NCBI GenBank assembly: GCA_963082975.1
Contig: OY720346.1
Coordinates: 46,415,296-46,479,295 of the forward strand
DNA length: 64,000 nt
Source: Labia minor
Lineage: Eukaryota; Arthropoda; Insecta; Dermaptera; Spongiphoridae
Direction: 5' to 3'
Below, piece by piece: positions 1-64,000 of this stretch. Every line of letters begins with the position of its first letter. Within the stretch, counting starts at the first letter, position 1. The position numbers and the translations under genes were made by a program. The notes beneath the pieces were generated by a model, which was given only the letters and a program-made list of their open reading frames with translations, had not been told where the DNA came from and did not search any database.

Positions 1-1934
1 AAAGTAATTCATTATAAATATTTATTTATATTCAACCAACGATAACTTAAAATATTGAATGAAGTAAATATTTTTGACCTCATTTATCATGATAATATTT
101 ATTAATATTCATAAACTTTAATAATTTATTTAAATACTTTTATTTTAATTAGTTTTCTTGTTTAATAGAAGTAATTAATCATTGACAGATGTTGATAAAA
201 ATGAATATTCCTATAAATTGATTTCGTTTAATAAGATAAGCGACAAAAAACTTGTTACCATTAAATAAATTTAATATACCAATAAATAGGTTTCCGTGAA
301 AGTTTTTATTATTATGAGAAATTATTTCCAGGTTAGTTTCACGTTTCATTCGGCGCCCATTTTGGCGCCATTTTCAAGAGAGTTTATTTAGGAGGGATTT
401 TTGGGAGGATACTGGTACATACTCTTTGAGACCAAGAGTTTATGTTGGGATGTTCGGTTTAATGGGAAAGTGTTTTTGGAGATTTTTATTTTAAACAGAG
501 AAACAATTTAGTAATAATATATATATTATCCTTAAAACACAATGAACACATTTTGATTTCATTACAATCACACTTTGTTATTTCATCACATTTCATTATT
601 ATTAACATTATTATTGTTATTTATTATTGTAATTTTCAAAAATATCGTGTGCTGTTCTTTTTCCTATATATTTTTGCAACCGGAAACACAAAACACTTTA
701 GTGATATTTATCGGCAACAAATAAATAGTGAAGAGGCTTAAAGCCAGCCTCAATATAGATATCCATAAATCGTGATGAGATACCTCCCTAGGAACGATTT
801 CCAGTTAAATCGACGTTAAATTTTCACCCACTCGTCGTACAAACGAACCCTTTATCTCTCTCTCTCTCCCTCTTTCCCTCACATTCTGAGTCAGTTTTTA
901 TTTGCAATGATTGCAAACCCAAATAGAGAAAGAAGAAATAGAAAAAAAAGAATATTTTAAACATTTTTTAAATGTTTGGTTTTGTTATTTCTTAAATGTT
1001 TTTTTGTTTTTTTGTTTTTTTTTTTTTGTTACTAACCAGATGAAGTATTTTTTCCCTTTTTGCTTTCTTCTTTATTATTTTTTAAAAGTCATTAGTTAAA
1101 CCATTAATTTTTTTTCTTCATACTTTCAAGTTATTTATTTGCAAAGTGAATCTAAAATGATTCAAGTGAACATTAATTAGAAAATTTTAAGAGTTTTAAG
1201 AATATATGATCTGTTTATATGTATATGCAGATAAAAAATATATAAGATAATATAAAACTTTCTTTTAATTTTACATTTTTTTAATAAAAAAAAATTTAAT
1301 TTATGAATATTTAAGTTTTTTTTTCACCCTTTTTGCTTTAAGGGCTTTTTTATATTTTTATTAGGGGAAAACGAACCAATTAATAATGATTTAGTTTTAT
1401 TTGTATCTCTTCAGTTACATTCAATTTGTAAGGTTTAAGCCATTTTCTCATGCCACTATAATCAATTTTAGTTTTTTTTTTAATAAATTGTATTGTATGT
1501 ATATATTTGTACATTGATATATATATATCACATTCTTGAAGTTTCAAGGATGTTTAAGCTGTTAGTTAGAATGTATATAAATATACATAGATATTTCTTT
1601 GTTTTCAATTTCATTAAACGTTAATCTTAATGGCTCTAAGTTAATTAAGAAGCTTTTACATAAATGGGTTGAAGACAATAAATTCGAAGGCTTATTTATA
1701 TTTCCCCAAAGAGGTTCCCATTTGAGTTGCTTCGTCTACAGAAGAGGAATCTAGGTCAATGGTTACGAAAAAGAAACCTGATGAGGAATACAAGTGAATG
1801 AGAGGGGGTGAAGGAACGTGGGTGGTGGGGTATTTATCTCAAATGCCAAATGGTATTTAATTATAACAACTAATCCGCCCCACTTCCTCATCCAATTGTG
1901 TATAACTAAGTAAATTGCCAACATATCTCACAAT
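1..1934. other. AT-rich noncoding stretch
   Basis: I see no gene in this stretch. It is made of A/T runs and short (TA) tracts. The few open frames here are low-complexity, rich in F, I, Y and N, and look like chance. Two details stand out: a pair of GGCGCC sites with a GGCGCCCATTTTGGCGCC layout near 351-370, and a short charged reading frame at 1742-1797 that is discussed as a finding. Confidence 0.6.
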
Positions 1935-2210
1935 CAGGGCCGGATTAACCCACAATGGTGTCTTAGACATTTTCTTATTCTTACCAGGACCTTTCCTCGA
2001 TTTCCCATAAGAAATAAATGATACAAAATATTATTATTATTAATTTGGATTTCGGGGCATCTCAGCAACAAAGGTCGTTTGAACAATAAGAAAATGACTT
2101 ATCATTTCTAAACGTGATTAATTTCACTTTTGACTATCCAACCCTATTAGAGAGAATAGAGTCTTCTTCGCCGGGGCACAGTTAAAACTCCATTTTGACC
2201 GATTCTAGTG
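1935..2210. mobile_element. possible one-ended hAT remnant
   Basis: The sequence starts with CAGGGCCGGATTAACC, a very common type of hAT terminal repeat, and later contains a GGGGCA-rich patch near 2172. I cannot find the matching inverted end or a target duplication, so this is at best a truncated non-autonomous copy. The call rests on the terminal motif alone. Confidence 0.3.
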
Positions 2211-4503
2211 TTTCAGATAGGGTAGATCAGTTAGATAAAACGAAAGCAAAAATCTGTGTTCATCGACATTCAACCAACCAATAAATAAATAACTAATATA
2301 TCATAGCCCTAATTAATCTTGAAATGAATTTAAATAAATAAATAATAATAATAGAAACATAATAATTTAAAAATTAAATTCATAGTTAATAAATAAATAA
2401 TAAAAAATAGGAAATAAATAATCTAACTCAACACATTAATTAACGGAATCATAGAAACACAATTTCTTTTGTTAATAAAAAAAATATAACAACTAAAAAA
2501 TATGTAAAACTATATTAATTTTCAATCAACATTTAAAATAAATTGAAATTTATAAATTATTAAAGTCTAACAAAAGTTGTTATATAATAAGAATAATACT
2601 TTACATTATTTATTATTGCTTTCACACACATAAACACACATTAAGGATTTAATTAATATATAAATAATATATTTTACTGTATTTAAATTGATTAGTAAAA
2701 AAAATAATTTAAATAAAAGATAAAGTAATTTAAAAAAGAAGGTTATACCTACATATTTAAAAAATATTTTTTCTCGATCTTTAATTCAACATAATATCGA
2801 TTGTTTCATCATAATTAATATTATTTAAAGCATATTGTTCGGAGTTAAAATAAATGCTGAAAATTTAACTTACTTGAATAATAATTTTTTTTAAATATTT
2901 TTTACTGAATATTTTTTCATAAAATGCATTCTGGAACTATTGTGAAATTGTCTTTCTATTATACTTATTTTCACCTGTTGAATAAGATTTGATTAATTAA
3001 TTAACAAATAATCAACACCAAAAATGCTATTTCTGAAAAATGATCCCAATATTGATTGCCTTTTCAATTAAAAAATCAAATAGGGTCTGAATCACATAAA
3101 AACCCTTTTTTGATCAGAAAAAGCTTCTAAATAAAAAACTTTTGTTCGTTAATTAAAATTAATTATATATATATTTATATATTAATATATTAATTAACTA
3201 TATTATATTATATTATATCTCTTTTGATAATTTAAAAATATTGATGATATTATTGTATGTGTTTGTTAAGTGAATTATTCTTATATGTCTCTCTTTTCAT
3301 GGCTTCTGTATACTATATGTAAACGTTTTTACTCTTCACCCTTGTGTTTATGCTCTTTAATTAAATTTCATCATCCATCCCTTCTTTTCCTTTAACAAAT
3401 GATACCGTCTAAAAATGAATATTAATCATTTTAAAATAAAGCTGGCCAATATTTTAATAATCAATCTGAAGAAGGGTATGAGTGGAGAGGGGGGAGAATA
3501 ATGTATTTATTCTATAAAAAAGAAAAAAAATAAATTTATGACGTTAATGTTTATGACAACCTTGAGAAGGAGAGAGAATAATAAACAAAAAATGATTTAG
3601 ATACAGACATTTTATTTCAACAGGATCAAAAATAGAGATTAGGAGAAGAAGGGGTGAAGTGGGAAAGAAGGAAATATAACGAAATATAATTAAAATATAC
3701 ATATAAATATATTTATAAATCTTTAAATTAAATACTATTCTTCAATACTTAATTTAATTAGAGAATTGAAATGAAAATAAAATATAACAATTTTTTATTT
3801 TAAAAATAGTATTGGTGTATTTTGAACTTTAAGAAAACTTTTTTGTTAATGATTAACAGTATAGGTAATATATATATATATATATAAAGTATAATTTGAT
3901 CTTTAAAAATATATAATTTTGCTTTTAAAGACCAAAAAGAAAAAGATTGGGAAATACTATTTTTGGAGTATATTAGTGTGTGGGAGATGGAACGGGATTA
4001 AAAAAAGAAAACGATCTATTCCTAAACTGTTATTAAGTTAAAGAAAAGAATTTTATGATCCATTACTTCGTTTTTTTACTACAGAATTATGTTATTTTAT
4101 TTTATTTTTTTTATATTTTTCTTGAATAGTTTTAATGGAGTGAAAGAATAAATATGATCATCAATTTAATCTTAATTATCGTTATAAAATGAAAGGAAAT
4201 GAATTACAATTATTATTTATTTTTTTAATTTATAGCAATAATAATATAATATATTATATAGTTTAAATAAAAATCCCGTAAGCTTTGACATCAAATTATA
4301 AATATAAATATGAAACATATTGTAGAAAGAAATTTTATTTATTATTTTTAATATGTTTTAAAACAATTGGTGAGGTTGGATAATTCATCCTACTGTCAGG
4401 TAGTTCAAGATTTTACCATTAAACTACACTCTTAATAAAAAATATATACATTTATTTTGCCATGAAAGATAAATCTATTATAATAAGTATATATATATAT
4501 ATA
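2211..4503. other. AT-rich noncoding stretch
   Basis: No gene or recognisable element is visible. The stretch holds short A/T homopolymers and (TA) tracts, for example near 3870. Near 4370-4435 on the minus strand there is a tRNA-like segment, listed separately. Confidence 0.6.
4370..4437 (-). repeat. tRNA-like dispersed repeat (SINE fragment candidate)
   Basis: Read on the minus strand, this segment begins GTGTAGTTTAATGGTAAAAT, close to the A-box and D-arm of a glycine-type tRNA, followed by TTGAACTACCTGAC where an anticodon arm would lie. Similar segments occur at 27340 and 47264. It does not fold into a full cloverleaf by eye, so I read it as a tRNA-derived repeat and not a working tRNA gene. 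Confidence 0.35.
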
Positions 4504-4810
4504 CGAGGGTAGGTCAATAAGTCCGTGAATTTCCCGTACCTTAAAGGAAATGACAACTGACAAGTGGGCAACTATCAGCTGACTCCTGTCGAAATTCTTT
4601 TAGTTCAGGATTTAGCTCAGAGTGATTATTTCTTGTTTCCAAACCTGAAGAAAATGCTCGGCGGAAAGAGATTTGACTCCAATGATGAAATTAACTCACA
4701 AACAAATCTATTTTGATGTGAAAAATCAAATCTTATTTTCTGGGAGGGATAAAAAAAATTGGAGTATATAGAGCTCAAAGGAGTCTAAGTTGAAAAATTT
4801 TTACTTTAAT
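4504..4810 (+). mobile_element. decayed mariner element with transposase C-terminal remnant
   Basis: The left end follows a TA and reads CGAGGGTAGGTCAATAAG, the same type of terminal repeat as the mariner copy at 50542. Both share the following stretch with AACTATCAGCTGACTCCTGT. From 4633 the frame LFPNLKKMLGGKRFDSNDEI is recognisable mariner transposase, followed after stops by a decayed form of the C-terminal region ending near 4795 (ELKGV, stop, VE). It is an internally deleted, inactive copy. No right terminal repeat is visible. Confidence 0.75.
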
Positions 4811-5480
4811 AATCACCTGTGTTGTGTGATCTGCCCTCATATTAAGATCAAAATTGATATATAAAAATAAATTGTTCTGAATTTACTTATTACATTATTA
4901 AATATATTATTTATTAAATTAATAAATATAATTGTATTGTCATGATTTCACTAATTTTTTTTACTTAACTAAATTAATGTTTTATGTTTATTTATTACTT
5001 AATTTTAATTTCTTTTTTAGAATTCTGAAACAAGATTCTCTAAAATATTTGTCATTTTATTAATATTTATTTTTATTTAAGCTATTAGAGTATTTTAACA
5101 TCATAATTTCTTTGCAATTTTTCAAAATGTATAAAAAACACTTGAAAGGCATAATTTGCTTTGATTCCCTTTCAAAATCATTTCTTCGCCTATCAAGCCT
5201 ATTAATATTTAATTTCACAAATTTCATTCATTCCCTTTTTATATGTGCCTTTCCCAACTTTTTCTAAAGCTTTGGTTACCATTCATTGGTCGAATAAATA
5301 AAACATACAAATATCAATACGATTTACTTATAGGCTTCATGAGTATTGATTCATAAAATTAAATGGATATGGATATTTATAAGATTGGACATGTTTTCTA
5401 TTAATATTGCCACGTTCCTTTAAGATATTCTTACTCATAAATTAATTGAATATTAAATAATTTAGATCTGTATTAATTTT

Positions 5481-5765
5481 GTGAGCCTGTTATCAAGCTG
5501 TAATTGCGCTTATCAGATCAAAATTATTATCCAAGAATTATTAAAATATATAAAAACAATTATTTTACCGGTTGAGGCGGGGTCTATGACCCTGGCAGAC
5601 GAGAGTAGATTTAGAGTATTTAAAAATAGGATTATTTGCAGGATTTATGGGCAGAAGAAAGATGAGGCCGGGGGGGGGGGGGGTATCGAGAAATTGTATG
5701 ATCTCTATGCATCTCCAGGATGTTCGAGTTCTGTAGATCCACAAAAATACATGAAATTATTTTGA
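5481..5765 (+). pseudogene. non-LTR retrotransposon reverse transcriptase C-terminal fragment
   Basis: The translated frame contains TLADESRFRVFKNRIICRIY followed by KKDEAG and LYDLYASP. This is the usual end of a LINE reverse-transcriptase ORF, just after the P-V-L-Y-G-x-E-x-W motif (here decayed to PVEAGSM). A better preserved relative is at 18330 (PVVLYGCEAWSMT). A run of 14 G, encoding GGGGG, interrupts the motif region. The fragment lacks the catalytic palm (F/YADD) and is dead. The clade is uncertain; RTE- or jockey-like. Confidence 0.7.
5670..5683 (+). repeat. 14-nt poly-G run
   Basis: A run of 14 G in an otherwise AT-rich background, inside the retrotransposon fragment. It may be a local slippage expansion or an assembly artefact. 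Confidence 0.85.
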
Positions 5766-7007
5766 GAACTTTGTGAGTGTTGAACCATTGTTCGAGAATC
5801 TCCTATCTCAAGATTTCAACATTACACCAATTAACTGTGAACTTTATAATATTTTTATTAATAAATATATAGAATATCAAAGCAACTACTAAAATGTTTA
5901 GTCAAAAAAAAAAAAAAAATAAAATAAAAAAAGATTCAATAACCTAAAATATATTTTCATATTTTAATTTTTTTTATTTTTGTATATTTTTATTATAAAT
6001 AATAATATATCATTCTGTTGTTTTAAATTGAGAAAAAGTAATTCAAACAATATTAAATTCTTTTTTTTGTATTTATCTATCAATATATAATAGTGGATGT
6101 CCGTAGATAGGAATTTTTTTTTCGTTTACGGAAATTATATTTTATTTGATTTGCTGGTGGTATTGACCCCTGTGTGTCGCAAAAGAGATGATGATAGGGA
6201 TGAGGTCCATCTGTCTGGTTACCCTTACAAACGGATACAGGCCCTCTGACATAAAGGGCAGATTTTGTTCAGATGGATTTGTTGCATCTCCCCCCTCCCC
6301 CCCTCTCTCTCTCTGTCTCTTTCTCATTCTTTCAATCGTTCACCCATCCTTTATCTTTTTTTTTAAAGGATATATTTGAGAGAATAAAATAGTAAACAGT
6401 TCAGTAAAGAAATGTCGAAAATGTTAAAAAAAGAAGATTGATCACAATCAATACAAATTTCACAAGATATACTTATCTTATATCTAATTAAAATTCCTCT
6501 TATATATCATTTTCTTTATTTTTTATGTATTTGAATTTGATTAATTTCAAGATTATGAACATATTCAGAATTATTTTAGGATTTTTTTATTATCATGTAA
6601 TTTATTAGAATTCTTACTCTATACTACAACTTTTGAAAATTCAAAATTATAATTATATAAGTAAAAGTAATGTTACTTTATATATACAAACTTTTTGTTT
6701 GTTTTTAGATGGTATTTTGCAATGTGATAAAGTATAGTTATTTTATATCTTGATAATATAGGGTTATTTTTTTTAATTAATATGTATATGTGTCAAATAA
6801 TTATCAAATTTTATTTTTAAAAATGGGCACTTTCTATTTCCCTTTAATTTATGTTAATCAAAGTCATCAACAATCACTAGTTGCTATTTTGGATTTCTTT
6901 ACTTTAATATGACAATTCCTATTTGTTATATATATTTACAATGTTTTAATAAAAAAAAAATTGAAAAAATTTTAGGAGCTTAATATTATAATTATAAAAT
7001 GTTTAGG
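5766..7007. other. AT-rich noncoding stretch
   Basis: No gene is supported. It includes a C/T-rich microsatellite patch (about 6288-6335), where open frames exist on both strands purely because of the low-complexity sequence. Confidence 0.6.
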
Positions 7008-7507
7008 CAGTAGAACCTCGATAACTCAAACCTCGGTAACTTGAAAACCTCTATAACTTTAAAAAATAATATGGGGGTCCCTTCCCATCAGATCCCAAAA
7101 CCTCAATAACTTAAAATACACAACCTCTATAACTTAAATAAGTAATCTCTGTATTGACCCTCAGAAGTTGAAATCTTGAGGAAATAAGAATCAGGAAAAA
7201 GACGAAAAATTGCCGAATTCTCTAATTTAGAACAATGTTTGTTTACGTGGTTCAAACAGTGTCGAAACAAAAACATCACTGTTAGTGGACCCATACAGAA
7301 AGAAAAAGCTGAAGAGTTCACTAATTCGTTGAAAATCAAAAATTTTAAAGCCAGCAATGACTGGTTAGGGAAATTTAAGAAACGACATGATTTAGCCTTT
7401 AAAAAAATGTTATTAACCTATCCCTACATAGACCCTTGATAACTTAAAACCTCTAAAACTTAAAATATTTTATGTTTCCCTTCGACTTTAACTTATCGAG
7501 GTATCAA
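7008..7507 (+). mobile_element. pogo/Tigger-like deletion derivative
   Basis: The left end reads CAGTAGAACCTCGATAAC and the right end, on the other strand, reads ATACCTCGATAAG, a Tigger-type terminal repeat. Inside the left end, the unit ACCTCnATAACTTAAA recurs about five times between 7014 and 7137. Two more units lie near the right end at 7434-7465. Such repeats are candidate transposase binding sites. Between them is a fragment of a CENP-B-type transposase. About 500 bp long, it is a non-autonomous derivative. Confidence 0.75.
7188..7439 (+). pseudogene. Tigger transposase CENP-B-type DNA-binding fragment
   Basis: The frame reads ESGKRRKIAEFSNLEQCLF, then TWFKQCRNKNITVSGPI and EFTNSLKIKNFKASNDWLG, then KFKKRHDLAFKK. 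This is the second half of the N-terminal DNA-binding region of pogo/Tigger transposases (the HTH_Tnp_Tc5 or CENP-B domain, with its conserved W...F..R...G.....KA..F...L....F.AS..WL..F..R). An in-frame stop lies just upstream at 7185. The DDE catalytic domain is absent, and the frame ends in unrelated sequence. The deletion appears to have joined the N-terminal part straight to the right end of the element. Confidence 0.8.
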
Positions 7508-9305
7508 ATAAAATATTACAACTATATTAGAATTCTCAAAAGTTTTTGGACGGATCTAAAAAGATATTTGTATTTTTAAAATAACATTTCTTTTCCCTAT
7601 TTATTTATCATTTTGAGTTTTCAAAAAACTTTTATCAGAAAAGTAGAATACTTTCTATAAGTAATTAAATATAAATGAATAAATAATAAATTAGGCAAAA
7701 TAAAGTGAAACATCAGTTCACCACGAGCGATCTGCATTGAACAAGCTCTAAGGTAGTATGTTCTACTTCAATTGTTAGATATTCTCTTAGATAAATGAAA
7801 ATAATAATTCTTAAAATAGAACAGTATTAAAACTAATGAGAACATTAGGTATTAATAATAACATAAAATTGATTTTATCAATGAAAATAATAAAATTATA
7901 TTGTATAATTCCAAGGAGCAAAAATTCTCAATTGATTAATCGTGTCAACCACTACGTCATTGAAGCAAATTTAGGTCACAGGAATTGAAAGTACTATTTT
8001 CTATTATCTTACCTCTTCCGTTATATTGACTATATCCTCAAATGATATAAATTATAGTATTTTTATTATTTCCTTATACTAAAATATTAATGGATACATT
8101 TATTTGATTATAAAAATAAAGAAAGAGAGAGAGAGAAGTGAGGAAGAATTTTTTTTTTTAATTTTTATTTAATGAAATGATAAAAATCAAGATAATTCTC
8201 TCTAACTCTCTCCTATCTCTTGCAAAGAACTTTTTTTTCTCTTGAAGACAAAATAATTTTCAATTGGTGAAAAAGTTGAATTACCTCAGATTATTCGTTT
8301 ATTGATGGTTTTAAAGGGAGCAAAGGGAAACTCTCATACACCAGTAAAAAAAATATCTTTTAAACCTAGAGAGTCTTTTCTGCATGTATAATTCATTAAA
8401 ATAATTCCAGTCCTTTTTTTAATAATTTAAAAGAAAGATGCTGTTGGTTACTTCTCTTATCGCGCATTTGACGGTAACTTTTTTTCGTAGATGGGTGTCA
8501 GAAGGGCGGCAAGTGGGATTAATTTCAAAGTAGATTAATCTTTCTCTTCCATTCATATTCAGGTTTTTTTTTAATTCTACACAATGCAATAAGAACTTGC
8601 TTCACTGATACACAATCTAATTTGTGACATTTTTTTTAATTGAAACATTGTTCTTATAACAAAATTTTTCTCCTGTGGACACGGAATGAACCAAATTGAA
8701 ATTTCTTAATTAATAATTAAAAAACTTTTTGTTTAATAATAATTTTGATATTCAAAGTAATTTATTTGCTAATCCGACTTTTTAAACTACTAAACTACAA
8801 TATTTGAATAATTAATCAATATATTAATCCAATTAAGTATATAATTTCTATGAAATTAAAAATATTATTAATTTATAAATACTATAGATATAATCGTGTT
8901 GTGTACAGACATTAGTTAATTTTTTGAATAAACCTACATATTTGCATAATCATATTATAAAAAATGTACATAATATTAACTATTTTATGCAGTTTTTAAA
9001 AATAATTAGTTTTTAATAATGTGAGAAATGAGTAGAGTAGGATTATTGTATATAACTAAATTGAAGGAAATGTTCTGGGACTAGTTTAAAAAAAAATTTG
9101 AAAAAATTTGTAAATAACTGTTTATAATAAACAATTTTTCTAAGATTATTAAAAAAAAATATTTTCTTAGTTTTCTTCTCGGGATTAAAGTGTGCAAAAA
9201 TATAATTTGCATTATTATTTTAATCATCATTTAATATTTTTGCTGTTTTAAACATCCAATAAAATGTTATTTAATTGTAGTTAATAATTTGTTAATTAGA
9301 ATGAA
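7508..9305. other. AT-rich noncoding stretch
   Basis: No coding or repeat feature is supported, apart from short A/T runs and a GA-rich patch near 8121-8150. Confidence 0.6.
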
Positions 9306-10681
9306 TCAATTGAAGACCTTAGAGCGAAACAGTGGTAAGCCACAAAATCAAAAAGTTGAGATATTGCAGTTTAAAGTTTAAAAAAAAGATATAAAACATT
9401 GGGTTTACTGCATATATTTCAAATTTGCTCAATATGTAATATCAGTAAAGGGAAAAAGTCAGCAACTATTATTTCTTTAAATAAAACATTTTTTCTACAA
9501 AAATTAGAATTTATTTTGAAAAAAATGTGGCTTACCATGTTTTTGCTAAAACTAAACTAAACGGATGATAAAAATAACTAAGATAATATAATACATCTAT
9601 AACACATCTAAAATTTCAACATCTTTATCTACTATATTTTTTTTCACAAAAAAAAAATAGAATTTACATAAAATGTAGCTTCACGTGTTTTTGCTTTATC
9701 TAAATTAAAACAAAATAAAGAAAAGAATGCAATACTTATTAATCATCTAAAATTTCAACCTCATCATCTACATCATCAACAGTTACATTTAATTGAGTGT
9801 AAAATGATTGATAGGCTGGAGGTATATAAGGCAATAATGTTTGTACATTTTTAATTTTCTTTTCTGCTATTTTTAATGGCTCGTTGTATTTAAGATTAAT
9901 ATCTGACAAGGTTATCATTACAGGTCTACCTTGTTTTAAGACATAAATTTTCCTGTATTCTCCATTAACTGTGTTTTTAACAAAAAATGATCCAATATTC
10001 TCTGATTTAAAGCAAAAGCTATACGTTCCTGAAAATTCCAAGTTTGTCTTATCAGAAAAGCGTGCTTTTTTGTTTATATTCGCCAACAGAGGCTCATAAG
10101 AATGTCTTTTTGACTCATTTTTGTTACTATAAATGGGTTTTTTCGGTTTGATTTTTAAATGACATCTAGCCAACCTTCTGGTGAATATATTTGCTCGTTG
10201 TTGGGCAATAACATCTTAAGCCACATGGCATACAATACTTTTGCATAAATTATTTACAAAATATTTTTACATAAAAACGTGGTAAGCCAAAAAAATAAAA
10301 AACTATAACCTATCTCAGAAGAATCTGTCGACATATTATCGTTATTTGGTACAAAGTCTTTGTCGACACAACTGTCATCACTCTCCTCAAAAAACTCAGG
10401 ACTAGAACGGTTATTTTCACGAATAATTGCTCTTGAACGAAGACATAAACCAGAAGTCGACGCCATATTGATGTGGCTTACCATGCTCTTCACGTAAGAA
10501 AATGAAGTAATTTTGCCAACACCAACAACATGATTTAGCGATAGCAGCGGTATTTATTACGAAACAGTCAAAATAACTTTTTTAGTGGTTTAATATTGTT
10601 CCCGCCATATGATAAATGCAATAAAACAATTTTCGGCAAAAGTGTGGCTTACCACTGTTTCGCTCTAAGGTCTTCAATTGA
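9306..10681 (-). mobile_element. unclassified DNA element with perfect 39-bp terminal inverted repeats
   Basis: Positions 9306-9344 and 10643-10681 are perfect inverted repeats of each other over 39 bp, including GACCTTAGAGCGAAACAGTG and the near-palindrome GTGGTAAGCCAC. The outermost bases form TCAATTGA on both sides. Because that octamer is itself palindromic, it could be either a target duplication or part of the repeat. The 1.38-kb interior carries one spliced gene on the minus strand and several internal copies of TGTGGCTTACCA. No known transposase motif is visible. The repeats match exactly, which argues for a fairly recent insertion. Confidence 0.8.
9739..10466 (-). CDS. two-exon gene in TIR element, 210-aa protein of unknown function
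   Basis: I infer two exons: 10466-10310 and 10214-9739, joined across a 95-nt AT-rich intron (10309-10215) with GT at the donor and AG at the acceptor. Exon 1 ends in phase 1. Joining it to exon 2 gives a continuous frame of 210 codons and a stop (SSEI | D | VIAQQRANIF). The start is the ATGGCG at 10466. An upstream in-frame ATG at 10493 exists but lies in an internal repeat copy. The N-terminus is acidic and serine-rich (EESDDSCVDKDFVPNNDN). The middle is basic (RRLARCHLKIKPKK), and the C-terminus is acidic (VDDVDDEVEILDD). I see no DDE, zinc-finger or helicase motif. The short acidic then basic layout would suit a DNA-binding accessory protein, but the function is unknown. The splice call is inference. 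Confidence 0.55.
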
Positions 10682-10683
10682 TA

Positions 10684-12192
10684 ATTTAGCTAAAATAGAA
10701 ATTTTTAAATATAATTTTTAAATCAACTTGATTGAGTAAATATTTTAATAAACTTACTTTATTTTTTGAAAAATACTTTAGATTTTATTTAAATCATCTT
10801 TTTCAATATTAAATTTACCCATATATTAATTTAAATATAAGTTTACCTACATTTATTATACGTGATATTTACATTTAAGATTCAATATATTCTATTTTTT
10901 ATATTCATTCGAATGTTAAAACAATTTAAAATCTTTCAAATAATATTTATAATAAATTACTTAACTATTATATTAATATATATTTTTTATTAAAAATCGA
11001 TTTATAATTTTAATAACTTTTGATTTTACTTCTCTAATTGTTATATTTTGTTATGCCATTAACCTTTTTACCCACCGGCGATAGTAAGGGAGGTATTGTT
11101 TTACTTTAGTTTTGAATGAAATATGAATGAATGAATTGAAATGTTGAATCATGATACATTTCATTTCAATCTTATTTTATCTAATTCGTCTTTACTGTTT
11201 ATCTTATTATTGCAAATTCTGTAAAGTATTATTATTTAATCACAGATCAAAGATAAATAAATGAAAATTTTAAAAAATTCAATGAGAAAAAATAGGATTA
11301 AACCCAACCAACTATTCTTTCCTATTAGCTTTCAATGTATCTTTCAATAATTTAATGATAATTAATAATAATTAATGATTATGTTTTTACCTATTCTAAT
11401 TAATAACTTTAATAATAATAATTTAAAATCATTCTGTCCGAAAACAGGATTAATGCAGATCGATTCTTTACTTATATACATATATAATCTCATAATTATG
11501 CCTACATTTATTTTACTACTGATTATTGACATATGATCAATATATATATACTAAATATAATAATAATAATATAATCAATCAATATTTATAATTATAATTA
11601 ATAAATATAGACTTGAATATTTTCTTCTTACTAAAATATTATATTCAATAAACATAATAATAATTGCATTAAATAAATTAAAATTAACCATTTTAATTAC
11701 TAATCCACTTTTGTATTATATTAAGTGAGGAAGTTAATTTTACAATTGTATTGCCAATCTACAATTAGTAGAACAACTTAGAAACATGACCTTCCTAATT
11801 ATCTACAAAATGGTACACAAAGTGTCTGCCTATAACAATTTCATGCTCAAACCAACTTTTTTATAGTCTCATTTATAATATAAAAAATTTTATGCTTTTT
11901 ATTTAGTTTTATTTTTTTTAACACATTTAGAAATACCGTTTATTTAAATTTTAGATATAATACTAGAAAAATTTAATCATATCAAATTATAGGGTGATGA
12001 ATTTTCATATGTATAGAAATTGAGATGAACTTACCATTGATATGTCAATTTATATATAATAGATTACAGAAGACATAAAAAAGACTCACTCACCTGAAAC
12101 AATAGAGAAAAGAGAATTTATTATAAAATGAAAAATTAATTACTTATATAATAATGATATTGGGTGATTAGAAAAAGGTAAAATGTAGATGG
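10684..12192. other. AT-rich noncoding stretch
   Basis: Nothing coding is visible. At 11059-11102 there is a short fragment of repeat family B, listed separately. The rest is A/T runs, including (TAA) and (TA) tracts around 11340-11600. Confidence 0.6.
11059..11102 (+). repeat. family B 5'-end fragment
   Basis: The segment ACCGGCGATAGTAAGGGAGG followed by TATTGTTTT matches the 5' end of family B seen intact at 37620. Only the first roughly 40 bp are present. Confidence 0.6.
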
Positions 12193-12200
12193 ATGTAGAT

Positions 12201-12530
12201 CAGTGATTCTCAACCTGGGCGATATCGCCCCCTGGGGGCGATCGACATCTTAAAGGGGGCGATTATTTGACTATACGATTTTGGGGGGCGATAAGTTATT
12301 TTTGGTGGGCGAAATCATTTTCAACTCTAAAAAAAGGTCAGATGATTTTGCAATCAGGTTCTGAAACTCGATTTTTCAACATGGCTCTAAGTATCTAGGT
12401 GATACCTAGTGTACCTTCCTTATATTAGGGATTATAATGCAAATTTTATCTATAAAAATTTATAGGGGGGCGAATTAAGAAGCGGGTCTTACAAAGGGGG
12501 CGTTTGGTCCAAAAAGGTTGAGAAACACTG
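12201..12530. mobile_element. hAT MITE, 330 bp, with 8-bp target duplication
   Basis: The ends are CAGTGATTCTCAACCT on the left and, on the opposite strand, CAGTGTTTCTCAACCT on the right: classic hAT terminal repeats. The octamer ATGTAGAT lies on both sides (12193-12200 and 12531-12538). Just inside the left end sits the perfect palindrome GGGCGATATCGCCC, then CCTGGGGGCGAT. The unit GGGGGCGAT or close variants recurs at about six places through the element. There is no coding capacity, so it needs a transposase from elsewhere. Confidence 0.9.
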
Positions 12531-12611
12531 ATGTAGATGGACATAGACTAGTAGTCAACAGGTAGCAGAAAAATAGAAGGTTTATAAAAGAAACTCTATA
12601 ATTCCTTTTTC

Positions 12612-12757
12612 AACAAATATGCCGACGTTTTGGTCTCATATCAGTTTTCTCTTCAAATGCCATATAATGAACTTACTTACTATATATAAAATATATATAA
12701 AAACAAAATCAGTCCTGAAAAGGGTCATAGAATGGAACCGAAACGTCGTCACATTGG
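12612..12757. repeat. short element with inverted TTTGAAGA...AAACGTC modules
   Basis: Two modules of about 45 nt face away from each other. The right one reads TCCTGAAAAGGGTCA ... AACCGAAACGTCGTC at 12711-12757. The left one, on the minus strand, reads TTTGAAGAGAAAAC ... ACCAAAACGTCGGC at 12612-12655. The same arrangement occurs at 29735-29969. The CUGANGA...GAAAC layout resembles a decayed hammerhead ribozyme core, as known from Penelope-like and related retroelements, but the core bases are not all intact. Confidence 0.4.
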
Positions 12758-12992
12758 TTTTAAAAAAAAAGTTAGAGAGGTTCATTTATAAATATTCTAT
12801 TTTTTGCTGGATGCCTTCTTGCACCTAATCCATTATATAAAATTATTTTATGAAACAAAAAAAAATGTAATATAAAATGAGATTAATTTTTTCATTAAAA
12901 TAAAAATCATAAATATTTTATTATTATATGGAAATTAAGTATTTTAGTATTTTAGGGATGAGTGAGCTTTAAAGGATAATTTTGTTGATGTA

Positions 12993-13200
12993 TTTTTTTT
13001 TTTTTTTTGGAAATTCTCAATCATTTGTCCTGTGGATTATTTAATGTCAATTTAAAGTTAACCAGCCATCAAATAACACCCTGTGGTCTGGCGTCCTTGG
13101 CCTTCGCGGGCATCGATCCCCGGTCCCTGGCTGCCAACGCTGCGGCGGTCAATAACCACCGGCCAACCCCGAAGGGAGAGACACCCTTTTTATGGCTCGC
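12993..13200 (-). mobile_element. tRNA-derived SINE candidate with poly-A tail
   Basis: On the minus strand a GC-rich head around 13165-13085 contains GGCCGGTGGTTATTGACC (A-box-like) and CCGGGGATCGATGCCC (B-box-like), at a spacing typical of a tRNA. It continues downstream and ends in a run of 16 A (12993-13008 as T on the plus strand). The GC content contrasts sharply with its surroundings. Open frames across it on the plus strand are a by-product. I see no target duplication, so the call is moderate. Confidence 0.5.
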
Positions 13201-13210
13201 CAACCATTTC

Positions 13211-14810
13211 GGAGAAAATCTACTTAATAATAATAATAATAATAATCAGCAACAGATCCCTTATGGAATTTGAAAATTTCTAATAATATCACCAGTAACG
13301 AACGTTAATTTAACATTCGTTTCCAGTAACAAATTTTAATTAAATTTTCTGTAAAAAAAAATTATAAACATATAAGCCTTTAATTAAAGTTGATTAACTA
13401 TATATAAATATAAGATATTATTATAATTATATATAGGTATATTGTATTATAGTTATAATTTATAAGAAAATGATAAACATTTCCTTTTAGAAAAAGCCAT
13501 TTACTTTGTTTTATCTTAAATCTCTCAATTTCTTAAATTTTATAAATAAAGTAGAAATTGAGTTTTATATCCCTTTAAATAATACCATTAAATGAATCGG
13601 TTTAAAAAAATCATAAATAAATATTTAATTAAAATTTAAAAATCTCATCGTACATATAAAATGAATATGAAATTTATTCAAATTCTTTTTATAGAGCAAA
13701 TAAAACTATAATAAGTGCTTTAAAAATAAGTTTGAAATATGTAACTCGCTTCTTTCTTAATAATAATAAATAATAATAATAATAATAATAAAATCATGAT
13801 CTTAAAGTAGTTATTTATTTATTTCCGATGTACCGTGTAGTATAATATATATATATAAAAAAACTACTTTACATTCAATCCTTGTAGCTAAAACTTTAAT
13901 AGTACTTTTTTTATCTTTTTTTTCCCTATCATTCCCTACAACTTTCTTCTCATCGCATTACTCCAACTAAAATTAATTACTTAAAGAATAAGTAATATTA
14001 AGTGAAGTTATGTAGCATCTTATTCCACTTGAAATCAGAATATTTTAATATTGAGAGAAAATATTTCTCAATTTTAAGATTCTAAAATTATATGATCTAG
14101 TTAATTAGAGTGAGTAATTTATTCAACTGGAAAATAAATGAGTAAGTGCAAGTGTTTCATTAATATATCTACGATATTTTAGAAAGAGAATAGATAACGT
14201 ATCAGAATCGTGATTTGAATTTTTATTCTTACATAGAGCTATATAATATAATATTTTATATCTTTTATAAATATGTAATTTAAATTAATATTTATAATTT
14301 AAATTTAAATAACAATCAAATAATTGTTAAATTTTCTATTATTATTATTGGAAAATGCTTAGATGATTGAATTTTGTATATTACACAAAATCTAAATAAT
14401 AAAATGCTTTTATTTTTATAGAAAAAAAATGATGAAACACTCAAAATTCATCAAAATTAAAAAAAAAATCTTTTGAATTTTGTTTTATGAAAATATACTG
14501 TCTAATGAGTTTCAACTTCAAATAGGGAAGAAGTAAAAAAGAAAAAACAGAATTTATCTTTGAGAAGAGAGATGCAATTTGCTTGAAGGGGTTCCACTCA
14601 TTAATGGGTGTCCTCTGTATATATGACGATGTTCAAATATTCATTGGCCCTATGGGAAAGGGAGAGATACTAATATATCAGAGACAATTCAATGGGAAAG
14701 CATACTTTTTGAAAAATATTTTTCAAACAGACATCATCATATTCAAAATGAAAATACAATCAATCTTTCCTTTATACTCTTACACAAAAAGGTATTCAAA
14801 AAAAAAAAAA
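13211..14810. other. AT-rich noncoding stretch
   Basis: No gene is supported. It includes (AAT)n at 13226-13248 and 13758-13792 and several A/T runs. Confidence 0.6.
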
Positions 14811-15232
14811 AGCTGGAGTGTCTCCACTCGACTATCTCGCAATTTGAATTGGATTAAATAACATAATATATTATATTTAAATTAAATTTAATTAATTATA
14901 AATTATAAATTAAAATTAATAAATAATATTTATTAAACCAGCGCATGTTTGGCTCTTTGTTGATGGCACCACGTGACGTGTTGGCGCGTGAGATTTGCAG
15001 TGTTAAAAAATTAATTCTGGTACTTACAGCAAATAAATAAGCTGAAATTCTAGATATAGCATTTTTATACAATTATTTTTACGGTCACTTTAGAAGAAAA
15101 AAAATCAAAACGTTGTAGGTAATATCCCTCTTCCGGTTGAGCTACATTTCTCAAAAGTTGATAGAAAACTATGAATTTTGAATAATGCCCATGTACCAAA
15201 TTTCATCATTCTAGTTTTTGCGTAATCTTGGT

Positions 15233-15264
<32 letters not shown>

Positions 15265-15380
15265 GACATTTTTCTCAACCTTAGTGAAAATGATTCAGGA
15301 ACCTTCAAAACGTATAAAAACATCAAAATCACAACATCGAAAATTTTCGTGATCGCAATAATATCTCTTACGAGGTAGTA
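14811..15380 (-). mobile_element. Helentron-like non-autonomous element (HINE), family A copy 1
   Basis: About 570 bp. In element orientation (minus strand) it starts with a short hairpin-forming repeat (ACTATCTC-type, here mutated near 15365-15380). It carries a GT/TATG microsatellite in the middle (15238-15265) and ends with GCGAGATAGT followed by the hairpin TGGAGACACTCCA. The repeat near the 3' end is the inverse of the one at the 5' end. Full relatives lie at 17460, 24746 and 61012. It has no protein; a frame reading KFGTWALF...LPT is repeat sequence. Confidence 0.8.
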
Positions 15381-15524
15381 AAAATACTAAAATATCAGAC
15401 CTAACTATTTTAACTTCAAATTTATATATGGTAGCTTAATAAAATTTGAAAGTTACATGCGATCAAAACAGATTTTAACCAATTAAAAGATAAGAGAAAT
15501 TTAATTAAAATTAAAATGGTTAAG

Positions 15525-15590
15525 GATAGGTATGGGTGGAGAAATGTTATTGCTACAGATAAGAACTGGTGCCTCAGATTTAGATAGATA
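15525..15590 (+). pseudogene. LINE C-terminal tail fragment
   Basis: The frame reads DRYGWRNVIATDKNW. This matches the D-R-x-x-W-R-N-V-x-A motif that ends the retrotransposon frame at 18549-18725 (DRDVWRNVVAAAKNFF). Only this short tail is recognisable. Confidence 0.5.
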
Positions 15591-16408
15591 CTAATTAATT
15601 ATTTTATATGAAACTTATAATATAATTATGTTTGAGGGTGCATAGAGATCATGCATTTACTTATAATCCTTATAATCCACTAATCCACAAATAATCTCAT
15701 CTGATTTTAATGAATAAATCTTAATTTCGGAAACCATAATTCTATTCTCAATCTCTTACATTCTAATTATGACACCCAATTATTAATTTTTTAGTAGTAA
15801 AAAACAAAAAAATATGTAAAAAATTTGTATTTTTTTGATTTATAAATTATTCAATCGAGAATTAAATAATCTAACTTTTTGAGAAAAACATTATTAAATA
15901 TTTATTTGTTTTATTTATTATTCTCTTTTTTTAAGTTTGTTTGAAAAATTTGATGTATTTTAATGTATTCTACGTATACATTGTTTTTTTTTATGATGCA
16001 AATTAATAAATATTTTATATACATATATCCATATAAAAGAAAGAAGGAAAACAATTTTTTCAAATAAAAGAAAAAAAAAATAAAAAAAAATGAATAACTC
16101 ACAAAATCACTCATTTAGAGTTGCATCCTCTTTTTGATCAGTATTCAACATAGAGGGAGAGAGAAATAAAGGAAGACAAGATATATATATATATATATCT
16201 ATATTCAAAATAATCCCTGCTCTTTTTAAAAATATGAATAAAAATTACTATCTATTTTATGATTACTATATATTAAAAAAACAAGTAGAATAATAAATTA
16301 AAATATATTGACTTTTTGAATTTATTTGAAAAAATCTTAAAAAGTTCTCAAACTATTTTCTTTTCTTTTTTTAATATCTTTTTAAGATAATTCTTTAATA
16401 TATAGACA

Positions 16409-17049
16409 TAAGTTGACCTGTGGCCAGGTCCGAACCGACCGACGGTTTGAAGTAAATTAATTTCCAGCTACAGAAACAATTTCAAATAATTTTAATATAT
16501 CTATTAATGTAATAAAAAACAGATATGAATATAACATAAATATTTTTAATTTTATTTTATTTATAATATATAGCTGAAGTAGCTGGCGTTACCCGGCGTT
16601 ACCCGAGGCTGTGACGTCATGAAGGGCTGGGTGACGTCATATAATTTTAAATTAAGAAAAACATAATGAAGATGATTTTTCCCGAGGATAAAACCAATAC
16701 ATTCGTGGTGATATGTAAAAAAATCTCCTCATGTGAAATTTGGTGTGAAAATAACCCTTCCCTTCCTATCGTCGATCGCTAATACTACCACTTCCGGTTT
16801 CCGGATTTGCACCAAAAGTTGATCAATTCATCCCACTGATGCATTAAGTAAATATACCAAATTTCATCAAAATCGGTTGAGCCGTTCAGGCTGTACACAT
16901 CTATACGGACGGACGGACGGACGGACAGACATCATGCTAAAAATACTTTTTTCTGTTAAGAAAATGCATGATTCGTGGAGATAAGTAAAAATCTCCACAT
17001 GTGAAATTTGGTGTGAAAACAATACCTCCCTTACTATCGTCGGTCGGTA
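16409..17049 (-). mobile_element. Helentron-like non-autonomous element (HINE), family B copy 1
   Basis: About 640 bp, 5' end on the right. The 5' end on the minus strand is TTACCGACCGACGATAGT. A GTCC/GTCT microsatellite lies at 16909-16930. Toward the other end come CGTCGGTCGGT, the inverse of the 5' repeat, and the perfect 6-bp-stem hairpin GACCTGGCCACAGGTC, ending in AACTTA. It also contains AATTTCATCAAAATCGGTT, a motif widespread in arthropod repeats, two TGACGTCAT palindromes near 16611-16640, and a duplicated CGTTACCCGG unit. There is no coding capacity. Confidence 0.85.
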
Positions 17050-17459
17050 ACAAGTATATTTTATATTCCATTCAGTATTACTTCAAATGATTTGTTCAAA
17101 AAGCAAGTAGATTTATTTAAAATATTAGTCTGATTATATCTGATCATATATATCTGAGGCAATTTTTCTAGTTCTAATAATCAAGAGTGTTTTAAAAGCC
17201 TGTAGTTTTACTTATTGTATCCAATTAAAAGTGAATTCGTGAAATATTGTGTTATATGATGGGAATAGGAAGAAGCCCTGACAAATGGATATAATAGGCA
17301 ATGGATACTATTTTCAGGAAAAAACCTTTCTTAATTGAAAACCTTTCAAACAAATGAAAATTCCTGTTACTTTTTGAATTTAAACGTACCTTGTACACAA
17401 CCATGAGTGAAATTTAGTAATCTGTTGAATAAATTGAGATTTTAAAAATATATTCATTT

Positions 17460-17578
17460 TACTATCTCTGGCGAGATAGTATTGCGATCACGAAAATTTT
17501 CGATTTTGAGATTTTGATGTTTTTATACGTTTTGAAGGTTTCCGAATCATTTTCACTAAGGTTGAAAAAAATGTCTGC

Positions 17579-17628
<50 letters not shown>

Positions 17629-18009
17629 TGAGAAATGTAGCTCAACCGGAAGAGGGTCATTACCTACAACGTTTTGATTTTTTTTCCTAAAAATTTTACC
17701 GTAAAAATAAAGATATATGTTTGGTAATCTTTCACATGATTACTAATTGTATAAAACTCTTATATATAGAATTGCAGCTTGATTGAAACGCTAAAAGTAC
17801 CAGAATTAATTTTTTAACACTGCAAATCTCACGCACCAACACGTGACGTGGTGCCATCAACAAAGACCCAAACATGCGCTGGTTTAATAAATATTATTTA
17901 TTAATTTTAATTTATAATTTATAATTAATTAAATTTAATTTAAATATAATATATTATGTTATTTAATCCAATTCAAATTGCGAGATAGTCGAGTGGAGAC
18001 ACTCCAGCT
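17460..18009 (+). mobile_element. HINE family A copy 2, opposite orientation
   Basis: In plus orientation it begins with the 8-bp-stem hairpin ACTATCTCTGGCGAGATAGT, then ATTGCGATCACGAAAATTTT. It has a long GTCT/CT/GT microsatellite (17576-17630) and ends GCGAGATAGTCGAG, then TGGAGACACTCCA, then GCT. Relative to other copies it has lost the segment next to the microsatellite, so slippage or recombination there is likely. It faces copy 1 (14811-15380) in inverted orientation. Confidence 0.85.
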
Positions 18010-18329
18010 AATTTAAAATTCAGACTCTGTAAACACAATAGTACTATTTTTGGAATAATTTGGGAGAAGGAGATTTTGGCCTGAAAGTGCTATTAGCAAA
18101 ATTGTTCTTAAAACTCTCCTCCTTCATTCTGATTGACTTAAATCTAATAGTATCTAGTTAAGTATTCGTGTGTCTATATTTATTTTTAAAGTATAATAAT
18201 ATTCGAAAAGAATTTAAATTAAGTTTGAAATCGGATAGCACCTGTTATTATGCAGTAAAGAGGCTTGTTTTGTAAAAATTATTATTCAAGGGTATTAAAA
18301 AATTATAATCTATAAAAAAAATATTTTAC

Positions 18330-18725
18330 CAGTTGTATTATATGGGTGTGAGGCGTGGTCTATGACATTAGGCGATGAAAGTAGATTTAGAGTATTTGAC
18401 AATGAAGTTCTTCGAAGTGTTTATGACCTCTATGTATCGCCAGACCAAGTTAGGGTCATAAAATTGAGAAGGTTGTGATGGGCCGGACATGTGGCTAGAT
18501 AAAGAAAGAGGAAATACTTCGGAGAAACCTATTTTTGAGGAGACCGATTGGAAAGGGACCGGTTGGTAGTAGAAGTTGAGCAGACATTGTAGGAAGATAC
18601 GTAAGAGAGATAGAAGAAAATAGGAGTTAGATAGTAGTTGCTCAGGATAGGGACGTTTGGAGGAATGTGGTTGCTGCGGCCAAGAATTTCTTCCATTGTG
18701 AGTACCGTATAGCCACAAAGATAAA
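18330..18725 (+). pseudogene. non-LTR retrotransposon 3' end (reverse transcriptase C-terminus)
   Basis: The frame reads PVVLYGCEAWSMTLGDESR, then FRVFDNEVLRSVYDLYVSP, then RVIKLRRL and WAGHVAR after a stop. After frame changes it continues GKGPVGS and ADIVGRYVREIEEN, and ends AQDRDVWRNVVAAAKNFF. These are the standard closing motifs of LINE ORF2 proteins (YGCExW, WAGHVxR, DRxxWRxxV). Several stops and shifts make it dead. It lacks the catalytic core, as expected for a 5'-truncated insertion. Confidence 0.8.
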
Positions 18726-18917
18726 TAAATAGATATTTATTTTTATTTAAATTAAGTAAATTGATTCGTTTATATAAAAACAAAGTTATATGTATTTCTT
18801 TGATTTGTTCTATTATTTGAATAAAAATAGATAAATGTGTAAACTGGCTAATATGTGCCATTAAACAAAACAAAAAAAAAAATAAAAATAAAACACAATA
18901 CATTTAATTATCTTTGT

Positions 18918-19205
18918 TAGAGATTCTCGAACTTGGTAAAGTGGCGGAAAAATGTTGCGTGCGCCATGAGGGCGTTATTATCGGGCAATCAAGCGGATGA
19001 GAAAGCTTATTACCATTACCCACCAAAAGGGCCTCCATGACGATAACATTTTTCTGTCACCATACATGTACCACTGGTGGAATCTTATAACTTGATGGTA
19101 ATACCTATGTGAATAGTTACTTTTAGTATTGAAATCATCTTAGCGGTAACAGTAATTTTTGTGATAGTTTTGTGGTACCAACATGAAAAAGTTTGAGAAC
19201 TTCTG
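18918..19205. mobile_element. degraded hAT-like MITE
   Basis: The left end AGAGATTCTCGAACTTGG and the right end, on the opposite strand CAGAAGTTCTCAAACTTT, form an imperfect hAT-type inverted repeat. The flanking octamers ATCTTTGT and ATCTATAC agree at five of eight positions, so the target duplication is doubtful. No coding content. Confidence 0.5.
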
Positions 19206-19213
19206 ATCTATAC

Positions 19214-22155
19214 TTTATGTAAATATTAGCAAAATTATTAATATTATTATACAATCATAATTAATATTAGTAATAATATTAATATGAACATTAAATAATA
19301 CATTATTTCAGAAAACATTATTTTAAAATTATTTCTATATTCTTTGTTAATATTCAAAATTATATTATATTATATTATATAAAATACACTATGGTTGATG
19401 CTGTCACCATCTTTATTATTTAAAAAAAAAATTAACTTTGTTTTTTTTTAATTTCTCCATTATTAAAATTGTTCATGTATCTATTTCTTAAATGTCAAAG
19501 GTGAAATGAACAAAGATGGAGTTCAGTAATGACTACTACCGGTTTTAGGACAGCAGGTAAAAATGTCATCATAATTATATATTGATATCTGAAACTTGAA
19601 ACATAAAAAAAAACATCAAAATCACATGGTCGGTTTTTCTATCATGATTTTGTACTCATTTTTATTTAAAAATAGAGCATAATTTAGATAGAACCATCCC
19701 AGTTGAACCTTAACTAGTTAGTTAGTTGAGTTTATAACAAACTTTCTATACATTTATGTACGAATATATATTATGTTTTTGTTAGTAAGCTACGAGTGTA
19801 AAAGGCCCTTGTTGCTATTACTTCTTGAGGTCTAGAGGCGTGTGGGTAGAGAAGATGCGTAGGAAGGTAAGGGAGGGTGAAAAGGGGTATAGGACACAGC
19901 TGAGGGGGACATAATGCACTTATCCACCCATCCTTTCCCCCCATCTGCCTTCCTCTTGCCAGTTACCGCCCATAGGCTTTAACTTAATTATCACGAGCTC
20001 TGACCTCTCAACTTAACCCAGAAATAAGGAAAAAAATCCCTTCTACTTCTCTAACTACCTTAAATGGTCGGGTTTTTATTGAACTTTCCACAAACTATTA
20101 GGTCCATTAATCTGTCTAAAACATTCAACCATCAAAATAGATTATGCTAACATTATTTTTTTTTCTTTTTTGTTTTTTTATATACTTAATTATAAAATTA
20201 AGTTGAAATTGATCTGATAATGAATATATAATATATTCGTTTTTAACCATAAATTAATTTTTATATCTACTAACAGGATTTATTAATTTCGATATTTTTT
20301 TTTAATAAATAAATTCTTAATAATCCAGGGATCGTTCTTGCAGAAAGAGAAATTGAAAAAATTAAAAAAAAAATAAAATTTACCTTTTCTCATTGATTAA
20401 TGAAGTCCGGGTTAAACCCAGTACCAATTCATAATCAATTATTTTCAAAAGAACTTGATGAATTAATTAAATGCAAAAGGTTCTCAAAGTCTCTCTAGTA
20501 ATGTATTTAAAAATAATTTTCTTTGTTTTTTTAGAAAAGGCGAAGTTTTTTTTATTTTGGATAACAATCAATATTATTTATTTATTTTTTTCAAAAAAAC
20601 AATAAAAATTATAATTATATATGAATTATACAATAGTTAATAGTTACAAAAGGACAGAAATTAACAAATATAAAAATATCTGGAGAATAGTAAGAATAAA
20701 TACGCCTATTAATTATGCAATCATTTTGACATATTAGCAAAATTGAAACTAACAATTCAGGGGCTTCCATGAAATGATATTACATACTAATATAATACAT
20801 AATAATATTTAAAATTTCCTTTAATAATTTATAAATACGAATATCAATTTAAATATATAAATATTATTTTTGTTGTTGTACAAATAAAAGGGATAATAAA
20901 TGACATAAGAAAATAATTAATAGGAAATAAAATAAAGAGAACAAATTTTCAAATGAATTTGTATAATCGTTTTATCAATGATGTTCTAAATTATTCCTTA
21001 TTCTTTGAGGTTATCTGTTTTTTTTTATAGGACAGTTTGCCGATTGTTTGTAAAGTTTTTTTTATCTTTAAGCCCGGGTGAACAAAACTGCTGTTGCTTC
21101 GTATATCATTTGGTTCAACAAGATATCGGTTTATATTAAAGAAGAATGACTAGTGAAACCGCCTAAAGCAGTATATACAAATTCCTTTCTCTATACAAGA
21201 AATTTAAAATTTCCGATTATAAAAATTTCATGAATATATAGTATATTTATACTAAGAAAAATCAATTAATATGATTTATTATACATGAAATAAATGACTT
21301 CTACAGATATAATTGTTTATTTAACTAAATTTTTTTTTTAATTTTAAAAATACCTGAGAATAAATAATTAAAAAACAAAAAATAAACATCACCAAGAGAT
21401 GCAACAATTTCCATACATCTTTTATTTTTTAATACTTTAACAAATTTCTTGTACTACAACATGTCAAATCTATCATTCTATGTATTTTTTTTTTCTTGAA
21501 TAAAAACTTTTAATGAAATAAAAGAAAAACAAACTTTTCCAAAGAGTAAAATATGAAAAAGATGATAAACCTTTATATATATATTTAAACTCATTTTTTA
21601 TGATCAAAGAGAATTATTATTAAAAGAAATTGTGAAAGAAATGTCAATCATTTTTCTATTTATTTATTCATTTAATCTGTAGCTAATAAGCGTGATAATA
21701 TTCATGTAATAATGTGATTTAAGAGTAATTAACTGAATATTAATAATGAATTAGAAAAAAACATTTTAAGCTAATTATATAATTAAGACATGAGATTAGA
21801 GAGAGGGAGAGAGAGAGAAAGAAAGAAGAGAGAAAAAATATATATATTTAAATTATTTTAAAAAAAATCTAAAAAAAATCATAAAACAGTTTATTATCTT
21901 GTTATTTATGGAAATGTGATTAGTTTTATGATAAATTTGGAATAATGATTAATGATGAAATTAAATTAAAATTAATAATCTATTTTTATAAAATTGGAAA
22001 TAAGAAAATAAAACAAATCATTTGTGTTTTGTTTTAAATTTAAATTATTTAAGACTCTTATAATGAGAAATTTAATAAATAAGTATTTATAAAAATAATA
22101 TTTGTTTATCAATTAAATAAAGGTTAATTTAAGTTTCAATGGTTCTTCTCATACC
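19214..22155. other. AT-rich noncoding stretch
   Basis: I see no gene. A patch at about 19790-20040 has clearly higher GC than its surroundings (purine-rich then pyrimidine-rich), but no frame or splice pattern supports an exon. The rest is A/T runs. Confidence 0.55.
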
Positions 22156-22163
22156 CTCTATGT

Positions 22164-22418
22164 CAGGGGTTCTCAACCTTTCAGGCTCTGTGCCCCCCTT
22201 AGAACACTAATGTGAGGTCACGCCCCTCTGTTTCAGAATATAGAAATCATATCATCATATCAAAATCATCTGACCTTCTTTTTAGAAACATTTTGAAAGA
22301 AAATTAAAATCCGAAATGTTCGAAAAGTTTGGCCTGAAAATCATCTAACCTTTTTTTTACAACAAAATTTTCAAAAGTTTGCGGGTACCCCCCCCCCCCC
22401 CCAGGCTGAGAACCCCTT
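22164..22418. mobile_element. hAT MITE, 255 bp, with 8-bp target duplication
   Basis: The left end is CAGGGGTTCTCAACCT and the right end, on the opposite strand, is AAGGGGTTCTCAGCCTGG. The octamer CTCTATGT flanks both sides (22156-22163 and 22419-22426). A run of 15 C sits just inside the right end. An internal AAAATCATCTGACCTT also appears, reversed, in the 12201 MITE, which suggests that the two families are related. Confidence 0.85.
22388..22402 (+). repeat. 15-nt poly-C run
   Basis: Homopolymer inside the right end of the hAT MITE at 22164-22418. Strand slippage or sequencing error could affect its length. Confidence 0.85.
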
Positions 22419-22635
22419 CTCTATGTGAATAACGATAAAAATACGATATGGATATTCAGCTGCTCGGTCATTAAAAAGAAATTATTCCTTATGAACTATG
22501 AATATTAAAGATTAAGATTATTATTAAAAATAAATAAAGGCCAAAAATATATGAAATAATTTCAAATAATTAAAAATAAAAAAAATAGTCATAAAACATA
22601 AACGTACGTATTAATGCACTGAAAGACAGAAAAGT

Positions 22636-22865
22636 ATGGCCTGTGGATACAAAGTAATATATATTTCGTAATTTGATTACAAAATATTATTAAAATAAAG
22701 ATTTTTAATTTTATTTTATTTATAATATTTTGTATTTAAGGAAGCAGTGTACAGCGTCTCCAGGCGCCATTTTTTTAATATTAAAATTCCTATTTTAAAT
22801 TAAGAAAAAAACTAACAAAGATGATATTTCCCGAGGCTGAAACTAATACAGATCGATTTTTCTGT
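22636..22865 (-). mobile_element. degenerate HINE family B fragment
   Basis: It follows the same order as the 3' half of family B: GGCCTGTGG, TTTTTAATTTTATTTTATTT with ATAATAT, a CTCCAGGCGCC patch, TTTTAAATTAAGAAAAAAAC, and CCCGAGGCTGAAACTAATAC. The microsatellite half is missing. Confidence 0.55.
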
Positions 22866-23274
22866 ATAAATATTATCTATGGTGTGAATTTCAAAAAAAT
22901 CCTTTTAGCGATTTAATATTTCAAAAATACAAATATATATGTATATATATATATGCAATTTTTGCTAGAATAATAAGATAAGATAAGATTAGATATATAT
23001 AGATATATATTATTGTTCTTATTAATTTATATAAAATGTAATTTAAATGATTTTTTAATTAATTTAAAAGGCACATTCTAATCCTGAGAAGGAGTCTATA
23101 ATTGATTGGTTGTTATTTTTTTATTGGTAATTAATGATAGACAAAAGATATTCTTCTTAAAAATAAATTAATTTTTGATTTTTTTCTCAATCAAAATATT
23201 ATAAAACCATAATTTAATTGAATTATTCACACACATTTTACTTATCTATCTCATTTGTGCAACTGAACCACCTG

Positions 23275-23563
23275 ACCTACGGCGTCAACAAGCGACAGTG
23301 CGTGAATGGATGAAGATTAATAGTCCATCATCTCCTAGAGATCTACCAATTCACGAAACATTGATTAATCCGCCGCGTACCATAGTGAAATCTAGAAAGC
23401 CAATATGGGAACTCAACAACCTATTCCCTCCGGAATAGTATAATTTGAAAGATGAATGAAGTCCTACCATGGTCAAGGGACAGCGGCAAATCTGGACCCA
23501 ACCGCCCCCCTAAGGAATGAATCTTCCAAGAAAGATCTGGTGCTCCCTTGAATTTGAATTTCT
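23275..23563 (+). pseudogene. non-LTR retrotransposon ORF2 C-terminal remnant
   Basis: The frame reads EPPDLRRQQATVREWMKINS, then LPIHETLINPPRTIVKSRKP and IWELNNL, up to a stop at 23436. After a frame change, NLDPTAPL and then GMNLPRKIWCSLEF are readable. This resembles the region after the reverse transcriptase in arthropod LINEs (LRR...L...pp.R..SRkP.W ... dPt...pG..LPRk.W..LN). It is inactivated by the stop and the frameshift. Confidence 0.6.
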
Positions 23564-24509
23564 TATATATGTTTGTGATTTAATTTGAATTCTGTAAAGC
23601 CATACACTAAATAAATAAACTACATCCCATCCAATTCTTATACTCTTGTAATTGCATCCAAAATTTCTAATTTTATTTTATTTTATTTTATTTTACCAAA
23701 TTAATATTCTTGATCTACCCACATTGTCATTTTACCAAACATTTGATTTCTTATAACAATATACTTTTCTTGTTCAAACGAAAATGTTTCTCCCGTTCAA
23801 CTTAATATTATTGATTTTCTAATTCTAACTAAATGTGAGGTCATTTAATTTTTCTTTATATATTTTTCAACATTTACATTTACCATTCTTCAGTAATATG
23901 ATCTATTTATATCGTATACAATTTTATTTTTAAATATTCTTAATCTCTTCTCATTTGTTAAAATCATAGGCCACGCCTTAAAATTAAAACATTTTTAATT
24001 CAAAAGTAGTATTTTAAAGCTAATTTATCTTTATTAAGGGGAAAGTCTGTGAAATATTACCAGTATTTATAACAATTCTAACTAATATTTTCAAATTTGT
24101 CCATTGTCATGTAAATTTGAAACTATTTTTTTTTCTTTACATTTCCAATTTGTCAAAATTTTTATTAAATCAAAAATTGTCGTTTTAGATACAATTATAT
24201 TTTTTATTTTGCTAATTAAAAAAAAAATAAATAAATTTTAGAAATCAGGAAATAAATTTTCATTTTTGTTATTTTAATCTTTTTTATCATATAATTCAAA
24301 TCTTGTTTTTATTGCTATTTATACTGCAAAATTGCAAAATGTTTTTGTTACTAGTCTTATCTGATTAACAATTGTGAATTCTTCTCGTTGGGTCGATTGT
24401 AATGATGTCAGGACAAAACATATTAATTTCCGTTTCCAGACAAGAAATTAACACTATTATTAAACGACAATCTCATTTCGTTGTATAATAGAAAAAAAAA
24501 ATATTTAAT

Positions 24510-24725
24510 TTTTTTTGAAGTGAAACTTCTTTAGCGGCGTCCTGACATTTGGTTGAGAATGGAGAGTGAATTGAAAAATTGAAATTTCGTAACGTAACGC
24601 AAGAGAGAAAGAAGATATAGGTATAACGAGTGAGAATGAGATAGCCTCTATCTGCGTTTCCCTTTTGTGCTGTCTTTCGTTCTAATCCCCACTCTAGGTC
24701 CAAAGTCCATTACGCGCATGCGCGC
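24510..24725 (-). promoter_or_regulatory. GC-richer patch with NRF1-type palindrome
   Basis: The 10-bp palindrome GCGCATGCGC lies at 24714-24723, inside ACGCGCATGCGCGC. This is the core NRF1 binding sequence of animal promoters. On the minus strand an ATG at 24703 follows about 11 bp later and opens a 76-codon frame (MDLEWGLERKTAQKGNADRG), but that frame has no recognisable domain and ends in low complexity. This could be a small promoter with a first exon, or just the end of an unknown repeat. Confidence 0.3.
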
Positions 24726-24745
24726 TAGTTAAGTCATATATAATT

Positions 24746-25366
24746 AGCTGGAGTGTCTCCACTCGACTATCTCGCAATTTGAAATGGAATAAATAACATA
24801 ATATATTATATTTAAATTAAATTTAATTAATTATAAATTATAAATAATAAATAATAAATATTAAACCAGCGCATGTTTGGCTTTTTGTTGATGGCACCAC
24901 GTTACGTGTTGGCGCGTGAGATTTGCAGTGTTAAAAAATTAATTCTGGTAATTTTAGCGAATCAATCAAGCTGAAATTCTATATATAGCAGTTTTATACA
25001 ATTATTAATCATGTGAAAAATTATCAAACATATATCTTTATTTTTACGGTCACTTTAGAGGAAAAAAAATCAAAACGTTGTAGGTAATGACCCTCTTCCG
25101 GTTGACCTACATTTCTCAAAAGTTGATAGAAAACTATGAATTTTGAATAATGTCCATGTACCAAATTTCATCATTCTAGCTCAAACCGTTTTTGCGTAAT
25201 CTTGCCTACATACATACACACACACATACACACACACACACACACATACAGACATTTTTCTCAACCTTAGTGAAAATGATTCAGGAACCTTCAAAACGTA
25301 TAAAAACATCAAAATCTCAACATCGAAAATTTTCGTGATCGCAATACTATCTCTGGCGAGATAGTA
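24746..25366 (-). mobile_element. HINE family A copy 3
   Basis: A complete copy of about 620 bp, minus orientation. The 3' end is TGGAGTGTCTCCA as seen from the left side, then GACTATCTCGC. The microsatellite is (CA/TACA)n at 25204-25248. The 5' hairpin ACTATCTCTGGCGAGATAGT is perfect at 25346-25365. The fragment of an EEP endonuclease starts about 270 bp beyond its 5' end. Confidence 0.85.
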
Positions 25367-25374
25367 AAAATTGA

Positions 25375-25377
<3 letters not shown>

Positions 25378-25407
<30 letters not shown>
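25378..25407 (+). repeat. (TA)n microsatellite
   Basis: An uninterrupted TA dinucleotide array directly beside the 5' end of family A copy 3. Confidence 0.9.
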
Positions 25408-25409
<2 letters not shown>

Positions 25410-25637
25410 TGAAATAATTAAAATTCTCAAGTCAAATATACAGCGTGCACGCATACCGACGCATGTAATTGTGTGTGTGAACATGGTCGGCGATTCACAC
25501 GCCAACACATACAGTTATGTGCGTCGATGACCATTCACGTTATTTATCCGAATCTCAACATTACTTGAACACTACTAAATCAATTTAAAATTATTATTGC
25601 ATTTAAAACTGCTTTTCTCTACTCCACAGATTTCACT

Positions 25638-26042
25638 ATGCCGAAAAAAAATAACGACCAAAATTTAGACGATATTATTTATTTCATACACCGTTCACTA
25701 CTGGTTTATAGCCACACAGGTGCTAATGCACTTGAACGAGGCGAAGATAAAATCCCTCTAATTCTCGGGGGAGATTTTAATGTAAATTTTGGATCTGATG
25801 ATTCGTTGCCGTTGATCAACTTTCTTCGAGAAACATTTGGTCTGCTTATAAATAACGATCCCAAGGAATCAACAACAAAATCTGGAACTACAATAGATGC
25901 TGTTTTTACACGTTATATAGAAAATATCGAATCACGAACATATATATCTTATTTTAGTTATCACAAGCCATTAATATCAGTATTACCAATTGAAGCACCA
26001 ACCGACAATAGTACAGGCAATGTAGATATGATGATAGAGTAG
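25638..26042 (+). CDS. EEP-type endonuclease domain, C-terminal fragment (possible Helentron endonuclease)
   Basis: An open frame of 134 aa with the C-terminal half of an endonuclease/exonuclease/phosphatase fold. PLILGGDFNVNF carries the catalytic GDFN at residues 45-48, TTKSGTTIDAVFTR the S/T-x-x-I-D motif at 82-90, and SYHKPLISV the final histidine at 109 in the place of the usual S-D-H. The N-terminal half, with the first N and E catalytic residues, is missing, so the protein cannot be active. Domains of this type occur in LINEs and in Helentrons; the G-T-T-I-D-A-V-F-T-R ... Y-H-K-P form recalls the endonuclease beside Pif1-type helicases in arthropods. Family A copy 3 lies 270 bp upstream. 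The Helentron assignment is inference; the EEP call is firm. Confidence 0.7.
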   Translation: MPKKNNDQNLDDIIYFIHRSLLVYSHTGANALERGEDKIPLILGGDFNVNFGSDDSLPLINFLRETFGLLINNDPKESTTKSGTTIDAVFTRYIENIESRTYISYFSYHKPLISVLPIEAPTDNSTGNVDMMIE

Positions 26043-26768
26043 ATAATAATAATAATAAAGCGAATATTTGTTACGAAAATTTTATACTGTTATATGTCTT
26101 TCGAAATGATCCCTTTATTTTTCTCTATTTCTCTCTCACTCACACTCTCAACTAAAATTTATCTTATTCTCTAGATTGTAAGAAGTTTCACTTCCGTCAC
26201 GTGTACGATGCTGCACATTTTGCTTTTTTTTTTTTCAAATTTCTCACTCTTATAGATCAATTTTTTTTTTAAGAGAGACAAAAAAGTATTGTTATATTGA
26301 GATTTAATTTAAAAAAAAATCGTAAAATTATAAATATTGAAAATAATGTCTGAAATTATAATTAAGGATAATTATTTTGTTTTTAAATTTTCATTTGATT
26401 TTCGAGCAGGTAGAATCCATTATATTTTCATACATTTCGTCTATTTGTGCAACCCTTTTAGTATCTCATTTACTTTCTCTAGCTATTGTCTTAAGATGCG
26501 TTTTTAAATCAGTGAGAAAGTAATTAGAAACGAACGCTCTTAACATGTATAACCATTAGATTGGACTCACTGAGAATAACAAAAAGCAAAAAAAAAATAT
26601 ACAAAACAATACAAAAACAACTAAGAAATAAAAAAATCAAACAAAATATACTCTGAGTATCAATTAAATTGAATATAATCATTTTAAAATATAAATATAA
26701 TGTGTGAATAAAATATAATGAATAAAAACCAAAGAAAAACAAATCATTTAAATCCCAGATCTATCCTA

Positions 26769-27000
26769 CAGCGCCTATTAATATTATTATATTATTATAA
26801 TTATTAATATTATTAATTAGGTGTCGTATGATCAGTAGAACGGGTTCTATCAACCTTTACCTTGATTATCTAAATCGGAGGCGCTACTTTTTATCAAATA
26901 GTGTCCCAATTTTGATTCTGAAGGCTGGGTTGACCCCAGCTATAGAAATTTTCTTGACTTGATCCACGAGAATGTGAGTAAACGCCGTTAACCCTCACGC
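26769..27000 (-). mobile_element. SINE copy, degraded (same family as 43862)
   Basis: The body shares ATGATCAGTAGAACGGG, TCAACCTTTACCTTGATT and ATCGGAGGCGCT with the SINE at 43862-44121, in the same order and orientation. Both also have AGCGCCTAT at the far end, here followed by an (ATT)-type expansion. The tRNA-like head is heavily mutated. Confidence 0.65.
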
Positions 27001-27339
27001 TTAATTAGGATTTAAATATAATAATATTTTTAATCATTTCAACTTCTTGTTTTATATTTTTATGAGTAATTTATAATGACTATCTGGTGAGGTATTCATA
27101 ATTTAAATTTAATAATTATACTATATTTACACCAGAATATGAATTCCTAAGTATTTGAAATATCTGATAGAATTTAAAGAAATTTTACTTAAATTAAATT
27201 TTATTTTTATTTTTTAATAATCGGAAGAATTAATTAGTTACGATGAATCTTTTATATTGAATATATTTTGAAGTATCATTTATTAATTATAAAATAATTT
27301 TTTAATTGTTACATTTTTAAAATCAAATTATAAATTAAA

Positions 27340-27405
27340 TATGCAGAAATGCTGAACTACTGAACTTGATGATGAATGTTCAAACCTCACTAAGTTCATA
27401 ACAAA
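27340..27405 (+). repeat. tRNA-like dispersed repeat
   Basis: Contains GAAATGCTGAACTACTGAAC and TGTTCAAACCTCACT, matching the tRNA-like segments at 47264 and, inverted, at 4370. The A-box half is poorly preserved. Confidence 0.3.
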
Positions 27406-29478
27406 TTAATATTTAATTTGATTGAATTAAAATAATTAAGTATTTAAACTTTCTAATATTAATCTTGGAGATCCTTAGAAATCCATTAAAATAAAAAACA
27501 TATGAAATATATTGATAGGTGTCCTATACAAAAAGAAATTAGGATACTCTATTATTAACTAGAATAAATAAATGACCTAATTTTTTTTTAAAAAAAAATA
27601 TATCATGCACATCATAAATTTTATATTACTAAAATGTAATTTTATCTAGCAGCTAGTAATAATTTCCACTCTTTTGGTCAAATTTGAACAGTTTAAGAGA
27701 GGGAGGGAGTTTCATCTGTAGTTTTTTTCCTAATCATGACAAAAATGTTCCATTTTTCTTAATTGAAATTTTTTTTAAACTTGGTGTATTATAATACAAT
27801 AAATATTCTTCTTGGTGTTGCTTACGAAATATGTTTAATGTGTTAAGCTTGAACAAAAGATTGTTAGTTGGCTTTTGTTCTTAAGCTTGGACATCCGTCT
27901 GGCGCGAATAGAATCTGGCAAGGCTGTTGTTGTTTGATGATGGTGTTGTTGTAGCTGTGCATTTTATTGAGCACGTAACTTGCGTGGGCTTTGTTTGATA
28001 AGGTCAAAGAGAGAGAGAAGGGCTCATTTCTGAGTAAAAAAAAAAAAAACAAAACAGAAAAGGCATTTCTTGTTATCATTAATTAATTAAATAAAAAATA
28101 TGATTTTTTGACATTAATGTGGATATTGTAAATTTGGATAGTTGTAAATTTAAATTAAGTTAATAAAAATACTATAATTTATTTATGATACGGAATAAAG
28201 GAAGAAAAATGTATACCTCAAGGAATTTAAATAATATTTAATTAAAAAAACATCTCTAGAAATTATAAAAATTTATACAAGAGAAATATAAACAACGTCT
28301 GATGTATATTTAAAAAAAATTACAATTAAAACATTTTAGTATTTATCGTTTTTTTTTCTCTAAACATTGACCAACTGACTCATGAGACCTTAAAACTTAA
28401 AATTCCGGTAAAATCTAAAACTTATCCTATGTATATTTATATAAATTAAAGTAAAATAAGCCTTATTTTGTTTTTAATAATGAAATTTATAAATTTATTA
28501 TTCTTTTAATAAGATTGTAAATAATCTATTTAACTCTTAAAAGGGTATATCATTTTCAACGGTTAATAAGTAGTAGCTGGTTCTTTTAGTGATGTTTAGA
28601 AACTCTCCCCTCTCCTCTTGCCGCCCAAACTCTTGAGGATTAAATTTCTTTTATCTTATAATGTAAGAATATTATATCAGTGTGGTTTAAAGGAAAAGAG
28701 AAAAAAAAAGAAAAACTGTGGTGGTGGTTGGCGAGGCCGAGGAGGATGAGAAAAAGGGCAAGTGGATGATTTTAATCTTTAATTTTTTTTTCTTTTATTT
28801 TTTTTTATTCAACCAAATTTTAATTAAAACTAACAAAAAGAAATAAGAATAACTATAAAAGCTCAGTGGAATTGCTTGACTCTAAATCCGCAAATTTTTT
28901 GTTTTTCTAGCTATCTTTTATACTATGTACCACGTACCTATTTATACATTTATAAGAGTGGTTCTGTTGAATATCAAAACATATACATATATAATTTATA
29001 TATATATATATATATATATCATTTAATTTGAAAGTTAAGTGGGAAAGTTTATTTTTTGATGTTTCAAGAAAAGAAAATTAGAGATAATCATATTTATTTT
29101 GTTAATTTAAATATAAGTAAATATTATATATATTTTATTATTTATTTAATTATATTGCCAAATATACAAGAAATAAATTTTAGATTTCATGGAAATTTTA
29201 CGTTTCTAGTTCTCGGGAATCTGATAATGTGCTTATTAATTTACCAATATATAAATTTATTATATAATATGATTTTTGTTTTATATAAATTTTACTAAAA
29301 TATATATTTTTATGGATCAAATGGAATTGTGTTATCACTTTTATAATTAGACAATTGTTTATTAAATACATTTAATTTCAATTATGAAATTATGAATATT
29401 AAATATCATTAGCATGTATTAATTTCCGTTTTGTTTATTTGTTTAATTAATAACAAGAAATTACCTTAAAATGTACAG

Positions 29479-29529
<51 letters not shown>

Positions 29530-29734
29530 CAATTGTAGAATCAAATTTCTTACTAATTTATAGATTTTATTTAAATTAAAATGTTTATATTCAATTAAGT
29601 TTAAGTAACTGATATTCAAATTTTTAAAATTAAAAAAAAAAATGGATATTTATTATTTTCAAAACAAACAAGAAAATATGTATATACCATATGCATATAT
29701 GTTGAAAATGACTAAAAGAAAAAAAAAAGAAAAT
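27406..29734. other. AT-rich noncoding stretch
   Basis: No gene is supported. A minus-strand frame at 27864-28079 (LSNKAHASYVLNKMHSYNN) has no known domain. A GA-rich patch lies at 28696-28760. Confidence 0.55.
29480..29529 (+). repeat. (TA)n microsatellite, about 50 bp
   Basis: A near-perfect TA array, one of the longest in the window. Confidence 0.9.
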
Positions 29735-29969
29735 AATGTTGACGTTTCGAATGCAAGTAATGACCTTCTTCAAAGGCGAAAAAAGCTTCAGAAATTGAAA
29801 TTACAACAATAATCATATATTAAAAACTGATATTTTTTTAAAAAATAATTTTATAATATTATAATAATTATTTATAATTAACATTTGTTAATAAAAGACA
29901 AATTTCAATTCCTGTGACGATTTTGGTCTTTGAAGAAAGAGTTGTCTTGCGTTCGAAACGTTATCAATA
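29735..29969. repeat. element with inverted TTTGAAGAA...CGAAACGT modules, second copy
   Basis: The right module on the plus strand reads GTCTTTGAAGAAAGAG, then TTGCGTTCGAAACGTTATC (29927-29969). The left module on the minus strand reads CCTTTGAAGAAGGTC, then TTGCATTCGAAACGTCAAC (29735-29778). The two are imperfect inverted repeats over about 44 nt, separated by AT-rich sequence. The design matches 12612-12757. Confidence 0.45.
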
Positions 29970-29976
29970 ATTGAAA

Positions 29977-32900
29977 AGAAAAGGAATGCAATGCATTATT
30001 AATTTTTTTCCACCTTCCCGTTCGATCTCCTTTTTAAGGTAAATAAGTATTTCATTTTTCTCTTTTGATTATTAATTATCAAAAAGGTCAGTATAAAAGT
30101 AATAAGTATTTTATATCCTGAAAAAGTGTTCACTAAAATTGTACTAATAACCTTGAAAACTTTCCTTTTCATTACTATGTAGTTTGTTCATATTCAATTT
30201 CTATTTCATTAAATCTAAATTAATTGAAGTGTGTCCATGTTTTGGAATCATTCTATATATATAGGTATGCCTATTTATATATCTTTCTATACAAATGTGT
30301 ATCAAACTTTGTTCATACGCTTCTCCACGTTCTTTTCCCCTCTCCATCTCTCCCTATCTATCTTTTCTTATTTTAGAAATTATTAAACTACTAATTATTC
30401 TCTCTATTAATGGTTGTCTAACTTAAAGAAGCTAATTATGAAGTGATAATTGATGAGAAGTATCACTGAATTGTAGTTTAATAGTAATTTCCCTACATCA
30501 TAGATACATATATACAGGTATATATATATATTCTCAAAGTTTATTATCATAAGCTTGTTTTGATTATTTTAGTTTTCGTTTGGGTCATTCACTTCTTATG
30601 AGTCTAATGGGGTTACAAGTGGAGCCAATTGGACCCTCCCCCCTTTCTATATATATATAATACATAGAACAATTCAAATGATAGTAATCTTGAAAGACAA
30701 GGGCAGAGAGACAAATGGGCGAATTAATTATTAAAATTAACCGGTTCACAAGGTGTGGACAAGAATTCCAAGGGCGGGGATTGTAATTATCAACATATAA
30801 CGAATGAGTTTATAATAATAATGCTAGATCTTATTAATCTTATTATTATTTTATAAGGCACCGTAGATAGTATTGAGAAGGTGGGTTGTATCTCTATATA
30901 TCATTCCTCATTCTATGCTATCCTATTATGTAAGAGCAACATGTGGTTCGGATAGTTTGCTTAAGGGATATAAATTGATGTCAATAACAATCTATAATCT
31001 ATAATTTAAACAAATTTATATTAAAGATATTATTATATTTAAAAATTGAAATAAGGGTGAAAAAATTAATTTAAAAAAATATGCTTTTCATATAATGATT
31101 TATATGTTTAGGGGAGACAGGGGATACTTTTTGTTTCTCGATTTATAAGCTATATGCACTAGAACATTTCTCAAGGTGTTATTAGGTAGCCTGAAGATTG
31201 AGGTTCATCTGATATTTTTTAAGTCTCCAGGAAAACCCGTTTCTATCTTTTAACAACGTCCATTTTTATATAGGGAAAATGTTCAAATGTTTTTCCTACA
31301 CGGGGATGGCCAATTTTTTCTGTTTTGAGATGTCACGATGAATTCTTTATTTTATTCAATCAAATTTATAAAGGAATAAATTTCTAATAGAATATTGGTA
31401 ATGCCTTGTTTATGACTCCTTCCCTTAACCAATTTTACCTGTTCTCCAGGCTATGAGACGTTTCACAAAGATTTGAACATAAAACTAAATTATGAATATA
31501 AATATGTAATAGCTGAAAATACAAAATTTCCTATACACTAAAGGCGAAAAGTGGCAGGGGAAGACATTGGACAAGGGTCCAGTGCAAAACATTTCGTATA
31601 ACACTGTTAAATAATAGCTTAATCACTAACTTATGCAGTAACTAGATATTAAAATAAAGAAATAATATTTTTTAACAATCGTTTATGTTTTAACCTTAAA
31701 AAAATAACAGAAAAAGGGGGCAAAACATCAGTTTTTTGGAATTTTCTTCGAAAGGTTTTAGAGAATCTCGGCCCCAATTTCTCTATTTTCAATATTCATC
31801 GGAAATTATTTTAGTTCGAAAATGCATAGAGGGGTCAAGAAAATAGGTGTGTACATTTTCTCCCCTTGCCCAGAATCTTCCCGATCCCGACTACATATAT
31901 TTAGTATTTGTATATATAATTGAAAAAGTCAAATTTAAAGTTAAATTTACATTTTGTTTTTTATTTAAATACGAAATAGAAAGAAATACTAACATGTTTT
32001 TAATTTTGAATGATGATTTGGAAGCTTAACTTAATAAAATTAATAAATAAGTAAATGATAGATTGAAAAAATATATAGTATAGTCTATAGTTATACTATA
32101 AGATTACATTAATTTTTTTTCTTCAAGATAAATCTCCCCTTTAATTAGATTAATTTGAAGAAAATAACAGTTAAAGACTTAAATAATATTCAAGAATAAA
32201 TAATAAGTATTCAATTAATTGTTTACAGTACTTATTACTATTAATTGTTTTCTTTAGTAAGTAACCAATATGAAGGATCCAATACAAAACAAAATTGTTC
32301 GAAATGTTATTAATGATACAAAACAAATGACATTATAAATGAAATGAAAATGCTCAAAATTTACTATTTTTCGATAAATTGATAATTAGAATTAGGATTA
32401 GAAAATTAATATTTAAATTGTATTTTTTTCAAAATATATCATTTTATCAATGTCTATTATTTTTTCAAAATCAAATAATGATTTATTTGTGATAATTATG
32501 TTATTATTTCTGACTTTTGGTAAATTCTTTTCTATAGTATTCTAACATTTTATCTATATATTTGAATTGTCGATTCTATTCGAATAAATATTATATTTAA
32601 AATTTAAACTTTATAGGGTTTTATTCATCATAATGAAAATCGGTAGTTTTACCACTATATCTCTATTAATAAAATTAATTAATTTGAACGAAAAAGAAAT
32701 TTATATATAATAATAGTATATATATATATAAATATTTAAATTTATATATATTATAAAATATTTTCATTTGTGAAAATTATAATTAGATAATACTAAAAAT
32801 ATAAATTATTTTAACTGAATCAAATTTGATCAATTAAGTGTTATTATTTATGAAAAAATTTTGAATTTAAAAAAAAAATCAGTTTTAAGTTAAATTTTAT

Positions 32901-33559
32901 AAATTTGGTCAATGTCAATGAAATTTAATATAAAAATATGAGAGGATTAATATCCAACAAGATATTAAAAAAAAATGGCACGAATTCTGTCTGGGTTCTC
33001 TCCCCCTCTTCCTCACTTTCGATGGAATTTCCATCTATAAGATTTTTTTTTTCATTTCTACGTGAATTAAATTCTATCTAGAGTGGTTAGAAATTTAATA
33101 AAAATGTCCTTTAATCACTGTCTTACTTAAAAACAAACAAAATATAATAATTGATTTTTGTAATCTTTCATTGATGAATTTTTCTTAATGAATATTATAG
33201 TGATAGTAAATATACTTATTGCGTGCATGTCATTTTTGTTAATGGAACAATTAATAACAAATTCGTCACGAATATTATTTTTTTATTTTGAAAATACCCT
33301 AACAACTAATCTGAAATTAATTTGTTATTTATAGAGGACGTTTTAGGATTGAATGGATATATAGTGAGATATACTGAATTAAAATGTAATCTCTATTCAT
33401 TACATTTGGTTGGGATGAAATTCATTTTTACATTTTTTTGTAAATGTAAACAAGACATCAATATACAACAAATAAATCATTAATTTTAAAGTAAAGATGA
33501 ACAGAATATAAGAGGAAAAAAGTAATTTATTTAATATCAAAGGTACTAAAAGTAAAATC
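29977..33559. other. AT-rich noncoding stretch
   Basis: I see no gene, element or RNA that I can support. Somewhat GC-richer pieces at 30600-30780 and 31100-31580 give no continuous frame. Confidence 0.55.
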
Positions 33560-33574
33560 TTTAAATTTATTATT

Positions 33575-33935
33575 TTTCCCAGTTGTATTGTAATTTGAGA
33601 TGGTTCATGAGCTTAAAAGACAAGAATAGATTCATAAAATAAAATTCTTTGTAAAATTAATAAAATAAAATATGTGATTAAAGGGGATAAACGAAGTTAA
33701 ATAATAATCTAATCGAGAGAAATACGTTGGTGGTTCAAAACTAGAAAAAAGTTTATTCACATGGAAATCAATAGAGAAGCAACACGTTTGGATTGAATAT
33801 GGATAGGATAGAAAAAGGTAGATATGATATGATATAATTAAAAAAGAATAATAATTATAACTGTTTCAATATGGCGATAGTTGTAGGAATGTGATTGCTG
33901 TCGGTAGAGATTTCCAGGTTTTGATCCCTCATAAA
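33575..33935 (+). pseudogene. highly degenerate copy of the LINE 3' end
   Basis: It starts CCCAGTTGTATTGTAAT and continues with TGGTTCATGAGCTTAAAAGA, then ends GGAATGTGATTGCTGTCGGT. This follows the order of the better preserved 18330-18725 copy (PVVLYG... at the start, WRNVVAA at the end). There is no usable frame left. Confidence 0.45.
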
Positions 33936-33960
33936 TATTCTATACAATATAGACGAATAC

Positions 33961-35159
33961 TATAAAAAATGTATATTTGGTTAAAACACAATTTAAGGTG
34001 ATTATCTATTCTTTATAAATTTTTAATATTAAAAAGAAAGTAGTGTGATGTTTTCATTTCTGATTATTTTTTTAAAATGCAAATAATTATAAAGAAATAA
34101 TTACGAAGAAAAGAAGAAAAGCCTTTTTTAGCATATTATAATCGTTTTTCTTTTTTTTTTTTTTTTAATATTCAAAGGAATAAATTATTTCGTTCTCCTC
34201 CTCTCGTATGGTTACCAAATGCTTCAAAGGGAGCAAGCAGATTGAGGTGTGAATCCTTTAATATCCATTTAAATGATGAAAATGTAGAATATTAGAATGA
34301 GAGAGTTCTCTTAAAATATCCATTTCTACTAAAAGACCTTTATGATTTATATATTATAATCATCATCCCCCATGGGAACATTAAATTACTTCTTTAAAAT
34401 ACAATAAAATGAAAGATTCAATTTAAAGTTACAATTGAGTAGGATAAAGAGAATTAGCTTTGGAAGTTGCACGAGAGATAGAGAAAGAGAACATTTATTT
34501 TCTCTGCAAGTCAGTTTTGAAAAGTGACTTCTACAAATTGAAAGATTTATTATCAAATATTTTGTAATTAAAATTGTTTTCTTGTTTTATAGCCAAAATA
34601 ACAATCATAAAAAAACAAATATAATAAAAAATCTTTAAAAAAAAATACTTTTTAATGAAATATACAAATAATATGTAATATATAGAGTTTATAAAAATAT
34701 TTATATTAAAAATTTAAATTCCAAATGACAACTGACCAAAAAACTTTTGAATACAAAAATTATAAACGTATATATATTATTTATTATGTTAAATAATTAT
34801 CTGGAAATTTGCTAATAATATGGATATATTATATATATTGAAATAAGCAAATTAGAACTTCTTATTTTAATTAATATTATTATATTATATTTTTGTATAT
34901 TCTCTCATTATCTAGTCTCTCAAATTAAAATATTCAAAATATGGGAATGTATGCATTATATTTACTATTTAAAAATATATCATAATTTATTAAGAAAAAA
35001 AATAAATTATTTATATTTTTAATTAAATAAATATTTTTAATTAAATAAATATTTTAATTAATTATTTATTATATATAAATAAATTAATTACTTTAGGATG
35101 ATGTGTTGAAATATTTTATTTATTTTCTTCTAAGAATTGATTTAAAATAATTTAATAAT
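33961..35159. other. AT-rich noncoding stretch
   Basis: Nothing coding or repeat-like beyond A/T runs is visible. Confidence 0.55.
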
Positions 35160-35395
35160 TATATATATATATATATATATACATATGTAGGTAGATGTTG
35201 ATGAGGCGATAAATGGAGATTTGACAATATTTGTGAATTGTTGAGATAATATAATAAATAGAATAATGATCTTACTGAAATTGATTTGAAAGAGCCTGGC
35301 CAGCTATGAACGGTTCCACTACCGAAGGTTAACTGGAGTCCCACTCACTGAGCCACTCGTATAAGAGCCCTGGTTGTAGGCAACCCGCAACACAT
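35160..35395 (-). mobile_element. tRNA-derived SINE candidate with (TA)n tail
   Basis: On the minus strand, from about 35380, it reads GAGTGGCTCAGTGAGTGGGA (A-box-like, TGGCTCAGTGAGTGG), then TAGTGGAACCGTTCATAGCT in the B-box position. It ends in a (TA) array at 35160-35180, a common SINE tail. The head is clearly GC-richer than its flanks. The B-box match is imperfect, so the call is tentative. Confidence 0.4.
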
Positions 35396-35399
35396 AATT

Positions 35400-37160
35400 T
35401 GAATTTTAAAAATAATATAAGTATTTATTTCATTTTAATTTTTTTAATAAAAACTTATACTAAATATATACAATAACTTAAGTTAAGGACTAATTTGTGT
35501 TTGTTCACAATATTAAATAGAGAAATTTATAATCATTATAATCATTAATTTGATAATACTATCCTATATTAAAATTAAATGATTAATAAATAAATTTTGG
35601 AATTATATAAATTATCTGAATTACTACAACGAAAATGTTAATAGAATAATTTAAAAAACTATTTGCAAATTTCCCCCAATTTAACATTTTTTTATTTATA
35701 TATAATTAAATTAAAAATTAATTCAATAATGGAAATTTTAATCCAAAACTTTTTAATCTGAACAATTTAATAAAAAAAATTATTGTAATTTATTCGTTTA
35801 TTTTTTATATTAATCTAGATATGTAAAAAAACTTCTAGTTATATGAAAAATAAGGTGTTTTGTTCTATCTAAAATTTCTATAAAATAATATAAACCTTGA
35901 AATGTCCTTTACAATTCACTTGAATTAATTTTCAAAGTTTAATTGTTTTTAAGTTTGCACACATAGAATTCAAAAGGCTTTTGGTGAATACTGGAAAGTT
36001 AATCAAGGAAGTGTGGACCTCAATTCTACGAACCATTTGTCTAACATGTTTAATCAAAGTCAAAACGAATACGATTAGAAGTAAATGAAATGATTCAATC
36101 AAAATGTTATAATTATATGAAAATAATTGAAATTGAAATAAACAATAAAAATATAATTATTATTAAAATATCAATAAATATAATGAAAAAATAAAATAAA
36201 ATATGATAATTAATATAATAAATTATTATATTTTTGTTTTTAATTTTAAATGTAAATTAAAAATATTTTTGGAAAAAATAAATTATCTCTGACATTTAAG
36301 TTCATTAAGAATACGTTTATTTATTTATTAGGTTGCTAAAAGAGAAAGTTAAAGTTTGTTTAATAAAACTACCAACCCCTTGATAATATACAGACAAAAG
36401 TTGTATTAGTTTAGATGAGAAGGTGGAGGTGAGTGAAAAGAGGTATGTTGGAGGTGTGTGGAGGAAATGAGGGAGGTTATAGGAGGGGAGGGAGGAAATT
36501 CCAAGGGACTTGAGTAGCATATTCGTTAGCTGAGGAGAATGTTCTGAGACATCTCGTTTCTCTCAGTAACCCTTTGAATCACGAATGAGTCATCCAGGCT
36601 AGAAATGTATAATGCATGCACAAGAGGCCTATATATGTATATATATGTGTGTATGTTTGGTCTGCCTTTATGCATGTTACTTTACAGTGGTTTGCAAAAT
36701 AGGTCCAATGATAACACGATTTGCATTTGACAATAAATTCCATTCTATTATTAGACAGGAATATGGTTTGTGGAAAATTTACAATTTTCAGGTTCTCTAA
36801 TAACTTCTGGAATGAATGATATTTCAATATTAATAATATTATATAAACATATATGCCCTATTCCAAACATCTATTCCCAATTGAATTTAATTATTATTAA
36901 ATTAACAAATATATTATATATATAATGGATATTTTGAGAATTTTAATTAATAAATTTAATAAACATTCATTGAGAGCGAAAATGGTTGGAAGATAGTCAC
37001 AGGTTGAAATAGAACCGCAACATTTCATTGGTGCTTCTATCTGTTAATTTATCATTAAAAATGCAATACATTTTTAGGATTTTGAAGAATCAAATAATGG
37101 GAAAGATTCAAGAAAGAAAAAAATAATCAATTGAGAATCTACGAAATTTTCATTTATTTT
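35400..37160. other. AT-rich noncoding stretch with a purine-rich patch
   Basis: No gene is supported. 36410-36505 is strongly purine-rich (GGAGG, GGGAGGGAGG) and GC-richer. The short frames on either strand here have no known motif. Confidence 0.5.
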
Positions 37161-37619
37161 TTACTTTCCCGCATACTTCGTATAAGGGAAGTATTGGAAT
37201 CGTCAAAAATTTCGACTTCGAGATTTCGATAGATCTTGACGTTTTAGACCTCCCTGAATCGGAAAATAACATTTTTCGAATTATGTCTGTGTGTGTGTAT
37301 GTATGTATGTATGTATGTAATGTCTGTAAGCAAATTTACTCAAAAACTAATCAAGCTAGGACTTCGAAATTTGGTACACCGATATTATTCACAGTTTGTA
37401 GATTTCTATCAAAATTTCGTCAAAATCGGTTAACCGGAAGTGGTACTTTACCTACACTGGTTGCGTTTACCTTTCAAGTAAAGTACCAGTTTGCTTCGAG
37501 ATATTTGCTTCATATTTTGTATATAGATTTAAAAATATGAAAAAAATTGAGATACCAAATTTCATCATGATCTGACTACCGGAAGTGACATTTTACCTAT
37601 ACAAGTAGCGTTTCTTTTT

Positions 37620-38127
37620 TACAGACCGACGATAGTAAGGGAGGTATTGTTTTCACACCAAATTTCACCTATGGATATTTTTAGGTACATATCTCCACGA
37701 ATCATGCATTTTCTTAACAGAAAAAAGTATTTTTAGCATGAAGTCTGTCCGTCCGTCCGTATAAATGTGTACAGCCTGAACGGCTCAACGGATTTTGATG
37801 AAATTTGGTATATTTTCTTAATACATCAATAGGATGAATTGATCAACTTTTGGTGCAAATCCGGAAACCGAAAGTGCTAGTATTGCCGATCGAAGAGAGG
37901 AAGTGAAGGGTTATTTTCATATCAAATTTCACGTGAGGACATATCTCCACGTGTTATGCACTTTGTATTGGTTTTATCCTCGAGAAAAATCATCTTCATT
38001 AGTTTTTTCTTAATTTAAAATTATATGACGTCACCCAGCACTTCATGACGTCACAGCCAGCCCTTATATATTATAAATAAAATAAAATTAAAAATATTTA
38101 TATTATATCCATATCTGTTTTTTTACA
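37620..38127 (+). mobile_element. HINE family B copy 2, nested in family C
   Basis: It begins TTACAGACCGACGATAGTAA and runs in family B order through a GTCC microsatellite (37744-37760), a TGACGTCA pair (38028-38052) and TATTTATATTATATCC. It stops near 38127, before the subterminal repeat and hairpin, so its 3' end is lost. Confidence 0.75.
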
Positions 38128-38160
38128 TTTAAAATATCAGTTAACCGGAAATAGCACTTT

Positions 38161-38164
<4 letters not shown>

Positions 38165-38192
<28 letters not shown>
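38165..38192 (+). repeat. (TA)n microsatellite
   Basis: TA array within family C between the nested family B copy and the 3' end. Confidence 0.85.
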
Positions 38193-38195
<3 letters not shown>

Positions 38196-38519
38196 TTTAC
38201 CAAATATCAAATTTGACACCATTAAACTAATACGAACTGGCTCTTTATCAATACCAAGTTTACACATTCTAAATATTCATTCACAACTCTTTATACCTAT
38301 TTATATGCGGGAAAGTCTAGGGGAGGACACTCCCGCTTATTTTTTTTCGAAGGGGAAATATTTATGGGCACTCTTGTGTTATGAAGGTATTTATTCAGCA
38401 GGGTAATACCGTTCTTATAGCGACTAAAACCACTTCAGGCCTATTTATAGTAAATAATGCTCCCCTGGAACTGCTGTAAAGTATTAGATCTCGTTGTCTA
38501 AATTCAATTTATTTTATTT

Positions 38520-38977
38520 AAGTAATTTTTTACGTATATAGTATCTCATATAATTGTAAAAAATAGTTTTAAAAAATGAGAAACTAATTCTTGTTAAATT
38601 GGATTATATTTTATAGTATATATTTTTGAGTAAAAATAAGATTGCTTTAGGGGGAAAGGAAAAATATATTCCATATTTAGAAGTCTCTAATTCGCTCAAA
38701 TCATTTTATTTATCAATTAAAGTAATTAAATTTAAATAAAAATATCAAAGAGTATATATATATATATACTTATCAAAGTGTACAAAAAAAATATACCATT
38801 ACAATGATTCAAAAAGCTTTAATCTGACTTTGGAAAACATAATAAATAATATAAAACACTAAGATTGCTTAGCTAGAATTTTTAATTATAAAAATTGTTA
38901 CTATAATTATATCATTTATTTATCATTGTTTCTATTTTATTATTTAACTTTAATTTAATTATAATATTCAATTAAAA
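38520..38977 (+). repeat. left arm of a large inverted repeat
   Basis: This roughly 458-bp segment is the inverse of 44217-44785 over almost its whole length. Matching anchors are AATTGTAAAAAATAGTTTTA and AATGAGAAACTAATTCTTG, then CAAAGAGTATATATA and ATATCATTTATTTATCA. Identity looks high with small indels. It could be one end of a large element or one of two dispersed copies in opposite orientation. Confidence 0.8.
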
Positions 38978-38989
38978 AATTTAGATAAA

Positions 38990-41488
38990 TTATTATACTA
39001 TAAGTGTTTGCTTAGAAAAACAAATTGTAGAACAACGCCTAAAGATTTATAATGAAAAAAAAGAATAATAAAAGAATATTATTTAATTTTTTTTTTTACT
39101 ACCGACTGAAATTGTTTTATAATTTGAGGTATGCATCTAATTTTAATTAAATTTAAACAAGCAGAATGAAAAAAAACCTTCCTTTTGAATTAAAAAAAAA
39201 TGTTATATATATATTTTGTATATACACGCGAGATATGTATAATGATTACAAAGGTTCGTGTTTAATGAATGACGGTAGAGATTTTCAATTGACCATATTT
39301 GAGACAAAGAGATCCCCTTCCTTGACCATATTGCTCCTCTCTCGTTGATTGCATATCTCATTCCCTTTTCTATGATGAATGCCTCTTTTTCTTTGAACAT
39401 TTTCACCATCTCTCTTTTGGTTGTTGAATTCACTTAAAATTACAGATCGATTTACATACAATCACTCGTTTCTCGGGCTTCACAAGCTCTATTTAGAATT
39501 GTATCTGTTCAAAGGTTTCACGGTTTTGTCTACCACCCACTCCATCACGTAATCAGATGCTAATGTTATTTAGGAAAGAAACAGATACAGAAACCTTGCA
39601 AAGTATTAAACTACAATGCTTACCTTCTATCTTTACATATAATCTATTTTTTTAAAGAAAAAAATATATGAGTATATATATATATGTATGTATGATATAT
39701 ATTCAACGTTAAAGTTGAACAAGTAAAATTTAAAGTACCTAGTTTGTTGGACATCCGTTCGGGTTTGAATACCTATATGTTCACAATAAATTGGTATTGA
39801 AAATCTTTGGTAGTTTCCATTTATAGATTTCAGATTAAACAATATTTATGAATCATACAAAAAATCTAAAAAGTTAAATTTTTAGTATAAAACCAATAGG
39901 ATTCACGTAGTAGCGGCACAAACAAGCGCTTTATGCCTTACACTTTAAGGGATACCGCGCTTTTATAACAGCAGAAAGGGGGGAAATATATTTTCGAGAA
40001 CATAAAACGACTTCAAAGAAATATGAAATATGAGGATTCTTCTCTTTGCAATTGAAAATCAAACATTTTTTTAGATATAATGACAACTTGCTATCTTGTT
40101 CAACAAATAGACAAAATGCTTTTAAAAATCCTTCTTTAGAATCTGGAGTTATTGATACTTGTGGAAATATTGCAGCAAACGGTTAAGCGAAGTTACTCTG
40201 AAGATCTTCGAAGAAATCCCTAATGATGAGTTCAATTTAAAAGTTTACTCAAATTGAGAATTTTCTTAAAGGACCAAATGGAACTGAAAATAGATAAATT
40301 GCTATATCGGTGATAGGTTAACGGATACATTATCAAATGAGGGGATTGAAATAGCATTAAAGAGCGATAATTTTCGAAACTATCATAAAACAAAAATGAT
40401 TAGTTTCCTCAAATTTGTTATACATTGAAAATAATATTTTAAAAGATTTGGATACACATTTTAATTTGAAAGCATTCATTGTATATTAGAAATATAACTT
40501 TATATATATAATAGAAAAAAAAAAATATTTGTTTAATCATAGAATATCTCTTTGAGCCCCTTGTATATTTAATACCAGAGGTCCTGCATTCCTTAATCCA
40601 ACCCGAATAGGAATTTATGCAAAGCTCCATGATGTTTCAGAAAATAAATACAAAATAATATTAATCCTAGTAATTTTCTGAATCGAAATAAAAAAAATTG
40701 AAAAATCGCTCTAAAAAAATAGTCACCTAATACAATCTACTTATAAAAAAATTCTTCCAAATTCCCAGGATATTGATGGAAATTAAATGAGCCCTTTTAA
40801 AATCAAAAAGACATATAGGTATATTTATTAATGAACATGTGCAGGAAGTTTTTTCTTTAAGTTCTTGAAATTTTAAGAGATTCAGTTTTTTAATTAGGAA
40901 ACAATTACATTAATAAGGATAATTTTAATGAATTTAATAAAATGTCCGTCCAGTAGTTCTCAAAAAATTTGGGCCTCATCTTTTTTACTATAAATTTTAA
41001 TGTAATATATCAATCAATGTCATAAAATACTTCTATTTAAAGAATTATTTAAATAAAAATAAAAAATTAAAATTTATATTATTACTTTTATATAAATAGG
41101 TTTTCGCAATGGTGAAACAAATGATTTTACTTATAAACAAGAATTAATTATGGTTTTCAAACAAATTATTCTTTGTAAACAAAACATTATTGGAAATATT
41201 AACTACATCAGCTTAACAGTTTTATTTTTAAGAAAATTTACACTTTAATTTCTTAGAAAATAAAAAAATTATAATCCCAAGTAAGTATGCAAAATTTCAT
41301 TTTCACAATAAAAAATAAAAGAATAATCAGAAACTAAAAAAGATAATATTGTTACAATACCATTACTGAAAATTTTTCTCATTTGTTTATAGATAAAATT
41401 ATTTATTTATTTTTTTATTATAGCCGTTGCAAAAAAATATTTAATTAAAATAATCCATATATTTAATTTTGTACTTTTATTTAATAAA
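38990..41488. other. AT-rich noncoding stretch between inverted arms
   Basis: No gene is supported. 40090-40330 has mixed base composition, with fragments of open frame but no recognisable motif; it may be an old transposon remnant. Confidence 0.5.
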
Positions 41489-42085
41489 TAAGTTGACCTG
41501 TGGCCAGGCGCAGAACCGACCTTCGGTTTGAAATAAATTAATTTCCAGCTACAGAAACAATTTCAAATAATTTAAATGTATCTATTAATGCAATAAAAAT
41601 CAGATATAGATATAACATAAATATTTTTAATTTTATTTTACTTATAATAAGTAGGAGCTCACTGTGAAGGGCTGGATGACGTCATATAATTTTAAATTAA
41701 GAAAAAACTAATGAAGATGATTTTCCCGAGGATAAAACCAATACAAAGTGCATGATTGGTGGAGATATATAAAAAAATCTCCTCATGTGAAATTTGGTTT
41801 GAAAATTTCCCTTCCTATCGTCGATCCGTAATACTACCACTTGCGGTTTTTGGATATACACCAAAAGTTGATCAATTCATCATACGGATGCATTAAGTAA
41901 ATACTCCAAATTTCATCAAAATCCGTTGAACCGTTTAAGCTGTACACATCTATACGGACGGACAGACATCATGCTAAAAATACTTTTTTCTGTTAAGAAA
42001 ATGCATGATTCTTGGAGATATGTAAAAATCTTCACATGTGAAATTTGGTGTGAAACAATACCTCCCTTACTATCGTCGATCGGTA
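41489..42085 (-). mobile_element. HINE family B copy 3
   Basis: A nearly complete copy of about 600 bp. On the plus strand it starts TAAGTTGACCTGTGGCCAGG (hairpin partly mutated) and GAACCGACC. It ends with ACTATCGTCGATCGGTAA. The microsatellite has shrunk to GGACGGACAGAC. One TGACGTCAT survives near 41678. Confidence 0.85.
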
Positions 42086-42656
42086 AAAATCGTTAAATAG
42101 CCTTTTGATATAGAAGTTGTTTGCTAATAACAAACTTTGTATCTCTTTTATGTTCACAAATAGGAATATTTTACAACTTAAAATGAACAAAGTGTCTTGT
42201 ACATAAAGATACGATTTTGCTAGTAAAATTAAATTAGATATTAGTATATTAAAAGTATTTATTAAAAAAAAATTTATCTTAAGCTAAAATAATAATAAAT
42301 AATTTATTTATATAATAAATAATTTATAAAATTATAATTAAGGTCCTTTTAGTCGAGTTTAAATGGTTTAAAAGTTTAGGATAATAATATCAAAGGTGGG
42401 AGAAAACTTACACGCATTGGGTGTATCATACTAATGCATGGAAACTCATAATTTGTTTCTACTCCCACCCTCTTTTCTCTCTTGCTCGTATATAAAATAT
42501 ATAGGCAAACAAATGGTGGGTATTTCATATCTTTTCACTCATCTTCTTAATAGATAAATACACCAGCACCAAAAAGAAACACATTTTATTCTCATTAACG
42601 TGTTTTAATATAAAAACACACGAGAAATGAGTTGAGGGAAAAATGGGCATGGAATC

Positions 42657-42685
42657 GGGGTGGGGGGAGGGTGGAGGTAGCGGGG
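42657..42685 (+). other. G-rich tract, possible G-quadruplex
   Basis: Four G-runs (GGGG, GGGGGG, GGG, GGGG) occur within 29 nt, with loops of 1, 1 and about 10 nt. This satisfies a loose G-quadruplex pattern and is exceptional in such AT-rich DNA. No function can be read from the sequence. Confidence 0.4.
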
Positions 42686-43587
42686 TTGAAATGAAGGGCA
42701 AAAGATTAATTTGAAATGATTTAAAGGCGGAAAAGTAAAACATTTTCAACAGGAAAAATAAAAGGATGGTTAATTAAATCTCATTTACAGGAGATTAATG
42801 AAAATTAATGAACTCAACGGATGTATAGAAGTTTTAAACTTTATATACATATTTACAATGTGATAATTTTTATTTTTGAATATTGTAAAATATTATTTAG
42901 ATATTATATACTACTCATATGTCATTTTTTACATACATAAATATTTTATAAAATTTTTAATTTCAAATGGAATATTTTCATGTGTTGATGATAACCAATA
43001 ATTAATATTCTAACACTGATATTTATTTATTGATTTATCATCATTCTGTTTTGATGATCAAAATCTTTTTATTAAAAAAAAACAACAAACATTTTTATTT
43101 TTCCAGACATTAAATATAAAAATCAATTATTGTATTTTAAGTTTCAAAATAAATATAAAATAAATTGTGTTAACAAAATTTGATGAAAATAAATGAAGTT
43201 GTGTGATTAAGTAAATAGAAAACATTAAATATGCGAATTGAATGATTAGCTTACTACAAAACAAAAATTGAATCATGATGATGAATAAATAAAATTAAAA
43301 TAACCTAAAATTCATTGTAAGATCTCAAAAATATAAATATATATCGTTATATTGTGATAAATAGATAATTATTAATATATATAAATATATAAATAAAGTT
43401 AAATTTCAATTATTCACCTTTCCTTTCCTTCTACACTTCTCTCTCTGTCTGCTTCCCACCCTCTCTCGCATTTACACTTCTTTTCATTGAAATAATTATT
43501 TTATACCGGGTCCATTAATTCCATCTAAATGCTCTTTTTATGGAGATTTATGTTTTTATTTATTTTATTCCATTTCCCCGTCCCTCA

Positions 43588-43590
<3 letters not shown>

Positions 43591-43621
<31 letters not shown>
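43591..43621 (+). repeat. (AT)n microsatellite
   Basis: Perfect AT dinucleotide array of about 31 bp. Confidence 0.9.
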
Positions 43622-43623
<2 letters not shown>

Positions 43624-43861
43624 AACATTTATTTTTAAAAACCATCATCATAAAATGATTTTAAATATTATATATATAAAATAAAAAAAATCAGCTGAAT
43701 TATAATTAATACATTCCATTGTCTACGAGGAATTCATTCGATCTTATTATCAAATAATTATCTATTTTATTTATTTATTTTAATTTTTATTTTTTATTGA
43801 TATTATTGATTTTCCTTTGTGTGTTATTGTAATTAAAAAACCTCTGACTTTGTACGTCCTA

Positions 43862-44121
43862 CGCAAGGACAGCGCCTATCAATCCGGTTATATCAATGAG
43901 GTGTCCTATGATCAGTAAAACGGGTCCTCTCAACCTTTAACTTGATTTTCTTGATCGGAGGCGCTATCAAGTAGCTTTTCCCCAATGTTGTTCCCGGAGG
44001 CTGGGTTGACTCCGTCCCATAAACCCCAGCTAGGGAAATTCCCTTGCCAGGCCCGGGACTTGAACCCGGGACCATGTGAATGTGAGGCAGGTTCGCTACA
44101 CGCACACCCAATGGCGCCTTT
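43862..44121 (-). mobile_element. tRNA-derived SINE, best-preserved copy
   Basis: On the minus strand the head starts near 44119, GGCGCCATTGGGTGTGCG, with an A-box-like GTAGCGAACCTGCC. It then has a perfect B-box in a perfect stem: CCCGGGTTCAAGTCCCGGG (about 44053-44071). The body continues with GGGACGGAGTCAACCCAGCC and GGAGGCGCTATCAAG, as read across strands. A second copy is at 26769. An open frame on this strand is incidental. The strong B-box suggests that this copy could still recruit RNA polymerase III factors. Confidence 0.75.
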
Positions 44122-44216
44122 GTTATTTTAATTAGAATTATTCAATTCATTTTAATTATTGTTTTTAAATTTAATTGTTGAAAAAATACAATCATTTAAA
44201 TTTTTGTATCTTTCAT

Positions 44217-44785
44217 TTTTTAATTGAATATTATAATTAAATTAAGTTAAATAATAAAATAGAAACCGTGATAAATAAATGATATAATTATAGTAACAAT
44301 TTTTATAATTAAAAATTCTAGCAAAGTAATCTTAGTGTTTTAAATTTTTTATTGTTTTCCAGTCAGATTAAAAAGGCTTTTGAATCATTGAAATGGTATA
44401 TGAGTATATATAGTATACTCTTTGATATTTTTATATGAATTTAATTACTTTAACTAATAAATAAAATGAATTTGACCGCATGAGAGATTTAATATAATAA
44501 TATATTTTTCCTTTCTCTAAAGAGCAATCTTATTTTTACACAAAATTATATACAGTGACCTTTGTAGTTCAAATCCAATTTAAGGTAGCCCCTATCCGAA
44601 GTCAAAAAATAACTTTATTTATTTTATTTTTATTGTATTTAATTGTAATCTTTCGAATAAATAAAAAAAATATAGGGTCAAGTTTAAATCATTTGGCTCC
44701 CAAACTACCTTAACAAGAATTAGTTTCTCATTCTTTAAAACTATTTTTTACAATTATATGGGATACTATATTCATCAAAAATTAA
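44217..44785 (-). repeat. right arm of a large inverted repeat
   Basis: The inverse of 38520-38977. Its extra length is explained by a small MITE at 44584-44709, absent from the left arm. The inner match ends where AATATTCAATTAAAAAAT stops being shared. Confidence 0.8.
44584..44709. mobile_element. 126-bp MITE with TTAA target duplication
   Basis: Both sides carry TTAA (44580-44583 and 44710-44713). The ends are GGTAGCCCC on the left and, on the opposite strand, GGTAGTTTGGG. The left inverted arm near 38610 retains the uninterrupted CCAATTTAACAAG, so it acts as an empty site. TTAA duplication is typical of piggyBac-type elements, but the terminal repeat is too short to assign a family. Confidence 0.7.
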
Positions 44786-46049
44786 TTTTATTTTTGTTTG
44801 CATGAAATATTATTTGTGATTTTGATTTGTATCAATAAAAATAAAATATTAAATTATATCATTTGTCATAAAATAAACTGATCCGTTCTGGTGGGGCAGG
44901 TTATTGGATGATTGAGGGGATGCACAATTAGCGAACTTGACGTCACTAAAAGCTAAGTTTTTTTTTTCTTTATCATTAGTAAAGACGTTTTGAACGAAAT
45001 TCCATTTTATTCAATTTATTTTCACTTAAGGCCATTGACAAAGTGGAAATGAAGTAGAAACAGAGAAGTTGAATTTTATCCAACATCTCATCCCCACTCT
45101 CCATTCTGCTCTTCTCCCTCTCTCTTGTATACACTTTTTTCTTATCTTAGTTTTTTTTATTTTTTTTTTGTTTTTTTAAATTGAAAATCATTTTTCTATA
45201 ATGATTTCATTTTCATTAATAATTTCTTAAATAAAGTAAATATAGTTGGATATTTGTTGTTGTTAGTGTTGTTATTTTTATTTTTATATTAGTACAATAT
45301 TATTTTGAGATTAGGAATTCGCAGAAATTAACTTTTGAACGATTGAATAAATGAATGAATGAAAATATAATAAACGACCAGCAGGCAATGAAATATCGGA
45401 AGATTTCCCGATGGACGAAGTCGAGTGTAGCTTTTTCACTCCTTCTCCATCACATTGGTCCCCGCCACTCATACTTTCCACCCACATATACCTCCTTCTT
45501 TCACAACGGCGCAGAAGTCTCTTCTCCTTTGCCTTTATAAGATAAAGTTAATATAATAATAATATTTGCCAATTTCTCTTTTATACCAGAAAGGATCTTT
45601 ATTTTTATTAAAGAAGATATTCAATTCTTGAATTTTGAATTTGTGTTTTAAATTAATTATATATAAATAAATTTAAATATATATATATATAATAAATTAT
45701 TAAAAAACAAATAAATCAAAATTAAAATCACAAGATATTTAACAAAATGTAGAAATAACTTATTAATTATTTTTCATTTTATTATTTTTTATTTAATAAA
45801 AATATGTAAATTTATTATAATTATTAACTAAACTAATATCATAAAAAATATATGAGGTATATTTCTAATGGATTTTTTTTAATGAATTTAATTCAAAAAA
45901 TAATAAAAAAAAAAATTGAAGAGATTTTTTTCATTAAAAAATAAAATAAAAAATAAAAAATAAATTCTAAAGGACCACACAATAGACAAGTCAGTCATTT
46001 TTCATGTATATGCCTTTTTTCACTACCAACCTTCTTATTAATGAAAAAG

Positions 46050-46086
<37 letters not shown>

Positions 46087-46739
46087 CTCCTTACGAGTCT
46101 TTCTCGTTAGGTTAATGATCGTTAGAAATTTTCAAGATGCAATTTCTCCTCATCCCTCGTCTCCCCATAAATGAAAATGCATTCGCTCTATGTAATTTAA
46201 AAAAAGTGGTAAATAAAAAACTGAATAAGAAAAGATACATTTTTTTTAATCATTGCATCTTACTACTATCATTATATTAATGCATTTCCTAAGTATATAT
46301 TTTGATATTTATTGATTAATGATATTGTATATTGAAAAACCCGACAAATTCAATAAAATTGAAATTCTGAAAAATCCATTTTAATTATAAACAAGTGACA
46401 TTTATTGGATTAAATTTTAAAGATGGTTTATAAATATCTAAAGTGTCATATAAATAATTTAATATTAAATATTATAATAATAATATATTATATTATAATA
46501 ATATTGCACAAAATAAGGCTTTTTTATTTCATAAATTTAATATTTTTAAAAAGATTTTTCAAATTAGTGAAAAGGGCCAAAAGCGAAATAAAAGAATTTT
46601 TTTTTATTTATAAAATAGTTTAATGTCAAAAAATATTACTAATTTAATACATAATAAACAATTATAAGGAAAAAAAAAGAAAAATATTGATGATTAATTA
46701 TTTTTTGATACTATAATTGTTATTTGTTATTGATTGCAG
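44786..46739. other. AT-rich noncoding stretch
   Basis: No gene is supported. 45395-45540 is GC-richer and C/T-rich; a 61-codon frame across it has no known motif. Confidence 0.5.
46052..46083 (+). repeat. (TA)n microsatellite
   Basis: TA dinucleotide array of about 32 bp. Confidence 0.9.
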
Positions 46740-46808
46740 GAAATGACAATGTCAAAAAATTGGGCGCTGCGAGAGATGATCCCTTTCTGAAGAAAGAAGA
46801 ACAGTTTG
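46740..46808 (+). CDS. candidate 69-nt internal exon of an unknown host gene
   Basis: A T-rich tract ends TTATTGATTGCAG at 46739. It is followed by 69 nt of clearly GC-richer sequence and then GTGTGT at 46809, a plausible donor. In one frame the 69 nt are open: NDNVKKLGAARDDPFLKKEE, then QF. The exon length is divisible by three and both ends fall in phase 1, so including or skipping it would keep the frame. I do not recognise the protein. A second frame gives MTMSKNWALREMIPF and a stop, so a terminal exon is also possible. No neighbouring exon is identified; this is inference from splice signals and composition. Confidence 0.35.
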
Positions 46809-47263
46809 GTGTGTATTTCCTTCTTCTAAAGATAACTAATTCCTGTTATACCTATAATTAACGATTTAATTTATTCAAAGCATAAGATGGAAAAAACATT
46901 TTGCATCCATTAAATTGAACGATACGAGGGTAGCAGCTTTTTCCCCTCCTGTTCAATGCATTTTATTATGAAATCGCTTTAAAGAATATCTCCCGGAATC
47001 CTTACCCTTCACTTCACCATCGTTTCTATCGTAAATTCTAACATAAACTTCATATTATTTTATATTATCATTTTAATGACAATTTTAGACATTCTTTTTT
47101 ACTATTTATTTGATGACGATGCTTTAAAGTGAATTCAAATAGTAGTTAAAAGTAAGCATCAAGATTTTATTTCAAATTTATTTCTCTATATAATTAATTT
47201 ATTAATATTTTTAAAACTGGATTATTAATTATCAAACAATAATAATTTCGAAATATCAAGAGC

Positions 47264-47330
47264 GTAACTAATTGGTAAAATATTGAACTACTGAACTACT
47301 GAACTTGAAGTTCAAGTTCGCAAAAATTTA
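47264..47330 (+). repeat. tRNA-like dispersed repeat
   Basis: Reads GCGTAACTAATTGGTAAAAT (A-box/D-arm-like), TTGAACTACTGAAC, and then AAGTTCAAGTTCGC in the T-loop position. It is the best member of a small set with 4370 (inverted) and 27340. A partial ACTACTGA duplication breaks the anticodon arm. Confidence 0.35.
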
Positions 47331-47521
47331 TCATTATTTATTGTGAGCTAATCAAATTAAATAAATATATAAAGGGACTTATTATGGATAAAACTTGAAT
47401 AGAAAAAGAAAAAAAAAAATTAGAAAAAATAGAAATTTTAAATTCAAAAATAATTATTAGTAAAATTATAATTATTTAAATCAATATATGTCCTTGAGTA
47501 TTTATTAAAGTTTTGTATTAG

Positions 47522-47563
47522 AAAGTTCTTGGTTACAGCAACCACATTTCTCCAGCCATCCCT
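47522..47563 (-). pseudogene. LINE C-terminal tail fragment
   Basis: On the minus strand it reads RDGWRNVVAVTKNF, matching the closing motif at 18725 (RDVWRNVVAAAKNF). Nothing more of the element is recognisable around it. Confidence 0.5.
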
Positions 47564-48489
47564 AATTTATATTCTCTTTTACTCAATATTTATATCTTTC
47601 CCATAATTCCCTAAACAATTTAATAATAAATGGTATACACACTAAGCATTACATATATATAGTATATATATATAAGTTGAAACTTGTATAGTACGATTAA
47701 ATTTACCTCTTTTTTCTTATCTTCACGTAATAAATTCCCTTGTGAATTCATCTCGTTTGCCAATTTGGCCATTTTATTCATTGTATTAGTGATAAATGAT
47801 CTTACTCTAGTGAATCTATTTCATCTTGATATTCAACAAAATGGCCTTCTATTAGAGAATTTCAACTATTTCACGAAATTATCCATTAAATTCTTATTGT
47901 ACTTATTCATGAATTAGTTGGCGAATGAATGAGGGTGGTGGAAGGGGATCCTCAGGGAGTGTGATAAGCATTTACAAAACACGATACCAATTCTATAATA
48001 TTGTTTTCAATCACGAATTACAAAATATTTCTATTTTATTTCTCTTTACATCTTTCTCTCTTTCTTGTAAAAAAATATAATTTTAATTTCAAATTTTAGA
48101 TAATTTCTATATGTACCTACCAAATATACACACCATAGTAAAAATATATTTATATATATATAAATAAATTGGTATAAAGTAATTTATAATGAAGATTTTT
48201 TTTATATTATAGTTAGTTAAAGGCTAGAAGAGGGAAAAAATCATTTATATTCTACTACAACATTGGTATTTGGTAACATCATTTCTTTATGATTTCAAAA
48301 TTTGGAGTATTAAAAGGAATTTCTTATAAAATAGAAAAAAAAATATAATAGCATGCTTTCGTATAAAGTGGTTTTAGACATATATACTTACATATTAAAA
48401 TATATATGAAAACTTCATCAATTTTCTTCTCTTTCTTAAGAAAAAAAAGGAGAAATCAATAAATTCAAGACTTAAAGAAGTCTTGAATC

Positions 48490-48520
<31 letters not shown>

Positions 48521-48526
48521 ATATAT
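48490..48526 (+). repeat. (TA)n/TTTA microsatellite
   Basis: An interrupted TA array grading into (TTTA)n. Confidence 0.85.
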
Positions 48527-48801
48527 TTATTTATTTATTTATACAATCTCTATATTCTAATAACTTCAAATCATAAATTTATTTTTTGATAAAGTCAATA
48601 TGTAAGTATCTAAATTTTATTCGAATTACATTATATAACTATACGAGGGTGGTCTGAAAAGTTTCCGACCTGGCCAAGAAAAACGATCTTTTTCAATTTT
48701 TTGATTGTTTTATTTTTCAACATAATCTCCATCAACACTTAAATTAATTAATAAATTATTTAATTAATTAATTAAATTTGATTTAATTTAATTTAAGTCT
48801 C

Positions 48802-49017
48802 ATCAACAGTTATGAATCGACGCAAAAATTCGTTTGGATTACGCCTACAGCGCCAAATTGTCGTTAGAAATGGTTTTTCGAAGCAATTTTTCGTCTAACG
48901 TTAGGAAATGCGGCACCCACATTGCACACAGCTTTCCATATTCAAATGGTTTTGCAAAATATTTCGCACACGTTCAGCTGACATCGTACAGGTCTCAGCT
49001 ATCTTGAATTTTGAAAA
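48802..49017 (-). pseudogene. mariner transposase fragment
   Basis: The minus-strand frame reads FKIAETCTMSAERVRNILQN, then HLNMESCVQCGC. After stops it continues RCRRNPNEFLRRFITVDET. This is the helix-turn-helix (IA....S..RV..IL...L.M) leading to the first catalytic aspartate in TVDET of mariner transposases (DD34D). Stops between the two parts make it inactive, and the remaining catalytic domain is missing. Confidence 0.85.
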
Positions 49018-49032
49018 ATAAAACAAAAAAAA

Positions 49033-49667
49033 TAAGTTGACCTGTGGCCAGGTCCGAACCGACCGACGGTTTGAAATAAATTAATTTCCAGCTACAGAAA
49101 CGATTTCAAATAATTTTCATATATCTATTAATGTAATAAAAAACAGATATGGATACATAAATAATAAATATAAACATTTTTAATTTTATTTTATTTATAA
49201 TATATATGCAAGACCAGGCTGTGACGTCATGAATGGCTGGATGATGTCATATAATTTTAAATCAAGAAAAAACTAATAAATATGATTTTTCTCGAGGATA
49301 AAACCAATACAAAGTGCATGATTCGTAGTGATATATAAAAAAATCTCCTTTGGTGTGAAAATAACCCTTTCCTTCCTATCGTCGATCGCTAATACTACCA
49401 CTTGCGGTTTCCGGAATTGCACCAAAAGTTGATCAATTCATCCCACTGATGCATTAAGTAAATATACCAAATTTCATCAAAATCGGTTGAGCCGTTCAGG
49501 CTGTACACATCTATACGGACGGACAGACGGACAGACGGACGGACAGACATCATGCTAAAAATACTTTTTTCTGTTTAGAAAATGCATGATTCGTGGAGAT
49601 ATGTAAAAATCTCCACATGTGAAATTTGGTGTGAAAACAATACCTCCCTTACTATCGTCGGTCGGTA
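49033..49667 (-). mobile_element. HINE family B copy 4, complete, nested in mariner
   Basis: The plus-strand edges are TAAGTTGACCTGTGGCCAGG on the left and ATCGTCGGTCGGTAA on the right. It has perfect ACCGACCGACG subterminal inverted repeats (near 49060 and 49655), a perfect GACCTGTGGCCAGGTC hairpin, and a (GGAC/AGAC) microsatellite at 49516-49550. It sits in an A-run, whose uninterrupted form is preserved at 51424-51433. Confidence 0.9.
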
Positions 49668-50541
49668 AAAATTGAAACTTCGTTTTTCTTGGTCAGGTTG
49701 GAAACTTTTCATCCCACCCTCGTATATGGTATTTACTTTAATAATATATTTATATTTTTTTTAATTAATGCGAGTTAATTTTAATATATTAAAGAATTGG
49801 AACTAATTTTTATAAAACCTGAAATTAAAGATATTTTAATACTAATAAATAAAATTATTTAATTTAGTGTAAAATTATACTTGATTAATGAATTAGTTTT
49901 TAGTCATGATAATTAATAATCTTGATTGATTATATATGGTATATAATTTACTAAAAAAATGTATTGATTATTAATTTAACGAATAATAAATAAAGAAAAA
50001 TCATCAAGTATTAAGAAATTATTTTTAAAATAGGAATATACACTGGGTGCGCCATTATTTATATCGACTTGTAAACCTTGAATTACATTCATATTATTTA
50101 ATCCATTAATATGAGTTGAGATGTTTGTGAAAACAGGTAAAAAATAAATTTCATAAGATAAAATTAAATAAGAATACCTTATCTATTGATGGAAATCGAT
50201 TGATCTTTTTAAGCTATTCAATATTCATATATCAACATAAAAGTTAACGAACCCTGTATATTCATCGACGTCTAAGTCCAATTTAATTGATTTTGTGTTT
50301 TCTTGGCCTTTTTTTATTTACATTTAATACACCCAGAAAATATATATTTTTATTGATTTTGATATTTATCTCTTGGTGAATTGAGTTCTCTCTCTCTCAA
50401 AAGAGAACAGTTTAATTATTTTCATGCAAAAATCAAATCTATATATCTAATCCTAATTAAATGTCATAATAATGAAACAAAAATGTTAGTGGCTCTTTAA
50501 AAAATTTGGAAATTGTAACTTTTGGCCTGAGCTAGTATATA

Positions 50542-51008
50542 CGAAGGCAGGTGAATAAGTCCGTGACTTTTTGAATTTCCCGTCTCTTAAATAAAATGTT
50601 ACACTGTTCCTGTCAGCAGGCAACTATCAGCTGACTCCTGTCGAAATTTTAACCTGAGTCTTTTAGTTGTTGTTTGATATTCATTAATAGCAGAATACCT
50701 CGTGAGAAGAAAATGGAAAAAAGTGAATTTCATGTGCTCATTAAGCATTTTTTGCGGAAACTGAAACCGAGTTTTTCCGCCTTTTCGAAATGTGGATCCA
50801 GCTCAATTCACCAGTGACCAAACAGGAGTCAAAAAAGTGGGTTTCTCGGGGTGAATCGACACCAAAGATGTCCTCGACAAACTTTTTGGAAGGCATAAAA
50901 ATTTGGAGAAACGTTGGACGAAGTGTATAGAGCTCAAAGGGGACTACGTTGATAAATAAAACCTGTGTTTCATTCAACAAGTCACGGACTTATTGACCTG
51001 TCATATAA
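50542..51008 (+). mobile_element. mariner deletion derivative, same family as 4504
   Basis: The left terminal repeat is CGAAGGCAGGTGAATAAGTC, and the right, on the opposite strand, is GACAGGTCAATAAGTCCGTG. The plus-strand frame starts MEKSEFHVLIKHFLRKLKP (transposase N-terminus at 50713). It then jumps to WIQLNSPVTKQESKKWVSRG, and later KNLEKRWTKCIELKGDYVD, the C-terminus. The bulk of the DNA-binding and catalytic domains is deleted and frames change, so it is dead. It abuts the next mariner at 51011. Confidence 0.85.
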
Positions 51009-51010
51009 TA

Positions 51011-51486
51011 CGAGGGGGGATGAAAAGTTTCCGACCTGACCAAGAAAATCGATGTTTTTAATTTTTTTTTTTTTTTTGTTATATTTTTCAACATCAACAC
51101 TGATACATTTCTCATAACGGTGTTCTAATTAATTTAATTAATTAATAAATTATTTAATTAATTGATTAAATTTGATTTAATTTAATTTAATTTAAGTCTC
51201 ATCAACAGTTATGAATCGACGCAAAAATTCGTTTGGATTACGCCTACAGCGCCAAATTGTCGTTAGAAATGGTTTTTCGAAGCAATTTTTCGTCTAACGT
51301 TAGGAAATGCGGCACCCACATTGCACACAGCTTTCCATATTCAAATGGTTTTGCAAAATATTTCGCACACGTTCAGCTGACATCGTACAGGTCTCAGCTA
51401 TCTTGAATTTTGAAAAATAAAACAAAAAAAAAATTGAAAAACTTCGTTTTTCTTGGTCAGGTTGGAAACTTTTCATCCCACCCTCG
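51011..51486 (-). mobile_element. mariner deletion derivative, uninterrupted sister of 48644
   Basis: Flanked by TA. The left end is CGAGGGGGGATGAAAAGTTT and the right end matches 49680-49722. Over about 220 bp (51195-51423) it appears base-for-base identical to 48795-49030. It lacks family B and so shows the pre-insertion state. It also keeps ACTGATACATTTCTCATAAC near 51097, which is missing in the other copy. Confidence 0.9.
51198..51414 (-). pseudogene. mariner transposase fragment, second copy
   Basis: Same minus-strand content and same stops as the fragment at 48802-49017, including the TVDET catalytic motif. The shared stops mean that the family amplified after it was already inactive, so another element's transposase must have moved it. 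Confidence 0.85.
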
Positions 51487-51799
51487 TATATATGAATATA
51501 TAATAATATATTAAGTTAAAAGGAAATATAATAAGACAAATGGAATTAATGCTAAGGATAAATATATATTAATTAAATTTTTTCCATTAAATAAAAGCGA
51601 AAATCATTTGTCAGGATATAATTATGCCGTGAGTTGACATATCTGTTGGATTTAAAGTTGACTAACTTACGTATATCATAAAGCTGATTAATGAATGTCT
51701 CATTGGTACTCACCGATTTGTATGGTTCAAATCCTGTCGGATGGAGGGGGTGGGGAAAATGCTCCCTCTGAAAAATAAACAAAAAGTCACATTAGTTAT

Positions 51800-52920
51800 A
51801 AATCAAAACAAATAAAATACTTAATAATAATAGCAATCTTTATTCAGCAAATTATTTGGTACATTAACCATAGAAAAAATACAAGATATATGGCCAACAA
51901 TGACCTTGAAATGGTTCAATATATAATACAATGACCGTTCCTATTCATGTATACCCTCTAAATTAAAATTAAAAATATTATTTTATTTTACAAGATAAAT
52001 ATACATTTAACCTTTATTCTATTTATTTAATTAAATAAAATATTCATATATACGAGTAAATACATAAATATTAACTTTCAACAAGTTGCTAATTAAATTC
52101 TCTATAAAAATAAAAAAAAAATATCTTTAATGAACTTAACTTTAATATTTTATGAGAAATAAAAGAAATCCAAAAAAAAAGAAGAAGAATGATTAAATCA
52201 ATTTAACGAACTAGAAATGTTTCATTTTAATTTATAGATTCAATTTTACAATGAATAAAATGAATACGTCAACGATCAAATTGTATGAATGACCCCATTT
52301 TCATTTGAAACCACCTTATTCTCTACCTATTCTATGTAAATAATAATTTCTAGGAAATCCCTGTTTGAATTTATAATAATCCCATTACGCATGTCAGTCG
52401 TATTTTCGTTCGTGCGGTGCTTCATTTAAAGGATTCAATATCTTATCTCTTCAATTTAATTAAAATGATTGCATCGATATGAAGTGAAAGGGAATTGAAA
52501 GGATTAATCCTCTTAGAAAAAAAATATTCCATTTACTTTCATCAGTTAATTATATATACAGTTTGAAATATTATTAACTTGAATGATAAGAACAACAAAA
52601 ATATTTATGCAAATTTATCTATAAATTATACAAATATTACCAATTCATCTGTTTTTATATATCATATATTACTGACGTGGATAAAATTGTCATTGGTAAA
52701 TATTTAAATATATATATTAGAATAATTTTAAAAAATATTATAAAAAAAATATGTTATGAAATAAATATATTATTAATTTTTTCCTGATTTATAAACACTT
52801 AATCTAATTAGTATATGAAATAAAAATAATAAAATAATAATATATGTAAGAAGGTAAATGTAGACTGTGAAAATTAAATGATTACTACAAAGAAAGTTTT
52901 ATTAAAATAATATATAATAA
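51800..52920. other. AT-rich noncoding stretch
   Basis: No gene or repeat is supported. Confidence 0.55.
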
Positions 52921-53582
52921 CTAGTTGAACCCGTTGCAAACGGTGTTTGCAATTTCAGTTTAAAATGAATTTATCGTGGTTTGCAGCAATTAATTAAATA
53001 GTTCTTATAAAACAATATTTTTTGTATACCCAATGATCATTTTTTAGTAATCTGCCTTGAGCGGAGTTTTCTTTAATTTTTGTTTTGATGTTCCGATCAT
53101 GGATATTAAAAAAATAAAAAAACGATATCTTTAAGTTCATGTTTAAAATTGACATTTGTTGGTTGGTTTGTTGTCTTTGGGCTGTTGCCTGTGTATATAT
53201 ATAAATATATAATTTAAATAATAATTTAAATATTTAAATAAAAATCAAATAATTTAATATTTAATTAAATATTTTATTTTAATAATTATATCTATATATT
53301 ATTTATTTTATAACAAATAAAACTTATATAATATAATAGTTTATTTTGAAAGACCTACTGAAAGAACAGAGACGCCACCTAGTGTGTCATTGGGTGCAAC
53401 TTACGGTTACGCTAACGGTGAATGATTATGGCTTTTATATATATATTATAATATTTAAAAAGAAAGTCATTTAATTTCTGCCTGTTAAGTATAGAAAATT
53501 AAAATTTAAATTTATTTCTTATTTATATTAGATACTATTATATTTAGATACAAAGACCGCCTAAAAATGAAAACGTGGTAGG
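52921..53582. repeat. possible unclassified repeat
   Basis: It begins ACTAGTTGAACCCGTTGCAA, resembling the CTAGCTGACCCGGCAAAC type of motif common at repeat ends in arthropods. It contains GAGACGCCACCTAGTGTGTC, another repeat-like phrase, at 53369-53388. The boundaries are unclear, so the call is tentative. Confidence 0.25.
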
Positions 53583-53586
53583 TAAT

Positions 53587-53797
53587 GATTCAATCAAGCT
53601 GAAATTCTATATATAGAAGTTTTATACAATTTTTAATCATGTGAAAAATTATGAAACATATATCTTTATATTTACGTTCAGTATAGAGGAAAAAAATCAA
53701 AACGTTGTAGGTAATGACCCTCTTCCGGTTGAGCTACATTTCTCAAAAGTTGATAGAAAACTACGAATTTTGAATAATGCCCAGGTACCAAATTTTA
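53587..53797 (-). mobile_element. HINE family A copy 4, internal fragment
   Basis: It matches the middle of the complete copies (TCAAGCTGAAATTCTATATA, CCTCTTCCGGTTGAGCTACA, TTTCTCAAAAGTTGATAGAA). Both ends and the microsatellite are missing. Confidence 0.8.
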
Positions 53798-54058
53798 ATA
53801 TTCATAATAAAAATTAAAATAAAAAGTAATAAATAGAAATTTAATTAGTACCTATACATTAGTTAACATTATTTTAGGCTTCATCTGCATTGTATAACTT
53901 CAATCGTTATTTTCAAATCCCTTACCCCCTTACGTATTATGCTTTTGTAAGAAATGCAACTGAATAAATTATATATTTTATTTTTTAAGGATTTTCTCAA
54001 AATTAAACGCGTTTTAGTAATCTAATTGAGTTGTTACATTGGATGTAGTAGAAAATAA

Positions 54059-54265
54059 GTGAAGGTTCTTGAAATGGAGGTTGAAGACAAAGAAGAAGGC
54101 GAGAGGGGGTGTCTTCCCACGGGATTAAGACAAGTATTTCAGGAAGAGATCCTCCTCCGACCGGCCCTAATGCCATTGTCAATCTCAAGGAGGGTAGAAA
54201 AGGGCATCAAAGGATCCGGAACACCCCCCTCTCCTTCCCAACCTCCGCACCCAAGAGCGCAATGA
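54059..54265. other. GC-rich island of unknown nature
   Basis: About 200 bp of balanced composition in otherwise AT-rich DNA. Open frames exist on both strands (for example MKVLEMEVEDKEEGERGCLP on plus), but none has a recognisable domain and no splice pair is convincing. It could be a diverged exon, a regulatory island or an unknown repeat. Confidence 0.35.
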
Positions 54266-54592
54266 TTAATTGATTCAGACAGAAAGAAGGAGAGGACATA
54301 ATGAAGCAAAATGAACAAAGGACCAAGGAGCTGGCTGGGATGCTGTTTGAGAATTAATCTATCGCGTAATTTTAATGAACAAGTTGACACGTGCTAATTT
54401 TTGACAATCAAGAAACTTACAATTAATTTATAAAATTATTCATATTTCAGGACAGCCATTTTTATTAAATAAAAATGAATGTCATATTTATTTATTTATT
54501 TTTTTAATAATGTGAAAAAAAAATGAAAAATATCTATCTATCTATCTAATCTTATTATGCTAGCTAAAATTGTATATTTAAATATATATATA

Positions 54593-55200
54593 AAGGTGTT
54601 CGGGATAAATTTGACACATTTTTAATTAATTAGGTTAGAGATATTAACAGAAACTACTACTCATTTAAAAGTTTGGGCCATTCTTTATTCATATACAAGA
54701 TGGCAGAAAGGTTGGATGACTGGAAGCCACCTCAATCATGGAAGAGAATAACTTGCATCTTGATGATACGCGCCGGCCATCAAAATAAGGATATTATGAC
54801 TGCTTCCCAATGCTCCCTGAACACAGTAAAAACAATCAGGCATGAATTAGAGACTTACAATGGTGACTACGAGGATGTAGCAAGAAGAAAGATCCCAAGC
54901 AGACAATCTGATTGCGTTCGTTCAACAAAATTCCTCGCAAATTTGCAGAAACACGTGTTGAAGAACCCTGGCATTGGAATTCGGGCTTTGTCATGCGAAA
55001 TGAATGTTTCAGCCTCTACTATGAAGCTTGCACTCAATGAAAACCTTCGCAACTACTCATACAAGCAACGCAAAGGTCAGCTGCTCACAGAAAAGGCCCG
55101 TGATAAACGTTTGATAAACGCGAAGAAACTTCTAAGCAAAGTGAAACATCCTGCTGAGCGTAAATGGGTTCTCAGAAACCACTATAACGATTTTTTTTGA
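54593..55200 (+). mobile_element. Tc1/mariner-superfamily element, 3'-truncated
   Basis: The left terminus reads GGTGTTCGGGATAAATTTGA. About 100 bp later the transposase gene begins. The right terminus and the catalytic half are absent, so the copy is truncated after about 55150. Confidence 0.75.
54700..55200 (+). pseudogene. Tc1-like transposase, N-terminal DNA-binding part only
   Basis: The better start is the ATG at 54700 (MAERLDDWKPPQSWKRITCI); an in-frame ATG at 54673 lies upstream. Residues 14-50 (SWKRITCILMIRAGHQNKDI, then SQCSLNTVKTIRHEL) form the first helix-turn-helix. Residues 87-115 (GIGIRALSCEMNVSASTMKL) form the second, as in Tc1/mariner paired-like domains. The frame then runs KGQLLTEKARDKRL and LLSKVKHPAE. 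There homology should continue into the DDE/D domain (a SDEK motif), but instead the frame runs into RKWVLRNHYNDFF and stops. About half the protein is missing, so it cannot transpose. It could in theory still bind ends and act as a repressor. Confidence 0.8.
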
Positions 55201-55236
55201 AATTCACACTATAGATAGTATTTATAAAGAAAAATC

Positions 55237-55300
55237 GAGTTTTATTGATCACATCTCTGGGAAAAATCATCTACATAGTTTTTTCTTAATTTAAATATAT
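55237..55300 (+). repeat. short family B fragment
   Basis: GGGAAAAATCATCTACATAG followed by TTTTTTCTTAATTTAAAT matches the middle of family B (compare 37978-38020). Then comes an (ATAAACATAA)-type array. Confidence 0.5.
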
Positions 55301-55914
55301 AAACATAAATATAAATATAAACATAAACATTCTTTGAATGACAACATGTAGTTATCAAATTTTAAAAAATTAATTTCTGAGGTATGTAAGAATATTTTGA
55401 TGTAATTTCATCGAAATCAGTTCACCAATTTTGAGCCTATAACGTCAAAATTTCCCACCAGAAAGACTTAATTTCTGTGGTTATTGAATATATATTGATA
55501 AAAATAGAGGTATAGTATGTTCTTTTAAATTATTTAAATGGCGATTCGGTGAATCAGGTATTAATATTACCAGCCAAACCCAATAATAATGAATCATTTT
55601 TTTTAACTTAATTACCGAGCCGAGGTTCGGGGTCCCGGTACTTGTGATAATAGGGAAGAATCCTTACGGTATACGCTATACGGTAAAGTTTATATTCATT
55701 TGATAATAAATCCATGGGAAATAAAAAAAATATTTTTTTTCATTCCTAGAATTCTATACTCATTTATTTTATCAATATTTATACAATGATAATAACATTT
55801 ATTAAATTTAAAATTTAATTGGACTTCCTATTTAGATGATAATAATGAACATTACAAAAAAATAATTAAGAATTTATTATTTTGCCAATTTTAAGCAAAG
55901 TCTTGCATCTAGAG

Positions 55915-56306
55915 CAGTGATTCTCAACTTTGTTTTTACCGCGGCGCACTTTTAACGGTTTAAAAATTTGTCGGCACACAAAGAAAAAGATAAGTGTAAA
56001 AGTTATTTACTTACCTATAATAGGCTGTGTAATATAGTTTATGATAATAATCAGGGGTCGGCAACCATTTCTGAAATAATATAACAGGGGTTGGCACACT
56101 TGGTGGTACTTCGAGCCATATTGAAAAATTGAAAATGTTTAAGAGCTTGATCGCAAAAACATTTTACCTTTTTTTTACATATATATATATAAAATAAATA
56201 AGTACTTTTTTCTTAATTTGAACTTTACATTTGTCAATTTTGGTGGCACATTTTGAAAATCTCTCGGCACACAAAAGTGCCGCGGCACATTGATTGAGAA
56301 TCACTG
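55915..56306. mobile_element. hAT MITE, 392 bp (first of two on one target)
   Basis: The left end is CAGTGATTCTCAACTTTG and the right end, on the opposite strand, is CAGTGATTCTCAATCAATG. Subterminal CCGCGGCGCAC and, inverted, GTGCCGCGGCAC extend the symmetry. The octamer ATCTAGAG flanks both sides (55907-55914 and 56307-56314). Two further hAT-type starts, CAGGGGTCGGCAACC (56052) and CAGGGGTTGGCACAC (56085), lie inside, so it may be a composite of several MITEs. Confidence 0.85.
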
Positions 56307-56760
56307 ATCTAGAGCAGTGGTTCTTAAACTGTGGTCCGCGGACCCCTGGGGGTCCGCGGTCCTCGGAAAAAAATCATCGTAAAAATATATACATATATAA
56401 ATATTTAAAGTTCATTGTGTAACTATATCCTCCTAGAGAATTACGGCTATAATTTAATACTATTAATAATACTATTTTATTTTATTAAATTGATAATTAT
56501 GTCAATTAATTTTTTGTGAATAAATAAACATATATAAAAAACTATATATAAAATTTGAATTTTCATCCATTCATTCATTTAAAATCATTTTTCGATTGTT
56601 CCTTTAAAATAACCCCTCTTAGGGGCTCGGAAGGGGAGGCATATAAGGGAATTTTCTTTCACTTTGTTATTGGGGAAAACCAGGGGAGGGGACAGTCTTA
56701 CCCGGAAAAACCCAAATTGTCAGCGTCCACTCTGGGGTTTTAAACAGTTTTAAAGCAAAT

Positions 56761-56870
56761 GTTAATTATAAGTTCATTTCTCAACGAGTTGTATCTTTAA
56801 ATTATTTTTATTAATGTTAATTATAAGTTCATTTCTCAACGAGTTGTATCTTTAAATTATTTTTATTAAT
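56761..56870 (+). repeat. tandem duplication, 2 x 55 bp
   Basis: Two identical 55-bp units (GTTAATTATAAGTTCATTTC...) lie head to tail in the 5' noncoding part of the hAT element. Identity is perfect by eye, so the duplication is young. Confidence 0.9.
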
Positions 56871-57060
56871 TTAATTAATTATAATTAAATTATAGCTAAT
56901 AATAGTTTATTATAGCTAATAATTTTTTTTAATTTTTAGTGTAATTTGCATGATCATTATTTTATAAAAACACTAAACACATTTTGCAATTTCCCAGAAA
57001 GGCTGTTTTTGAGAGTAAGTATAAGTTAGTTTTATGAATAAAAAATATTTATTTTAATAA

Positions 57061-57144
57061 TATTTTAGAATCAAATTACGAAATTAATAATATTTTAGAA
57101 TCAAATTACGAAATTAATAATATTTTAGAATCAAATTACGAAAT
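57061..57144 (+). repeat. tandem array, nearly 3 x 30 bp
   Basis: The unit TATTTTAGAATCAAATTACG plus AAATTAATAA is repeated, the third copy incomplete. It is followed to about 57290 by a looser array of CATTTAAAATGATATTAAA units and then TTATATTTATA triplets, all upstream of the transposase start. Confidence 0.9.
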
Positions 57145-57373
57145 ATATTTATTATATAAATTAATATTCATTTAAAATGATATTAAATCATTTATTTAAA
57201 ATGATTTAAAACATTTATTAAAATGATTTAAAACATTCATTTAAAATGATATTAAAGCATTCATTTAAAATCATATTAAAACATAGCTAGTAAATAATAA
57301 TTCGTTATATTTATATTATATTTATATTATATTTATATTATTGTAGTTCAATGTTAATAAATTACTCCATAAA

Positions 57374-59233
57374 ATGGATCGTTGGCTACAAACTGGTTCA
57401 ACACAGAAACGGAAAGAATCAGATGATGAGGCATCAACAGCAAACTCTACCAAGAAACGCAAAACTAGAAAATATTCGGATGATTATTTATCATTTGGAT
57501 TTACTTATATTTGCAACAATGATGTGGAAAGACCAGTCTGCGTTCTATGTCAGGAAAGTTTATCCAATGAAAGTATGAAACCTGCTAATCTCAGACGTCA
57601 TTTACAAACAAAGCACAGCGAGCATGTTAGTAAGTCTATCGAATTTTTTAAAATGAAAAAAGAAGAACTTAATTCAAGTCAGAAATTGATGGTAAAGACG
57701 GGATCTGGTGGTATGAGTAAGAAAGCAGTAATGGCATCATATGAAGTAGCTCTACTTATTGCTAAAGCAGGAAAGCCGCATAATATAGCAGAGCAATTAA
57801 TTCTTCCTGCTACAAAAGTAATTACAAATATAATGTTAGGAACTAAAGCAGCAAACGATATAAATTTGATTTCATTATCAAATGATACGGTTAAGAATAG
57901 GATTGAAGACATGTCATGTAATATAAAAGAAGAATTAATATCGAGAGTGCGCAAAAGTCACTATTACTCATTACAATTGGATGAAAGTACTGATGTCACT
58001 AATAATGCCAATTTGTTAGCTTTCATTAGATATGAGTTTGAAAATCAAATACAAGAAGATGTATTGTTTTGTGATTCACTACCTTCACGAACGACAGCTA
58101 ATGACATATTTAACAGTTTGAATAATTTTATAACCGAAAATGAAATAGAGTGGCCAAAATGTGTTGGAATTTGCACTGATGGTGCTCGTGCAATGTCAGG
58201 TACAAGAACTGGATTGATTGCTCTTATTAAAAATGTTGCGCCTCAGGTTGTTTGGAATCATTGCTGCATTCACAGAGAATCATTAGCAGCCAAAAATATG
58301 TCACCAGATTTGAAAAGAACATTAGACGAAGTAGTTAAAATTGTCAATTTCATTAAGGCTCGTCCACTTAATTCCAGAGTTTTTAAAATTTTGTGTGAGG
58401 AAATGGGTAGTCAACATACACATTTATTATTACATACAGATGTACGTTGGTTGTCCCGCGGGAAAGTACTCATTCGCCTTTTTGAGCTTCGAGATGAAAT
58501 ACGATTGTTTTTAATAGATGCGCATTTTGAACTGACCGAATGTTTCAATGATTTTATCTGGTTAGCTAAGGTGGCTTACTTGACTGATATTTTTACAAAA
58601 TTGAACGAACTTAATTTGAGCCTGCAAGGTACTGTTGTAAATATATTTAAAGTTGAAGATAAAATAGAAGCAATGATTAAAAAAATCGACTTGTGGTCGA
58701 AACGCATCCAGAACGGTGTATATGAGTCTTTTCCAACTCTCAATGATTTCATAGAAAGCTCCAGTGAAAAATTGCTTAATCAAACGCGTCAATTATTTGT
58801 TGAACATTTAATTACTTTGAAAAGCAACTTCAGGAAGTATTTTTCTACTCCTGATCCTTGCAATAACTGGATCAGAGATCCATTTAATATGGAAATTACA
58901 AATGCTAAACATTTATCTGCACCTGAACAAGATATTCTCGTGGAATTATCATGTGATACAACTTATAAACTAAAATTTAACAAAACTGAATTGAGCAACT
59001 TTTGGTTACTTCTCAGGTCAGATTATCCTGCGCTTGCAAATAAAGCACTTCAACACTTGATTCCATTCTGCACAACATATTTATGCGAACAAGCTTTTTC
59101 GGTACTATTTTATATTAAGTCTAAATATAGAAACAAATTAAATGTAGAGCCGGATCTTAGATTAAAAGTTTCCAATATTAAGCCAGATATTGAGATTCTT
59201 GTTTCAAGAAAACAACTGCATACATCTCATTAA
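57374..59233 (+). CDS. hAT transposase with BED zinc finger, apparently intact, 619 aa
   Basis: Catalyses cut-and-paste movement of the surrounding element in the nucleus. The start ATG at 57374 sits in AAAATGG, a good eukaryotic context. Residues 30-85 hold a BED-type finger: C56-x2-C59, H76 and H81 (VCVLCQ...LRRHLQTKH), DNA-binding. The catalytic domain follows with LDESTD (D203), CTDGARAM (D269), the conserved C297-x2-H300 (NHCCIHRESL), DVRWLSRG with R358-W359, and the C-terminal dimerisation and catalytic region CEQAFSVL with E572. These are the D, D and E of hAT enzymes plus the accessory motifs. The length fits the family (about 600-700 aa). There are no stops, frameshifts or introns. 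The protein resembles the hAT lineage that gave rise to vertebrate ZBED5, FAM200 and SCAND3-type genes. The flanking terminal repeats and 8-bp duplication support a mobile copy over a domesticated gene. Upstream tandem repeats may contain its promoter. Confidence 0.93.
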   Translation: MDRWLQTGSTQKRKESDDEASTANSTKKRKTRKYSDDYLSFGFTYICNNDVERPVCVLCQESLSNESMKPANLRRHLQTKHSEHVSKSIEFFKMKKEELNSSQKLMVKTGSGGMSKKAVMASYEVALLIAKAGKPHNIAEQLILPATKVITNIMLGTKAANDINLISLSNDTVKNRIEDMSCNIKEELISRVRKSHYYSLQLDESTDVTNNANLLAFIRYEFENQIQEDVLFCDSLPSRTTANDIFNSLNNFITENEIEWPKCVGICTDGARAMSGTRTGLIALIKNVAPQVVWNHCCIHRESLAAKNMSPDLKRTLDEVVKIVNFIKARPLNSRVFKILCEEMGSQHTHLLLHTDVRWLSRGKVLIRLFELRDEIRLFLIDAHFELTECFNDFIWLAKVAYLTDIFTKLNELNLSLQGTVVNIFKVEDKIEAMIKKIDLWSKRIQNGVYESFPTLNDFIESSSEKLLNQTRQLFVEHLITLKSNFRKYFSTPDPCNNWIRDPFNMEITNAKHLSAPEQDILVELSCDTTYKLKFNKTELSNFWLLLRSDYPALANKALQHLIPFCTTYLCEQAFSVLFYIKSKYRNKLNVEPDLRLKVSNIKPDIEILVSRKQLHTSH

Positions 59234-59268
59234 ATATGTAAGTTATATTTAATGAGATAGATGCAGTT
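59214..59268 (+). terminator. 24-bp hairpin spanning the transposase stop codon
   Basis: 59214-59237 and 59245-59268 are inverted copies with 22 of 24 positions paired and a 7-nt loop (GTAAGTT). The stop codon TAA (59231-59233) lies inside the first arm. It could help 3'-end formation or block read-through from outside promoters. No role is proven. Confidence 0.6.
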
Positions 59269-59640
59269 ATTTTTTAAAATATTTCTTATTTAATATTTTC
59301 TGAAAAAAATTATAAAATATTTATATGAATTTAATGTAAGTACCCATTATAATTTGTGAGATTTGTTGCTATGACAATGTTTGTATTTTCTTTCTTCAAT
59401 ATTATAATTTCTAATAATAATAATTTCTAATTTCTGTTCTACAATATGCAAAAAAATCGTTATTCACCAATCACTGTTAGAAATATTCATCATATATCCT
59501 TGTCCTTATGAGATCGTAAGCCAGAAATTAATTAATAAAATGACGTAAAGTACCTAAAGTTGTGATGGGGGTCCGTCAAAAAAAATTTTTTCAAGTGGGG
59601 GTCCGTGGAGTACATAAGTTTAAGAACCTATGATCTAGAG

Positions 59641-61011
59641 CATAGCAAAGAAAAATCACAAAGTAGTAAAATTTTGTATTTAAAAATAATATGTGATAAA
59701 TAAGAATTAGAATAGGAAAATAAATATTTAATTAATTGATTATCCTATATTTATCCTATATTTTTTCAATTTATAAATAGTTAGTAAAAGTATTAGACAA
59801 TTTTGAGATTTGGTACGCTCTCAAGAAAATAGAGAAATCAAGACCATCTGGAACACCTCATGAGTCTAAGACATGAAGACTAGTAAATTTTTAGTCAGCT
59901 TCTCAGAATTATTGTGAATTATTTTTATTTATTCTTAAATCTAAATGAACTTGAAGTGGTGGGCGGACTAGGATTATTATGTATGCTTAAAATATAAAGA
60001 AATATAATATATAATTTCAAAATTTCTTTTATTATATAAAAAATAATTATTTAAAATTTATAATTTGTTCAAAAGTAAATAAAAAAAATTGTGGCATCGG
60101 TAATTATAAAGATAATTGAAAAAAAATCTCTTATTGTGATCATAGAGTTATAAAAATAATATCATAAATATAATACATTATTAATTTTTAAAATATTTTG
60201 ACAATTGATATTTCACAGTCGGCTAAATTTAACCTAGTACCAATACTCAAATCCTGCTAGATAGCAACTTCTATTATTAAGTTCTTGAACATTAAACTTA
60301 ATAATAAAATTCAATTACCATTAAATATTTAGATTTGAGGAACAATTCAATAATGTCACCAGGAGCTAGAAAGTGTTCACTCTTTAGAAGTAAGTTAAAA
60401 TTTAAGTAAAAATTTTCAAACAGATTAAGCAAATTATGATAAAAATAATATGAAAATGATAGACATATTTAAAAAATCAAACTAACTAAAATTAATCTCT
60501 GTTTTCCATCATATAAACATAACTATTAAATCTAATTTTTGATGTTAAATTTCAATTTGAATCATAAAAACTTTTAATAGCAGATTATTTTAAGATTTAA
60601 AAATATATAGATCTAGCTATTAAATATATTGAATATACTTATAGTTTAGAAATAAATCCTACAAGATTGTTCTATTAAAGCCAGATTAAAATTTCAATTA
60701 AATTTTCAACACAATGTAAATATTTTTTAGTTGATTTTTTTTTTCTTTTTTTTTTAATTGTATATTTAATAAAAATATGAAAAAATTTAATTAAAATTAA
60801 AATGTAATTAAATTAAAGGTTATATCAATATAATATAAATTAAAATGTTTGTTTATAATAATGAAATATTTTTTATTGATTTTTTTTTTTTAATGAATTT
60901 AAAAGTAAAGTTAAGTATTCTGAAAATGATTGAAACCGCAAACTTTAATTAAATATCTGGTTTTCAGATTTGGATTTCTTTTCATATCCTATACATAGAA
61001 ATTTAAAAAAA
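59641..61011. other. AT-rich noncoding stretch
   Basis: No gene is supported. A weak tRNA-like segment may lie on the minus strand at about 60225-60300 (AGTTTAATG...AGCAGGATTTGAG). Confidence 0.5.
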
Positions 61012-61613
61012 ATCTGGAGTGTCTCCCCTCGACTATGTGACAAATTTGAGTTGGATTAATTAACATATATATTATATTTAAATTAATAAATAAATAAATT
61101 TTAAAATTAATAAATAATATTTATTAAACCAAACGTGTTTGGCTCTTTGTTGATGACACCACGTCATGTGCTGGCGCGTGTTTGGCAGTCAACGTGTTAA
61201 AACATTAATTTCGGTACTTTCAGCGAATCAATCAAGCTGAAATTTTATATAAAGCAGTTTTATACAATTTTTATAATCATGTGAAAAACTATCAAACATA
61301 TATCTTTATTTTTACGGCCAGTAGAGGAGAGGAAAAAATATGAGAACATTGTAGGTAATGATCCTCTTCCGGATGAGCTACATTTCTCAAAAGTTGATAG
61401 AAAACTACGAATTTTGAATAATTCCCATTTACCAAATTTCATGATTCAAGCTCAAACCGTTTTTGCGTAATCTTGTCCACATACACACATACACAGACAT
61501 TTCTCTCAACCTTAGTGAAAATAATTCACAGGAACTTTCAAAGCGTATAAAATCATCAAAATCTCGAAATCGAAAATTTTCGTGATCGCAATTCTATCTC
61601 TGGTGAGATAGTA
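61012..61613 (-). mobile_element. HINE family A copy 5
   Basis: A complete copy of about 600 bp. The left edge is CTGGAGTGTCTCCCCTCGAC. The right edge is CTATCTCTGGTGAGATAGTA, where the stem now contains one mismatch. The microsatellite is reduced to ACACACATACACAG. It is more diverged than copies 2 and 3 and so probably older. Confidence 0.85.
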
Positions 61614-62936
61614 ATTATACAAAACTATACTAAAAAAGTGAAATATTAATAATGTGAAGTCATTTTATGTCAAGATTTATTTTTTGTTAATAGATTTAAA
61701 TTTTTAAGAAAAAAAAATATTAACTTTGTGGTTTTGAATACAGATTTTATTCAATTAAAAGAGAAAGATATATTTATCATTTTGAATAGAATATTTTGAA
61801 AAGAGAAAGGGACACCAACCACAGGGGGAAGGGATTTTGTTTTATCCAATAGACTATTACTGAAAGAAAAAAAGGGGAAGTGAATCTTTCTCACTCTTTT
61901 CTTCCGCATAAAAGTAAACCGATTTTTTTTACGAAGCAATTGTATCTGATCAATTTATAAAAGAGGGACTTATTCGTTGCTTGAAATGCGTGGAAAAGAG
62001 GGTGGAGATAGATATGGAGGGGGGAGAAGAGGGAAAGAATAGGAGCAAATGATGGTATATGTTTTAGGAAAGCAACCTTATAAAAAAAAATTGAATTTAT
62101 AAAGAAATTTGTAAAGTGTGTATACCAAAATGTCCGCCTTACTTCTATTTTATTATTTATATATGAATCTATTCAAGTTAACAATTGTTAAAAACTTAAA
62201 GAAAATTTGTATTATGTTTTATTATATTTTGCTTATTTGAATAATTTATATAAATGTGGTAGGGTAAAGATTCTTTTTTTATGAAAGAGAAAGAAAATAA
62301 ACAACCATTATATATATATAGGTATATAATATTTTATATGGACATAAAAAAATACAATTTAATTTTAAAGACATCTATTATTCTTTGTAAATATTTTTAC
62401 TTACACTGTTTTTTCAGATCATACATATCAATAAAATATATGAAAATAAATAAATGCTAAAAGCAAAATAAGATGGTTTAATTTATAATAAATAAAAAAT
62501 AAAAAAAATAGATAAGTTAAAAGGACGAAAATGATTACACTAAATCTAGTGGGTGGTTTTATATTTATAAAGATTATTAAATTGAAGGAATTAGGAGTGA
62601 ATACGAATTGGATGGAGCTAGTTCAGAATAGCTATGGACGGCTGGAAATAACCAAAAAATTTTCTCAGCACTAGCGCCACATAAATCAATATAACTAGAA
62701 ATTAAAATTTACTATAGTAATGTATTATGTAAAAGTTTAGTATTAAATATAAAAAAATGTATTCTTTAAAGCATCCTAGTAAAAAGGCGTATTTTTCCCG
62801 TTAAGAAATCATTCATCTCTATCTCTATTAACTAAAAAAATACTATTAAAAATTCCTTTCATAGGTGAATAAAGCTATTTTCATCGGGGAACAGCCAGAC
62901 ATTGTTATATTGAAGCCTGACCAATCCACCAGGTGA

Positions 62937-62987
62937 ATCATCCAGATAGAAAAAAAAATGTGATCATCCAGATAGAAAAAAAAATGT
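62937..62987 (+). repeat. tandem duplication, 2 x 26 bp
   Basis: The unit ATCATCCAGATAG plus an A-run and TGTG is repeated head to tail. Confidence 0.9.
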
Positions 62988-63864
62988 ATTTCTTTTGTAT
63001 AATAAAAATTAAATAAATAATAACAATCTATATTTAAATATAAAAATAGATTTATAAAAATTTACATAAGAATTATATTTAGAAAGAAATTTAAATTTAT
63101 GGTTTATACTATTAAGAATATAATGTTTAAGTAATAACTGTGTGATAAATATATTTATATATAAATCATAAATCTTTATTTATATCTTAATTCTATACAT
63201 ATAACAAATATGAATTGGTTTGAAAAGTTTAAAGAAACGTAAGCAGCAACAGGTCTGACCCGGGGTCAATATCAAATATAACTATATTCATTCTATTATG
63301 TCAGATGAATTTTTATTTTTCCGTGATTTATCATCGCTTGATTTTATAAAAATAACAAAACAAAAAACGAAATACTCTCAAAATGGAATACAAAATATAA
63401 TGGGAAAGAGGGAGAAGAAACACATCAGATTGATTTACGTTAGAATTTATATTCATTTTATATATTAAAAAGATAAAATATGTGGTTAATTTCAGTGAAA
63501 CAACTGGCTAAATGAAATTAAATGAATGTCTTCTGGGCTAAAATAAGGTCAGACCAGCTTCAACATAAGGGACATTGAATTATAGAGAGAATTGAGAAAA
63601 ATTAATTTGGAAAACTTAAAAAATAATAAAGTAATATAAAAGAGTATAAAATAATATATTTATTTCTAATATTTATATTTTAGATAAATATTTTATATAA
63701 ATAAATAAAAATATTATATTATTTTGTTGAAACAATTGTTTTTTTATTAATTTCACGTTAACAGAGATGAGAAAAAATATTTTCATTTGTAAATTTTATT
63801 GAAAAATGTTTTTTAATTAATCAGTTCAGGTAAATTGTCAAAAGAAGAATCATTTGGTGTGGAC

Positions 63865-63868
<4 letters not shown>

Positions 63869-63912
<44 letters not shown>
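63869..63912 (+). repeat. (TA)n microsatellite, about 44 bp
   Basis: Perfect TA array close to the right edge of the window. Confidence 0.9.
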
Positions 63913-63916
<4 letters not shown>

Positions 63917-64000
63917 CTTTTCAATGCCACCCTCGGACATATGGTTGTGATAATTCTGTGAAAAGTTTATCTGACTGATGAGTGAGGCATATTTTTTTTC

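What the first reader, a model, noticed from the sequence alone, without database searches (positions are those of the whole stretch)
14811..61613. Three unrelated-sequence repeat families share one Helentron/HINE blueprint
Families A (14811, 17460, 24746, 61012), B (16409, 41489, 49033) and C (37161) differ in sequence but have the same order of parts. Each has a 5' subterminal repeat (ACTATCTC, ACCGACCGACG or ACTTTCCCGCATA), a GTCY/GT microsatellite, the exact inverse of that repeat near the 3' end, then a terminal hairpin (TGGAGACACTCCA, GACCTGGCCACAGGTC or GGGAGGACACTCCC) and CTTA/CTAA. This is the published plan of HINEs such as DINE-1. Three families side by side, each with its own matched repeat pair, suggest several parallel Helentron lineages, each perhaps recognised by its own Rep/helicase.
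Basis: partly seen in the sequence, partly recalled or inferred. Interest (0 to 1): 0.75.

Follow-up and report, generated by a model that had tools for sequence, protein, structure and literature searches.

The report
Four HINE (Helentron passenger) repeat families
The repeats are non-coding passengers of Helentrons, a known kind of jumping DNA; three of the families are relatives of one another rather than unrelated, two of them fill roughly a tenth of the stretches sampled, and a fourth family in the same window carries part of a Helentron enzyme, which ties the group to its likely driver.

Summary
The eight repeats are real and mostly have the described parts. They fit HINEs (DINE-1-like non-autonomous Helentrons), a published kind. 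Corrections: (1) A, B and C are not unrelated: their 5' ~330 bp, from terminal tip through microsatellite to CCGGAAG, is one homologous block; only the tips differ. (2) C contains a nested B (37614-38130), and C+B recurs elsewhere with other flanks. Elsewhere in the assembly the same endonuclease and D 3' end lie 3.4 kb downstream of a Rep domain, so D's parent is most likely a Rep+endonuclease Helentron. Insertions sit in T|T, with no duplication beyond one or two Ts of a T-run at the empty sites found. A and B each cover 4.7-4.8% of a 200-kb sample. Partners of A, B and C were not identified, so 'each with its own Rep' is untested. Known kind, new members; interest moderate to low.

The parts
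14812..15380 (-). HINE family A, copy A1 (eroded 5' repeat; 3' end runs into a T-run)
17460..18008 (+). HINE family A, copy A2 (3' terminus may include TAA to 18011); 5' palindrome loop inverted relative to A3; core between microsatellite and CCGGAAGAG deleted
24747..25366 (-). HINE family A, copy A3, nested in D
61013..61613 (-). HINE family A, copy A4 (3' subterminal repeat eroded)
53587..53804 (-). internal fragment of a family A copy
16409..17049 (-). HINE family B, copy B1
41489..42085 (-). HINE family B, copy B2
49033..49667 (-). HINE family B, copy B3, inserted in a repeat whose closest empty copy is at about 51352-51491
37162..38339 (+). HINE family C (composite: A-related 5' block, nested B, own 3' end)
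37614..38130 (+). B copy nested in C, lacking about the last 100 bp of B
   Evidence: B3 against this stretch: score 758, shuffle maximum 58
24517..26223 (+). Family D: 1707 bp (1087 bp without A3), Helentron derivative with palindromic subterminal repeats and endonuclease fragment
24517..24531 (+). D 5' palindromic subterminal repeat GAAGTGAAACTTCTT, directly after a T-run
   Evidence: 0 of 5000 shuffles
25644..26039 (+). C-terminal half of a Helentron-type EEP endonuclease, open frame to the TAG after 26039

Best explanation
A, B, C and D are HINEs: non-autonomous elements moved by the Rep/helicase(/endonuclease) proteins of Helentrons elsewhere in the genome. Most likely mechanism: Rep nicks at the 5' terminus in a T-run (T|TAC.. 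in A-C, T|GAAGTG.. in D), a strand is peeled off by rolling-circle copying until the 3' subterminal repeat plus 3' hairpin signals the end, and the single strand is joined into a T|T site without target duplication. Shown here: the ends, T-run insertion, lack of a duplication beyond one or two Ts, abundance, recurrence of composites at new places, and for D a Rep domain and endonuclease beside the same 3' end in the same genome. Inferred: nicking, strand transfer, the terminator role of the hairpin, that Rep and endonuclease at that place form one element, and which Rep drives A, B and C. A, B and C descend from one ancestral 5' block; their tips diverged as matched sets.
For: Shared block: nine sequences align from TTAC through GTATTG, ATGTCTG(n), ATGAAATTTGGTA to CCGGAAG. 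Ends (window plus L009-L067; only tips that begin TAC counted): T precedes in 31 of 32 A and 17 of 18 B tips, after setting aside 2 rows that are B's internal repeat; B ends CTTA|T in 19 of 19 ends that align to B3's end. Empty sites: nested B in L062 has 4+3 Ts against 6 in uninterrupted B copies; A in L065 has 4+3 against 6 if TAA is counted as the element's; B3 in the window has 4+8 against 10 in the closest paralogue. D ends: left end seen in 3 copies (window, L069, L070), right end in 4 (also L068), flanks differ outside. D parent: Rep PF14214 at C2:16282032-16282490 (+, 83.9 bits), endonuclease N-half at C2:16285449-16285733 (+), then endonuclease C-half and D 3' end in L075, 98.4% identical to the window's D over 567 bases. 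Composites: C+B in window, L071 and L072 with different 5' flanks; C without B in L073, L074; D+A in window and L070. Same plan in print: PMC4067079 (abstract, Results part 1 of 3, section 15, passages), PMC2374699 (section 6 part 1 of 2, passages).
Against: No Rep was tied to A, B or C. The 3' tail of D forms only a weak hairpin (-1.8 kcal/mol), and 3' ends of A and C do not fold clearly better than shuffles. The 5' hairpin of B is no better than shuffles, nor is A1's. One extra T at filled sites can also be read as a 1-bp T duplication; for B3 other paralogues of the site have T-runs of other lengths, so that site cannot decide. Rep and endonuclease at C2 lie in separate open frames (779 and 442 aa), and the DNA between them and the 5' end were not read.
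Confidence: 0.92

Rival explanations
1. MITEs of a DDE (cut-and-paste) transposon with subterminal inverted repeats and a TT or T duplication.
For: Filled sites hold one or two Ts more than empty ones. DINE-1 was once called a MITE for this reason (PMC2374699 passages).
Against: The 3' inverse lies 27-36 bp inside, not at the tip. Flank repeats of 2 bp or more in the 8 window copies are T-runs, apart from TGT at B1, and 3 of 8 copies have none. D carries Helentron-type endonuclease and its longer relative lies by a Rep domain.
Confidence: 0.04
2. Canonical Helitron (Helitron1) derivatives.
For: 3' hairpin and CTWA tail resemble CTRR.
Against: The 5' end is TAC or GAAG, not TC; insertion is T|T, not A|T; subterminal repeats are inverted pairs.
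Confidence: 0.03
3. The three families are convergent: unrelated sequences that acquired the same plan, each from its own Helentron lineage.
For: Tips differ between A, B, C and D; many Rep matches are present. The 3' part of C matches neither A3 nor B3 above shuffles.
Against: A, B and C share an alignable 5' block in the same order. D was not found to share it, so D may be of separate descent (not tested by shuffles).
Confidence: 0.03

Closest known systems
DINE-1 / INE-1 (Drosophila), Yang and Barbash 2008, PMC2374699 (section 6 part 1 of 2 and passages read)
   Same: Block A1, GTCY-type microsatellite, block A2, variable middle, block B; 5' subterminal repeat with partial inverse beside it; 3' inverse and 3' hairpin; T|T insertion. 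D. willistoni holds three types with different subterminal repeats.
   Different: Other subterminal repeats; nested composites as found here were not in the parts I read.
HINE-Mo / Helentron-Mo (mite), Thomas et al. 2014, PMC4067079 (abstract, Results part 1 of 3, section 15 and passages read)
   Same: Palindromic subterminal repeats 2-4 nt from the 5' end and their inverse 38-60 bp from the 3' end, T-rich target, varying number of Ts, seven families in one genome, HINEs as deletion derivatives of Helentrons. D resembles these most.
   Different: D keeps half of the endonuclease, and its 3' inverse is 29 bp from the end; A, B and C have a shared core, and HINE-Mo lack the DINE-1 core.
Cg_HINE elements (Pacific oyster), PMC7492417 (passages read)
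   Same: Eleven HINE elements in one genome, with own subterminal repeat, partial inverse, palindrome and, in several, GTCY-like microsatellite.
   Different: Oyster elements carry satellite-like arrays in the middle.
Helitron2 with asymmetric terminal inverted repeats (Fusarium), PMC5148889 (passages read)
   Same: Hairpin(s) at the ends and a 3' inverse about 20-40 bp inside.
   Different: No endonuclease domain was found in the fungal elements.

Membership tests
HINE (non-autonomous Helentron) | 5' subterminal repeat with its inverse near, not at, the 3' end | tested here: met
   5 of 8 window copies plus D; 3 of 8 eroded
HINE (non-autonomous Helentron) | palindrome or partial inverse at the 5' subterminal repeat | tested here: met
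   24 of 31 genome copies of A pair 6-8 of 8; C and D by letters; B partial and not above shuffles
HINE (non-autonomous Helentron) | hairpin near the 3' end | tested here: met
   stem letters in A, B, C; fold clearly beats shuffles only in B; D weak
HINE (non-autonomous Helentron) | insertion in T|T or T-run without target duplication | tested here: met
   one or two extra Ts, as published
HINE, family D | ends shared with a Rep/helicase/endonuclease element of the same genome | tested here: met
   3' end plus endonuclease plus Rep on one strand at C2:16.28 Mb; 5' end and helicase not read
HINE, families A, B and C | ends shared with an autonomous element | tested here: inconclusive
HINE (non-autonomous Helentron) | rolling-circle movement | not testable with these tools
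   needs a cell assay
MITE / DDE transposon | terminal inverted repeats at the exact ends and a constant target duplication | tested here: not met
canonical Helitron | 5'-TC, 3'-CTRR, insertion between A and T | tested here: not met

The most novel reading that the evidence does not exclude
HINE families change their recognition tips as a matched set (5' arm, 5' partner arm, 3' inverse, 3' hairpin) on an otherwise conserved body, so that one ancestral passenger is handed from one Rep lineage to another; and passengers nested in passengers (C+B, D+A) become new mobile units. If so, the tips alone define the family, and the 5' partner arm is dispensable: 7 of 31 A copies have lost or disrupted it, in these 7 with the break just after the left arm and loop, while the left arm stays.
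Probability: 0.22. Interest if true: 0.5.

Novelty: new member of a known kind. Interest (0 to 1): 0.3.

Why it matters
It shows that look-alike repeat families with different ends can be one lineage, and that non-coding Helentron passengers can be a large share of a genome (A plus B 9.5% of a 200-kb sample). Family D, with 3490 candidate places and 40 of 40 scored copies (the window's own among them) at 98-100% identity, points to recent movement and gives a concrete element for testing how Helentron ends are recognised.

Tried and rejected
Rejected: DDE/MITE and canonical Helitron readings (see rivals). The 5' hairpin inversion in A2 (loop TGGC instead of GCCA, exact reverse complement over 20 bp) was considered as a parvovirus-like flip-flop (recalled comparison): 1 of 28 readable loops shows it, so it is taken as a rare local inversion. 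A genome-wide count of the flipped form was asked for and not answered.

Led nowhere: exact 3'-end patterns of A and B in viral contigs (0 hits each); endonuclease alignment in viral contigs (53 pattern places, none confirmed); a core pattern in the window (0 matches); translated C in the protein database (0 of 21 candidates at E 0.001); Rfam and tRNA scans of the window (0 hits). The hAT protein search did not name the host.

Limits: genome DNA searches score only the best 40, so counts are lower bounds; (41 matches of 55 candidates) understates C, whose 3' end occurs 3564 times with up to 3 mismatches against 0 for the reversed pattern. The 39 A copies came from the 40 scored (the 40th is A2 itself), picked by likeness to A2; 8 of the 39 lacked a usable 5' end. 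L001-L008 were dropped from the counts because L001 is the window and L002-L008 repeat L009-L015; one search's tally of 71 insertions still holds such repeats and is not used. Of one search's candidate empty sites, the rows for one A copy (L015, the same as L008) were set aside because they match B tips beside it, not an empty site. In some searches only 5' tips that begin exactly TAC were counted (32 of 38 A rows, 20 of 37 B rows; many of the other B rows are its internal repeat), and 3' ends only where the match reaches to within 6 bases of the reference end. The 20 sample stretches were chosen at round-number coordinates, not drawn at random. One search ended with a script error after printing the coverage; the reversed-query control was rerun (0 hits). 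Three further A copies (two in L066, one in L053) have short deletions in the partner arm at other points.

Full report
Observation. The window lies in a 604-Mb assembly of 71 contigs, is 74% A+T, and holds eukaryotic transposons. Each has a 5' tip, a GT-type microsatellite about 115 bp in, and a 3' tip. The inverse of the 5' repeat near the 3' end is exact and beyond chance in 5 of 8 copies (A2, A3, B1, B3, C) and eroded in 3 of 8 (A1, A4, B2). Folding as single-stranded DNA: the 5' tips of A2, A3 and A4 beat shuffles (0, 0.007, 0.007 of 300), those of A1 (0.35), C (0.09) and B (0.46-0.80) do not clearly; the 3' tips of B beat shuffles (0, 0.04, 0), those of A (0.08-0.83) and C (0.11) do not clearly.

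Not unrelated. Local alignment puts A3 with C at 264 (shuffle maximum 52), A3 with B3 at 120 (60) and B3 with C at 106 (60); A2 with B1 is not significant (46; 8 of 100 shuffles reach it), because A2 lacks the core; the 3' part of C matches neither A3 nor B3 (5 and 28 of 100 shuffles reach the score). A nine-sequence alignment runs from the TTAC tip through GTATTG, ATGTCTG and the microsatellite, ATGAAATTTGGTA and CCGGAAG. This is the A1-microsatellite-A2 order published for DINE-1 (PMC2374699, section 6 part 1). What differs is the tip set. In an alignment of 9 (8 distinct) 5' tips, an 8-bp stem forms standard pairs in 78% of cells; 3 pairs change on both sides and 7 cells do so (2 of 500 shuffles reach 7 cells; 224 of 500 reach 3 pairs; the number of further pair types is not above shuffles); slid versions score 0.174 or less against 0.313. 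With so few families this is suggestive only.

Composites. The middle of C, 37614-38130, is a B copy that begins at B's own 5' end in a T-run and stops about 100 bp short of B's 3' end. Of four further C copies read (of 41 matches), L071 and L072 hold the same nested B with other 5' flanks, and L073 and L074 have no B; in L072 the C 3' end was not found in the stretch read. A C 3' end with up to 3 mismatches occurs 3564 times in the genome, the reversed pattern 0 times.

Family D. A weak endonuclease match beside A3 (Pfam Exo_endo_phos_2, E 0.004, below its cut-off) led to a fourth element. Of 23 protein relatives, 3 are named 'ATP-dependent DNA helicase' of the spider Trichonephila clavipes, the naming expected for a Helentron's C-terminal endonuclease (inference); ten of the relatives scanned gave only weak endonuclease matches or none, and no helicase or Rep domain, as expected of fragments. 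In the own genome 150 of 1416 candidates were scored; 148 of the 150 are 100% identical over 124 residues, the window's own among them. Comparing the window with L068, L069 and L070 fixed the ends: T-run, GAAGTGAAACTTCTT ... AAGAAGTTTCACTTC, 29 bp, T-run; the left end was read in 3 of the 4, the right end in all 4. None of 5000 shuffles gives a 15-bp inverse. D spans 24517-26223 and holds A3. L070 holds an A copy at the same place, with other DNA outside D, so D+A moved together; L068 has an A 5' part followed by about 1.2 kb of other DNA before the D part; L069 has no A there but a changed sequence around the site, so it is not a clean empty site for A3. The D DNA search scored 40 of 3490 candidates, all 98-100% identical; apart from the window itself the matches cover 824-878 bases. 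D keeps only the C-terminal half of the endonuclease (alignment), so it is unlikely to encode a working enzyme (inference).

Parent of D. Rep domains (PF14214) give 104 matches among 126 candidates in the assembly, 0 of 14 control genomes having any, and 17 of the 104 lie in open frames of 1345-2181 aa; whether these are Helitrons or Helentrons was not settled. The endonuclease N-terminal half, absent from D, gives 36 matches among 44 candidates. One, C2:16285449, lies 3.4 kb downstream of a Rep domain at C2:16282032 on the same strand, and its continuation (L075) has the endonuclease C-half and the D 3' end, 98.4% identical to the window. Rep and endonuclease are in separate open frames (779 and 442 aa) and the stretch between was not read, so one element is inferred. 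Another complete endonuclease, C5:31703761, has the same D 3' end (L076) with no Rep match listed near it. A second possible pair, C1:72861294 (Rep match below its cut-off) with C1:72864464, was read 3' of the endonuclease (L077) and shows none of the eight tip motifs tested.

Boundaries and target. In the window plus L009-L067, T precedes TAC in 31 of 32 A and 17 of 18 B tips (one search gave 19 of 20 for B with two internal-repeat rows included), and B ends CTTA|T in 19 of 19. Three insertions have an empty counterpart: B in B (L062; 7 Ts against 6), A (L065; 7 against 6, TAA counted as the element's; the match is 83% identical), B3 in a repeat of the window (12 against 10 in the closest paralogue; other paralogues have T-runs of other lengths). 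A further B, in D (L069), leaves one base more than the other D copies have there, at a T|T step. This equals the published behaviour: T-rich targets, no duplication, varying T number (PMC4067079). A 1-bp T duplication cannot be excluded.

Abundance. In 20 stretches of 10 kb at round-number coordinates on seven contigs, A covers 9650 and B 9431 of 200,000 bases, and reversed queries hit nothing. 8 of 20 stretches held no copy, so the share is uneven.

The 5' palindrome. Among 39 A copies, 31 had a readable 5' end. 24 of 31 pair 6-8 of 8 bases; 7 of 31 (L010, L014, L018, L026, L042, L043, L044) have lost or disrupted the partner arm, with the break just after the left arm and loop, and keep the left arm (one with a mismatch). 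L010, L042 and L044 share one joint, as if that form had itself spread (inference). This suggests that the left arm and its 3' inverse matter and the partner arm does not.

Place among known kinds. HINE plan, several families per genome with their own subterminal repeats, and derivation from endonuclease-bearing Helentrons are all published (PMC4067079, PMC2374699, PMC7492417, PMC3630058; abstract, sections or passages as stated). Six literature searches were made, none for these very sequences, so 'new' here means only that no named match was found in the calls made. The composites and the shared body with differing tips are the less usual points; end bypass and composites are discussed for Helitrons in PMC4067079 (section 15), and changing subterminal repeats on a conserved core can be seen in the DINE-1 table of PMC2374699.

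Noticed in passing
window 17461-17480 versus 25346-25365: The 20-bp 5' palindrome of A2 is the exact reverse complement of that of A3 (loop TGGC against GCCA); 1 of 28 readable loops has this form.
   Followed up: partly
L010, L014, L018, L026, L042, L043, L044: Recurrent deletions in family A with one common left break, just after the left arm and loop of the 5' hairpin, and varied right breaks.
   Followed up: partly
window 57347-59230: Open hAT-type transposase frame (628 aa from stop to stop, ZBED5-like, best relative 58% identical).
   Followed up: partly
window 54634-55197: Possible N-terminal part of a Tc1/Tc3-like transposase (weak helix-turn-helix matches below cut-off).
   Followed up: no
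window 7188-7436: Tc5-type transposase DNA-binding domain (Pfam HTH_Tnp_Tc5, E 8.3e-18).
   Followed up: no
window 48625-49742 and 51008-51512: Repeat with inverted ends; the first copy holds B3, the second is its closest empty site.
   Followed up: yes
family B, element positions about 11-90 and 279-360: Internal direct repeat of the 5' tip region, in B1-B3 and in many of the sampled B copies.
   Followed up: no
window 9742-10553, minus strand: Two adjacent open frames (158 and 99 aa) without a Pfam match over cut-off.
   Followed up: no
L066 (A 3' end at 9570, B 5' tip at 9574 on the minus strand), L015, L068 around 2445-2460: B copies sit in the T-run at or near the 3' end of A or D copies, as if one HINE's end served as target for another.
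   Followed up: no
G000:C5:46739897-46792979: Five Rep matches of identical score with stops, spaced 5.7-9.8 kb apart, as in a tandem array.
   Followed up: no
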